Source: Galerina marginata
Lineage: Eukaryota; Basidiomycota; Agaricomycetes; Agaricales; Galerinaceae
Assembly (NCBI GenBank): GCA_023014335.1
Contig: JAECYW010000031.1
Coordinates: 475,087 to 539,086 of the forward strand
DNA: 64,000 nt
Reading direction: 5' to 3'
The notes under the pieces are model-generated. The model was not told the origin of the DNA, did no database searches, and worked only from the letters and a program-made list of their open reading frames with translations. Shown one piece after another: positions 1 through 64,000 of this stretch (position 1 is the first letter of the stretch; every line of letters begins with the position of its first letter). Both the position numbers and the translations under genes were made by a program.

Positions 1-2561
1 AAGCGATGTAAGATGTAAGATGAAAGATAAAAACATGCTTTTGTTTATTTCATTCATATTCGTGGGAATGTTGGCTAATAGGTGGCTGTAGGGTCTGTAC
101 AGTTTATGATTAAGGCTGTCTGTTGTGCGTACTTGAAAAAATGCAATCGAATCCCAACATGCTGTATTCTGTGACTGACGTAGACCGGTGACCGGTCCCT
201 CCCAAAGAAGAAACAAGAACTCTCTCTGCTCAGAGGGTTTCCTCGCCATAGAGGGCCAGTAAAACTGAGTTTGAATTGGCCCTTATGATCGAAATCAAGG
301 CCGGCGATCAGGCGGCATCGTTTGTCGTCTCCCAATAGAGGCAACGACATTCATCTGGCCTATTTGTCTCGTCTCGCACACATTTCTCGTAGCACTTACG
401 AGCTTTAGAATATATTTAAGTCCTCGAACTGAACCGTACAGGCCCGTACAGTATATGACATGAAGAAATTCATCCCTTGTTCTTCCTACTGTAATCTCTG
501 TTACCCCGAGAAAGATCTGTCCAACCTCGTCCAGTCGATCTTATTTACCAAAACCAAAAGCCGACCGACCAAACTAGAACGCTGGTGTTCATTGACGTTC
601 GTCGCAAGTTCGTTGTGTATCGCGTTCTAGAGTCCACATTCTTACAAGCCCAACAACAATTCCACTTTTATTTAAAATTTCATGTGACTACATAAATTTG
701 ACATAAATTCAATCAATTCAAACTTCGTTTCACCAGGCCCTCTATCGAGGATATCCTCCGGTTTCTTCTTTACGCTTTTAGATGGGTCGGTCACGAGGCT
801 ATGACCGACGCGCGAAATCGTGCATCCTTCTTGGCAAAAATTCCCAGTTGCAAAAGTGCGATCCAGAGCAGTTGTAAAGACGACCATTCATTCTTTTGTA
901 TTAGAGGTTTGTCATTGCGGATCGCACAAAAGATGAAAGAGCTTCTCCTTACTAGTAATTATGCAAATCTAAATTACCCAAGTCAGGCTGGTCGGAGCCT
1001 TCGTTTCTGCTAGCATGATTATTATGAATGGCCGATTGACTGGAAGAACGACGATTTGTCTTTCTGAGCGCGCCCCAGTTGAGAGGCATCTTCCTCGCGC
1101 AAAGTCTCCTCGGCAACATTAGGAATGGCGGTGCTCGTCAAGGCCCGCTGTGGTGTTACGACGCCTACGAAGTGATTTTTGATCGATTGAGTCGGCAATC
1201 TCTTGAAAGATCATATCAACTGGAGTAATTAAATAGGTCAGTTCTCGGCGGGTTTACATTGTCGTTCAGTTGCGGTTGAGCTAAAACCTGCTCCAGGCTG
1301 GTGGGTACACCGTACAGAAATGGTTGGGCAACTGAAATCCCGGGATTCTTCTCAGACACGTATGGTATGGCTGCGACGATATTTAGATATGACAACATGA
1401 CTGCATGAGAATGAACAAAGGTGAGCAGGATGGTACTGTAGAACGAAGTCTACGCCATTTCTCGAGCACATAACGTCATAAGTTACAATCATTTCTGATC
1501 TACATATACCCCGTGGAAGAACTGGCATGCAGTGCACTTATTGGTTTATATTAGATCATGGTTTGCGGTCCCCATCAAAGTATATCAGAAATGGTTTGGC
1601 AGCGGGTTCTTAGTAGGTGCTTCAGAGACGTTAATGACACATTACTCTGGGTGGCTACATTTCTGTTAGGGCGCTTAATTTTTTTCCTTTTTTTCGCTGC
1701 CCTGAAACTGGGTACCAGGTGTTTAAGGCAGGAGTAGATTTAATAGCATCAGTAATAATGACAAGATTTAGAGTTTGTGAGCATGGGCATGTACCATTTT
1801 TTGAAGCCTCTCACGTTGTCAGAGGACAGTGATAGACCGCAATGTCCAAGTCATGTCAGCGGGGATCAGCTTTCATTAATTTTAGTCGCTATCAAGCTCC
1901 GCGGCCAAAAACGTTTCACTGCCATGGAAATGGAGGGGTTATGTAAATTTATGGCGCCAACCCGGTTTAGTTTTTGGGGCCGGAGAGATGATAGACTGCG
2001 GCCTCATACAGCATGGTGCCATAAGCGAACTCTTGCGGTTCGGATCGCTGGAGGAATCCAGCATTGACATTAGCGGCTAAGTTGGGCTGCAATGGGAAGT
2101 TTGGGATGCGGCCTCAGCTCACGAAGCTCGCAGACAGAGAGCTTTCTGGTTCTGATATGGCGACATTTCGTAACACCTGATCATATGTGCGAGCACCAGC
2201 GACTTTCTCTCGTGGTGGCATGAAATATTTAGCCCTCATGGGTAGCATAGACGGGACTCAAGTTCAAGTATAGATGTATGTGACAAAAACGTAATGATAT
2301 TTAACAGGTGAAGCATCGTCTGCGTGCTATTTAAGGCTTTCTGACGGAAAGCACATCACCTTCGGAATTGTCCGATGACTCCGGGCTTCGGCGACTGCAG
2401 TCTTCTATCTTCTTAGGAGAATATCAGGGTTCTTCAGATTTCAATCACGAACTATATAGTATGCACCCACATCCCGACTAACATTGCCGACTCTTTCATC
2501 ATTCGTGCACGGGAGCCGATCCTAGCATTAACGTTTACTGAACAATCCAAGGTAGACTCAA
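1..2561. other. Intergenic stretch upstream of DUF6534 gene A
   Basis: No convincing coding exon was found. Only short, low-quality open frames occur on either strand. From about 1.56 kb onward the sequence aligns by eye with the region before the second DUF6534 gene (about 19.3-20.1 kb). Shared blocks include one around 1780-1970 (ccatggaaat, cataaattta-like strings) and one around 2130-2180 (gatatggcgacatttcgt). The right half is therefore duplicated upstream DNA, probably including the promoter. Confidence 0.5.
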
Positions 2562-4501
2562 ATGGAGAATTCGCAAGGCATAAACCTCTCGCAAACTCTT
2601 GCACCTCTTTACTGGGGTAAGTCAGTTGTTGTCATTTCGGTATCGCTTCGTGCTGAACTGCGAACTAGGCTTTGTCGTCTCGTTACTGTGAGGTTTCTGA
2701 TCAGCTCCCATCACAATTAGGCGCCCATTCTGATCCTCGTGATAACGCTTTGTAGTCTAGGAGGAATCACCATCGTCCAGGCGTATATCTACTTCCCAGC
2801 TCCACAGGATAGGTTTTTGGCTCGATTCACGGTATGTATGAAGTTCCAAACCATAATCCTCGCCTGAGTCCCAAAATTTCCCCAAATTTAGGCGGGTGTC
2901 ATGCTGCAAGTAACGTTCCTGACACTGCTTCAAAAACGGGCACTTACAGAAATTGTCCAGCATTCTCGACCTTCTGTCTTCAGTTTTGATAGCCCAATCG
3001 GTTTACTACTACCTAGTGAGTCCTTTCTTCTTTCGAGAGACCATAATAGACTTGCGTCGCTTTCAGATACCACATTTTGGATCGCTTCAACCCCTGAGCT
3101 CTGTAACACCGTGCGCGATTAACCTTCGATGATGATTTTTCTCGAAATAATTTTTGACATAGTGAACTGTCGGCTGAATGTCTTGTTTCAACGATGATAA
3201 CCTTCATGTGCGGCTCCATTGAGTTATTTTCGCTCAAGGCGTAATTCCAGTTAATTTCCTAGCTCTCAGGCATTCTTCGTGTATCAGTTATATAACGGTA
3301 AGTTGACCATCTTTATATTCTTAATGATTTGGCATGAATACCAAATTGTGCAGTGAAAAGGTTGGATCGAAACCGGTGGCTCGTTCTTGGATCCATCGTG
3401 AGTCGAATGAGTATCGTGGAAGGATGGATCGTATTCAAACTTTCATTCCGTTTAGGCAGGTTGTGCAATCATGGCCTTCGGTAAGCTCTATCTTACGGAA
3501 CGGAAACTCGTGTCACTCAAACTCTACAACTGGTACCTAGCCGGTGGAATTGGTACGTTTTGATGGGTGATCCCATGGATTTACTTGACCATTATTCCGC
3601 AGCATGCGTAGCGACTATGTATATATTCCGTCATGGCGTGCTTTCCAACAGGAATGGGACGTTTTCTGTAAGCCAAGCTCTGTCAATGTTATTCTTTCGG
3701 AATTCGACTGAACAAGACAAATGTAGATTTTCTTCGGCATAGCCAAAGGGTTCGGAGCCGCTACCGACATAATAGCAACCATCGCAATGTCAATGTACCT
3801 CACTTCTTCGAAGACCGGCATCGAAAAGTTTGTGGAGTCTACTTTCTCCATTTCAGCTCCACCTTACCACCACTATTCCAGGACAACCACCCTTCTTAAC
3901 AAGCTTCTGCAATATGTAATTCGCCGGGGAGCTCTAGTAACGCTAATTCAAACCCTCCTTCTGGTGACGTTCTATGCTGCGCCTGGTCATATTTATTGGT
4001 GAGTAGCTCCACGCTTGTTTGACGCTTCCAACAAGAATTCGGAAGACATATTCATCGTTGATCACCTAACAGGATCGCATTTTATATCAATGTTACAAAG
4101 CTCTATGCCAACACCTTTTGTAAGTGGTTCTCCCCTTTCCACGCAGTTCATATCTGACTGGAACCCTGTCGGACGTTCGTCACATCCGATTTCCCAGTCG
4201 CGATGTAAGCAAAAATAAATCGACCAACAGACCAGCTTTGAAGCTAATAAGTCACTCACAAAAGGCTCAATGGAAGAAAAAGCCTCCAAGATATACAACT
4301 CACTGTAACACCACAAAAAGTTACCTTCCAAAACGAGGAATACGGCTTGCGTGAAATTGAGGTGGGTGAAGTTCATTCTAAGAGTTTTTTTCCGAGTCGC
4401 AGTAGAAGATGTTCCTCATGTGTTATGCCTATGCCCAGGAGAACGACGGGTCGGTGAACATGCCGACAGTCACGAAGACAGTTGAAATTGTGGATTTGTG
4501 A
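2562..4501 (+). CDS. DUF6534-family seven-helix membrane protein, copy A
   Basis: Multi-exon gene starting MENSQGINLSQTLAPLYWG. Recognisable exons encode LGGITIVQAYIYFPAPQDRF (first helix), then LSSILDLLSSVLIAQSVYYY, IPHFGSLQPLSSVT, SAECLVSTMITFM, the helix with KGFGAATDIIATIAMSMYL, and the last helices with GALVTLIQTLLLVTFYAAP and INVTKLYANTF. The C-terminus is near 4.3-4.5 kb (FQNEEYGLREIE, then MPTVTKTVEIVDL and stop). The order of hydrophobic segments and the short charged tail fit the basidiomycete DUF6534 family, whose biochemical role is unknown. The TGG-G|gtaagt junction after codon 18 supports the start. I see no broken exon. A paralogue with the same exon plan lies at 20.1 kb. Confidence 0.78.
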
Positions 4502-5085
4502 GCTGTGGTTGTTGATATTTCTTCGCTACCTTGTACTGCATGTCCTTCTCCGCCCCTTTGCGGGCTCATTAGCTACGCTTGCTTAGCACGCCTTTCTTTT
4601 CCGTCATGTACCATTAATGTCAATGTAATGTTCGGCTATACTCTCGAGGGCCTCAAAAGGAACCGTGTATTGGATGCCAATTCGACGAGGGTCTTAACGT
4701 GACTACATGGACACCGCTCAAGAGATTCCCAACGTCGAAGCTACTGAGGTGTTTTAAAAACTCATAGTTACCGAGGCTGCACAGCGCTTACACTGTAAAA
4801 CCCATTTCTTACCTCTAAAGCCTATTGACGCTCTTTTTCAATTAAACTTACTTAATAATAAAAGCCCGGTTTTACAACTCCAATCACACATATCCACGCG
4901 TAGTCACCCACACCCACGCTCACGTCGATCTCTGATTTTTCACAGTACGAGTAGAGCACACGGGCCAATATCATGAGCAAGCCCTTTACTGAGTATTTAA
5001 ACCGCTTGAAGCGGCCACTCATTGCGTAGGACTAGGATCGCCGAAGCCCATCAACTCAACTGACTATAGCTACTGGTAAACCAAC

Positions 5086-5387
5086 ATGCACGTCCCGTCT
5101 CACCTCTTCCTCGGCATATGCATCATGCCCTGGCTAGCATGCGCAGCCGCCCAAACACTCTGCCAGCAGGCCTGCAACAACCAGCTGAACGGGTGCATCC
5201 AAGCGACGCACGACAGTCCCGTCTGGTAAGTGATTATCGTGATTATGATGCTACTCTACTTTATGATTTACAGCAAGCTGACCAATTTTCAAAAAAAATT
5301 ATTAATAGCGCGACGAACTTTAGAGCGTGCATGAATGCGTGTGCTTCGGGTAGCTCGGGCTCGGAAGCCTCGGATGATGGTGTTTGA
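5086..5387 (+). CDS. Small secreted cysteine-rich protein (72 aa)
   Basis: Two exons, 5086-5225 and 5309-5387, joined across an 83 bp intron (gtaagt ... ctgacc branch site ... aatag), give an uninterrupted 72-residue protein. Residues 1-22 form a clear signal peptide (LFLGICIMPWLACAAA). The mature part carries six cysteines in the pattern C-x3-C-x6-C-x9-C-x6-C-x3-C, including TLCQQACNNQLNGC and VCATNFRACMNACASG, then a Ser/Gly/Asp tail. Even cysteine spacing and small size suggest a disulfide-stabilised secreted peptide of the effector-like class common in mushrooms. No named family is recognised. A TATA-like string (gagtatttaaacc) lies about 90 bp upstream. The unspliced frame hides the gene, so it is easily missed. 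Confidence 0.68.
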
Positions 5388-5399
5388 TTTATAGTGGGA

Positions 5400-6240
5400 A
5401 GGAACGTCGGTGGCAGCTTGCAGTCTAGGCGGCTATGAGTGGTGGTATTAGTATGAGCGGTATGGTATGTTAAGAAGAATTCTAATGAAGTCATGTTAGG
5501 TGTACGGGGTGTGGACGTGGTCAATGAGCGATGATGAAATGAGAGGAGCGGTGGTGATGGTAGGTACAAAAGACGCGCATGATAAAGTCGAGGATGCGAA
5601 TAATAAATCCGTGTGGGTGAAAGCAAGAGCAGAAATGTGAAAACAGAAAACAGAAAAACAGTCCTCGCTCCTCTCGACAAGCCTACCCGAAAAGCCCCTT
5701 CACCCGCCCATACACAACCACCCCGTCCAGCGACACCACCTCCATTTCCGTTTTCGGCTTCTCCGTTTTCGGCTTCTCTTCCCTGTCGGGCTTCCCCATT
5801 TTCGTTGCTAGCTCTCCGAGGAGCCTCTACCATCGCCCTGGCCTCAGGCTCAACATCCGCCGCCGTCGTCGACGGGAAGACGAAAGGCAAAAGTTGAAAC
5901 GGGCGGGTTCGAGTTTGGGTGCACGTGCGTCTAGTGTGCAGAAGGGAGGAGAAGACGAGGATCCGAGTGCACGAGACCGAACCAGGTAGGGTGATGTAGG
6001 ATTTGAGAGTGTGGCTGATATTGATAACGTTGATGTCGTAATTGAATTGGTGGATGTAGCACTAACAGTGGACGACGACGACGAAGACACAGAGGACGAA
6101 GATGAGGATGGCGGGCGGCGCGCACGGGGAAAGACCTAGATAGACAGAAAAAAGTAAAAAATTAAGACTCAAACAAACATGGATCTCCATCAGAAGAACC
6201 AGGATTTTCTGTCTAACAAAACACGTTGATAAAATCTAAG
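5400..6240. other. Low-complexity intergenic region
   Basis: Long open frames on the minus strand here are rich in Ser, Arg and Gly or run antisense to low-complexity DNA, and none has a recognisable domain. The segment at about 6120-6215 (agaaaaaagtaaaa ... aaacaaacatgga) is repeated in the same orientation at about 9940-10050. The caspase-like locus is therefore flanked by a direct duplication. Confidence 0.4.
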
Positions 6241-6279
6241 CGGAGTAACTTGCGTTTTTGACCAGTGGTACAATTGGCT

Positions 6280-6451
6280 CACACTGCGGCGGCCCGACTA
6301 TTTTGATGGGGGTGCAAAATCCGAAAGCAGGTTGTTTGAATTTTGCCTACCCCGATTTTGCCAATCCGATGGGTGGGGACACGTGACTTGGCAAAATCCA
6401 AACTACCTGCCTCGTATTTTGCATCCCCCGCAAAATAGTCCGGCCGCAGCA
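6280..6451. repeat. Foldback (palindromic) MITE-like element
   Basis: The left arm (about 6283-6350: cactgcggcg-gcccgactatttt, then gggtgcaaaat ... ttttgcc) is the reverse complement, with scattered mismatches, of the right arm (about 6390-6450: ggcaaaatcc ... ttttgcatcccc ... aaaatagtccggccgcagcagtg). The arms are roughly 65-75 bp with a spacer of about 35 bp. A possible short target duplication (tggct) borders both ends. There is no coding capacity. It lies about 310 bp upstream of the caspase-like gene start. Confidence 0.6.
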
Positions 6452-6761
6452 GTGTCAGTGGCTGTGCAGTCCACCACAGCCTGGTGTCAGCCGCAGCATC
6501 GGGTTAATCTCGGACACCGGTGTTCAGCGCTCAGCAATGGACCATACCGGTTAAAACTCACCTCACTGCCCCCCGCCTGTGCTACTCATTTCTTCGTGTT
6601 ATGTCGGTTGCGCCCGGATAACGTGTGAGGTGCAGGCAAAGGTTGGCGGTACCCAGCAGTACCCTGGGTTGCACATTGCCTGCGCGTTACAATTGACACC
6701 CATCATTCCGATATTGGGACCTCGCCTGTTACTCCTCTTCCTACGAGTCTATCCTCCGATT

Positions 6762-8505
6762 ATGCTCTCTAACGACAGTGAAAGACTTCCTCCCATCCTC
6801 GCTGTTGTTATCGGGATCAATAGATATAGTCACCCTGAAGTAGAAAACCTCTGTGGGGCCGTCGAGGACGCCAATGCATTCAAAGTATTTTTGAAGGGTC
6901 GCTTGGAGGTCCCTGAGGCCAATATTTTCAGTCTGCAAGACGAGGCAGCATCCCGAGACGCCATTCTCTCTTCCTTTTCATGGCTCCGAGACAACGTCGA
7001 ATATAAGAAGAACGAGGCCGCGATGATCTTCTACTTTGCTGGCCAGGGCGAACAATCCGTTCAAGGTGTGGAATGGACCGGGGGGTTAACGGTCGCTGAA
7101 AGTTCGGAGAACATCTGGCCCAGTGATATAAGCCCTACCAGGTACAACGAGGACGATGACGATACTACGGTTCCGGGCATTTCATATGGCACGATATCTG
7201 CCCTGCTTCATTTGGTTTCAGATTCCAAAGGGAACAACATTGTAATTGACTTCCATTTCTCAGCCCTATGCTATGTATTCATTGATAATTTTTCATTCCA
7301 ATTTCCAGACTGTCATCCTAGATTGCTGCCGCCACTTTCCCCCCGACTTTTCAATTGAAGACGATTGGCGGTTACACAAGCCTGCCGGGATTAATGGCAG
7401 ACGGGTAATCCAGTGTCTCTACTCAGCTGAATGGTTTTTTCCTGGTGTTTTAATCACAGCGTGTGGGAAGAATAAAGGCGCTCTCGAATACCGACCTACA
7501 AAACAAGGTCTTTTTACACGAAGTCTTTTAAAAGCTCTGGACAGTGATGACTTCCACACGCTCAGCTATATCTCTGTGATGCACAAACTTCGGATTTCTG
7601 AGCTGTAAGGTCCACTCATACGTTGGTTAGCCTCAGCTTACAACAGCCATGATAGGCAGACACCACATTGCGAAGGCGAAGGAATATATTGGCGCCTATT
7701 CAATAACCAAGCTTCTGGCGCTAACCCGTCCTTTATCTTGACAAAACGTGTACGAGATGGCCCTATAACCCTCGAAGCCGGCTCTGCACAGGGAATTGTT
7801 GTAGGGTCCCGGTTTGCCATCTACCGCACCAACTTAACGGACACCGCAATGCTACACAATCCCTGCCTTGGACACCTTGTTGTAACAAAGGTCGACATTT
7901 TTTCTTCCACACTTGATTTCATTCGCGATGCCGGCAGAATTCGATTACCATGGCAATTTTACTGCAAACTCGTTCAACACGGCAGTATCACGGGGATATC
8001 TCTTTATAGTGCAAATCGAGCATGGCTGGAATCAATATTTCCTCCAAACTCGCCGACTCTAAAGGGGTCAGTTACCATTGTCGACAACGTTCAAAGCTGC
8101 GATCTCGTAATTAACGCCATGGATGGTAAAGTTTACTTCGATCAGCACAGGCACATGATAACACCGACCATCGGCTCCCGGTTACGCCATACAGTAGACG
8201 TCGAAGATGTTGATGCCATTCGTGAAGTGGTAAATGGTTCACTCCAATTCTACCACCACCTCACTCGCACTGCACCATATATACTCAAGGCGATTTCGGT
8301 GGAGCTTAAAGAACTCAAGGCAGAAGTGGACAAAGACTGTGTTAAGTTACTCCACCCGATCGGTAAAAATCTGTTCGCAAAAGAGCCAGCAAGGGTCGTG
8401 GTTGACCCAAATACCCAGTGCATCAGAGAAAAGGTGCGCGGCTTACATGGCGGTATAGGAGCTGTAAAAATTACTTATAATGTCCGCAAGTCGTTAAAAT
8501 GTTAG
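6762..8505 (+). CDS. Caspase-like (peptidase C14) protein, active-site His replaced
   Basis: Three exons (6762-7241, 7309-7604, 7647-8505) give 544 residues. Residues 10-100 match the start of an agaricomycete caspase/metacaspase fold (LAVVIGINRY, AVEDANAFKVFL, then MIFYFAGQGEQ). The usual catalytic GHG is GQG here (Gln95). The second active-site strand is kept as TVILDCCR (Cys166/167). Residues 170-250 include FPGVLITACGKNKGALE. Residues 260-540 match the C-terminal half typical of these proteins (EAGSAQGIVVGSRFAIY, HLTRTAPYILKAISVELKEL). The family normally continues into a module starting like PLYPYLFYF. That module lies in the separate piece at 9077-9654, so this protein is probably truncated. 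It may be inactive as a protease. Confidence 0.78.
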
Positions 8506-9076
8506 CAAGTCTCACAAGCGCATTGTAATCTCCCATATTAGAGACACTATTATTAAAAACTCTGTAAGGTTTCTGATCATTATAAGGGTTTCCATGGTCA
8601 CAATCCATTATAAGCGGTGCAGGCGCGCCAAATTTGCGAATAGACAAAAGGTTTATTATCCTCCAACGGCAGTCGTAGCATTTTAATTTTTACCTTTACC
8701 GAGAGTCGAACACGGAAGCCCGACAAGACAAATTTGGAGCTCTTAACCGTTATACCACAGCGGCTTGATAACAGGAAGTAAACTTACTCAATAAGTAAGC
8801 CGATTTCCCTTTTTGGTTACAGGCGCCCAACACAAGGCATTACAATGCGTAAAAAGCCTTTTTACCGTATTATTAGGTGTATTGCGATGGGCTCAGAAGT
8901 ATTTCATGCACATAGGAGGCAAGTAAATTATTCCGAACACTTACGAGGTGGCTAAAAATATTCTATCCTAACTCAAGACGCGTGTAATCAACATGGAATT
9001 ATTCTCGTGCCGTGTGAACATGGCAAGGCGATCTAAGCGACACGCCTTTTTGCTGATGTGGGTATACATAATGTCC
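8486..9076. mobile_element. 591 bp insert splitting the caspase-like gene
   Basis: A 9 bp string, ATAATGTCC, occurs at 8477-8485 and again at 9068-9076. These points sit exactly where the homologous protein sequence stops and where it resumes (ITYN before, NDGDLPLYPYLFYF after). This looks like a target-site duplication around an insertion. The insert has no open frame of note. It contains a degenerate tRNA-like stretch on the minus strand. No terminal inverted repeats were seen. The element class is unknown, and chance similarity of the 9-mers remains possible. Confidence 0.42.
8692..8764 (-). other. Degenerate tRNA-like sequence (possible SINE head)
   Basis: Read on the minus strand, the segment holds an A-box-like string (TGGTATAACGGTTAAGAGC) and, about 40 bases later, a B-box-like string (TGTTCGACTCT) inside a T-arm with four of five pairs. 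The acceptor ends do not pair, so it is not a working tRNA gene. This arrangement is what a tRNA-derived retroelement or a decayed tRNA would leave. Confidence 0.35.
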
Positions 9077-9654
9077 ATCTGCAACGACGGCGACCTACCA
9101 CTTTACCCTTACCTTTTCTACTTTAACCCCGCCAACTTAACAATCAGTAGGTTTTCCGGTCAACCAACATTGAAAGTATGGAATCTGACTGCGAAACAGT
9201 TGACTGTTACAAGCCGCCCGTCGGCGGCGGCCAGGCTCGTCTTACAAGTGGTGTGGGAGCCCCTCTGCTACCAAAGTCACAGATACGCATACGATTTGAC
9301 AGCAGTGAAAATAGCCCATGGCGGTTCCAGATCCCCACAGAAGAGACAAGAGGTCTTGGTTTTTTTCGGCTCTTTTTATCCACGCGACCCGCCTATTTTG
9401 ACAACATCCTGCAGGAGGTGACGCCATTTGTCAGTGGTTTCGTACACAACGGAAAACCAACTGCGACAGAATTTCCCAAGGTAGAAACATTTGCGCCTAT
9501 AGGTGGCAGAAAAGGAGTCGCTAAGGCAGAAAGGTGGGCAGTCCAATCATTCCCTGTGATAATGGACTCCGTGATGCCAGCTTCGAAGGGACAGTACCTG
9601 CAGGATTATGGTCGTGCTTTCGCAGAAGCCTTTGTTTCTTTAATATGTAGATAA
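9077..9654 (+). pseudogene. Detached C-terminal module of the caspase-like protein
   Basis: Two exons joined across a 53 bp intron (about 9147-9199, with a ctgac branch site) read NDGDLPLYPYLFYFNPANLT, then DCYKPPVGGGQ and FFRLFLSTRPAYFDNI, ending in ICR and a stop at 9654. This matches the C-terminal module that usually follows the caspase domain in agaricomycete C14 proteins. It lies downstream of the 591 bp insert. Removing the insert leaves a one-base phase difference, so the two halves no longer form one frame. Confidence 0.6.
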
Positions 9655-10660
9655 GGGTTGAAGATGCATGGAGAAGTAGAGTGACTTTATTTTAGGAGGA
9701 AGACCAAATATTCCCTTCATCATATGCCAGTAATACAAGCAGTGTTCGACCGCCTCTGGAGTGAGAGGAGCGCAAGAGGAGCGACATTACATAGCCCCCA
9801 CCGATGTAGTAGTCAAGGGGGCACCGAGACTCGAAAAACAACACGGGGTCGATTTTTTTCTTTAAGGTCTGGCCAACACCCCCCCTCCCGTACGACAGAG
9901 GGGGAGGAAGAGGAAGAAAGTAGCACGCAGGCAGGACATAGACGGATAGAAAAAAGGAAAAGCAAAGGTAAGACTGAAACAAACATGGGATCACGACTAC
10001 GATGAGACGAGAACGTACCTTCAACAGAAGAACCACGACTCGTCTTCCCAATGGGCGGCTTCCTTCGCCCTGCCCCGTAACGCCAAGCTCAGCATGAACT
10101 GGTTCATCGTCATCATCGCCTGTGATACTCAGGCTGTTGTGTGCCCTACGGCAGACGCGCACGCACAGACGTCCCTCCTGCCCGCGTATGGGTGAGATGG
10201 AGTAAGCGGAGGAGAAGGCAAGGCACGCGATCTTCGATCACGATGGAGGACAGGTTACGGAAGGGAGGGGAGAGGGGGTACGCCTGTGTTTGTGCGTTAT
10301 AGATAAGCTTGGACCTGGACCTGGAGCGGCGGCGCTGACTGCTGGCTATTCAGGAAGTCGAAGACGAAGACGGCGGGGGCAGGTATGTATGTACGCGTTC
10401 TTCTTTCTGCGCTGCGGACGTACTTACTCGGAAGATACGTGGGCGGGGCGGGGAGGGGCGGGGCCCTCAGTTTCACCTTCACTTTTGACTTCCTGTGGCA
10501 TGGAAGACGATGATGAGGAAGGGCTGAAAGAGGGGCAAGTGAAAGCGGCAGATCAAAAAAAAACATTTTACGTAAGTTTGATCCGCTTTCATCATCTCGT
10601 CATCTCTACTGCGAGATGTCTGAACATCGCCCTCTCACTCTCACTCTTCCTTAAATCACA
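9655..10660. other. Intergenic, G-rich and duplicated sequence
   Basis: No supportable gene. The block at about 9940-10050 repeats the sequence at 6120-6215. The stretch from 10.24 to 10.5 kb is strongly purine-biased (gggaggggagaggggg; cggggcggggaggggcgggg). The 156-residue minus-strand open frame at 9692-10162 is Leu/Val/Pro-rich and has no recognisable domain. Confidence 0.4.
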
Positions 10661-11738
10661 ATGCCCTCCCAGTCAATCGAACCAGACTACCCCTCCGGCT
10701 CATTCCCACTCACCCCCATCCCGCCCGCCGAACTCGCCGCTTTAACCACAGCATACGACGGTAAACGATGCATCTTAACCCAAAGACAAGACGGGGTTGA
10801 CTGGGCGCAGCTCATTCCTCTCGATATCGATGAACCGTGGCAGGCGAGAAGGGTACGATTCTTATATTTTTATATTATGACGCTCTATTATGATTTATAT
10901 CATACTTGATCACATTCGCTCGCTGGCAACTTCGAATTCCCAGATCTCGACCGCCAATTCGCTCAACCTCGTCTCCTCCGAGTTCGATGCAGTGTGTAGA
11001 GGGAATATCATACCTCGTGAGTAAGATTCCTTTAACCGCATCGGCTAAGAGTCAGAACTGATCTCTATCTCTCCAGTCAACCAAGCGGACCACGCATCCT
11101 TCTCCGCTCACACATGGACAATCTATCCCACCCTCCCCACTCTTCTACGTCTCATCGAACACGAAGAATCCCAGCTCCTCCACCACCACCTCCTCATCGC
11201 AGCTAACACGCCCGACCCCGGTAGACCATCTTACGAAGAGTTTTACGGGACGCTCGATTCAGAGTCGGGCCTGGGCCTACCCTACGACGTCCATTTCGGG
11301 GCGGATTTTACTGATAACGTCGTCGCCAGGAATCGGGATCGCAGATTCTATAGAGTGAGGAGCGAGGATGGAACTCCGACGGATCCATTCCCCACTCTCT
11401 CGCTGGTCTGCAATGTGAATGTGGTAGTCATGATGCGCACTTCCGCGTTGGCAGGGCCGATGCTGACCCCGTCTTCGGTTAGCATCAAGTCAAACTCTGT
11501 TCGTCTCCGCTTGTACTGACAACTGAACGGTGGTATATATATTATAATCACCTAGCAAGCGCTCGTGCTAGGCGCCTACCTCATCACGCTCTGGTCCGCA
11601 GACCCGCGTCAAATCTCTCTTCATCTCCGTCTCCGTCCAGTCTTTCTGCCCCCTTTTAATTTCCCAACCACCGACTCGCGGAATCCTGTCCTGAACCCCT
11701 CGACTTCCGACTCGCACTCGTTTCTCGACTCTCTTTGA
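10661..11738 (+). CDS. HNH-nuclease-like basidiomycete protein
   Basis: Four exons (10661-10852, 10944-11016, 11077-11477, 11556-11738) give about 282 residues. The pattern CILTQRQDGVDWAQLIPLD, then STANSLNLVSSEFDAVCRGN, IIPLNQADHASFSAHTW and a long C-terminal region (ALVLGAYLITLWSADP) matches a large agaricomycete family annotated as HNH-nuclease-domain proteins. The usual H of the HNH-like AHLIP motif is Q here (WAQLIP), so catalysis is doubtful. All three introns are GT-AG. The last junction (TCG|gttagc ... ctag|CAAGCG) was chosen because it restores the family's hydrophobic C-terminus. Confidence 0.62.
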
Positions 11739-11954
11739 ACAATTTGAACTTGACTGACCGTTACAGTCTCCTCCTTGCCGGTGCGTACCACTTCCCACCA
11801 AAACGGCGGTCGGACGGCTGTCTGTATACTACTTACCGACTCAGAGATCGACCGAGGATTCATCATCATGCTCCTTCATGCTGGTTCCTGAGATGGACCA
11901 ACCAAGAGGGTAATGATACTTGGTCGATGTTCATGACAACTTTGATTTGTCCCA

Positions 11955-12200
11955 AGGACCCTCAGTACACTGTAGACCTCTACATTTCGGTCGACGCCTT
12001 CATCTAAGTAATTTTGCTTACCTCGACGCCGCGTGCTTTGTCCAGATAGCCGCTCGTCGTCATCTCCACTCTCGAGTCTCGAAAGGTTCATTCTCATTCA
12101 CTCTTCTCCTCTCCCACTTTTTCTCCTTCTCCCTCCCCCCTCCCTCTTCCAAGCAAAATTGGAATGGAGTCCTCACCCGTCTCCCATACCATCAGGTTCG
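11955..12200 (+). promoter_or_regulatory. Tail-family promoter copy with truncated first exon
   Basis: The plus strand here matches the reverse complement of upstream regions at about 55.3, 57.9 and 58.3 kb. Shared strings are TGTAGACCTCTACATTTC with GTCGACG, then CGCGTGCTTTGTCCAGATAGCCGCTCGT and a pyrimidine-rich run. An ATG at about 12165 opens MESSPVSHTI before a gttcgc donor-like site, but no motif exon follows. I read this as a promoter plus remnant of a tail-family gene. Confidence 0.42.
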
Positions 12201-12893
12201 CTCAACTTGAAGCTCATCCTACCCAGTAACCCAGGACGATCAATCCTACGATATGAGGTTCGTGGAATGTCACCAGTAATCAAAATTAACGCTCCTATGT
12301 AAATACATATCCCTAATTATCGAGCTGCAGGATTCCTGAGGTAATCCAGCTCAGCTTGCGACACCTAGTCCACGATATCTAAATTGCGAAACTAGACATT
12401 CAGGTATCATCTGGGTTATAACACTTTCCTGTCGCCTAACTGAAATGGGAAAGGAATGGGATTCGGTCACTAGAACTGGTATCTTGTCAATGGCCGAGGT
12501 GCCCGTAGATTAGATAAACTGGATCCTATCAGTGGCTGTGACTGTGCCGTTTTACGTTTTGGGATGGGAAATCCATTCTCGTCCGCAACGCCAACCTGCT
12601 CACCTACTCGATGCATCACCGAGACCCAGCTTCCTCAGGCTATAGCAGAGACTGACTGACGACTTCAACTGTTAATGTGATAACGAGAACTCTCAGGGGG
12701 AACCGCAGTATGAAGGCGGTGCTTGCCTGTTCCGGCGCGGCTGTGGCTAGATATTCATTAGGCACAGCTGTTCAACGTTCAACGTTCAACCGTCGAACTT
12801 CATTGACATCCCTCTCTCCTCCTCCAACCACGCGCTCTCTATACCTGAGACCATTCAACAGTCTTCTCAGGTTCTTTTGAGCGGTTTCTCCCA

Positions 12894-14277
12894 ATGGCCA
12901 CTCCCTACCCCAGAGCCACGAGACGATCCTCCGCCGGACTATCGGTGAGTTCTAGATCTGCATCTTGTTTGAACTTCTTATTCGTACATCGTCGGCTAAT
13001 TTTACAACTACCAAGGCAGCAGCACCAACTACTCCGGAAAGTGACCCTTACCATGACCAGGAAGCCATTGCGAAACTAACCGCTCGCTTCATCACGCATC
13101 TATTCGCCTGCCCCGATTACCCGCCAGCTTCGAGCCTGAGTTATTCTCAAGCAAAGCTACCATACTTCGTAGCGTATGCCCGGCATATAGCAAATCCCAC
13201 CTATCGACCGTCCTTTGTATCCAAGCAGACTAGGTCAGACGAGAAGTCTGTCGAGAAGGAAAACAAGTCAGATCTGAATGGCGGCAACAACTCCGGGCAA
13301 GGCTCGCCTCACGAAGATACAGACGAGAAGCTCGGATTTCCTTGGGATGATGATCACTCGGGTGGCAGCAGTCACGACGAAGGCTCCGATGAACTAAACT
13401 CAGATGACAATCCAGCCAGCCCTTTTTTGCCCAAAAGCCTGGATGTAAGTAAGCCTTCCGCCGACTGCAGATCCTGCAAAGCCGGAGACAAGCAGCCACT
13501 GATCGCCTGCCCCACGCAGGTACGCATGTTCGCCAACGCTCGAAATTTCTCGATACGCGACCCCGCGATCAACAACGCTGGTCGTGATATAACGATACAC
13601 CACCACCACAGCCATTTCTACCAAGAGCCGCAGGTACTGTACATCTTTTTAAGCCACGTTTGACTCTGTGGACGGGTCTTCTTACGGGAGATTGCTTAGG
13701 GGGTTTTGGATTATCAACCTCACTGGTACAGTCTGCTTTCAGTGAGTAAACTTTACTAGCCCCAGAAAGTCACTGTAGCGATTTAACTCTGCCTAGTGGC
13801 GGAACCGGGGATCTACTATGGTAAGTCGAACGATGTTTTACACGCGCTGTAGAATTTGAGCGTTCCTCATAGTTCCACCTCGTCGCCGAAACGATCAAGA
13901 AACTCCTGCCTCTTGGTTTTTCGCCGTCTGTAAGTTTCATTGTCGAGTTACATCTGTCTCGGGATGATACTTAGCTGTCTTCTATACAGTCAGAAATCGA
14001 CTTAAATGTATGTTCATACCCTCTCGATAACATAAGTATCGGCATCTTACTAGCTCGTTTACAGGAGACAGCTGCTGAAGACGTATTTAAATACCCTCGC
14101 TTGCACGGCGTGAAGGTCGTCGAGAGTAAAACGACCATGTGCTTTCCAGGATCCATAATCCAGACGTTGTATGTGATATTCACGTTCTTTTCGCGTGTTT
14201 CCTGTGTCATGTTTCTATCGCCTTTTCGTTTTCAGGTCAAGCATCCGGTATTCCTTCCTCTGATTGAAAGGATATAG
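12894..14277 (+). pseudogene. Cyclin-tail fusion, copy 1, with most of the cyclin box deleted
   Basis: The exon plan matches cyclin copies 2 and 3: 12894-12944, 13016-13444, 13520-13633, then the small tail exons to a TAG at 14275-14277, about 294 residues. The N-terminus is the same (ATRRSSAGLS; FITHLFACPDYPPASSLSY; LPYFVAYARH). It then jumps in frame to TYRPSFVSKQ, losing about 110 residues that hold the cyclin box. The acidic linker and the motif exon (NARNFSIRDPAINNAGRDIT) remain. The tail exons read [25 protein letters not shown], then a 108 nt exon with VFKYPRLHGVKVVESKTTM. A one-base shift follows the stop compared with the longest tails. It could make a box-less protein, but it cannot act as a Pho85-type cyclin. 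Confidence 0.66.
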
Positions 14278-14404
14278 GGCCTCAAATTTCAAACCGTACT
14301 CGCCCGACCAGCACCTCTCAGGCGAGATTGTGATATTTGAACTCCGCGATTGGATGACTTTTATAATGAACCCGGAATGAAATGACGACTCAGACACTGC
14401 TTAA

Positions 14405-14640
14405 TTGAACGGAAAAATCATCAAAAGAGAAGCGGCTGGACCCCTGAAAACACCAAAAACGACGCGACGAAAAGAAAAGAGGGCCGGACCTGAAACATTC
14501 GAAAGCATCCAAAAAACGACAACCAAAAATAGGCTGGACCTTAAACGTCGCAAAACGTCCGTAACCGTAAAAAACAACAAAAGGCACCAAAAACCAAAAC
14601 CAATAAACCAGAAAACAACTCGAAACAAAAGAGGATACTT
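14405..14640 (+). repeat. A-rich 3' flank repeat (tail family)
   Basis: Purine-rich downstream sequence has recurring units of the type GGC(T/C)GGACC(C/T)TGAAA, TTCGAAA-GCATCCAAAA and ACGACGCGACGAAA. The same units follow the tail genes at about 28.0 kb, 31.9 kb and, inverted, 46.4-46.6 kb. It is probably a conserved 3' UTR or terminator region. Confidence 0.5.
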
Positions 14641-14749
14641 TACTGCCCATTGAGATGTAGCCATCAATTCCAGGTTCGAAGGTCTTCGTCATGATCTTTT
14701 CTTTTACTCCTCCGCTCTTCTCTATCACGCATATACCCTGATTTCAATT

Positions 14750-16230
14750 GTCTTTCTCTCTTATACCATCGTCTCAGCCCACTTGGCATTATTCGGCGTA
14801 CTTACAGCAGACAATTTTGTATATAAGTACTCCCAGCAGGACCTCCATCAACATTGATTATTTAACCGCTAAAATCTGGGAATTTGGAAACCTATATTCC
14901 AGGAAACCTGTCCCTGACCATAATCCCAGCCCTCGCCAAACCCGACCACCCCTTTCCCAAATGTAGTATGTTTTCTGGAAAATTACCTTTCCACGTTTCT
15001 CAGGTTTCCGGAAAGCCAAGAAAAACTGGCGCAAGATCGGTGGAAACTGGATACTAAATTGGCCGCCCATTTCTCGAGTCTCTGCAGCCGTTTTTTCACC
15101 ATAAACGACGGAGGAGAGATAATTTTATCTGCTCCTTTCTCAGCCATCCTATACTTATATATATGCAACGTGCCAACTCCCAATAATTTTTACCATTTAT
15201 CATTGAATGAGACAGCGAAGGCTCCCCTCCGACAGTATCGACACGCGTGCTGTCAAAGAGAGGCGGAGCGCCTGTTTATACCGTAAGACAGGAAGCGGGC
15301 GCCGGACGGTGACCTTCGTACTGTTAGAAGGGGAACTAATAACCATGATCCCCGTCTTCGTGCATTTGTGCTAATGTTCGGGGTTGTGGATCGCGATCGC
15401 ATGTTACTATTAGTGGCCGCAGCGCCCTGGCTTTTCTGAAAGGGTTGTGTCACTAGGGTCTTTCACATCAAATGACGGAATAGCTGAAATAGGACTTCTA
15501 AGTTCACCGAGGTCGTGAAGTGGGATGTGCAGGCACGGAGACCTACGAAAATGCATCTTACCCTTGGAACCTGCTTTTTACATGATGCTCGTATGACTTT
15601 TCACCCCCTTTTACGACTCTACGAGATGGCAGCGAATACCTTGTATGTAAGTAGGGTCAATTCAGGTTGATGGGAATCTGAACCGCCTGCAAGGACAACA
15701 CTCTCAACCGAACTTGAATATTCAACATTATCCCCGGATAAGTTGAGCCAGGCTAGGCTGGCTATGCATGCGTTGAACCCCCCATATTGTACTTACGAAA
15801 GGTGAGATCCTACATCCGTAGAACTGATGGCTTCCAGCAGCGTCAATCACTGAAACAGATGGTACGCGACTCACTCCACTGCTTCCAACCCTGCAATTAG
15901 TCGTCCCCCTATTAATAGGGGTTTAACAATACCATGAGCCAGGGCATGAAGTCTAACTTTCTTTTACATTAAGTGGATGGGGCCATTACCTGGTGAGGCT
16001 ATTCGGCCCCTAAAAGTTGGTCGCTAATTTACATCACCCCCATTAGGCAAAAATATCGTGGAATCGCAGCAAATCTGCGACCTCAGCGCAAGACTCAAGA
16101 TAATTTTCGCTGATCAACATTTAAGCTACCGCTGAGACTTAATATCCCGGTACAGGGCCGAGGCTACCACAGCACCTCGATTGGCGCCAGTACTTTATAA
16201 ACTGCTGCGATAAGTCCCCAACCTCTATAC
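14750..16230. other. Intergenic stretch
   Basis: No exon chain or domain was recognised on either strand between the cyclin copy 1 flank and the zinc-finger gene. Only short unrelated open frames occur. Confidence 0.4.
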
Positions 16231-16290
16231 CATCTTGGCACATGTCATCCCTACCGACGTGAATCTTTATTTTTCACTCCTTGCTTCTGT

Positions 16291-17333
16291 TTGTCTCGCT
16301 CACTTTGTCGCTTTTCTAGAAGTACCACTGGCAGTGACGCTGAAGCCCGGAAAGAAGATCGTGAGGCTGACCGCTTCACCTGCGAGAAATACAGTGCGGG
16401 CGTCTCTTTTCGGGACAAACAAACGGGTAAATTTACGGTCAAGCAATGGGGGGTTCAGACGTCGACCTGCTACGTGTACGATCAAATATACCAACTTTCT
16501 TATCCAACACCTGATCTGTTTTGGTTTCAAAATAGTCCTTCAGCCCCTGCCACTGGAAAGCTCATCGTCAACACTCCGGAGAGTGTAGCTGAAGGGCTCT
16601 CACTACCTCCATCCAAGCGTAGGCGGACGAAACGTACAGAGGAGGAGCGCATCAAATACTTTCGTGGAGATCCATATGCCCGGCGATTCGAGGCCTATCA
16701 AGTGCTTTGTGCTTCCTGCGACAAATGGATTCGACTGCGCCAAAATTCGACATACTGCCCAATTCCCTGGGAGATTCATCGAAAAATCTGTCTCGCAAAA
16801 AACATGTGCACATTTCAAAATTTTATGCTCGTTCCGTAATCTGACATTTGTTGCCAGCCACAATAAGAAAATTGGCGCTCTCGAACTTGAAGAGAGGGGC
16901 CTTCTGCCTTCCGAGGACGCCGATGTGCACATGTCCGAACTTGACTCAGAGCAGCTCTCATCGAGCACGAGGGTCAGCATGCCCCCCGGCGAGGAATTCC
17001 ACGAAGGAAAAGAGCCACCTTGTCCCGAAAATGATTGTGAGGGCCGTGACCGGTCAGCTCCTGAAGACGATCCATCTAGCAACGAATGTGACAATGTTGG
17101 TGCTGAGTCCGCTGACCCGAGGGAAGATTCCGAGTCGTCTCCCGAAAATTGTCCAAAGGTAAGCACCCCCGTTGGCCCATATGCTCGGAGTCATCCCTGA
17201 CTGACGAGTACAGGTGCAAATGTTCTCTGAGGCCCATCGTGTATCCATGCGCGAAACAAGCATCACCAATGCGGGAGGAAATATAACGATAATTAACAAC
17301 TACAACTATTTCTACCCAGGCTCGCTGGCAGAG
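16291..17333 (+). CDS. Zinc-finger protein with acidic linker and GGNITI motif exon
   Basis: Exon 16291-16805 encodes a basic segment (SKRRRTKRTEEERIKYF) followed by a C-x2-C ... C ... H-x4-C cluster: LCASCDKWIRLRQNSTYCP and IHRKICLAKN. This is a zinc-binding motif widespread in agaricomycete hypothetical proteins and is likely DNA-binding. After a 52 bp intron, exon 16858-17158 encodes NKKIGALELEERGLLPSEDA and a long acidic, disordered region. Exon 17214-17333 carries the family motif (MFSEAHRVSMRETSITNAGG, then NITIINNYN). Downstream DNA to 17.8 kb matches the 3' part of the DUF2235-WD40 gene (38.7-39.7 kb), but its last exon is decayed, so the true stop is uncertain. The first exon's start is also uncertain because the upstream frame stays open. 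Confidence 0.62.
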
Positions 17334-18100
17334 GTCTTTCTTTCTTTAACCGTGCGATGCATGCTCCCATCACTGACTCTCAGCACATTATAGTCTGTCT
17401 TGAGTCATTTGCCTGGCTGGCCCAATCTACCCACGTAGGTCAGTAGCCTGGGTCGACATACAATTTCCCATTTACCCGTAAAATATACCATACTCAAATC
17501 CTGAACTCTAGACATCCTTACACGAGTTTGGGCTGTCGTTGTCTTTGTCTCCTCATTTCTTGGACATTTTTCATCACGAATGGATGTATGTAGTTATAAA
17601 GACTGCAGATTACCTTTTTCTTTCTGAAAAGCAGAGCGAGCGTGTTGTGCAGTCGCCGGATTGAATCATTGACAGCCAGGTTCGCGGGTCTTGAAATCTT
17701 CGCCGTCAAATCCCTGCCTTGAATCCCATCGTCAATCGCACGGCAGGATTTTAAGAAACAGTAAATGATCCTGTCAATCGGAGTTTGTCACAAAGAACTG
17801 CCAAACTCAGACTCAGCGCACCGGCCTTGATTTCAGACGTAGCTGCTCCAGCAAAAAATGAAGAACCATTCTGCAATCAAATAGGGCTAAAAGCCCTCTG
17901 ATCCCGGTCTCCGCCTCTTTGGGAATTTCGAGGCTCAAGCTACTGAGATGTCGAGACTTGCCTCAACGCACAATGTTTCCAGTCCCTCCTTTTGGAGTCG
18001 ACCCAGCACTAAAACGAAAAAGGATGGTGCGGTTCAAGCGTCCAATTTAAAATTGGGATAACATTGATATGGAAATAGGCACCCCACTTGCCTCGTAGGC
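17334..18100 (+). pseudogene. Decayed 3' end of the zinc-finger/motif gene
   Basis: From gtctttctttctttaac onward the sequence follows the 3' part of the DUF2235-WD40 gene at 38756-39250. At about 17640-17720, where the other copy encodes the final exon, the frame here is broken by stops. No other gene is visible. Confidence 0.45.
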
Positions 18101-18104
18101 CGCT

Positions 18105-18910
18105 CTTCCTGATAATAAAAAAGATATTCGATCCTCTCAACCCATCAATCCCACTCTCGTCCCCCGAATCTAACAAACTACAAAATACATCAGCAAAGCC
18201 ATCAAAAGCCCCGCAAAAAAAAAGAAAGTAACGCACTTATACTGCTTCATCAACGAACACTCCCTCCCCTCTCCAAATCCATGCTGTACAAATAAAAATA
18301 CCCCTCCAACGAGAGCACCATCACCTGTGGCATGCTGCCCGACAACGCGACGAGGCTGCGCGTGTCGAAGGACGGCAGGAGGAGGAAGGCAAGGTCGCGG
18401 GCAGGCTCCCACATCTCGATGAGAGTGTTGGGGAGGTACCCGCCCATGCAGTGAGTGAGGGATTTGGAGAGCTGCATGCATTTGCGGCAGAGGCTTGACC
18501 TGGATATGAAGAGGGGTGAATTGGGGAGATGCGATAAAGGGGAGAAAGAGAAGACGCACGAGACACTGTTCACTTTCTTCTTCTCGACGAACATTACCCG
18601 CCCTCCAAGCCCTGCGTCGACTCGTCCAGCGACTCAGGCGTGATGCTCGCACCCGCACCCGCCCACACACCATCCACTCTCGAGATCGACGGTGTCCTCC
18701 CACCCGCACCCGCCCCACTCCCCAGCTCGAAGATATGCACCACTCACCGCCAACATGGAGCCGGTTAAAGTCATCGAATATGTCTTTGTGTCCCGCGTGC
18801 CCTTCCGGAACTGATATAGCTTCTCTGCGCATGCGCGAATGACGGTGCCTGTGTCTGAGGACGTGGCGAGCAGGGTGCCGGTACTGTTGATGAAGAGGAG
18901 GAGAGGGCGT
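18105..18910 (-). pseudogene. ATG18 fragment 1
   Basis: The minus strand encodes pieces of the 3' half of ATG18: [48 protein letters not shown] and the end exon LLDSGDESG. Frames are broken in the middle. It sits beyond the zinc-finger/motif gene exactly as intact ATG18 sits beyond the DUF2235-WD40 gene, so the pair was copied together. Confidence 0.7.
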
Positions 18911-20102
18911 GAGGTTGGCTAGCGAATGAGGTAGAAGGTTGATCTGAGGCGCGTCGTCGACGCGCAAAGCAACCATTTTGCCACAATATCACGTGTGGCA
19001 AACGTGTGGCAGTGTGGGAAGAGCCCTGATTCTGTAGGTCAGGAAGTAGGACACGATCCACCACAAAACCATCGCCAGGAGGTGGGGAACCGGGATAGGT
19101 ACTGTTGTCAGGCCTTCTAGGGTGTCCAGGCGATCATAAATAGTCAACATTGATGTTTGGACATATTCAGGTAAAGACTTTAACCGAGGTCAAAATTTGA
19201 CCGTTCTCATCGAAACTGGATATCTCGCAGATTTATTCATGTATTCTAAATGGCCTACGAGTCCGAATCACTGAAAAATTGTATCAATAACGTGAAGTTT
19301 CACCTACTTACAGAGCTTACAACAGGGTTGATTGGCATATCCCATCTCGCTACCAATTCTGAAATTAGAGGTGATGGCTCGTTCTTTGTCGGCGGGCGCT
19401 TAAAGTGTTTCCTCTCTTAACTGCCCTGAAACTTTGCAGGACGCGTGCAATCCAGAACTAGACCTAAGAAGTCTAATGCGGTTATTAGAATTTACAATTT
19501 GTAGGCATGAACATGTCCATTTTTAAAGCCTTTGATGATCACCAAATTATCCACGTCGTCAGCGGCGATCAGTCTACATTAATTTTAGATTCAAAACTCC
19601 GCGGCTAAGAACGTTCACTACCATGGAAATAAGGGGGCTACATAAATTTATGGCTCTCGAACTCGGATGTGCCTTGGGGCTGAGACTAAGTCGGTGATGA
19701 CAATCTGCGGACTCAGAGTCACGTAGTACAATAAAAACAAACCCTCGCAGTCCAGATCGCTGAATGGACCACCTTTGACGTCGGGACTTGAGTTAGACTG
19801 CGATGTGAAATCTGGGATGCTACCTCAACCCGCGAGCACTCGCAGAGTGAGAGCGTCATTTGGCTCAGATATGGCGACATTTGTCTTTTTTTTTAACACC
19901 TGATCCTCGGCATGGTTCAACGACTCTGGCGGTCGACGATGTCGGCCTTCCATCAACTTAGTTGAGATATCAGGCATCCCAGATCTTCCTCACAAGCTAT
20001 ATAGTATGGGTGCAGAAGCCCATTCCCTACCACCATTTCCAACTCATTCGTACGAGGAAACTCATCCTATCGAAGTCCACGAAAAATTCAAGCTATACTC
20101 AA
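18911..20102. other. Intergenic and duplicated upstream region of DUF6534 copy B
   Basis: No gene was found. From about 19.3 kb on, blocks align with 1.56-2.56 kb upstream of copy A, for example aacgttcactaccatggaaat at about 19610 against 1910. The conservation is patchy but extends about 0.8-1 kb. Confidence 0.5.
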
Positions 20103-22020
20103 ATGGAGAATTCTCAAGGCATTGACCTCTCGAAAACTCTGGCACCTCTCTACTGGGGTAATTAATGCTCCACATCATATCTGTATAGTTTCGTGCTGAT
20201 TTGCGAATTAGGCTTTGTGGTTTCGTTACTGTGAGGTTTCTGATCGGCGATCCATAACCATTAGGCGCTCACTTTTGATCTTCACGACAATGCTTCGCAG
20301 TCTGGGGGGAATCACCATCGTCCAAGCGTATATTTACTTCCCAGCTCAACAGGACAGGTTTTTGGCGCGATTCACGGTATGTTTAGTACATGGTACTGGT
20401 CCGAGTCCTTCCTCTGACTCCAGTTTTACCAATTTAGGCGGCTGTCATGCTGCAAGTAACGTTCCTGACATCGCCCTCGAGTTTGTAACTTATAGAACTT
20501 CTCCAGAATTTTGGATCTTCTTTCTTCAATTTTGATTGCCCAATCGGTTTACTACTACCTCGTGAGTCTTTTCTTCCTTTGGTCGGGAACACAATAAACT
20601 TATGTTGCTTGTAGATACCACATTTTGGATCACTTCAACCTCTCAGCTCTGTAACACCGTGCGTGGCTAACTTTGGACGATGCTGTTTCTTGAACTAACT
20701 TTTGACATAGGGAGTTGTCAGCTGAATGTCTTGTTTCAACGATGATAACCTTCATGTGGGTCATAATTGACTTTCTATTAGCTCAAGTCATAATTACAGT
20801 TAATCCAGCTCCCAAGCATTCTTCGTATATCAGCTATATAACGGTAAGTTCATCGTTTTTCTTTTAATGATTAGAGTCTGAATTGCCAATTTGTGCAGTA
20901 AAAAGATTAGATAGCACCAGGTGGATCGTTCTCGGATCCATCGTGAGTCGTTTACCACCGAAAGATGAATCGTATTTAAAACTCTCGTTTTCTTTAGGCA
21001 GGTTGTGCAATTATCGCCTTTGGTAAGTCCTGTAACTTTCCTCGGAAACTAGTGTTACTCAAACTCTACAACTCCTACTTAGCCGGTGGGATTGGTATGT
21101 CCTAATCCTGACCCAATGAAATTGCTTGACCAACAATTCGCAGCATGCGTAGCATCTATGTATGTATTCCATCATGGCGTACTCTCCAATAGGAATGGAA
21201 CATTTTCCGTAAGTCCATGGTCTATCCAACGAAATTTAACTGAACAACACATAATGTAGATCTTTTTCGGCGTAGCTAAAGGCTTTGGAGCCGCTACCGA
21301 CATAATAGCGACTGCCGCCATGTGTATGTACCTCACTTCTTCGAGGACTGGCATTGAAAGGTTCGTGGAGGTTAATTTCTCTATTCTGCTCTAAGCATGT
21401 TAATCCCTATTCCAGGACAACAACCCTTCTTAACAAGCTCATGCGATATGTGATTCATCGTGGAGTCCTAGTAACACTGATTCAAACCGTCCTGCTGGTG
21501 ACATTTTATGCTGCGCCTGATCATCTTTATTGGTGAATATTTCCGTGCTCAATTGTCGCTTCCAGCAAGAATCCGGATCTGATGATCACCTACAGGATCG
21601 CGTTCCATATCAATGTTACTAAGCTGTATGCAAACACATTTTGTAGGTGGTTTCTGCGTTTTCAAAATACTTTATGTCTGACTGGAACCCGCTTTTACTT
21701 CCCATTATCCAGTCGCAATGTGAGGAAAATTAGTCTACAGAAAAATCAATTTGAAGCTAATAATTCAATCACAAAAGGCTAAATGGAAGAAGAAGCCTCC
21801 AAGATACACGAGCTTCTGCAGGACCACAAAAGCTTGCCTTCCAAAACGAGGAATATAACCTGCGTGAAATTGAGGTGAGTGAATGGATTCGAAGAACGTT
21901 TGATGAGCGCAGCCTGCCAGTAGACCATCGCTTATACAATATGTATAGGAGAATGATGGAACCATACGGTCGGAAAACATGCCGACAATCACGACGACGG
22001 TGGAAACATTGGATCTGTAA
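20103..22020 (+). CDS. DUF6534-family seven-helix membrane protein, copy B
   Basis: Same start (MENSQGIDLSKTLAPLYWG) and same exon order as copy A. Exons include GGITIVQAYIYFPAQQDRFL, SAECLVSTMITFM, SQAFFVYQLYN, RLDSTRWIVLGSI, KGFGAATDIIATAAMCMYL, GVLVTLIQTVLLVTFYAAP and INVTKLYANTF. The C-terminal exon has RRSLQDTRASAGPQKLAFQN, and the last short exon MPTITTTVETLDL ends at TAA 22018-22020. All intron borders I could place are GT-AG and no frame break was seen, so both copies may be functional. DUF6534 proteins are predicted plasma- or endomembrane proteins without an assigned role. Confidence 0.76.
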
Positions 22021-23326
22021 GCTGCGGTTAGGAATACTTTATCACTACATATCCCTACACGAAGGCTGTTTGACGGTATATCATTAATAGTATTTTACCA
22101 CATCTATATTCATGTAAACTACGTATCCACAAGATTCTAGGGCTGGGTAGTAGTAGAGAGTTAATTTATTTATTTAGTCAGTTATTTGAATTAAGCGCTC
22201 ATCTTATTAAGCTATCTAGCCCTTTCTAAAAAGCGCCGGATTAATTTCCATCACCTCGCTGTCCCCTTGCGGCTCGTTGACACTGAAGACTATGTATGTA
22301 ATGTCTTACCTCCCGGAAGTTCTCAAAAGGAACAAGGTATGTATGAGAACACAACATCACACGCAAACCGTAAACGCAAAGCATTTCCCCTTCCTAGCTG
22401 TCGTTGAGTGACTGACCCCCTTTGAACGTCTGAACATTGAGATCTAATGATCTTCATAAGTAAAGGCGGTTGTGGATTTCGATCACTTTGGATCCATAGC
22501 ATCAGATAAGATAATCCCGAATGGACCGCACCTGAGTGTATTCTGCGCGAGCTCGGAAAGTACATAAGCCTATGAGCTGCTGGGGTTTGTTTTTACACCC
22601 TTCCGTTCAATGTTGCAGCCCTGTCTATAGCTGAAACCTCAAAGGCCGTCTTCCTGACATGATGGGGCCGAAACGCAAGGTTGACAGTGCCATTTGAGAT
22701 TGAAGGTAACTGCCAAGGCGATGATATGATATCGCCCATTCGGTGACGTCGTAAATGATCCGAGAACGCACCGGATCAAATTATTGACCGTGATCATAAG
22801 CACCGATATCTCTCGATATCTACCATTTAGAACGTAACCCGCACCAGAACTCTCAGAGCGTTGTCTGGACTCTGGATAAATTTCTGAAGAGCTTTTGAGA
22901 TAGAAAAGGACTTTGCTACTCAAGAAGTTTTCTATGAGCTGAAGGCAAAATATACGTGACGCTGGTTCTAAAATTAACCGTCTCACAGCCTTGAAGCTTA
23001 ACGTTTGGCCCCGTTTGGGCTGGACACTTAATTATCGAACACGGAGCCCCAAATCTGATCCGCCATTCTTTGATCGCCATCGATTTCTTGCTCTCCATGG
23101 TGTACAGCGATCCTTTAGATTGACTGGACAGCTGTCATTTTGATTACATCCCTTGATTTCCTGTTAATCTAATCAACTTTCTGTTTCGAAAGACCAAATT
23201 GAGGAAGTTGGGTCCAAGTTCTCTACATTAAGACAGGAAATTTGAAGCGAGGTTTGAACAGATTGTATAAAACATACGGTAGCTTTGGACTCCCTCAACA
23301 TAACAGTTCGATTGACCGCTCTTCTA
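22021..23326. other. Intergenic stretch
   Basis: No gene recognised between the DUF6534 copy B and the DUF6533 gene. A TATA-like string (gattgtataaaac) at about 23262 precedes the DUF6533 start. Confidence 0.4.
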
Positions 23327-25019
23327 ATGTCGCAAGTAACCTCCCCTGCCGCGCTCTATAGTGCTTTGGTTGAACTTGCATCGGATAATCAAACGACGAA
23401 TCTTAGTACTGGTGCGACAGCTGTCGTCAACTTCTACGCTCTTATCAACTCATGACTCGTAGTCGCCACTCTGACATGGATCGTATACGATGTCATAATC
23501 TTCTTTGACCAAGAAGTTGAGTTGATCTGGAAGTGAGTACCGCGTAGATTTGCCCAAGCTTCCACTCATGCAATTTAATTCCTCCAATTAGAACAAAATG
23601 GACACTACCAAAAATTCTGTATATTTTGCTGCGATATTTCGGACCACTGTGGTTAATGTGAGTCCTTTCAGCAGTATATATTGCCGCAAAAGCTGAGTAA
23701 GAATCGCGAAAACAGGTGTCAGTTTATAATCGGAGGTTTGTCGAATAAACATCTTTTCGAATCTAATCTCACAAATTGCAACAAAAGTGTCTCCTGGAAA
23801 TCACCTGTCTGCGTTGGTAGGTCGCGCTTGGTATTTCTTTGACAAGAAGCTATGCTGATCATAAGTTCAAAGACGTACGGCTGTAATTCACATGGTTTAT
23901 GCATATCTTAGTTTTAGAAATTCATAGGTGCAATGCTCTCCCCGCGCTGAAGGTTATGTGTGTATAATCCCCGTTGATCTTTACGCATTTTTGACCGGCA
24001 CACCAGAGGACCGTTGGTGCTATGGATAACCGCAGACGTTGTCTGGTTAATTCGACTCAAAGCTCTGTATGCGGATAAGGAGCAAGGTACTTAATTATTT
24101 CTAATCATGATTCGCCTTTCATTCAACAAATATTTCGGGCTTCTTTCTAGCTTTCAAATGGATACTCCTTTTCTGGTCTATCGGAGCTGCAGTGAGTGTT
24201 TTAATCTAGCATATCACGAGTGTGATGATAATAAACTGGCCTGCAGATCAGCTTTTCATTCCTTATTTATGCCATCTTCATCGCTTCTTTTATCGCAGCA
24301 CCTCCTCCGTTTTCGTCCGTGACTGGATGTCTGATCATCAACCTTAGCTTTCACAGGCTAAATAATGTGAAAGCTGCTATGTATGAGATTTTTCTGATTA
24401 TTGAAACGGCACAAAATCTGATGGATTGTATAGGGTCAGCACCATGTCAATCCACGCCGTCTTTCTTGCATTGACTCTTTACAAATTTCGTGAAAATCAT
24501 GTCGGCCTTGGACATATTCGCTTTGGAGCTATCATGTCAGCGTTTATTGCGGACGGGATACTATACTATGTTGGCCTAGTAGGTGCGTCGTTTTGGGGCT
24601 GTCATTCCAGGAAATCAGATTCACGGAGATTCCTCAGTCGCTGTAATTTTCCAACTAGTGACAACCTCAGGCGGCCCATCAATATACCGCATTGCCGACC
24701 TTTCCACTTAGTACGTTATCCACTAATAAACTCTATAAGCTCCAATTTATGTCCTGTGCGAAGCTGGTTAGGTGGATTCTATAGCTTTGCCGTATGTCAG
24801 TTCACATTTTTCCAAATCCCAAGTTGATTAAAATGCCTGATATCGCAGGGAAGCCATCTCATACTTCATCTCCGCGCTGTCAATGCCGATCCAAGAGGGC
24901 TAAGCACAGTTTCTCACCCACTCGATTTTGGGCATCGAACAGACATGCAGCGCTCTGACGCAGAGAGTAATGCTGTTGAGAAAACACAGGATGGAAACTA
25001 CCGGAATGCAGGCCGTTAA
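23327..25019 (+). pseudogene. DUF6533 membrane protein with in-frame stop
   Basis: The first exon reads MSQVTSPAALYSALVELASD and later FYALINS, then TGA, then in the same frame LVVATLTWIVYDVIIFFDQE followed by VELIWK. This last part is the DUF6533 signature (helix, YD, Ev-iW). The next exon gives TKWTLPKILYILLRYFGPLW. Later exons give DVVWLIRLKALYADKEQ (the family's LR-YALY step), SIHAVFLALTLYKFRENHVG and a last exon HLILHLRAVNADP, ending at TAA 25017-25019. The TGA sits inside the domain, so the gene is either disabled or contains a base error. The rest of the exon chain looks preserved. Confidence 0.62.
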
Positions 25020-26020
25020 GTTTCAACAATGTTCCATTGCGGCTACTGGTATGATGATATGACGTCGCTCGGATTAAGATTCATAACCATATTTCAAGCG
25101 AAGCGAAGCAGCTGTATGAAGATAGTTGAGATATTGACGTGTCAATAATAGACTAGTTTACCCATGTTTTATTTGGATCCCGGCAATGCGACTAGCCGTA
25201 AAGCAGGGGAAAGCTTTGGTCCCAGTAAGTCGGACCACGAGACAATGACGGACGGTAGGGTATCTGTCTGTTGCAATACGTGAGATGAGACCCAAGCGCG
25301 TACCCCATCTGTAAAATTAACCAATACCCGCAAGATAAAGCGCTCGTAGCTATGCGATGATGGCGTTGTCGCTGCATTGACTCAGAAGTTTTCCAGATTA
25401 CCAGTGTTGCTTAATGAGATTATACAATCGTCACGAGTCGCGACAAGGTATAAGAGGCGAGCGATGGAACGAGTGCGAGAGGGCGGGTTCGGTTACCCGA
25501 AGCTGATTTACATTAGCGTGGTACCTCTGTTCGATGTAACGCCTATCAGAACGACGCTCTCAGCAATGAGCGAGCTCCAGCAGAAGCGGCGAAGAACTAG
25601 CACAACAGAAAGAACCAGTGGTCAATCCACAATAGTAGATCAGAAATGCTTGACCAAGTGAAGAGTCCAGCAGACGAATACGTAGCCGTCTGAGACAGTG
25701 CAGACATGAGGATGAAACCAAGTGAAAGGGAGAGGTTGCCAGTGAGCCAAGCGGCGCGAGAGATGTATTGGCTGTGGGTGATTAGTTGATGGTTTGGTCC
25801 AGGGACTTTGGATTCGTGGTACAAGTGGTGGATATTGAGAGTTGGACTGAACGAGACTCTGACATGGAGAAGGTGTTCTCCATGTCATGGGTGTGTGAGT
25901 TTGAGATAAAATTTGGAAGGCGATCCCTTCACTTTCAAACACACGCAAACTCTATTTCCTGCTGATTGGCTTGTTTTCCCAATGTTTTCCAGCAACGGCT
26001 ACGACGCTACAACGCTTGAA
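25020..26020. other. Intergenic stretch
   Basis: No supportable exon chain. It ends where the left arm of the inverted duplication begins. Confidence 0.4.
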
Positions 26021-26324
26021 ACTTGCTAGACCCTGGACCCCTACTTCCCGTTGAGGCGGGACCAGACCGACTACTTACTCCATCGTATGACAGGATAAGT
26101 TAAATAACGAGAACCCCGATATGTCAAGGGCGACCGTCTGAGATCTAAATGTTTGGTTGGGGCGGTGCCCTAATATACTGCCTATCCGGGTGCGGCTGTG
26201 GCAGCCTGGCGAGATATCACTTGCATCCGGGCTTTCAACTTCATCTCTCTCCCTTTCTCCCTCCCTCCCTCCATCCACTCTCTATTGACAGTCTCCCTGC
26301 GGGTCCTTCGGGCTGCCTCTACCC

Positions 26325-27871
26325 ATGTCGACTACTCCCTGCCCAGGAGCCCCGAGACAACCTCCCGCCGGACTCTCAGTGAGTTCTGCATGTTGTTCGA
26401 ACTTCTGGCTCGTGCATCATCAGCTAATTTTACATCTCCCAAGACCGCAGCACCCACTACTCCCGAAAAGGATTCGTATTATGGTCACGAACACTCTGCT
26501 AAACTCGCCGCTCGCTTCATCACGCATCTATTCGCCTGCCCCGATGAACCACCCGCTTCGACCCCGAGTCACTCTCAAGCCAAGCTACCGTTCTTTATCG
26601 CGTACGCTCTGTATCGCACAAAGTTGCACTCCGCCGTGACTTTTACCGCCCTCCTTTTACTCCAACGACTTAAGACGCGCTTCCCATCCGCGCGAGGATC
26701 GTCTGGGCACAGACTGTTCATCTCTGCCTTCATGATTGCGTCCAAGGTTATGTGCGACGACACCTACTCCAACAAATCCTGGTGTATCGTCGCTCAAAAT
26801 ATGTTCAAGCTTCGAGAGATCAACCAAATGGAGCGAGAGATGTGCTCGTATCTCGACTGGGAGCTTTGGGTTGACGGCAGGAGCTTGTCTAACTTCGAAA
26901 AAGCTGTGACGAAAGACTTCGGAGAGGATAAGGACCGGTGGACATATCCTACTTACCCTCCGTCCTTCGTATCGAAGCGAATGAATCTGGATGGCGAGAA
27001 AAACGCCAGGCAAGCCTCTCCTCATGATGATGCAGACGGAGAGCTCGGATTTCCTTGGCGTGAAGAATACTCCGATGTAGATTCAGAGGATATTCTGCCC
27101 GCAAGCATGGATGTGAGTATGTTCTCCAACGCTCGCAACTTCTCGATACGCGACACGGCGATCAACAACGCTGGCGGTGATATAACGATACACCACCATC
27201 ACCACACTCATTTCCACCAAGAGCCGCAGGTACTGTATACCGTTTTCAAGCCGCGTTTGTGCCTGTTTTCTTACTGGAGATCGCTTAGGGCGTTTCGGAC
27301 CGTCAATTCCAGTGGCGCAGTTTGCTTTCGGTGAGTAAACGCTTCTAGTCCCTGAAACGTCGCGGCAACGATCTGACTTTGCTCTTCTCTGATTAGAGCC
27401 CAGGATCTACCGTGGTGAGTACGAAGACTCTTTACCTGGATTGTAGAATTTGAGCGGCCCACTTAGTTCCACCTCGTTGCCGACACAATCAAGAAACTCC
27501 TACCTCTTGGTTTTTCACAGTCGGTGAGTCTCGTTGACGATTTACATCTGTCTGAAGATGATACTTATTTATCTGCCATATAGTCAGAAATAAACTTAAG
27601 CGTACGGTCATGCCTTCTCAATAACGTAGATATCAACAACTTACTGGCCTGATTACAGGAAACAGCTGCTGAAGACGTTTTCAAATACCCTCGTCTGCAC
27701 GGCGTGAGGGTCGTTGAGAGCAAAACGACGATGTGCTTGCCAGGATCCATATTCCAGAAGCTGTACGTGGTATTCACGCTCTGTTCGCCGATCTCCTCTT
27801 TCTCATTCCTGTAACTTTTTTCTTTGTAGGTCGAGCATCCGGTATTCTTTCTACTGATTGGAAGGAAATAG
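26325..27871 (+). CDS. Pho80/PCL-type cyclin fused to motif and conserved tail, copy 2
   Basis: Exons 26325-26378 and 26444-27229 plus six small tail exons encode about 374 residues. Residues about 60-190 form a Pcl1/Pho80-like cyclin box: FFIAYALYRTKLHSAVTFTA, LFISAFMIASKVMCDDTYSN, INQMEREMCSYLDWELWVDG, then FEKAVTKDFG. An acidic linker (GELGFPWREEYSDVDSEDI) follows, then the motif ([20 protein letters not shown] and a run of five His). Next come GVSDRQFQWRSLLS, a microexon [25 protein letters not shown], a microexon SEINLS and ETAAEDVFKYPRLHGVRVVE. The last exon stops early (VEHPVFFLLIGRK). Such cyclins normally activate a Pho85-type kinase. The tail is not part of ordinary PCL cyclins. The intron before the motif exon, present in copies 1 and 3, is absent here. 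Confidence 0.75.
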
Positions 27872-27984
27872 GATCTCGAAAAGTACACGGATCAGCACCT
27901 CACCGGCAGGATTGTGGCAACGGACACCCGCGATTACATGACCTTGATATGGACCCGGAACGAAATGGCTTTCATCCGCCCACG

Positions 27985-28215
27985 ACTTAATTGAACCCAA
28001 AAATCACCAAAAAAAACGGCTGGACCTCGAAAAGTCGAGAAGCACCAAAAACTACGCGACGAAAGATAAACGGCAGGGCCTGAAACATTCGAAAAGCATT
28101 CAAAACAAGACAACAAAATAGGCCGGACCTCAAACATTCGAAAAGCATCCAAAAAAAACAACAAAGGATACCAAAAAACAAAAAAGGCGGGAAAATAAAA
28201 ACTAAACAAACAAGG
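27985..28215 (+). repeat. A-rich 3' flank repeat (tail family)
   Basis: Downstream of cyclin copy 2: repeated GGC(T/C)GGACCT(C)GAAA, CATTCGAAAAGCATCCAAAA and ACAACAAA(A/G)-type units, as after the other tail genes. Its inverted partner lies at 46.36-46.60 kb. Confidence 0.5.
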
Positions 28216-28927
28216 GGATATTCTGCCGTCGTCTGAAATGAGTCATCATTCAATTCCGAGGTCTTCATCATGGTCTTTCCTTCTCATCTTCACCTCTTCG
28301 CTTTTGTATCGCACATATACCCTCGCTCAACAGCCTTTATCTCCAACTCGCATCTGTATCATTGTTTCATCCCCGCATTTCATTGCTTAGTGTACTTCTA
28401 GTGTTAGACGCTGCAGTCGATTTCGTACATAATCTCAGTCGCATTTATCTCCCAAATATATATATTTGTATATTTCTCTTAGCAATTGGACAAGGTGGGC
28501 AATGATCATGCCTCAGGCAGGAGTCCACAGGCGGCAGGACGGATCGAAGATATCCATCAGTGGCTGTGCCGTCCGAGTGTAGACGATTGCGGGAACATTG
28601 ACCAATCAATCTTGCTTTAGCCTTCGACGCGACAGCGAACGATCTGCTCGACGCGACTTCCAGCTAGCCCACGACTGTCCAGGGTAGGTCTAATTTCCCG
28701 TCCAAACGGAAGGCAGCTATCTAAGCTATCTAGATATCTAAGGCTTACCTGGACACAGCCAAATTCCAATAACTTTGAGGGCTCGAATGGGACCTGCATA
28801 GCCATTACCTGACATTGTCACCGTTTAAATCTTAGTGGCTGTTCGAAGAGCGGCTTGGCGATTTCCCGTTCCTCCTCAGTACTCAGTCTGCAACTCTTCC
28901 TCTTTTCTTCTCCCATTCCACGAGACA

Positions 28928-31840
28928 ATGGAGGTCTCTCCTCCTAAACAGCAGACAGTGACCACAACGACCACTTCTACTGGCCTACCCTTTTCCTCTC
29001 CACCCACAAACTCACCTGCCGGTGCTAGCTCTGATCAGCATTCTACTGCGAACTTCGCCAGGTCAGCCCTGCTTGAGGCCTGTCGCGATACTGAGCTCCT
29101 GCTCATTGAGCGTGAACACTGGGCCAGGAAATGCGCAGAAGATGCAGAGCGCATCCAGCAAGCCCTCGCTTTCACGGAGACTCAGACTGCGCCGATCCCC
29201 ACATCGGTATCACCTCCTTTTTTGCATAGCAAGACTTTTGGCGGAGACGGGGGCACGACCATTTCCAATGCCCCCAAGGAATACAGTATACTCGTCAAGG
29301 ATTTAGCACCTGAAACTTCCAATTCAGACCTGTTCGCTGTCTTCCGTAATCCACTGCTCGGACTCCGGAGCCCCCAATACCCCAAGGTTATCCGCCCGTT
29401 CCTAAGCTGCAAAAGCGCAAAGATCGTGCTAGATCCCGCGACAGGCATTTCTCGAGGCTATGGGTTCGTCCGGTAAGTCAATAGTAAGCTTGTCTCGTAC
29501 ATCGGCTCTGTTACAAACTTTTCTCGTTAGTTTCACCGATGAAGCGGACCAACAGCGGGCAATGGTGGAAATGAATGGCGTCTATTGCCTCTCGCGACCC
29601 AGTAAGGTTACCGTTGTTATTATAATGCGCAAGTAATCACCCCTTTTTTTTTTGAAATAGTGCGCATTTCACCCACAGCTATCGCCCGGACTCCGCATTT
29701 GAAGCAGGGCTTGATTCAAGAATCGAGTCCCAACAACTCTGGCCTGTTTTCCGCATCTGTTGGTATCTTAGTCGTTTCGTTCTTCCTTTCTTCTCCCCTA
29801 ACTTGTCAGTCGCATTATTTACACAGAGCAGACGGCCATCACTTGAGCCCTTGAAAGTTGTGGCTGGCGATGGCGACATTCAGCCACTTTCACTATCTCA
29901 CAGCATTGCCCGCAAAACTCCCGAATCGGTTAGCAACGCCTCACTGGACCGTGGTACTGCTACAGGCTCCGAGTCCGGGAGTGTTAAAAAATGCACAAAT
30001 TGCGGAGTCACTAGCACCCCGCTCTGGAGGCGGGGCTTGAACGACGAGCTGACATGCAACGCCTGCGGGCTGTACTGCAAACTGGTGCGTATCTATATTT
30101 TCACTCTACACGGATGAAGCTTGATTCTCTGGAATTCTTTATCATCTCGTTGTTATTTACTTTACAAACCGGAACAGCACAAACGACCTCGACCACGACC
30201 TCCCCAGAGGATTGTGCCGCTGCAACTGTCTCCCGACGAAAGCCCGAAACCTGAGGTCGGTTTCCCTTTTTGCCTTTGTTACGAAAGAGTACAGCCTCAC
30301 TCTTATTGGCTCGCCCATTCAGTGCACGATTTGCCATACAACGTCCACGCCGCTGTGGAGGAAAGATCACGAAGGCGAAAGAGTTTGCAATGCGTATGTC
30401 ACCCTTTGACTCACCATTGACGCTTTTTTTGCTTATCCTATTGTAGCTGTGGTATATACGAGAAACTCCGTGGCCCAGGCTCGGCTCGTTCCACTGGGAC
30501 TGCGCTAAAACCAAGTCTTATTCGGAGTCGTAGTCATTCAAGCACCAGAGAAGGCTCTTGTCTTGCTGGCGCTGGCCAAGAGGACACGACGTCAGCCAGT
30601 TCTAGACGTGAGATGCGCATCCCTAGCCATCTTGCTTCCACCAGTCTCGCTCCAGATTCGGCAACCAAGACACCCTCTAGCTTCCTAGAAAAGGGTGAGT
30701 TGTATTTACCTAACTCTCTCGTTTTAAGTGCTCATCCGGCTTTGGCGCAATGTCATGTCTTCCATGATTCTAGACAACCCTTATTATCAATTCTCCGACA
30801 ATGAACATGCTGATGAAGAGCCGTCCGAATTTCCTTGGGAGGAAGATTCAGATGCAAGTTTGGAGAGTAGTGAGAACGACGCCTGGGACGACTCGGAGTT
30901 CGATGAGGATCCAGGCGACCCGTTTCCGACCAAAAATATGGATGTAAGTCGTACAATCTAGACCATGGATCTTTCTTTATGCCCGTAAAATGCAATCACT
31001 GAACGTCAAATACAGGTCCGAATGTTCTCTAATGCTCGCAATGTTTCGATACGCGACACTGCGATCAACAATGTCGGAGGTGATATGACCATACACCACA
31101 ATCATTTTTACCAAGAACCACAGGTATAGTGTGCTTTCGTCACGTTGCAAATGAACTGCGCGACTAACCATTGGCTTGGACTATCAGGGCTTCCGCGATT
31201 ATTTACCCCAGTGGTCCAGTTTGCTTTCGGTGATTATTACTTACCATCTATTATCCCGCTTTAAACGTTCTGATATAACTCGGTCGCGAGCAGTGGTCAA
31301 GCCCTGGATCCAGCATGGTGAGTATGGTGACAAATTGCTTCGGTCATTGTGCTTAAGTCTTCCTTGTAGTTCCACTTCGCCGCTGAAACAATTAAGAAGC
31401 TCTTACCCCTTGGTTTATCGCCATCGGTAAGCGTCATCTATGGATTACAATCGCCAGACGCTAATTATTTATGCCTACGATATAGTCAGAAATCAACTTG
31501 AATGTACGTTCATTTTCTCTCAATTGCCCTATCATATAAATGACATGATTCCGATTTCCAGAAGACAGCAGCTGATGACGTCTTCAAGTACCCGCCCTTG
31601 CATGGCGTAAAGGTCATCGAGAGCAAAACGACCATGTGCCTGCCAGGATTCATAATGCAAACACTGTATGTGCTTTGCCTCTCTGTTCTATTGACTCATC
31701 GGTGACCCAGTCTGATTCTGTAGGTCGAGCATCCGGTATTCCTTCTATTGAAGGAAAACTGGATCTCGAAACGCACCGACAAGCGTCTATCAGGCAGGAT
31801 TATGGCAGGGGAACCCCGCGATTGGATGATCCTTATATGA
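28928..31840 (+). CDS. RRM plus double GATA-finger protein with motif and tail, copy A
   Basis: Fifteen exons join without a break into about 670 residues. Residues 1-110: Ser/Thr-rich leader and a short coiled coil. About 115-205: one RNA-recognition motif ([51 protein letters not shown]), closest by eye to Nam8/Csx1-type RRMs. Then two GATA zinc fingers: [15 protein letters not shown] with CNACGLYC, and [15 protein letters not shown] with VCNACGIYEKL. An acidic linker ([20 protein letters not shown]) leads to the motif exon 31016-31123 and tail exons [44 protein letters not shown] and [20 protein letters not shown], with stop at 31838-31840. GATA fingers bind (A/T)GATA(A/G) DNA, so a nuclear regulatory role is likely. 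Fusion with an RRM is unusual. Confidence 0.78.
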
Positions 31841-33100
31841 ACATCGGCTTTCACTCGGACACGGCTTAAATTGAACATAAAGATCAAAAAAAAAAAAAGC
31901 ATGGAGCTGGACCTTGAAATTCGAAAATATTCAGAACGGACAACCAAAAACAAATCCAAGAGGGCTGGACCGAGAAATTTCAGAAAACGTCCAAAATAAA
32001 AACGATAAAAGAAAGCCAAAACCAAAAAAAAAGGGAAAAAGGATAAACCACCGCCTGTGGCCAAAAAAAATCGAAAAATATGGGATGTTTTTCCGTCGTC
32101 TGAATTAGTCCGAGGTTCGTATGTGGTAGTTCAATTCGGAGGTCTCTGTCACTGTCTTTGCCTGTTTCTTCTCCTCATCTCTCAGCCTTAGCTGTTTTCT
32201 TTGTTGGACGTATACCCTGTACTCAACAGTCTTCCCTGCGGCTCTTACTAAATTGCTTTGTATCATCTCCTCACCCTTTGGTCACCCTCGTCATTTTCAT
32301 ACTGGCTTTAATCTTCCCCTTGTACGCGCTATTATTTGTACATTATTCCTACTTAGACTATCCAGCCTAACAAGGAAATTATAATCTCACAATCTGCACG
32401 ATAAGCTTAAAGAAACTTGAAGTTGACCTGCCGACGACATGGGCCGTGGTAGGAACCCTAGATGGTGCCGTATGTATAACATGAGGATGCGAGAAACAGC
32501 TGTTTGGGTCAGTACAATTTTGTGGCGTTAGGCTGACCTACAAACGTCTGTCAATCTGATGAATTGCACGCATTCTGAAGTTTTTTCACCTCGAACTACC
32601 ACAAAGACAAATGACCTGAACCTGAGGAAGATCGCTGCGATCTTTATATTTGGGTGGGGGAACAATGACGTGCAGTCTGGAACAAGCGGGGGCGTGTCAT
32701 CTGCATCAATGTCGTTTGAGACGGTGGAGGGCGCGAACGCGGACGTGCATTAAAGTTAGGCATGACGCGTGGATAGCACTTGCATGGCACAGCATCATAG
32801 ACCCAAAATAGGCTCCGGGCATTGCCGGATAAATGAACGCTAAAATTTGGCTGGTCCTGATAAATAGGACTTGAAATGGACGCTCTTGAAGGGGGCGGCT
32901 TGACTTGCACTCGACTCGTCCCAAAGACAAAGGCAGCCCCGATAGAAGGCATGTCCGTCTGTCATCACCTTCACCAGCATTTAGCAACATGCGGCTACTG
33001 TGCAACTGCCTCGAGTAAGGCTCCAGGCCTCTTTATAATCACGAACGACATTCAGTGACCACTCCTTTCTTTATACGACATCCATCGTACTCTTTTCTCA
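31841..33100. other. A-rich 3' flank, then intergenic stretch
   Basis: At 31865-32075 the family's A-rich flank appears (gcatggagctggacct, gggctggaccgagaaa, cattttgg-free A runs). The remainder to 33.1 kb shows no exon chain. A start for the DUF2235-WD40 gene follows at 33101. Confidence 0.4.
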
Positions 33101-36100
33101 ATGGCGGATCCAGAGCATCCTGAACTCCTTATCAAAGACCAGAGTTGTACGTATCTTCTGCACAACCAATGGATAAATAATGAATAACGTTATTTCAATC
33201 AGCGACAAAGGTTGGCGTCACTGACGCTTGCTTACTTCCTTCCGAAGCACGACGTAGCAAATGCTGTCATAAGGCAAGCGGTAGAAACCTGATCGTTTGC
33301 ATAGACGGTATTGCAAATCAGTTCGGAGAAAAGGTATGCGTTTACAAGACTTTCAGCCTGTCGACCTGCTGACGCCCTTGAAAAGAATACAAATGTTATC
33401 GAATTGTATAATCTCATCTTGAAGGAGGTCGGCGACAACCAGCGAACCTGGTACAACAGTGGCAACGGGACGTATGCTCGACCCTCTTGGAAGTCACTTT
33501 CATTCTATAAACAAGTCGTTTATCACAAAATCGAGTTGGCAATCGCATGGTGCGTTGAAGCACGTTTTTAGTGTTTCTTTCTTTCCTCCATATCGCCTTT
33601 ATTCAGGAATTTTGAACAAACTGTTTTGGCTGCATATCGCTGGCTTTCGGACAATTATGAGCCTGGTGATTGTATATTTCTGTTCGGTGAGTTTGAACCA
33701 ATATGCTCTCTATCGTAGGTCAATACTGAAGGATATGCAGGTTTTTCTCGTGGGGCATTTCAGGTCCGAGTGCTCTCTGCGATGATCGACAAAGTAAGAT
33801 ACATCCTGCGTCCTCTAGCGCCTATAATAATATCTTTTAATTTTACAGGTCGGCCTTATCCTTAAGGGAAACAAAATGCAAATCCCAGTGTGCGCCCGGA
33901 CTTGATATTGCATTTCCTGGAAGCTAATAACCACTCCAGTGCCTTCCAGCTATATGCTGACCCAAAAAGCGATTACCTTACCGCAAGTCGGGTTGGGTCC
34001 ACTGACACGCAGGAAAGACTGTCAAATGCTGACCGTTTCAAGCAGACATTTTCGTACAAGGATGTGAAAGTGCACTTTGTTGGAGCCTGGTACGTGTCGT
34101 CTGTTTTAGACTTTTAAATAGCTAAATCAAGACTCCTAGGGATACCGTTTCGTCCATTGGAATAGCACGCGGAAGCCACGTGTTCCCCCGGACGACTGAC
34201 GGGATGAAACACGTTTGCTACTTTCGCCATGCGCTGGCACTTGACGAGCGACGAGTGAAGTTCTTGCCCGCATACGCCAATGGAGGGTCAGGACCGCCGC
34301 CCGCCAAATCTGAAGAAATGGGATCTTCACCTATGAACCATGGGGCTATGGGAGAAACCAATCATTCACCCGCCTTCAATGAGGGAGGCCCGTCTTCCGA
34401 AGATACTGCCACTGGAACGGCGACCCCTGCCAGAGATATTGATGCCGTCGGCGGTTCGCAGATCGAGGATGGGTCGACGGGAGCACCCCCACAAACATTG
34501 GAAGCCTGGTTCGCAGGAACCCACGTGGATATGTGAGTCTAATCATTTTATCATCCTGAGAAGCACCGTAGTTGATCTCTGGAATTAAGTGGAGGAGGAA
34601 ATGCCGAAAATGCAGCGATGGATCGTAGTCGACCTCCTCTGAGGTGGATGGTCTTTGAAGCTGGGGCACTGGGGCTTCGCACGGCGCGATTCGAATGTGT
34701 GTTCAATCCTAATGAGCAAATCGAAATTATCGAATCGTTGACGCCGGGATGGTGGCCGCTCGAGCTCTTTTTCTTCAAGAGGTTGACGCATACGCGGCGG
34801 GAATATGGGAAGAAGCCAACGCACAAGTAAATCCACCCAATTTTTGAGTAATTCCCCTCGACTAACCTGCTCACTAGGCCACATCTTGGGTCAGGCCGTA
34901 AAATCCACGCCGGTCAGAAGATTCACGGATCTCTTATATTGAGCGGTAAATTAGGAAAGCAGTACACTCCGAAAGCTCGACTTTTGGACGATGACCCTGC
35001 GTTTTGGAAGAGAGCCCAAGAGGAGGGGCTTAGCGAGTGGCAGGCCGTCGACTGGTACATTTACACAGAAACTCTCGTGAAGAGATTCGCCGAGCAAAAC
35101 GATACTACTGTCTGGCAGACCTTGCGTCAAACTGCGACATCATGCAAGCTTCCTCGATCTCTCAATAATTTTTCATCATTTACACATGGCTGCTTTAGGG
35201 GATGGACGCCAAGCCGTCGACGAAGGAGTGATCAAGGCGCTGAACAGTTCCAAGGCTGAGACTGAGATCAAATATCAGCTTATAGCCAACATCGTGGACA
35301 TCTTGGAGAACGGTATGGGCCACTCGTCCGTGAAACTAAGCCCTTCAACCGACATTCAAGCGTCAGTGCAAGACCTTTTGAAAAGTGATAGAGACGACTA
35401 CAGGGAAATCGCGGTAAAGTTTGTTGAGCAGTTCACAGATCGTAAGTGAAAATTTATCAGTCGTCTCTTAGCTACTAACCCACTTATTTCAGACTGCATG
35501 CTTGTTTTGGACGGACATACGGACCTCGTCACATCAGTAGCATTTTCGCCTGACGGCGGACAGGTGGTCTCGGGTTCTGGTGACCGTACTGTTCGAATTT
35601 GGGATACGGAGACGGGGAGGCCAGTGGCAAAACCATTCGTCGGGCATGTAGGTTCGGTCATGTCGGTTGGATTCTCGGCCGGGAGGGGGCGAGTCTCCAG
35701 CTCGGATGACGAGTCAATTCGGACCTGGGATACGCAGAAGGCACGGGAAGCGGGTAATCCATCTCAAGGATACACAGGTAATTTCACTGCAACAGCGTTC
35801 ACACCCGAGGGAAAGCACGTAGTCTCTGGCTCGCGGAATCGCACAGTCCGCGTATGGAACATAGAAACAGGAAGGCCGATGACAGAGCCACTTCGAGGCC
35901 ACACGGGCCTGATTTTATCAGTCGCCTTTTCGCCTGATGGCAAGCGCGTTGTCTCGGGTTCTGGTGACCACACCATTCGGATATGGGATGCAGAGTCGGG
36001 GCAGCCAGTGGGCGAGACGCTTCTTGGGCATACAGGTTGGATACGGTCTGTCACTTTTTCGCCTGACGGCAAGCGTATTGTCTCGGGTTCGAGTGACAAG

Positions 36101-39100
36101 ACAATTCGGCTCTGGGGTTTGGAGACAAGAAAGCAAGTTGGAGAACCATTTTTCGGTCATACAGACCTGGTTTTGGCTGTTGCATTCTCGCCTGATGGCA
36201 GGCGCATAGTCTCAGGCTCAAGCGACAACACAGTCCGAATCTGGGATGTAGAAACGGGGAAGCCAACTAGAGCGCCGTTCAGAAGTCATACGGGGTGGGT
36301 GAGGTCGGTTGCATTTTCGCCTGACGGCACACGCGTTGTCTCTGGCTCAGGCGACAAGACAATTAGAATTTGGGACACAGTGGCAAAACCATTCGTAGGG
36401 CATGTCAGCCAAGGCGCTATGGAAGAAACCACTGATTCACCTATCTTCAATGAGGAAGACCCGTCGTCCGAAGATACTGACACTGACAATGCGACCCTGT
36501 GGACAGCAAATGAAGAAAGCTTTATGGATCCGTCCTGTGGCGAAGATGACAACGTTGGTGCTGACTCGACAGAATATTCACCTCCCAACAATTATCCAAC
36601 GGTAAGCACCCCTGCTGGCCTTTATGCTCGGAGCCATCCTTGAATGACACCGGAGGCATTTTCCAAGGCATGTAAATTCCTCGTGCCTTGAGTTCATGTC
36701 TCCTGTACACTCCACAGACGCTCACTGTACTCTAACTTTTGCCTCGAGGCAACCGTGAGGCATGACCACGCATTCGAACTCCCAGGGGCATCTCTTCTTG
36801 ATAAGATAAGATAAGTGAATTCATCCGCTTTTACCTTCTGTCGAATTAGAAACTTCAAAAAAATGCAGAGCAATAGTGTTCGCGCTTAAATTTCCTTGCC
36901 GTTTGATAATTTTTTTATCTAAGCACCGGAACCAGGCAAGGGACATTTTAATCACCATTTTCTCTAGATCTTGTATATTTCTTTTAATCTTCAAAAAATG
37001 TTCAGATCACAATTATTAAGAAGTTTGAAATTGTGCGGTCAGTTTTGCCCTTCTCAAAGTCAGATGTAATTTTGTTCTTGAAATCTTGTGAGATAAGCCA
37101 AAATTATAAGCAGATTTAAGTGGCCAAATGACTGACAAAGGCCGGTGAAACGGGAGAAGAGGTACCAGTAGGCTATATGCGCACAATTTGGCTTTTTATC
37201 ATCGCAATTGAATTCTTTGGCCTCAATTGTACCTTCCAAGTTCAGGCTCTCACTCTCGTAAGTCGACTGGCTAGCTCAAACCTATAGTATGTATTTAAGC
37301 ACCACCAGTTCCCGTTTTTTGAATAATTTAATCTCTTAAAAATGACTGAAAAGGGGTTTGTGCTGCTGCACTGAACAAAGGTCAATAACGCACAAAGAAT
37401 AGGTTTTAGATATGATAAATATCACCAATCTCCTATTCCTGTATTTGTATGGTTCAAGTAGACAGCGAATTGACTGAATTTGGCTCCAAGAAATCATCTG
37501 CATTTTTCCTTGGACTTCCACATTTACAGGTTGTATCAAGGGGTAGGGATCGGCAAATGCCGGCACATCATCCCGGGAGGGGGGGGGTCCCAGCGAGACC
37601 TTAAACGTATTTTATTTGGATGACATAATATCACATAAATGGCAATAATTCCGGTGGAAACGCATATATACAGCACATTTTGGTTAAATTCAACCCTCAA
37701 AGTACGCAAATGGATGGTCCAGACCTATAAACACGGCATCCATTGACTTTTTTTGTACAAGATATGGGTTGCCCAGAAAAAAAATGGCATTTTACCAATT
37801 TTGCGGCCCCGGACTGCAATTTAGTGTGACATTAAGCCACTACATGGTCAAAGTCGACGACAAAAAGAAGATCCTATGTGCCAATGACAGACACAACTGA
37901 AAATGAACAAGAGTGGTCTTGCGGGAATGAATGCAGGACAAACGCAGACCTTGCACAGACCGGAGAAAATAGAGAGCGACGCAAGAAGTTGACAATTTAA
38001 CATGACTAATATAAATTTGTCATCAGGAACATGTCCTAATTAGGAAATGGGGGGAGGGGGGGAGGGTCCGAGAATCCTTAAACGCAAAAAATAACATGAT
38101 ATCCGCGATTTTTTTCTTCCCTACCCCTTGGGTTGTATATTAGCGCCAAGCTCTCTTAAAAATCTGCTTATTAAATGCCCGTAATCTAATTAGTAATGGG
38201 TATTGTCCACTAGGCAATTAAATCAAAGTGAGGACTTCGGCTGGTTGTAAAATCCCGCTGTTAAATTCAAGTCACGTTTACTACCAACGTGAAAGTTCAC
38301 TGACATAAAAAGAGGCGACAAACAACAACTGGTTCTGCCAGGTTGGCTGTATCGGTGGACCAGCCTTTGACTGCCAGTCTCTTACATTGCAGGTAAACGG
38401 ATGCAAGGTACCTAACCGGCACCTAATAATTGATTGCGAGATCTTATCTTATCTTCCGAACATGATCAACAAGTCACACGAAAATAGGTTGGGCACGCTT
38501 GAAAGCGCCTCGAGGCAGGTTCGCTGCATTTATTGTAGGTCAGGAAGCGTACGTGGAACGTACGGAACAGGTGAACGCAAGGCACGTACAGTCTACATGC
38601 CCTGGGAAATGCCTCCGGTGTGACTAGTGCAGATGGAAATGTTCTCCAATGCCCATCATGTATCCTTGCGCGAGACAAGCATCACCAATGCGGGGGGAAA
38701 TATAACAATAATTAACAACTACAATTCTTATTTCTACCCAGGCTCACTGCCAGAGGTCTTTCTTTCTTTAACTGTGCCGTGCATCCTCCCATCACTGACT
38801 TTGAGCACATTAGTCTGTTTTGAATCATTTGCCTGCCTGGCCGAATCCACCCACATAAGTCCGTAACCTGGAACAACATATAGGTTCGTGGGTCGCAACT
38901 CGCGAGGGGTGAACGTTTGGACACGAGTCCGGGGTGTCGTTGTCTTTGTCTCCTAGTTTTCTTGACCTTTTTGCGTCGTACACAAGATATGAATGTAGTT
39001 ATAATCGGACGACTGTAGCTTACCTTTTTCCTTCTGACCAGCAGATGAAGAGTCGACAATTCGACGGGATGGAATCCCTAATGGACAGGCTCGTCGACCT

Positions 39101-39188
39101 TGAAATCCACGCCGTCGAAATCCTAGACCGGGTCCCTTCGTCAATTGCACTGCAGAAAAGTCTAAGAAGAAAGGAAATGGCCCTGTAG
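33101..39188 (+). CDS. DUF2235 hydrolase-WD40 propeller protein with GGNITI motif exon
   Basis: Twelve exons from 33101 to 36601 keep one frame (about 961 codons). After a long intron, motif exon 38633-38755 and a last exon at about 39044-39188 follow. The N-terminal half is a DUF2235 (T6SS Tle1-like phospholipase) alpha/beta-hydrolase domain: NLIVCIDGIANQFGEK, LYNLILKEVGDNQRTWYNSG, nucleophile elbow GFSRGAFQVRVLSAMIDK, acid loop VGAWDTVSSIG, and WFAGTHVDIGGG with the likely catalytic His. The usual DGT is DGI. A disordered insert (SPMNHGAMGETNHSP) lies before the His motif. The C-terminal half has seven near-identical WD40 repeats (VAFSPDG, VVSGSGD, IRIWD), one full propeller. An acidic stretch, the motif (MFSNAHHVSLRETSITNAGG) and a helical end (MESLMDRLVDLEIHAVEILD) close it. 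The 1.97 kb transposon sits inside the intron before the motif exon, so expression of the motif depends on splicing out about 2 kb. Confidence 0.78.
36648..38620. mobile_element. TIR transposon (1973 bp, non-autonomous) in an intron
   Basis: The ends are CACCGGAGGCATTTTCCA on the left and its near-exact reverse complement on the right (TGGGAAATGCCTCCGGTG as read on plus near 38605). Similarity continues inward as ggcatgta ... gtgccttg(a/c)gttca, then GCCTCGAGGCA at about 36745 and about 38505, and cttgataagataagataag against atcttatcttatc. A 3 bp target duplication TGA is at 36645-36647 and 38621-38623. The paralogous intron in the zinc-finger gene (17159-17213) is the uninterrupted empty site. 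There is no transposase open frame. CAC ends with a 3 bp duplication suggest a CACTA/CMC-like element, which is an inference. Confidence 0.85.
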
Positions 39189-39379
39189 ACCGATTCTCAG
39201 GTGGCAGGACTTTGTCAGTTTAAAACGGCCAGAAAATGCTTGAAAATAAGTCTGACACGGACAAGTCAAGTCGAATTCAGACTCCGCGCACCGCCCTTGA
39301 CTTCAAAGTTCAGAAACGCATTGCCCAGGGGCCGGTGGTTGCTCCAGGCAAAAAAAAAAATAAACTTGCAAACGAGTAG

Positions 39380-39700
39380 GGCGGTAGCGAGGGGTGAACA
39401 CGAGTCCGGGGGTTAATTGTCTTCGCCTCCTCATTTCTTGGACCGTTTATCATCGTACATACCCTGGTCGAGGACGGTGGGCATGAATGTAGTTATAATT
39501 GAATGACTGTAGATTACCTCTTTCTTCTTTTTCATACTGAAAAGCAGAGCGCGCGTATTGTACTGGCGACGGGATTGATGCCAGGTTTGCGGGTCTCGAA
39601 ATCTACGCCGTCGAAACCCTGCCTTGACTCTTGAAGCTTGAAGCTTGAAGCTTGAGTCCCTTCGTCAATTGCACCGCAGAAAAGAGTTAACTGCAAAAAT
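39380..39700 (+). repeat. Tandem partial duplicate of the DUF2235-gene last-exon region
   Basis: Sequence at 38900-39190 (gaggggtgaac ... acgagtccgggg ... gtcgttgtcttt ... last exon) is repeated in degenerate form here. At 39632-39656 a 9 bp unit (cttgaagct) is repeated three to four times, which destroys any exon. No gene is proposed. Confidence 0.5.
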
Positions 39701-39943
39701 GCATCGCCTGGTGGTTGCGTCTTATTCGGTTTCCGCCTCCTTGGGACGAAGCACTAGCTAGTTGATCTCCACGCACAATGTTCCGGGCCCACGACACAAC
39801 CCTAAAACTAAATTGAAAGACGATGGTGCGGTTCAAACGTTCGATTTGAAATTGGGATAACATTGACTTGGTAGTGGGCATCCCACTTGCCTTACGTATC
39901 GGTAACCGCTCCTCTTGATAATCAAAAAAGAAATACGATCATC

Positions 39944-41681
39944 TCAATCCGCCAATCCCCCACTCTCATCCCCGGAATCTAACAAACTACATAAAACACA
40001 TCAGCAAAGCCCCAAAACCCCCCCCCAAAAAGCAAATCAAACTCACTTATACTGCTTCATCAACGAACACTCGCCCCCCCTCTCCAAATCAATACTATAC
40101 AAATAAAAATAGCCCTCCGACGAGAGCACCATCACCTGGGGCATGCTCCCCGACAGCGCGACGATGCTGCGCGCGCCGGAGGTGGGGAGGCGGAGGAAGG
40201 CGAAGTCCCGCGAGGGCTCCCACATCTCGGTGAGCGTGTTGGGGAGGTACCCGCCCATGGAGTGCGTGAGGGATTTGGAGAGCTGCATGGATTTGCGGCG
40301 GAGGCTTGAGCTGAATATTGAAAAGGAAAGGGGTCAGATCAGAGGGTATGGAAGAGATATAGCAAGACAAGGTGACGCACGATACACTGTTCACTTTCTT
40401 CTTCTCGACGAACGCGTCGTACCCGCCCTCCAAGCCCTGCGTCGTCCCGTCCACCGACTCCGGCGGACTGCTCACACCATCCACACTCGAAATCGACGGG
40501 GTCCTCCCACCCCCACCCCCACTCCCACCCCCGCTCCCCAGCTTAAAGATATGCACCGTATCATGCGCCGAGCTCACCGCCAACAACGTGCCCACAAGAT
40601 TAAAATTCATCGAATAAATCCTCGTCTCCCTCGTGCCCCTCCTAAACTGATACAGCTTCTCCGCGCCCGGCACGCTCCATACGCGGATGACGGTGCCCTT
40701 TTCGGAGGACGTGGCGAGGAGGGTGCCGGTGCTGTTGATGGAGAGGAAGGAGAGGGGCGCTTTGTGGGCTTGGATGACGTTTGCTACGGTTAGGGAGCGC
40801 GTGGAGAAGAGGAGGACGTCGCCGGATTGGTTTTGGAGGGGGCTGGAGGAGGAGGAAGAGGCGGAGGAGGCGGCGGTAGGAGAGGTGGATGAGGGGCCGG
40901 TGCTGGTGCCTGTTGAGGCGGTGGTGAGCGGGTGTGTTGGAGAGGGCACGGGGGACGGGTAGGCGAGGTAGGAGCTATCCGCGGAGGGCGAGAGGGCGCA
41001 GATCGCTGTGAGGGTTGGTTACTATGAATAGTCTCGACCCGATACGGGCAAGGGTTCTGACCTTCTGGATTTGGCGTAGTCTCGATGACGTGCAGGAGGC
41101 GCATGTTGGATATGTCGTATATGTATATCTCCATCTCCAGCACGATCACGAGCGACTTGCGGTTCAGCTTCACGGCGAGGATCGAGGATGGGAACAGCAG
41201 CTCGCAGATCATGGATTGGCGCTTCAAATGGGAAGAATCTGGTGTTGAGTTTACTTGGCTGTGGCTGGTGGGAGGGGAAGAGGCAGGGGCCGAGGGAGAC
41301 GACGTACTTTGGTGTTCACGATTTGGAGTTTGCGTGGACTTGATTGTGGCTGGTCGGCAGCTCCGACGAGCACGATGAGTGATGTGCAGAACAGCATCTC
41401 GACTATGCCTCTCGCGCCGTCGTCTGCGAACGTGGACCAGGTGTCAGTCTGGGGGCAAAGAGGTGGCTTGAACGACGCCTACTCATCGTGTATACGCGTC
41501 CGAATGGGTCGCAGTTCGTCACGCTGTAGCCTTTCCGCGTACCCATCGAGATACACCTGGTCAAAGGGCAAGGGTTCAGTTCAGATCAACAAGGCTCAAA
41601 GACGACGACGGCCAAAGACACATACGAGAAATCCTGGTTGAAGTTCGCGAACAACATATTCGAGTTCGTCTTTTCTGCCAT
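39944..41681 (-). CDS. ATG18: Autophagy-related PROPPIN ATG18
   Basis: Seven exons (41626-41681, 41483-41556, 41308-41423, 41062-41221, 40381-41005, 40047-40310, 39944-39986) give 445 residues. The start is [19 protein letters not shown]. Family signatures follow: [57 protein letters not shown], the phosphoinositide-binding FRRG motif within [39 protein letters not shown] and [16 protein letters not shown] at the end. ATG18 is a seven-bladed beta-propeller that binds PI3P and PI(3,5)P2, acting with ATG2 at the phagophore edge and in vacuole fission. The Ser/Thr-rich and Gly-rich loops are longer than in yeast, as often seen in basidiomycetes. This is the intact parent of the three fragments in the window. 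Confidence 0.92.
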
Positions 41682-42124
41682 TGCTAAAGAACAGGAGGGA
41701 AAACGGGCAGAGGGTCAGTCGGAGGAAGAGGAGTCACCAGCAGTGTGCACAACAGCGACCTGATTTGATGACTAAGCTACTCAGGGTCCTGCCTTTTGAG
41801 GCTCGTTCTCATCCGTTGCTCTCCGCTTTCAAGTTCAACGATTCCTGCATTAAAGACGAAGTAAAATATTTACCTCCGACGCATGCCTTCGTATATTGGT
41901 ATAAACTGTGTCTGCTTTATGCCTAACCTGTACTTGACATGACCTCAAATCTGAAAGATCGCATCACGTGGTGGCCAACGTTTTACGTTTGATTTCTACC
42001 TCAGGCTTATCAGCTTCATCTTCCCATTTTGATTTTTTTAGTAAAGGTGCGTGTCCATCAAAAGTCAAAGCCACCCCCTTGTCAACGGAGGTCTTCAAGT
42101 TTTCAATTCAGATAATTATATACG
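41682..42124. promoter_or_regulatory. Divergent promoter region between ATG18 and VOC gene
   Basis: This is a 443 bp gap between two start codons facing away from each other, so it must hold both promoters. An AT-rich string (attatatac) ends just before the VOC start. No specific operator was identified. Confidence 0.4.
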
Positions 42125-42571
42125 ATGGGCAGCGATTACTACGACACAAACAAAGCCCGCCGCAGCCTCCTTGGTCATCTCTCCTTCGGCGTACCTTCAA
42201 TATCAATCGCAGAGCCCTTCTACACAGCCATCTTCGCGCCTCTCGGAATCACAATCGTATACAAAGACCAGCCCTCCAACCCTAAAGCCATAGGCTACGG
42301 CTGGGGCGAGCGCGAGCCGTTCTGTCTGTTCGAGAATAAAAATGCTTCCCCGCACGGTAAAGGCACGCATCTCGCGTTCAATGCCCCAACACGCAGAGCA
42401 GTGAACGAGTTTTATGAGGCCGCGTTGGAGCGTGGGGGGAGGGGGGATGGGAAACCTGGAGTGAGAAAGGAGGTTCATGATAATTATTATGCGTGTTTTG
42501 TGTATGATCCGTTTGGACATCGGTTGGAGGCGGTTTATCAGGATGAGCCGGAAGTTGAAGCTTCCAGTTGA
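42125..42571 (+). CDS. VOC (glyoxalase/bleomycin-resistance) family protein
   Basis: A single-exon 148-residue protein. HLSFGVPSISIAEPFYTAIF, then LGITIVYKDQPSNPKAIGYG, GTHLAFNAPTRRAVNEFYEA and DNYYACFVYDPFGHRLEAVY are the four beta-alpha-beta-beta-beta steps of a single VOC module. HLSFGV and the final DPFGHRLEAV are the usual metal-site strands. Agaricomycete genomes carry many such small VOC proteins annotated as glyoxalase or dioxygenase; the substrate is not known. The length is normal for the family and no frame problem was seen. Confidence 0.85.
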   Translation: MGSDYYDTNKARRSLLGHLSFGVPSISIAEPFYTAIFAPLGITIVYKDQPSNPKAIGYGWGEREPFCLFENKNASPHGKGTHLAFNAPTRRAVNEFYEAALERGGRGDGKPGVRKEVHDNYYACFVYDPFGHRLEAVYQDEPEVEASS

Positions 42572-42641
42572 ATTTGAAGAGAGCGCTTATTAGAAGATTT
42601 AAAACCACATATAAACTCAATTTTGCCCTACTTTTTTTGCT

Positions 42642-45600
42642 TCAGTTACCGTGTTTTCCTATTTTTTCTATTTTTATAATCTGAGGTCCGCTTTCCGATT
42701 CATTTCCCCGCCTATTTTGTGGATTTTCCTTTCCATATATGCTGCATCCGAGATAGTCAGCCAATTGTGCTTTCAAAGTGTCGCAGAGAACCGCAATACA
42801 TCCAATCGCGGGGTTCCCTGCCGTAATCCTGCCTGATAGACGCTGGTCGATGCGCTTCGAGATCCTATTCTCCTTCAATAGAAGGAATACCGGATGCTCG
42901 ACCTACAGGTTCAGGCTGGGTTAATGAGCAAATAAAACAGGGAGGAAAAGGACATACAGTGTCTGCATTATGAATCCTGGCAGGCACATGGTCGTTTTGC
43001 TCTCGATGACCCTTACGCCATGCAAGGGCGGATACTTGAAGACGTCATCAGCAGCTGTCTTCTGGAAATTGGAATAATGTCATTTATATGATGGGGCCAT
43101 TGAGAGAAAATGAACGTACATTCAAGTTGATTTCTGACTATATCGTAGGCATAAATAATTAGCCTCTGACGATCGTAATTCATTGATCACACTTACCGAT
43201 GGCGAAAAACCAAGGGGTAGGAGCTTCTTAATTGTTTCGGCAGCGAAGTGGAACTACAAGGAAGACTTAAGTACAATGACCGAAGCAGTTTATCATCGTA
43301 CTCACCATGCTGGACCCAGGGTTCGACCACTGCTCGAGACCGAGTTATATTAGAACATTTAAAGCGGGTTAATAGATAGTAAGTAATAATCACCGAAAGC
43401 AAACTGGACCACTGGGGTAAATAATCGGTGAAGCCCTAATAGTCCAAGTCAATCGTTAATTGGGCAGTTCACTTACAATGTGACGAGAGCACACTATACC
43501 TGTGGTTCTTGGTAAAAATGATTGTGGTGTATCGTCATATCACCTCCAACGTTGTTGATCGCAGTGTCGCGTATCGATACATTGCGAGCATTAGAGAACA
43601 TTCGGACCTGTATTTGACGTTCAGTAACTGAATTTATCCGAGCCTCCAGAAAGAACCGTGGTCTACATTCGGCGACTTACATCCATATTTTTGGTCGGAA
43701 ACCCGTCGCCTAGATCCTCATCGAACTCCGAGTCGTCCCAGGCATCCTTCTCACTACTCTCCAGATTTGAATCTGAATCTTCCTCCCAAGGAAATTCGGA
43801 GGGCTCTTCATCGGTATGTTCACTGTCGGAGAATTGATAATGAGGGTTGTCTAGAATTATGAAAAACATAACATTTCGCCAAAGCCAGATCAGATCTCAA
43901 AATGAGAGAGTTAGGCAAATATAGTACAACTCACCCTTTTTAAGGAAGCCAGAGGGTGTCTTGACTGGCGAATCTGGAGCGAGACTGGTGGAAGCAAGAT
44001 GGCCAGGGATGCGAATATCACGTCTAGAACTGGCTGACGTCGTGTCCTGTTGGCCAGCGCCAGCAGGACAAGATCCTTCTCTGGTGCTTGAACGTCTACG
44101 GCTCCGAATGAGACCTGGCTCTATAGCAGTCCCAGTGGAACGAGCCGAGCCAGGGCCACAGACTTTCTCGTATAAACCACAGCTACAAGAGTATAAGCAA
44201 AAGGGCGCCAGCGGTTAGGCAAATTGGATATTATAAGAAAGGGAATCGCATACGCATTGCAAACTCTTTTGCCTTCGTGATCTTTCCTCCACAGCGGCGT
44301 TGACGTTGTATGGCAGATCGTGCACTGTGAATGGAGGATTCAATAAGACTCGGGCTGTCTTTTTTGTAACAAAGAGAAACCAACCGTGGGTTTCGGGGTT
44401 TCGTCAAGAGAAACTTGCAGCCGCACATTCCTCTGGGGAGGTCGAGGTCGAGGTCGTTTGTGCTGTTCCGGTTTAAAAAGTAAATAACAACGAGATGATA
44501 AAGAATTTCAGAAAATCAAGCTTCATCCGTGCAGAATGGAAATATAGATACGCACCACTTTGCAGTACAGCCCACAGGTGTTGCATGTCAGCTCGTCGGT
44601 CAAGCCCCGCCTCCAGAGCGGGGTGCTGGTTACTCCGCAATTTGCGCATTTTTTAACAGTCCTTGACCCGGACTCGGGGCCAGCAGTGCCATGGTCCATT
44701 GACGCGTTGCTAACCGATTCGGGAGTTTTGCGGGCAATGCTGTGAGACAGTGAATGTGGCTGAATGTCGCCATCGCCAGTCATAACTTTCAGGGGCTCAA
44801 GCGATGGGCGTCTGCTCTGTGAGAAGAATACAATTGACAAGTTAGGGGCAATGACTGGGAGAACGAAACGATTAAAATACAGAGGTGTTGGGGCTTAACT
44901 CGCGATTCGATCCCTGCTTCAAGTACGGGGTCCGGGAGATAGCTGTGGATGAAATGCGCACTATTTGGAAAAGAGTTAATTATATACGCATTATAATAAC
45001 AATAGAAATCTTACTGGCTCGCGAGAGGCAATAGACGCCATGCATCTCCACCATCGCACGTTGTTGGTCCTTTCTATCAGCGAAACTAGCCATAGAGGTC
45101 AGTAGTAGAGCCGATGTACGAGCCTATCGACTCACCGGACAAACCCATGACCTCGAGAAAGGCCAGTCACTGGATCTAGTATTACCTTCGCGCTTATGCA
45201 GCTCAGGAACGGACGGATAAAATTGGCGTCTTGGGCGTTCCGGAGTCCAAGCACTGGGTTACAGAAGACAGCGAACAGGTCCGAGTTGGAGGTTTCAGGT
45301 GCTAAATCCCTGACGAGTATACTGTATTCCTTGGGGGCATTGGAAATAGTTGTGCCCCCGTCTCTGCCAAAAGTCTTGCCTTGCAAAAAAGGAGGTGCTA
45401 CCGATGTAGGGATCGGCGCAGTCTGAGTCTCCGCAAAAGCGAGGACTTGCTGGATGCGCTCTGCCTCTTTTGCGCGTTTCCTGGCCTGCTCGAGCTCGAT
45501 GCGCATGTGCTCAGTATCGCGATAGGCCTTCTCAAGTAGGGCTGACAGGTTGAGGTTCGCAGTAGATCGGTAATCAGAGCTAGCATCAGCAGGTGAGTTT

Positions 45601-45680
45601 GCGGGTGGAGAGGGAAGGGGTGGTCCAGTAGAAATGGTCGTTGTGGTCACCGTCTGCTGTCTAGGAGGAGAGACCTCCAT
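42642..45680 (-). CDS. RRM plus double GATA-finger protein with motif and tail, copy B
   Basis: Inverted paralogue of copy A with the same fifteen-exon plan. It keeps the RRM ([29 protein letters not shown] is HGVYCLSRA here), first GATA finger ([23 protein letters not shown]), second finger ([15 protein letters not shown]), acidic linker ([20 protein letters not shown]), motif exon 43500-43607 ([20 protein letters not shown]) and tail exons. A one-base deletion near 42815 (ggcagggaacc against ggcaggggaacc) shifts the final residues. The protein then continues to a stop at 42642 instead of ending at the conserved position. The intron before the last exon uses gtcctt instead of gtgctt. It may be expressed with an altered C-terminus. 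Confidence 0.72.
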
Positions 45681-46359
45681 TGTCTCGTGGAATGGGAAAG
45701 GACGAAAAGCCGCAGACTGGAGAAGAACGGGAAATCGTCAAGCCGCTCTTCGAACAGCCACTGAGATTTAAACGTTGACAATGACAGGGAAGGCTATGCA
45801 TACTCGACTCGGAGCGCTCAAAATTATTGGAATTTGGCTGTGTTCAGGTAAGCCTTAGATAGGTCCCTTCCGTTGACCTACCCTGGGCAGTCGTGGGCTA
45901 GCTGGAAGTCGCGTCGAGCAGATCGTTCGCTGTCGCGTCGAAGGCTAAGGCAAGTTCATTGATTGGTCAACCTAACCGCAATCGTCTATATTCGGACGGC
46001 ACAGCCACTGATGGATATCTTCGATCCGTCTCTGCATTACAAACCCCAGCCTGAGGCATTATCATTGCCCACCTTGTCCAATCGCGAAGAGAAATATACA
46101 AATATATATATTCAGTGGATAAATGAGACTGAGATTAAGTATGAAATTGACTGTAGCTGTCTAACACTAGAAGTACACTAAGCAATGAAATGCGGGGATG
46201 AAACAATGATACAGATGCGAGTTAGAGATAAAGACTGTTGAGCGAGGGTATATGTGCGGTACAAAAGCGAAGAGGTGAAGATGAGAGGGGGAGAGAAAAT
46301 GAGACCACGATGAAGACCTCGGAATTGAATGACGACATTTCAAACGACGGCAGAATATC

Positions 46360-46600
46360 CTCTTGTTTGTTTAGTTTTTAGTTTGATCGTTTTTCTCGCC
46401 TTTTTTGTTTTTCGGTATCCTTTGTTGTCTTTTATAGGATGCTTTTCAAATGTTTGAGGCCCGGCCTATTCTGGTTGTCTTGTTTTGGATGCTTTTCGAA
46501 TGTTTTCAGGCCCTGCCGTTTATCTTTCGTCGCATAGTTTTTGGTGCTTTCAAATTTTCGAGGTCCAGCCGTTTTTTCTTGGTGATTTCTGGTTCAATTA
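46360..46600 (-). repeat. A-rich 3' flank repeat (tail family)
   Basis: On the minus strand, downstream of cyclin copy 3: repeated GG(C)CCGGCC/GGCTGGACCTCGAAA units with CATTCGAAAAGCATCC. Counterpart of 27985-28215. Confidence 0.5.
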
Positions 46601-46715
46601 GCCGTGTCCGGGTGAAAGCCATTTCATTCCGGGTTCATATCAAGGTCATCTAACCGAGGGTGTCCGTTGCCATAATCCTGCCGGTGAGGTGCTGATCCAT
46701 GTACTTTTCGAGGCC

Positions 46716-48344
46716 CTATATTCTTCCAATCAGTAGAAGGAATACCGGATGCTCGACCTACAAACGAAAAAGCGACAGAAATAAGAAAGAGGAGATTGGA
46801 GAACAGAGCGTGAATACCATATATGGCTTCTGGATTATGGATCCTGGCAAGCACATCGTCGTTTTGCTCTCAACGACCCTCACGCCCTGCAGACGAGGGT
46901 ATTTGAAAACGTCTTCAGCAGCTGTTTCCTGTAAGCGGGCCAGTAAGTTGTTGATACCTATATTATCGAGAAGGCATGGCCGTACGCTTAAGTTTATTTC
47001 TGACTATATGGCAGATAAATAAGTATCATCTTCAGACAGATGTAAATCGACAATAAGACTCACCGACTGTGAAAAACCAAGAGGGAGGAGTTTCTTGATT
47101 GTGTCGGCAACGAGGTGAAACTAAGGGGAACGCTCGAATTTAACAATCCAGGTCAAAAGTCTTTATACTCACCATGGTAGATCCTGGGCTCTAATCACAG
47201 AAGAGCGAAGTCAGATCGTTGTCGCGACGTTTAAGGGCCTAGAAGAGTTTACTCACCGAAAGCAAACTGCGCCACTGGAATTGATGGTCCGAAACGCCCT
47301 AAGCAATCTCCTGTAAGAAGACACGCCCACAAACGAGGCTTGAAAAACATGTACAGTACCTGCGACTCTCGGTGGAAATGAGTGTGGTGATGGTGGTGTA
47401 TCGTTATATCACCGCCAGCGTTGTTGATCGCCGTGTCGCGTATCGAAACATTGCAAGCGTTGGAGAACATGCGTACCTGTGCGGGACGGTCAGCGGCTGC
47501 TTGTTCCTAGTCTGTAGAAAGGACAATGATCTGGAGTCAGCAGAAGGCTTACTCACATCCATGCTTCTGGGCAGAAGATCCTTTAAATCTACATCGGAGT
47601 ACTCTTCACGCCAAGGAAATCCGAGCTCTCCGTCTGCATCTTCATGAGGAGAGGCTTGCCTGGCGGTTTTCTCGCCATCCAGATTCATTCGTTTTGATAC
47701 GAAGGATGGAGGGTAAGTAGGATATGTCCACCGGTCCTTATCCTCTCCGAAGTCTTTCGTCACAGCTTTTTCGAAGTTAGACAAGCTCCTGCCGTCGACC
47801 CAAAGCTCCCAGTCGAGATACGAGCACATCTCTCGCTCCATTTGATTGATCTCTCGCAGCTTGAACATGTTTTGAGCGACGATACACCAAGATTTGTTGG
47901 AGTAGGTGTCGTCGCACACGACTTTGGACGCGATCATGAAGGCAGAGATGAACAGTCTGTGCCCAGACGATCCTCGCGCGGATGGGAAGCGCGCCTTAAG
48001 TCGTTGGAGTAAAAGGAGGGCGGTAAAAGTGACGGCGGAGTGCAACTTTGTGCGATACAAAGTATACGCGATAAAGAATGGCAGTTTGGCTTGAGAGTGA
48101 CTCGGGCTCGAAGCGGGCGGTTCCTCGGGGCAGGCGAATAGATGCGTGATGAAGCGAGCGGCGAGTCTCGCAGTGTGTTCGTGTCCATGATAAGAATCCG
48201 TTTCGGGAGTAGTGGGTGCTGCGGCCTTGGGAGATGTAAAATTAGCTGATTATATACGAGCCAGAAGTTCGAACAAGGTGCAGAACTCACTGAGAGTCCG
48301 GCGGGAGGTTGTCTCGGGGCTCCTGGGCAGGGAGTAGTCGACAT
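46716..48344 (-). CDS. Pho80/PCL-type cyclin fused to motif and conserved tail, copy 3
   Basis: Inverted paralogue of copy 2, about 374 residues. First exon 48291-48344 (STTPCPGAPRQPPAGLS). The cyclin box is almost identical to copy 2 (LFISAFMIASKVVCDDTYSN; INQMEREMCSYLDWELWVDG). The acidic linker ends SMDV, the intron before the motif exon is kept, and motif exon 47360-47476 reads [20 protein letters not shown] with five His. The tail exons read GVSDHQFQWRSLLS, SPGSTM, a 19-residue [13 protein letters not shown] exon, a SEINLS-type microexon and VFKYPRLHGVRVVESKTTM. The last exon stops early ([13 protein letters not shown]). The role is presumably binding a Pho85/Cdk5-type kinase, with the tail adding an unknown interaction surface. 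Confidence 0.74.
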
Positions 48345-48645
48345 TGGTAGAGACCGCCCGAAGGACCCGGAGGGAGACTGTCGATAGAGCGGATGGAAGG
48401 AGAGAGGGAGAGAGAGACTCGGATGAATCGACGAAGTTGAAAGCCCCCATGCCAGTCATATCTAGCCACAGCCGCACCAGGATAGGCAGTACTACTCTAT
48501 TAGGGCACCACCCCAACCAAACATTTAGATCTCAGAGACTCAGACGTCCGCCCTTGACATACCGAAGTTCTCGGTATTCAACTTATTCCGTCAAACGATG
48601 GAGTAGTCGGTCTGGTTTTGCCTCGGGAAGCAGGAGGCCAGGGTC

Positions 48646-49370
48646 TCGTAGCCGCATACATAGCGTTGCTGGAAAAGAATGGATCTTACATACTAGGTAA
48701 CCGCAATCTGCGAAGGCAATGCTCGCTTCGCCATCCGAGTCTTGGGGTCATTGTACATCCTACTTGTCCGAGGGTCATGGTTCAGAGACGGATAGAGACA
48801 GACACGCGACACGTTGCATTGCCTTGCTTTGTGTCTGTCCCTCCCTCAAGATCCCTCCTTACCCTACACACAATATGCATGTAAAAAGTAAAGTACGGCA
48901 ATCTATTAACCTTCCTGAGCCAGAAAACCGATGAAACAAGGACAATTGAGAGCTGTAATGTTCAGTTACACCTGCGAACAGGATCGTCCTTGAATCGGTG
49001 AAATCTTGACCAAATCGGCCGATTTTTTCAACTAGGTCTACAGAATGCGACGAATTATACCCGTCTACAAAGATTCAAGAAGATCGAAGAACAATTGAGA
49101 CGTACAGAGGAGGAACAATATCAAAAATTTTCCATCAGCGAATCGAGAATTTGGCTTTGTTTGGCCGCCGGTTCCACCCCTAGAGAAAGATTGCTCGCTG
49201 CGCTCGCAAATACCGGTCTGGCGCACATCCGGTGATTGGAACGGGTGGCTCGGCCCAAGATACCCGAATGCCACTAGTACTTGGTCCATTCGACCTGCCA
49301 TTACAATCCTGCCATTGAAATCCACAACCGCCTTACTCAATAGGATTTCAACGTTCATCCGGGTATGTGT
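48646..49370. other. Intergenic stretch
   Basis: No supportable gene between the right arm of the inverted duplication and ATG18 fragment 2. Confidence 0.4.
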
Positions 49371-49376
49371 CCCCGG

Positions 49377-49925
49377 CGCGGGGAAGCTGTATCAGCTCCG
49401 AAGAGATTTATTCGATGAACTTTAATTTGGTGGGCACGCTGTTGGCGGTAAGCTCGGCGCATGATACGGTGCATATCTTCAAGCTGGGGAGCGGGAGCGG
49501 GGCGCTGGGACGCCGTCAATTTCTAGTGTGGATGGTGTGGGTGCGGGTGCGAGCAGTCCGCCTGAATTGGTGGATGGGACGACGTAGGGCTCGGAGGGCG
49601 GGTACGAGGCGTTCGTCGAGAAGATGAAAGTGAACAGTGTCTCGTGCGTCATCCTCTTTCTCTCCTTCCACATCCAAATTCATCCCCTTTCATCTTCATC
49701 TTCATATCCAGCTCAAGCCTCCGCCGTAAATCCATGCAGCTATCCAAAACCCTAACCCACTCCATGGGCGGGTACCTCCCCAACACCCTCACCAAAATGT
49801 GGGAGCCTTCCCGGGACTTCGTCGCGTTGTCAGGCAGCATGCCGCAGGTGATGGTGCTCTCGTCGGAGGGGTATGGTATTTTTATTTGTATAGTATTGCT
49901 TTGGAGAGGGGGGGGAGTGTTCGTT
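49377..49925 (+). pseudogene. ATG18 fragment 2
   Basis: Starts at the codons for GEKLYQ and passes through [20 protein letters not shown] with VHIFKLGSG. It then continues with broken frames to [43 protein letters not shown] and a shifted ERGG end. It lacks the first half of ATG18 and the FRRG motif is damaged, so it is not functional. Confidence 0.72.
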
Positions 49926-50019
49926 GATGGTCATGCTTGGTACTGCCTGGTAATTTTCTTGTGGCCACAACGTCATCCAAGCACACACAAAACCCCCTCC
50001 TCCTACTGTAGGCCAAGCG

Positions 50020-50365
50020 GGAGACAGACGCTGTCGGCCTCGAGTGTGGATCGTGCGGAGGCGTGTGCGAGCAGTCCGCCTGAGTCGGTAGGGACTACGC
50101 AAGGCTTGGATGGCTACAAAGTGTTCGACGAGAAGAAGATGAAAAAATTTCTCGTGCGTCATCTTCTGCTCCTCTGTTCAGCCCTGAGATACCCTCTGAT
50201 CTGGTCCCCGTTCTTTTTCTTTTTTAACATCCAGCTCAACCCTCCGCCGGCACGGTGCCTCAGGACCTAGGTGATGGTCCTCGCGTCCGAGGGGTATTTT
50301 CATTTGTATAACATCGATTTGGAGAGGGGTGGCGAGCGTGTTGACGAAGTAGTATAAGTACGCTG
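50020..50365 (+). pseudogene. ATG18 fragment 3
   Basis: Follows fragment 2 in the same orientation. It has the strings [21 protein letters not shown], then an unspliced intron-like stretch and QVMVLASEGYFHLYNIDLER. This is another partial copy of the last third of ATG18 with internal deletions. Confidence 0.62.
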
Positions 50366-50842
50366 CTTTGTTTTCGTTGAGCTTTGCTGCTTTTGGCGTG
50401 CTTTGCTGACGGTATTTGTGGTTTATTAGATTCAGCGGATGAGAGTGGCGGATTAAGATGACCGTATCTTTGCGGTGTATTGACACAAACAGTGGGATCC
50501 CCGCTATCAAATTAATGATCCCAGTGCTCAACTCGTCACCTCCGAACCTCGTCAATTAAAGACACGCAGATTTGATTGATTTGCCTTTCGCCCTTGGTGG
50601 CTGGGGTAAATATAGTTTCCAGGCAAGTGCACAGCGCCATCGATTGTTCATTCAAACTACATAGATAACTTAGTCACGATGTGATCCAAATTTAACTAAC
50701 CTACCAAACGCATACCTCGAATTGCAGTGTTCAGAGTTGGCAAGCATGGACAGCCTCATTGACAAGCCATAGATAAGTACAGCATGTTCGCCGCTCACTC
50801 TGAAATTCCTTCCCACCACCGTCCTCGGACATTTACTTTGGA
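50366..50842. other. Intergenic stretch upstream of the NLR
   Basis: No gene was identified. It lies between ATG18 fragment 3 and the NLR leader peptide. Confidence 0.35.
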
Positions 50843-53175
50843 ATGAACCCAATGTTGTCGTCCCATAATCTGTTGGTCACTGGAGGGACCTTTACGCAGA
50901 TTAATGATGTCAGGCAGATCCACCCCAGTCAAGGCGAGTAAGGGCTGCTTGCTGAACTTTCTAGCTGATCGAAATCAATAGCGAGCCTTGACCTTTTGAC
51001 GAAGGCAGTCTCCCCTTCTGCGTTCCATAACTCAGGGGAACGTCGTGACCCGCCCAAGTGCTTTCCGAACACGAGGGTTGCGATCCTAAAGAAACTCAAG
51101 GATTGGATTCTCGGCCTCGACCCGATGACAAGAAGTGCTCTCATTAAGTGGTTGCATGGACCCGCAGGATCAGGGAAGTCAGCTATTGCGCAGACCCTTG
51201 CGGACTGGGCGTTCGAGGAGGAAATCTTACTTGCCAGTTATTTTTTTTCAAGGTTCGACTCGACGCGAAATCATCCCCGGTCACTGATCGCCACCATTGC
51301 CTATCAGGCAGGATCTCTTGGTCGTAAAGTTAGGGAAAGCATTGTGGCAGCCATAGACGCCGAGCCTCTCATATTCACCCTGTCCCTCATGGCGCAGATC
51401 CGCTCTCTCATCGTTGAGCCACTCGATTCACTTATTACGTCTGGATATTTTGAGGACCCCAGGTCCAAGCGCCTCATTATCATCGACGGGCTCGATGAAT
51501 GCATTGACCCCGATTGGCAAATAGATATCATCCGCACGATATCAAAAGCACTGCAAGACCACCACCTGCCGCTAATCTTCCTAATCACTAGTCGTCCTGA
51601 GCACGATATAACCTTTTCTTTTGGCTCAGGCTACTTGACGGAAGTGACATCTCGCTTCCCCCTGGACGACACATACGAGTCGTCATCGGATATTGAGCTC
51701 TTCCTCCGAAGTCAATTTAACGAAATCAAAGAAAACCATCCATTCAAAATGCAGCTGGTAGGGTGGCCTGGTCAGCAAACGCTGGAAAAAACTCGTTACC
51801 AATTCGTCGGGTCAATTCATTTACGCAGCCACCGTTACAAAGTTCGTGAGATCTACTCGACATAAACCGGCTGATAGATTGGAAATGGTTCTCGGTCTAC
51901 GCCCCCCAGTAGGAGATCACGATTTGCCATTCTCTGACCTAGATGCACTTTACCACCATGTATTCGCCGGGGTCCAGAACATTGAGCTGGTATTGAAGGT
52001 TTTAAGTTTTTATCTACTCACAAGAGATCATCATTTCGTTCCTGGCGTGAACTACATGGAGCACAAGCTTTCCTTGCACACAGGAGACATCAACACATCT
52101 TTCTGCGACCTCCATGCAGTCATTGACCTTCAGGGTGGCTCCGAGTTCCGCCTGCATCACGCATCGCTCGAAGACTTTTTTCTTGACAAATCACGCTCCA
52201 AGTCATTGTACATCGACCCGCCAAACCGGCATGCTGAATTTGCACGAGCGATGTTTCAATTTTTCCCAAGTAAGTGCATGATGTGCATCGCACTATCCCG
52301 CGTCATCGGACCAATGTTCGATTTATTGTCTGACAAGTTTCTCAGATATTGTATCGGATCGGGACATATATGTTTGCGCTCGCCACCTTGATAGAGCTTC
52401 ACCAAGCGAAGAGCTACGACAAGACATTCTAAACCTTGACAGTTTTGGAGTCTTTCGTTTTCGCAAATCCGATGGGTACGAATCCGCGTACTCAAATCTA
52501 GAACTCCTTTGGAATTCCATCAAACGTTCTGTTCGTATACGTGGTTTTAATTTGGCTAACCCAACTAATTCTTTATTCCTATTAGCAACTTTCAGATGCC
52601 ATTGAGCTCTGCTTACGCCATACCCGACCGATGGACAAGCATGCCGCCGGCCAGTTAAAAGCTTACTACTCAGATAAACGACTGATAGCCCTCCTTTCCG
52701 TCTCATACATAGTCTTTACCGACACAGGCTACGCGTACCCGGACATTTGGTACACCATGTGCAACGAATTGTTCCAACTTGACGAACAATTGACCTCCAT
52801 TGACCTTCGCCGCTATCAACTTTCCAGGGGCCAAAAATGGTACAGCCAAGAATTCACGACGATTTTAAAACACCATTTTAAAGACAAAAGAAACCTTGAA
52901 GCTTGCCATGCGGATGGTGCCATATATTTTTTCATTATATACAACATCACTTGGTCCCAAGTTTCCTGAAGCATCAAAAAATTGAAGACCTGGTAGTGTA
53001 TAGCCTGCATTTGCTGGACAGGCTTCTCCGGAAAGCAGGAAGGTCTGAACGGCTAATTACCTTGGCTCGACGATGCAACTTTGGGATGTTTTCAGCTGCT
53101 TTCCCGATCGAAATAGCACGCGCGAGGAAGAGAATTGCAGAGTACCTCGGAAGGATGGACTCATCCGGCAGATAA
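50843..53175 (+). CDS. NACHT-domain NLR protein with short N-terminal motif
   Basis: The leader exon (from ATG 50843) encodes SSHNLLVTGGTFTQIND. After an intron ending at 50981, the main exon reads KAVSPSAFHNSGERRDPPKC. The NACHT NTPase follows: Walker A WLHGPAGSGKSAIAQTLADW, Walker B RLIIIDGLDECID and sensor LIFLITSRPEHD. Further exons (to 52269, 52346-52530, 52586 on) give VFAGVQNIELVLKVLSFYLL, HHASLEDFFLDKSRSKSLYI and a C-terminus near IARARKRIAEYLGR. This is the standard agaricomycete NACHT layout and acts as a nucleotide-driven switch. Problems: the splice phase between leader and NACHT exon is unresolved, an extra A in a six-A run near 51790 shifts the frame (LEK then LVTNSSGQFIYAATVTKFV in the next frame), and the last join (about 52920-52975) is unclear. 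No repeat sensor domain was seen. Confidence 0.75.
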
Positions 53176-53279
53176 AAGTACCTGGAGTAATTTGTCAATC
53201 AATTACCTTAAAACTATTGAAAACGGACCCTGAGTTGGGATATGAGTACTATGAACGTCGAACGACCGAACCAGTATAA

Positions 53280-54188
53280 CACCGGAGGCTTTTATTTAAC
53301 GGGAATATAGCTGATATAAAAAGGTGAAGAGATCAAGCCACTAAGGACTGCTTACTTTAAAGTGGTGCCTAACTCGACACAGCTGATAACCTAGTCTTTG
53401 ACTATTTTTGTTCTGTTCCGGATTGTTTGATTTTTTTTCGGCGACCAGTCCGGGGCCGTATTCCCTGCTTGGCGTTCTCAACATGAGAAACCGCACACCC
53501 ACTGACGGGATCCAGTTTAACTTATCTGCAGGCAGCATGATAAAGTCCTCCGACCAATGCGAGATTGATGGAAATCCGTCCCAAAAGTTGCAATTTGGGC
53601 GACAGGAAAGTGTTAAACCCAAACGACATGGCTCAGTACGTAGGTGTTACAAGCTTGATCTCGGTTTGAATGTTCGAGACAAAGACTCCAAATAATGGAC
53701 GATGGGCTTACTGCTGTGAAATTCGATCGTATAACAAGATAGTATACTTTAGTGATACACAAATAGGTAAATTTGAAAATGTAAAAGCAGGCAACGGAGA
53801 AAGCGTTCATAGTAAAATCAAACCCGAGCTGCGGAGCAAAGAGCCATTCGAAACCTATTTTTGGATTTCCTATTTTTCCATTCTTTTTTGAAGGTTGGTT
53901 TTAATTGTTTTTGTCCTTTTCCGTGTTTCGTCGTTCGGTAGCCCTTTTTTTTTGTAATATTTCCACTTTCATTGGTACCAACGGAGGAGGAACATCCAGA
54001 ACGGCCCATACCGATCCCGACGTCCCCCAGGTGTGGCGTGACGCACCACCCTCTCGGACCCTCAGAGTTGAAGTTAACTCTTTCGGGCCACGAGCTCAAT
54101 CAACCGCGAAGTTATACCAAATGTGCATTGAGGCAGAGCGCGGTTTCGTATCGTGTCCAAAAGGCCACCATTTCGAAACCGTGCACGC
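53280..54188. other. Intergenic stretch with T-rich block
   Basis: No gene was found. The T-rich block at about 53850-53960 (ttttgtccttttccgtgtttcgtcgttcggta) is repeated at about 55810-55930 and lies downstream of the small tail genes, like the A-rich 3' flanks elsewhere. Confidence 0.4.
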
Positions 54189-55199
54189 CTAAACCAATTT
54201 CCCGGTGTGTCCAAGGTAAGTCTTCCAAGATCCTGCCCAGATGCGGGCAAGATTGAAGTTGCCTAGTCGCAGAAGAACGCGTATCGAACACTTGACCTAG
54301 AGGGAAAACAGGCGAGATGTAAGCCAAAACTTCACAATGAAGACATGGAAGAGAAGATATAGAAGGTAGCACGCACAACAACTGGTTTACGATTCCGTCC
54401 TTGAACAGGGAGGTTTTACTCAGAAGTACAGGAACATTGAATAAAGGCGGATATTTGAGGGCGTCGTTTGCGATCTTCTCCTGGATTGGTGGTGCAATGT
54501 AAGTAAGTGCAAACCGATGGCCCTCTAGAGCGAGAATAAGCGTACATTCAGATTTATGTCGGGCTATTTTGTGTAAATTTGATGTTAATATGTAATGAAT
54601 AGACTTGCCTAACACAACTTACCGAGAACGAAAATGGACAGGATAGGAAACCCTTGACATTCTCGGCAGCGTGAGCCTACCGTACACAGATTATACTCAG
54701 TGATAAACCGAGTTAAAGATGCCAGTCCTTACTATCTTTGATTTTAGATTCTGGGTAGACATTGTGTTAGATCACGCCTGGTGTTGAATAAGGGCTAACT
54801 CACTGAAAATGGTTTGGCCAATTGGTCCCAAGTTGACACCTATTGTTCCGAGTTAGCCATGAGACATACGCCGCGCAGCTGCAGGGAGATTTGTACCGGC
54901 TCCGAGTCGAACTCTGGGTGAAAAAAGACGTTGTAATTGTGGTTGATCGTCAAATCACCTCCAACGTTGTTGATTTCTGTGTCTCGTATTGATACGTCAT
55001 GGGCCGACGAGAACATCTCGACCTGGATGTGGTATTCAGAGGCTAATCTGGGGGATAAGCTTAGGAGGGCTAATTTACTACTGACATTCCGTGCCAGTGG
55101 AGCTTGTGTATCGTAACGACTGATGGCGCATGGTAGGATATGAGTCTTAGGACGGAGCCCACTTGGTGGCCCGGGCAGGAGAGATGTTAAAGACAACAT
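54189..55199 (-). CDS. Small tail-family protein with short orphan leader (about 193 aa)
   Basis: Eight short exons join cleanly. A 38-residue leader (MLSLTSLLPGPPSGLRPKTH ...) comes first. Motif exon 54897-55022 reads MFSSAHDVSIRDTEINNVGG, then DLTINHNYNVFFHPEFDSEP. After it come VSTWDQLAKPFS, a microexon NLKSKI, AHAAENVKGFLSCPFSFS, a microexon PDINLN, a 108 nt exon with ANDALKYPPLFNVPVLLSKT and a last exon VKCSIRVLLRLGNFNLARIW. Exon number, lengths (18 nt microexons, 108 nt exon) and conserved spots (I-N-L-N; K-Y-P; L/E-S-K-T) match the tails of the cyclin and RRM-GATA genes despite low identity. This is the shortest complete member and may show the tail as an independent protein. Function unknown. 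Confidence 0.62.
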
Positions 55200-55211
55200 T
55201 CTGCTCCGAAG

Positions 55212-55400
55212 TGGGAGAGTGAGGGAGAAGAGTGAGGGGCCCTTTCAAGAGTGGCGATGCAGACAAGCGGTCATCTGGACACAGCATGCAGCCTTGAGGC
55301 AATCGAAATGAAATGAATGCGTCAACAGAAATATATGTAGAGGTCTACATGTATTTGTCACGAACAGCACCCCAAAGTCGACTGTCCGGTACCCCAAAAC
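55212..55400 (-). promoter_or_regulatory. Conserved promoter of tail family, copy at 55 kb
   Basis: Upstream of the small tail gene, the minus strand has GTAGACCTCTACATATATTT with GTTGACGC, then the GCATGCTGTGTCCAGATGACC region and a pyrimidine run. Equivalent copies are at 57.8-58.0, 58.2-58.4 and, on plus, 11.96-12.12 kb. Confidence 0.5.
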
Positions 55401-56139
55401 CGACCAGATTTCTCACATTGCACAGCCACTGATAAGATCCAGTTTATCTAATCTACGGTCAGCTCGGCGAAGATGCCAGCACCACACCGAGTGCCATTCT
55501 GCTTTTGTCCTTTCCGTGGTTTTCTCGGTTACGATTGTTATGATTTTATATCTACGTCTACAAGAGACTTAGTCTTCTAAAAAGATAACATCGATAGACC
55601 GAAGTTAAATGAGTTGCTAGTACCGGGTGCATCAAAAACCTCATGGGAAAAGCTACCGGTCTGCAGGTGGAAATGTATGTACGCAAATGGGCTCGTAGTC
55701 CAACAAGTCCTGAGCTTGAGGGCAGCGCCCCCCTTTTTTGTATTGTTTTCGATACCGTCAATGGAGTAAATTAGAAAAGTTAAGCCTGACCCTTCCGGGT
55801 CTGAGCTGACCCACGCCTATTTTTTTCTTCCGGAATTTTTAATTTTGTACTGTTTTTGGTGGATGTTTATTTTGTTTTTGTTATTCTCCGTGTTTCGTTG
55901 TTCGGTTGCCCCCTATTTTTTGCGTTGTTTTGGTTTTAATTGATTTGTCGTTGGAGGAAAATCAGAGAGGTTAAGCCTGACAATTCCGCGTCTGAGGAGG
56001 GTTCAGTGCCTTTCGGATACACTCCTTTACAAGTTTGAATTCATCCTTACCTAAAGCAATCTCTGGATGTTCCCAGAAATCATACTCGGGGGGTCACAGT
56101 GGAACACATATCGGGGAAAGACAGAGGAGACTTAAACCA
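55401..56139. other. Intergenic stretch with T-rich 3' flank
   Basis: No gene. The T-rich block around 55815-55945 (ctccgtgtttcgttgttcggttgcccc) resembles the one at 53.9 kb and is probably the 3' flank of the next small tail gene on the minus strand. Confidence 0.4.
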
Positions 56140-57723
56140 ACTAGGACATGATGAGGGCAGGAGATTTAGAGAATAGTACGCACACTATCGTCATTACTCC
56201 GTTTATGACCAGGGAGGTTTTACTCAGAAGGACCGGAACATAGGGTAAAGGCGGGTATTTGAGGGCGTCTTCTGCGATCCTCTCCTTGACTGGTGGCTGT
56301 TCAACGTAAATATGCAATAAATAAACTCTGCTAACACTACTGACCACAAACGAAAAGGGACTGGATAGGAAACTCTTAACATTCTCGGCTGCATGAGACT
56401 ACCATACACCAAGAGTGCTCAGTAATTAGAACTGAGTTAGAGATACCAGTCCTTACTATATTTGATTTTAGATCCTGTGTAGACATCGTGTTAGATCACG
56501 CCCGGGATTAAACGGTAAATCATGACCAGCTCACTGAAAATGGCTTGGCGAATTGTTCCCAAGTTGACCGCTATCGTTTCAAGTTAGAAATGAGGCTATA
56601 CATCGCTTATCTGAAGGGATGTTTGTACCGGCTCGGGGTCTGGCTGGATGTAGATATTATGATTGTCATCATGTTTAGGGTTAAATGACGACTAGCTCAC
56701 CAAAGACGGTTTGGCGCTCTCACCCCAAGTTGGTGCCTAGTTCCAAGTTAGCTAAGTGACATAGATAGGGTAAGCTGAAGGGAGGTTTGTACCGGCTCGA
56801 TATCTTGCTGAACGTAGGCATTATAATTGTGATCTTGATTGGGTTTAAATGCCGACTAGCTCACCGAAAATGCTTTGTCGCATATATCCATAAATGATAG
56901 CTATCGTTCCAAGTTAGCTACGAAGACATACATCGCGTAACTGAATGTCGACGAGCTTACCCATTCGTCCGAAATTGATGACTATCGTTCCAAGTTAGCT
57001 ATGAGGACGTGCATTGCGTAGCTGATGGGAGGGTTTTACGGATTTTACCAGCGAATCGTCTGGCTGAACGCGAACATTATAATTCTGATCATATTGAGGG
57101 ACAAATGACGACTAGCTCACCAAAAAAAAGGCTGGATTCACGCCAAGTTGATTCATATTGTTCCAAGTTAGCTATGGGACATACATGGGTAGCTGAAGGG
57201 AAGTTTGTGCCCACCTGCCATCTGGTTGAACGCAAGTCATTATAATTTGGGTCAAATGACCAGGAAACTTTGGCGCATTCATCACGAATTGTTAACTACC
57301 ATCCATGTTCAAGATTTATGAGGGCATACAATAAACGCGTGAAGGTCCTTCGATAAAGAAGAATTAGTGCCGAGAAAGCAAAAATAGTCAGTGTCGTACC
57401 TGGCGGCTGAAGGATGAAGAAATCAATATAATTGTTTATCGTCAAGTCGCCTCCGACATTGTTAATTTCTGTGTCCCGAATTGATACGTTACTGGCCTCG
57501 GAGAACATCTGGGCCTGTATGTGGATTGAGCGGATCTGAGACACAGACACAAGCGGACTTGCCGATTGATGTATCACACTTCCACTAGTACCGCTCTCCG
57601 CGTCCCATGGCTGCAGGACTCTTCGTTATGCGTAATACTAATAGGGCATACAGAAGAACCACCCGCGTCGCCGCCCTCATTGTCGGTTTTTCGTCCCTGA
57701 GACGGGATATCGATTGTGTCCAT
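56140..57723 (-). pseudogene. Small tail-family gene expanded by internal tandem repeats
   Basis: Starts MDTIDIPSQGRKTDNEGGDA. Motif exon 57400-57514 reads MFSEASNVSIRDTEINNVGG, then DLTINNYIDFF. Instead of the single following exon seen in the 55 kb copy, a tandem array (56525-57262) intervenes. Tail exons then resume: SHAAENVKSFLSSPFSF, and ERIAEDALKYPPLPYVPVLL with SKTSLVINGVMTIVC. The microexon and its intron before ERIAED have been lost, and I find no intact last exon, so the gene is probably damaged. Confidence 0.52.
56525..57262 (-). repeat. Tandem array of about five units of about 160 bp
   Basis: Repeated landmarks on the plus strand are (t)agctcacc(g/a)aaaa at about 56526, 56694, 56858, 56954 (agcttaccc) and 57113; ttccaagttagcta; gaaggga(g/a)gtttgtaccggctcg; and attataattgtgatc. 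Units run from about 95 to 170 bp. Each unit corresponds to the end of the motif exon, the following intron and the next small exon of the family. The array therefore arose by repeated duplication of an intragenic exon-intron-exon segment. Confidence 0.7.
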
Positions 57724-57769
57724 GATCGAAACTTCTTTGAGCGAGGTAGATGATGGATTTTCGATTCTA

Positions 57770-57990
57770 GTCGGTAGGAGGGAAGGAAGTGGGAGGAAGA
57801 AGGAAACCTTGAAGAGCGGCGATGAAAACGAGCAGTTATCTAGACACAGCACGCGGTCACGAGGCAATCACAGCAAACGGCCACGAGGCAACTACCATCA
57901 ATGAAAAGGCCTAGCCATAGCGTTACACACATTAAATCGTACCGCCCTTTCCACGTCAACAGAAAGGTAGAGGTCTACTTGTATTACTCA
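57770..57990 (-). promoter_or_regulatory. Conserved promoter of tail family, copy at 57.9 kb
   Basis: Directly upstream of the small tail gene start at 57723. The minus strand has a GTAGACCTCTACCTTTCTGT-like string with GTTGACG, then CGCGTGCTGTGTCTAGATAA, CTGCTCGTTTTCATCGCC and the CTTCAAGGTTTCCTTC pyrimidine run. Confidence 0.5.
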
Positions 57991-58199
57991 CGAACAGAAC
58001 GCCGAAGCTCTTGCTCTGTTCATTTCATGAATCAGCATGAGGCATTATTATGAAGGATCCTCTAGATCTATCATTGTATCAACGAAAGTCCACCGGTAGT
58101 AGGAGCGTCGCTTGGCAGTGGGAGGCGAAACTGACCAGCAAGCGGCGACTGACGTTCCTAACCTAATTGCGACCTAGATCCAAAAGCTTTCATTTCGGT

Positions 58200-58425
58200 T
58201 ATCAGGAGAGAAACTAGCTGGGAGGACGAAGGAAACCTTGAAGAGGGGCGATGCAGGTGGGCGTTTATCTGGACAGAGCACGCTGGCCACGAGGCAACCA
58301 AATTTAGATAGAGGCTGCGATCAAGCCAGCACTGCGTTAAATTTAAATCGCACCGCACTTCCCATCAACAGAAAAATGTAGAGGTCTAGAGTACCTGTAT
58401 CCGGCGTGCACAGAGCCAAAGTCGA
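58200..58425 (-). promoter_or_regulatory. Orphan promoter copy of tail family at 58.3 kb
   Basis: Same elements as at 57.9 kb (TAGACCTCTACATTTTTCTG, AGCGTGCTCTGTCCAGATAA, CTTCAAGGTTTCCTTC). Downstream on the minus strand is only a short frame (MKAFGSRSQLG and stop), so this is a promoter without a gene. Confidence 0.45.
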
Positions 58426-59243
58426 CTGTAAGGCGGCCGCCCATCCACAATCGCCCATTTACACCAAAATATCGTGTAACTGAAAGAGGAAGCTTTCAGC
58501 TACCGGCAACATATGGTGGTTTGGGAAGCTGTATGGCGGCCAGCCTTACATTGACCTTGTACCTTGCGCGGTCCATCTCGTGAACCTAATTGCAACCTGA
58601 GGGTAGGCAGCATCGTGATGAGTGGTCTGGAAGTATCAACAGTCGATGTGGGCGATAAGCATAGAGTATATTGCTATACTGTAGATCTATAGAGTCGTCC
58701 GAGCGTTGTTTTGATGGGATGTGATACTCGCTGCCAGCCAGAGACGATGTTCCTTGCTCAAGCCTAAGGAAAGAGATAAAGCAGAAATAAACCATTCTGA
58801 GCCCCAGAGAGAGAGAGAGACTATCTATCCACGAACGAAATGCGCTCCAGAACGACCAATTTAGAGCACGCATCGCAAACGCTCGCTGAGTAACGTCGAC
58901 AGTCCCTAGGTCAAGACTCAGAACGCCATGAAAAGGGGAGGGGTATCGAGCAATACGAGTATCGAGTATGGAGTCATAGCATGCTCAGAACGAGTCACAT
59001 CGCGTCCGCGTTCGTCCGAGTGAGTGTTTGTCCCTGTAGGTCCCTGACTCTGATCCCAAACCACCACCACCGCCATAAAAGGCCTGAGGCGCGTCCACGA
59101 TTCTCTCCCTCCCCTCTTTTCGTCTGTCCCTCCTCAGGGCCCTCTCCTGCCAGACTTCGTACGCGTGTACTCTAACCTCAGGCAGTCTCATCCTCGCCCG
59201 TCTGCTTGAAGAAAAAAGAAGCAACTCGAAAAAAGCGATCAAG
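58426..59243. other. Intergenic stretch before tRNA ligase
   Basis: No gene. A short (ga)n run occurs at about 58808-58822. Sequence from about 58.98 kb becomes pyrimidine-rich and coding-like and may be 5' UTR of the tRNA ligase gene. Confidence 0.35.
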
Positions 59244-59555
59244 TTGAAGAAGCTGCACCGCCCGTTTACGCTTAATATCGTGAAAGAGTACGCTGCTGCT
59301 CCTAGTGGTACTGCTGCTGTTATCGATATCGATCACGTCGAGGCTACTTCGGATTTGGATTTGGATTCGGCAGCGTCGTCTCCTGCTCAGGCTGCTCCTG
59401 TCAGCGCCAACGTGAGCGTCACGTCAAGTTCAGACACCGCTGCGACTACTACTTCAACTTCGACCACAACCACCACCACTCCTCCCACCGCAAACCCAAC
59501 CAACCCAACGCCACCTTTAAGCCCACCCTCATCCTCACCCACCTCACCCACCAAC

Positions 59556-62500
59556 ATGGCCCCAACGTTCTCCCCCACCGACTCAGACCTAATAACCGCC
59601 CTCCACGCCCTCTCCTCAAAATCCCCCAAACTCGTCAAATCATCCACATACCCCGCGCCCGCCGACCCGTCGATTATAGTAACAAGTTGGAAGATGAACG
59701 AGTTTAAGTATTATGATATCCCCAGTCCTTTTCCTACGCTTGCGCGGGGGCTGTTTACGCGAGAAGTCACGGATGACGGAGGGGAGGGAAGGAAGGAGGG
59801 GGAGGGAGGGAAGGAGAAAGGCAAGAAGTACCAGATCGTGGTAAGAGGGTACGATAAGTTTTTCAACATCGGAGAGGTGCCATGGACAACCGTACGTTCC
59901 CTTCCCCTCCCCCTCCCCTCCCCTTTCCACTCTACTAACCCCCCTCCCCTCCCGTTTAGTGGTCCTCCCTAGAAACCCACACAGCCCCGCCCTACACCCT
60001 CTCCCTCAAATCCAACGGATGCATCATCTTCATCGCCGCGCTCACCCCCACCAAGCTCATCGTCACCTCAAAGCACTCCCTCGGACCGGTGGGAGGGGTG
60101 GAGACGAGCCACGCGCAGGCGGGGGAGGCGTGGTTGAGAAAGTATTTGGAGGGGAAGGGGAGGGGGGAGGAGGAGCTTGCGGGTGTGCTTTGGGAGAGGG
60201 GGTGGACTGCTATCGCTGAGGTGAGTTGAGCTCGTGCTCTCTTTGTCTATTGTCTTGCTCATTATTGACATTTGCAGTTGTGTGATGATTCGTTTGAGGA
60301 ACATGTGCTCGGCTATCCGCCTGAAAAGACAGGGCTGCACTTGCACGGGCTTAACGCCCGGTCAAAGGACTTTGTAACCCAGCCGCACGACGTCGTCGAC
60401 GCGTTCGCTGAGGAGTGGGGGTTCATCAAGACGCTCACTAAAACCGTGCACTCGATACAGGAAGTAAAGGACTTCACGACGGCGTGTGCAGAAAGGGGAG
60501 AATGGAACGGCGAGCCCGTAGAAGGCTTCGTCGTGCGCACAGTCGTCACCGAACCGCCCACCTCCGGACGGGGCTCCAACGACAAAGGGAAGGGCAAAGA
60601 AAAAGAAAAGGAGGACGGCCCACCCCCCGCCCGGTCACCATACAAACCCAACTCATCCTTCTTCTTCAAAGTCAAATTCGACGAGCCCTACATGATGTAC
60701 CGCGACTGGCGCGAAGTGACCAAATCCCTCCTCTCCCAACGCTCCAAAAACCCCGGCGCCCGCCTCGACCCTTCCTCCCTCCCGAAGTCGAAGATGAGGA
60801 GGGCGGAGACGAAGGTGTATGTGAAGTGGGTCGTTAGAGAGATCGGGCGGGATCCAGAGGCGTTTGGGGAGTATAATAAGGGGAAGGGGATTATTAGCAC
60901 TAGGGAGAGGTTTTTGAAGTGGTTGGAGACGGGGGAGGGGAAGGGGGGTTGGAGGAGGCGGGTAGGGAGGAGGGGGTGGAGGGGGCAGAGGGGGCAGAGA
61001 AGAAGTTTGGGAAGACTGTTATTGTGCCTGTTGCTATTCCCGGGTGTGGTACGCGCCTTTCTTTTCTTTCTTGTTAAGTCTATTTTATCTTATCTTTTTT
61101 TTTACTTTTAGGTAAAACAGCGGTTTCGGTAGCGCTCGCGCATATATTCGGGTTCGGACACACGCAGAGCGATGACGTCCAAGCCAAGAAACCCGCGCCG
61201 GTGTTCATCAAAAACGTGGTCAATCTTCTATCCAAACACGATGTCGTCATAGCCGACAAGTGCGTCTTCCCCCTTCCCCCTCGCTATCCCTGCCCCGTCC
61301 TCCTTCTAATCTAATCTAATCTCCCTTCCCCTTGAACTAGGAACAACCACCTAACCCAACACCGCAAAGCCCTGCGCGATGCCACAGCAGGGCTCACCCC
61401 TCCCGTCCGGCTCCTCGCACTCGACTGGTCCGCCGCGCTCAACGCCCTCCCCCCCGCTACCGCACACCGCATCTGCTCAGACCGCGTCGCGCAGCGCGGG
61501 GCGAACCACCAGTCTCTCCGCGTCGACTCATCCTCCGCCTCCTCCTCTGCGGAAGGGAAGAAACACGAAGAGGTCGTGTGGATGTTCATCAACACCGGGG
61601 AAGAGCTCTCCGAGTCCGAGGTGGATGCAGTCGTGGAGATGACGCTGGACGAGGCAGAGGGGGTGGAGGCGCAGGTGAGGCGGGCGGTGAGGGGCGTTGT
61701 GGAGGCTCTTGGGGTGGAAGAGCCGAGTGAGGAGAAGGTGAAGGAGGCGCTTGGGGTGGTGGGCGCGTATAGGCCGAGTGTGATCAAGCCTGATGAGCCG
61801 AAAGGGAAGAAAGGAGCTGCTTCTGCTGGTTCTGGAACGGGAACGGGTGCTGTTGGAGCTGGAGGGAGTGGAAGCGGCAAGTCCCCGCGATACTTCGGCC
61901 TCCTCCCCGAAGTTGACATAACCGCGCTCCTCGACGCCCGCTTGGGGGTTGAGAAAGCAGACGTACCGCCTGGCATGCGCGCGTTCTGGGAGGGATTGAA
62001 GAAGGACGGAAGGGTGGTGAAGCGGCCGCATGTGACGATCGTGCATAAAAACTCGACTGAGAGTAAACCCAATGCAAATACGAACGGGAATGCGAACGAG
62101 AATGGAGGGGAGGAGACGAAGAGAGTGAAGGAAGTGAAAGAGGCCAAGGAGCTCTGGGACCGCTGTGCGGTGCTACACGCTATGACGAACCCTGCGCCCC
62201 CGCTGTTCCAGGCGAGGTTGGGGAAAGTCGTGTGTGATGGGCGGGTTATGGCTGTTACGTTTGAGGATTTGGACGTCGCCCTCGCCACTTCTTCTGGCGC
62301 TTCCTCTGCTGGGACAGACGTCAAGGGCAAAGGTGCTTTGGGAGCCGGAAAGGATGGCCCAGGTGAAGTATTCATCGCCAAACTCCCAGAAGAAGTCAAG
62401 GCAAGGTTACATATCACGGTGGGCACGAAGACGGGGTATACAGGCTGTTGAGGCCAAGGCGATGGTGGAGGCTTTGAGGAAGAATGAGAGCGGGGGGAGT

Positions 62501-62599
62501 GCGTCGGGGACTGGAACCGGGAAGAAGAAGATGGAAACGGAGGTGATTTTGTTGGATGAGGTGGTCGTTTACGGGCGGGTGAAGGGGCTTTTCGGGTAG
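59556..62599 (+). CDS. TRL1: Fungal tRNA ligase (ligase-kinase-cyclic phosphodiesterase)
   Basis: Exons about 59556-59891, 59960-60220, 60278-61048, 61112-61259 and 61341-62599. The adenylyltransferase domain has the nucleotidyl-lysine motif SLKSNGCIIFIAAL (Lys129) and VEGFVVRTVV. The kinase P-loop is VPVAIPGCGKTAVSVALAHI, followed by DVVIADKNNHLTQHR. The phosphodiesterase has its two HxT motifs, RPHVTIVHK and RLHITVGTK. Trl1 heals and seals tRNA halves in tRNA splicing and joins HAC1-type mRNA in the unfolded protein response. The start at 59556 (ccaacATGG, MAPTFSPTDSDL) fits the family; the frame stays open to 59244 through a Ser/Thr/Pro-rich leader. Two frame shifts occur in G runs: near 60945 (one G too few before LEEAGREEG) and near 62440 (one G too many before IQAVEAKAMVEALRK). 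Both may be sequencing errors in an otherwise conserved essential gene. Confidence 0.88.
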
Positions 62600-63557
62600 G
62601 TTCGGACGGTGGGGGTGTCCTTTTCTTCTCTTATCTTGGCCAATACTTCAACAAGATAAGACCCATTCAATTTGAAAGTACTAATCGCATATCCGAGTCA
62701 CATACCCCTCACATATTTATTTTGCATCATCCAACTGATCATGACATTGCATGCTTTCTTTGTACATACCTACCATCACCATTATCCCCACTCCCAGACC
62801 TCCATTCATTCATTCATTGCACAGCACTATTACTATTCATAATTCTTATTGCATGTTAGCCTCATCGTCTTTAGTTCAATAATTACTGAGAATGCTTTGT
62901 AGCATAGACCTCCGTTGATATTGATGTTGCAGTCGTTTATTTGATATCCACCTATTACCAGGAGGATGTGGGTATTACCCAAACACTCAAGCTTTAAATA
63001 ATCACGATTTTGATTCTGGTAGTTTATCTGGTGGGAATCAGACCAGATGTCAGGGTCAGTGCCAGGCTGAACAACAGCTCAAACCTTGCGAATTGCCTGC
63101 CCCCGACCCAAAAGAAAAATTCGAACTGGACCATTGCATTTTGGTGGTGATGGTGATGGTATGTACAAAATGTTTGGTGATGACCTGAATATTTCAGATT
63201 TTTTCTATTTTTTTAAGCTTGCTTCACGCGTACTGTTTGCCTCCCGCACGGCGGGTTACGAGTCCTATTTACTCGAGTATAGGACTCGCCTTTTATCGAT
63301 CTGGCCTAACTTTCCGGCAAACGCCAAATGCTATTTTAAGTTTGCCCGCTGTTGTCGGTGTTCGTCCAACCATATGCATGCCTGTGTCATCGCTATGCTC
63401 CCGGCTCTCATTGTCTGCCTCTCTCATCGGAAGCTTCAGATTTGTTTGGTTAGTCGACTTTTACATTCCTTTTCTAAGTGCTTTATCTGACCAAAATCTG
63501 TCGGGAACAGGCTTGTTCATCAGGAAAACCGGTTTTCCCCAGGGATAAAGATTGACG
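62600..63557. other. Intergenic stretch
   Basis: No gene. A perfect 9 bp inverted repeat (gagtcctat ... ataggactc, 10 bp loop) lies near 63260-63287, about 270 bp before the next start. Confidence 0.4.
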
Positions 63558-64000
63558 ATGCCGTGCGGCCCTACAAGTGATCCCTCCCCGCCAAAGGACA
63601 AGACAAAGGAAGACCTTCAGAAAGCCCTGGCAGAGCTTGACTTGGAACATAAGAGGGCTAAGGAGGAAATTCACACGTTGAGGCTCGCTCTTGACCACGA
63701 ACGTGTGCGTCTCAAGGATACCAACAATAGCTTGCAGCACCAACTCTCCTACGTCCAGCGCGAGCTGGACGAGTCAAAGGCCCTTTCAGAGACTCGGGGT
63801 AGAGAGCTGGCCAGCGCTCTGGCGTTTTCGACCAAGACTGATTCCCTTTCCATCTCGGATGTCGCTTACAAAGTTAGCGCCCTTAACGACGAAATCCTTC
63901 AGGCCTCAGCCTCTCTGGCAGAAGTCCTTGTGCATGGAAAGCACGAAGTTCCCATGGCGGATATGCCATGCTACTACGAGCAAGCTTGCAGGCGAATTAA
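63558..64000 (+). CDS. Coiled-coil protein, agaricomycete hypothetical family (partial)
   Basis: Open frame from ATG 63558 to the end of the window, at least 147 residues, cut off by the edge. After a short Pro/Ser leader (MPCGPTSDPSPPKDKTKEDL) comes a heptad-rich coiled coil (ALAELDLEHKRAKEEIHTLR; SYVQRELDESKALSETRGRE). Then DSLSISDVAYKVSALNDEIL leads to QASASLAEVLVHGKHE. The DV-x-KV-x-ALNDEI pattern is familiar from many agaricomycete proteins of unknown function. The true first exon could lie further upstream. Confidence 0.7.
   Translation, partial: MPCGPTSDPSPPKDKTKEDLQKALAELDLEHKRAKEEIHTLRLALDHERVRLKDTNNSLQHQLSYVQRELDESKALSETRGRELASALAFSTKTDSLSISDVAYKVSALNDEILQASASLAEVLVHGKHEVPMADMPCYYEQACRRI

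Follow-up and report, generated by a model that had tools for sequence, protein, structure and literature searches.

From sequence, duplication at the DNA level appears to have attached one C-terminal tail of about 135 residues to gene fronts of at least five kinds, and we tentatively favor the reading that the tail is a shared tag through which these proteins bind or assemble. In the 64,000-nucleotide window (the whole stretch of DNA analyzed), such duplication would fuse the tail to gene fronts and yield proteins in the order seen in the predicted chimeras, namely partner, acidic linker, motif, and tail. A flexible linker would keep partner and tail apart, while the tail would direct unlike partners to a shared contact or place; self-assembly via the motif and a coupling to NLRs could each refine this picture.

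The preliminary description had reported one short motif exon attached to unrelated proteins at nine positions. All nine exons encode the motif core at those positions and on the strands reported, with ATG codons at 13526, 17220, 27119, 31022, and 38639 (plus strand) and at 43601, 47470, 55016, and 57508 (minus strand). The in-frame joins to unrelated partners also stand, but the short exon is not the whole shared unit: we rejected it as the sole shared piece, since exon B and further small exons accompany it. The tail, which could be resolved at 7 of the 10 loci, has six or seven exons there. The features are as follows.

12956..13444, plus: cyclin N-part and acidic linker of copy 13520, cyclin box mostly missing; donor 13445
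13520..13633, plus: motif exon A, copy 13520
13700-13741, 13797-13820, 13873-13929, 13990-14007, 14065-14172, 14236-14274, plus: rest of tail, copy 13520
16201..17158, plus: Zn-finger-like protein and acidic linker; donor GTAAGC at 17159
17214..17333, plus: motif exon A, copy 17214; 3' end inferred, exon B not found
26390..27112, plus: Pcl-type cyclin part and acidic linker, copy 27114; true start codon ambiguous
27113..27229, plus: motif exon A, copy 27114
27289..27868, plus: rest of tail, copy 27114
28829..30943, plus: RRM and GATA chimera with acidic linker exon; donor 30944
31016..31123, plus: motif exon A, copy 31016
31188..31762, plus: rest of tail, copy 31016; last exon may extend to a later stop
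33184..36601, plus: Tle1-like (PF09994) hydrolase and WD40 propeller gene; donor GTAAGC at 36602
36649..38619, plus: TIR transposon, 1,971 bp; 60-nt ends match at 47/60, putative TGAC target duplication
38633..38755, plus: motif exon A, copy 38633; 3' end inferred, exon B not found
42864..43435, minus: rest of tail, copy 43607
43500..43607, minus: motif exon A, copy 43607; inverted duplicate of 31016
43681..45737, minus: second RRM and GATA chimera, also with an acidic linker exon
46719..47298, minus: rest of tail, copy 47476
47360..47476, minus: motif exon A, copy 47476; inverted duplicate of 27114
47557..48249, minus: Pcl-type cyclin part and acidic linker, copy 47476; stop codon just ahead of the frame
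50804..52391, plus: NACHT NLR that has a motif exon of its own at the N-terminus (MLSSHNLLVTGGTFTQIND); a neighbor outside the tail family
54373..54839, minus: rest of tail as far as exon B, copy 55022
54897..55022, minus: motif exon A, copy 55022; no upstream partner gene recognized
56144..56299, minus: open frame with exon B of copy 57514
57401..57514, minus: motif exon A, copy 57514; bare leader, no phase-0 donor found at its 3' end

The motif exon (exon A) opens the tail, and about 95 residues come after it. In the tail exon models, which were picked for open frames, all 41 introns are GT-AG, in phase 0, and 51–76 nt long, and phase-0 donors lie 55–80 nt upstream of the motif exon in six loci. 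Matches to exon B adjoined motif exons only (14/14 in one search and 13/13 in another). Endings such as ...YARSHP* were rejected as protein C-termini because they read through an intron past GTAAGC. A PDB search with one tail returned 15 matches, all transporters (best E 0.72); of two tails compared with Pfam, one had no match and the other a single sub-threshold phage family, and neither of two tails tested matched NACHT. Copy 13520 carries an NAGRD variant of the motif.

At E<=10, the fungus's own assembly holds at least 18 motif matches: nine in the window (contig C25), eight at the end of contig C23, and one on C2. The C2 match is a tenth, new motif locus outside the window and adjoins a WW-like partner. 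The C23 end is 99.65% identical to the window stretch, and its eight matches are not independent; we rejected the idea that they represent independent alleles, as 7 of 12 stretches compared were identical and the rest differed mainly by single-base indels.

The fronts fall into five kinds: Pcl-type cyclin, RRM plus GATA, Tle1-like hydrolase-WD40, Zn-finger-like, and WW-like. The partners first proposed were borne out in part. The cyclin is indeed of Pcl type, though little of the cyclin box is left in copy 13520 (query residues 1–75 of 241 match); the RRM gene has one complete GATA finger, and its supposed second finger reads CNAY instead of CNAC in both copies. A protein does lie upstream at the proposed zinc-finger position, with a relative on contig C20, but the pieces tested gave no Pfam match. 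The hydrolase and WD40 domains do lie in one gene, the DUF2235 label being one that we take to be equivalent to the current PF09994 T6SS_Tle1-like_cat. In copy 27114 the intron is absent, and cyclin and linker continue directly into the motif as an in-frame fusion; none of the three cyclin frames meets a stop before reaching the motif exon or the intron ahead of it. Copies 55022 and 57514 have no recognized partner.

Partner relatives were found on contigs C9, C1, C13, C20, and C39 for all four kinds tested (cyclin, RRM-GATA, Zn-finger-like, and WW-like), and no tail matches were found near these relatives in the same assembly. Since these four kinds have relatives elsewhere at which no tail was detected, the partner-tail genes look like chimeras made by duplication; the RRM-GATA gene combines pieces related to genes on C13 and C1. 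Because the partners are partial gene duplicates, duplication would account for their clustering without the "tagging system" first proposed. The window also contains a large inverted duplication (26.3–31.8 / 42.8–48.4 kb), and the TIR transposon now splits the intron that leads from the WD40 gene to the motif exon of copy 38633. Further signs of decay are the absence of exon B in two copies, the lack of a phase-0 donor in copy 57514, the damaged cyclin of copy 13520, and the stop just before the cyclin frame of copy 47476.

Nevertheless, the tail is kept by purifying selection in this genome. Tail dN/dS was 0.11–0.37 in 14 of 15 window pairs (0.11 for 31016/43607 and 0.37 for 27114/47476; one pair was undefined) and 0.12–0.18 in all six pairs of a cyclin-type with a GATA-type copy, the introns of which are 42–48% alike. 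Tail differences were in excess at the third codon position (e.g. 19/16/53). The cyclin box is likewise under purifying selection after fusion, with a dN/dS of 0.21 between copies 27114 and 47476 (17 nonsynonymous and 22 synonymous differences), while the RRM-GATA N-piece (0.98) looks unconstrained and the cyclin-side linker is near-neutral. The preliminary description had counted a lack of selection (dN/dS near 1) among the things that would refute it; in this genome the motif exon, joined in frame to unrelated partners, is under purifying selection, so that this objection does not apply here.

The resemblance of the tail motif to the NLR first exons of this genome depended on the exons compared. 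Our NLR set comprised 21 exons picked by eye: all 15 stretches upstream of NACHT matches and six others, namely the window's own NLR and five motif-search finds. An 18-exon profile left out L058, L061, and L062 (NLRs with a motif, read on the reverse strand), a 16-exon profile left out the motif-search finds and kept the window's own NLR, and L059, the C23 duplicate of L060, entered no profile. Nine distinct motifs were scored, that of copy 43607 being identical to 31016 and given no separate score. With 18 exons, motif frames took ranks 2, 3, 4, 6, 9, 11, and 13 of 1,687, and of 300 shuffles 0–1 were as good for four of the nine motifs, 2 and 4 for two, and 17–137 for three, with single shuffles reaching 12.4 bits and exceeding all tail motifs. 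With 16 exons, motif frames ranked 2, 4, 5, and 14 (0–3 of 300 shuffles as good for four motifs and 6–124 for five). With all 21, only ranks 8 and 14 remained among the top 16 listed, and 3–196 of 300 shuffles did as well in either control, with 4–189 for all nine motifs. The apparent resemblance is thus present with 18 exons, partly present with 16, mostly gone with 21, and not robust. Ungapped comparison with the PUASM peptides EQB50682 and EQB50683 gave 14–36 of 2,000 shuffles as good in 4 of 18 comparisons and 65–950 in the other 14, so that likeness to these two published amyloid peptides would be mostly at chance.

Several other explanations could fit the locus. A hotspot of chimeric genes without common function, in which segmental duplication gives fronts an ordinary C-terminal domain and most copies are decaying, seems unlikely: the inverted duplication, the damaged and interrupted copies, and the near-neutral linker and GATA N-piece are all consistent with it, whereas the constraint that persists on tail and cyclin box counts against it. 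It is quite improbable that the motif-exon ATG is the start codon of a stand-alone small gene whose upstream genes are mere neighbors; the ATG is conserved in all copies, most of the NLR motif exons that were read begin with ATG too, and 55022 and 57514 have no recognized partner, but an acceptor precedes the motif exon, phase-0 donors lie upstream, and both the stop-free cyclin frames and the 27114 fusion count against it. Capture by a Helitron- or Pack-type mobile element carrying the tail and collecting host gene fronts is very improbable. It would explain why unrelated gene pieces share one locus and why RRM-GATA combines C13- and C1-related pieces, but the transposon found sits within one intron instead of flanking the units.

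Alternatively, the locus may belong to amyloid-type NLR signaling, the motif being a beta-arch akin to the N-terminal motifs of NLRs. Once activated, an NLR would then nucleate the tail proteins, its effectors or decoys. We regard this as unlikely, a shade more so than the hotspot. An NLR does lie at 50.8–52.4 kb, its motif similar in length to the tail motif but without a clear match; tail motif and NLR first exons have the pattern MFxNxRNxxI in common (e.g. MFRNSRNFRINGGTFNN); the 18- and 16-exon ranks are high; and one motif string used as query matched tail loci and, on C1, the first exon of one NLR. However, the 21-exon ranks, the 12.4-bit shuffles, and the mostly chance-level peptide scores count against it, as do the NLR exons L064 and L067, which appear to end in phase 1 and have GG in place of RD, whereas the tail exon is in phase 0. 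Furthermore, tail motifs sit after other domains and not at an NLR N-terminus. A tail-NLR link in this fungus is possible but weakly supported. It is a long shot that the tail supplies the effector side still missing from amyloid-type NLR signaling in mushrooms, with one NLR-nucleated assembly recruiting cyclin, GATA/RRM, WW, and Tle1-like lipase together; if true, immune recognition would be tied to cell cycle, transcription, and membrane attack, and further gene fronts fused to the tail would be new outputs. If the motif does couple to NLRs, these genes would be effector-side candidates, a kind with motifs described as seemingly rarer in Basidiomycota (Wojciechowski et al. 2022, PMC9815663). 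The locus itself offers a compact natural case of a single constrained C-terminal module reused behind several unrelated gene fronts.

Chimeric genes arise from segmental duplication, and here too fronts related to genes on other contigs are combined with a common back part; unlike the usual case, a single back part recurs here behind five kinds of front and remains under constraint. Fungal effector proteins such as HeLo and PNP_UDP/PUASM form a class with C-terminal amyloid motifs. As in these, the tail motif, at most a putative amyloid, is C-terminal to another domain and an NLR lies nearby, but the domain in front comes from a cyclin, a transcription regulator, or a Tle1-like hydrolase, and about 95 residues come after the motif exon. 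N-terminal amyloid-like motifs of Agaricomycete NLRs include NLR05/08/22/29/44, and one Gymnopus motif set has a G[DN] pair and a hydrophobic pattern (PMC9815663). Like the set described in that paper's text, the tail motif is short and combines a hydrophobic pattern with a G[DN] pair, and some tail motifs score, though not robustly, with the NLR-exon profile of this genome; in contrast to the motifs in that text, it is internal after partner domains, is followed by a conserved tail, and has RD instead of GG.

The motif exon in this window is the first part of a real, reused and constrained C-terminal module. All nine motif exons claimed in the preliminary description are present where it placed them, and a search of the genome's own assembly (69.3 Mb, 43 contigs) added one further distinct copy on contig C2; the resulting count of at least ten loci (nine in the window plus C2) is a lower bound, since this search scores the best candidates only. 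Matches on C23 are a repeat of the window (99.65% identity; 7 of 12 compared stretches identical). On C2, this tail copy and a NACHT match (C2:1965008-1965526) lie ~7 kb apart.

The short exon was correctly described as shared but is in fact part of a larger unit of ~135 residues (the tail): 3' of it follow a recurrent series of small exons, exon B and a last exon, as read in copy 31016 (copies are named by motif-exon start). This series was modelled in six window copies and C2, with the end of the last exon set by hand; the FHFAAET exon is missing from the C2 tail in the exon model used. Every internal exon is a multiple of three in length, and all tail introns (41/41) are GT-AG and span 51-76 nt. 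Exon B is present at seven of the nine window copies and at C2, and nowhere else in the assembly among scored candidates at E<=10; the same search at that threshold did not find it at copies 17214 and 38633. At copy 57514, where exon B is present, no phase-0 donor was found downstream of the motif exon; the tail of this copy may therefore be altered.

Substitution patterns show that the tail is coding and under constraint. Rather than the dN/dS near 1 that had been named as counting against a functional motif, all six pairs of cyclin-type (13520, 27114, 47476) and GATA-type (31016, 43607) tails gave 0.12-0.18 (dN 0.13-0.15, dS 0.78-1.10), and the remaining four pairs within these five copies gave 0.11-0.37. 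In pairs involving 55022 or C2, dS is mostly close to saturation; their ratios were 0.15-0.44, apart from one undefined pair. For exon A (the motif exon) alone, a ratio was obtained for 37 of 45 pairs: 32 at 0.06-0.35, one at 0 and four at 0.45-0.56. Tail changes concentrate at third codon positions (e.g., 19/16/53). Exon models picked for open frames slightly bias dN/dS downward, but the contrast with introns is clear despite this, since intron identity is just 42-48% in cyclin by GATA pairs.

In copies 13520, 47476, 31016, 43607, 17214 and C2, an acceptor sits immediately 5' of the motif exon, and the partner frame has a phase-0 donor 55-80 nt upstream. The intron body is gone from copy 27114, whose partner runs in frame into the motif. 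The WD40 and Zn-finger genes share one donor context, but the intron of the WD40 gene is interrupted:

36,649-38,619: TIR DNA transposon of 1,971 bp, splitting the WD40-motif intron; inverted ends identical at 47 of 60 positions

Its flanks match the uninterrupted Zn-finger intron, TGAC is a putative target duplication, and related sequences occur on C8 and C11. The cyclin, GATA, Zn-finger, WD40 and C2 genes each end their partner part with an acidic exon.

Several other features were observed in the window. Pieces of a PROPPIN (Atg18-type) gene are repeated near tail copies (18.2-18.9k, 39.8-41.0k, 49.4-50.5k), and a ~2 kb direct repeat (2362-4510 and about 19.9-22.1k; ~76% alike) has a spacing of ~17.5 kb. 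A caspase-like Peptidase_C14 domain lies at 6555-7358 and a fungal tRNA ligase gene (PF09511, PF08302) at 58389-62609, the latter with a ~80% identical stretch outside the window near C23:4105083-4109337.

Four of the five partner kinds have relatives elsewhere. The cyclin (PF00134, E 8.3e-12) is matched by a relative on C9, at 78% across residues 14-199, and by a broken relative on C21; the N-piece of the RRM-GATA gene is related to a C13 gene and its RRM to a C1 gene; the Zn-finger-like partner has a C20 relative (78%). The C2 partner, putatively WW-like (its Pfam WW match falls below the cut-off), has a C39 relative (73%). Among the candidates scored, motif and exon B searches of the assembly gave no tail match near these relatives. 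The Tle1-like plus WD40 partner matched PF09994 and WD40. Since duplication, the cyclin part has evolved at dN/dS 0.21 (17 nonsynonymous, 22 synonymous changes), while its linker appears unconstrained (7 to 1, though the numbers are small). Values for the GATA gene vary by part (RRM 0.33, GATA 0.42, linker 0.39, N-piece 0.98). Two constrained domains joined by a loose linker would be the pattern expected of a working fusion, at least for the cyclin, though all three cyclin copies were read from frames without an assigned start codon and a stop just upstream of the cyclin frame in copy 47476 counts against it. Gene structure, selection and partner relatives together suggest partner-linker-motif-tail proteins that, with in vivo splicing and expression as predicted, would probably share one contact or location via the tail.

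A bolder version would have tail-bearing proteins assemble on nucleation by an NLR. The window holds an NLR of its own:

50804-52391: NACHT NLR whose N-terminal motif exon starts with MLSSHNLLVTGGTFTQIND

C23 lacks base 51786 of this gene, and its frame there is 473 aa long rather than 298, probably because of an assembly indel. All 15 stretches read upstream of NACHT matches (87 matches scored, duplicated contigs included) yielded an NLR-type motif exon, and so did the motif-search finds. Compared by eye, MFRNSRNFRINGGTFNN resembles a 17-residue stretch. Profile tests do not agree: with 18 NLR exons (L058, L061 and L062 left out), four of nine tail motifs stood at 0-1 of 300 shuffles, and with 16 (15 NACHT-upstream exons plus the window's own NLR) four stood at 0-3 of 300, while with all 21 exons the tail motifs stood at 4-189 of 300 and just two motif frames were among the top 16 of 1,687. 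In each of the three runs, single shuffles scored higher than any tail motif. The shared module is more substantial than the preliminary description proposed and its proposed signalling role weaker than it first looked, with kinship between tail and NLR motifs an unproved, sequence-based proposal. The possible link to the NLR05/22 group is drawn from the text of PMC9815663 rather than from comparison with its published profiles; the tail motifs show weak similarity to two peptides given in that text.
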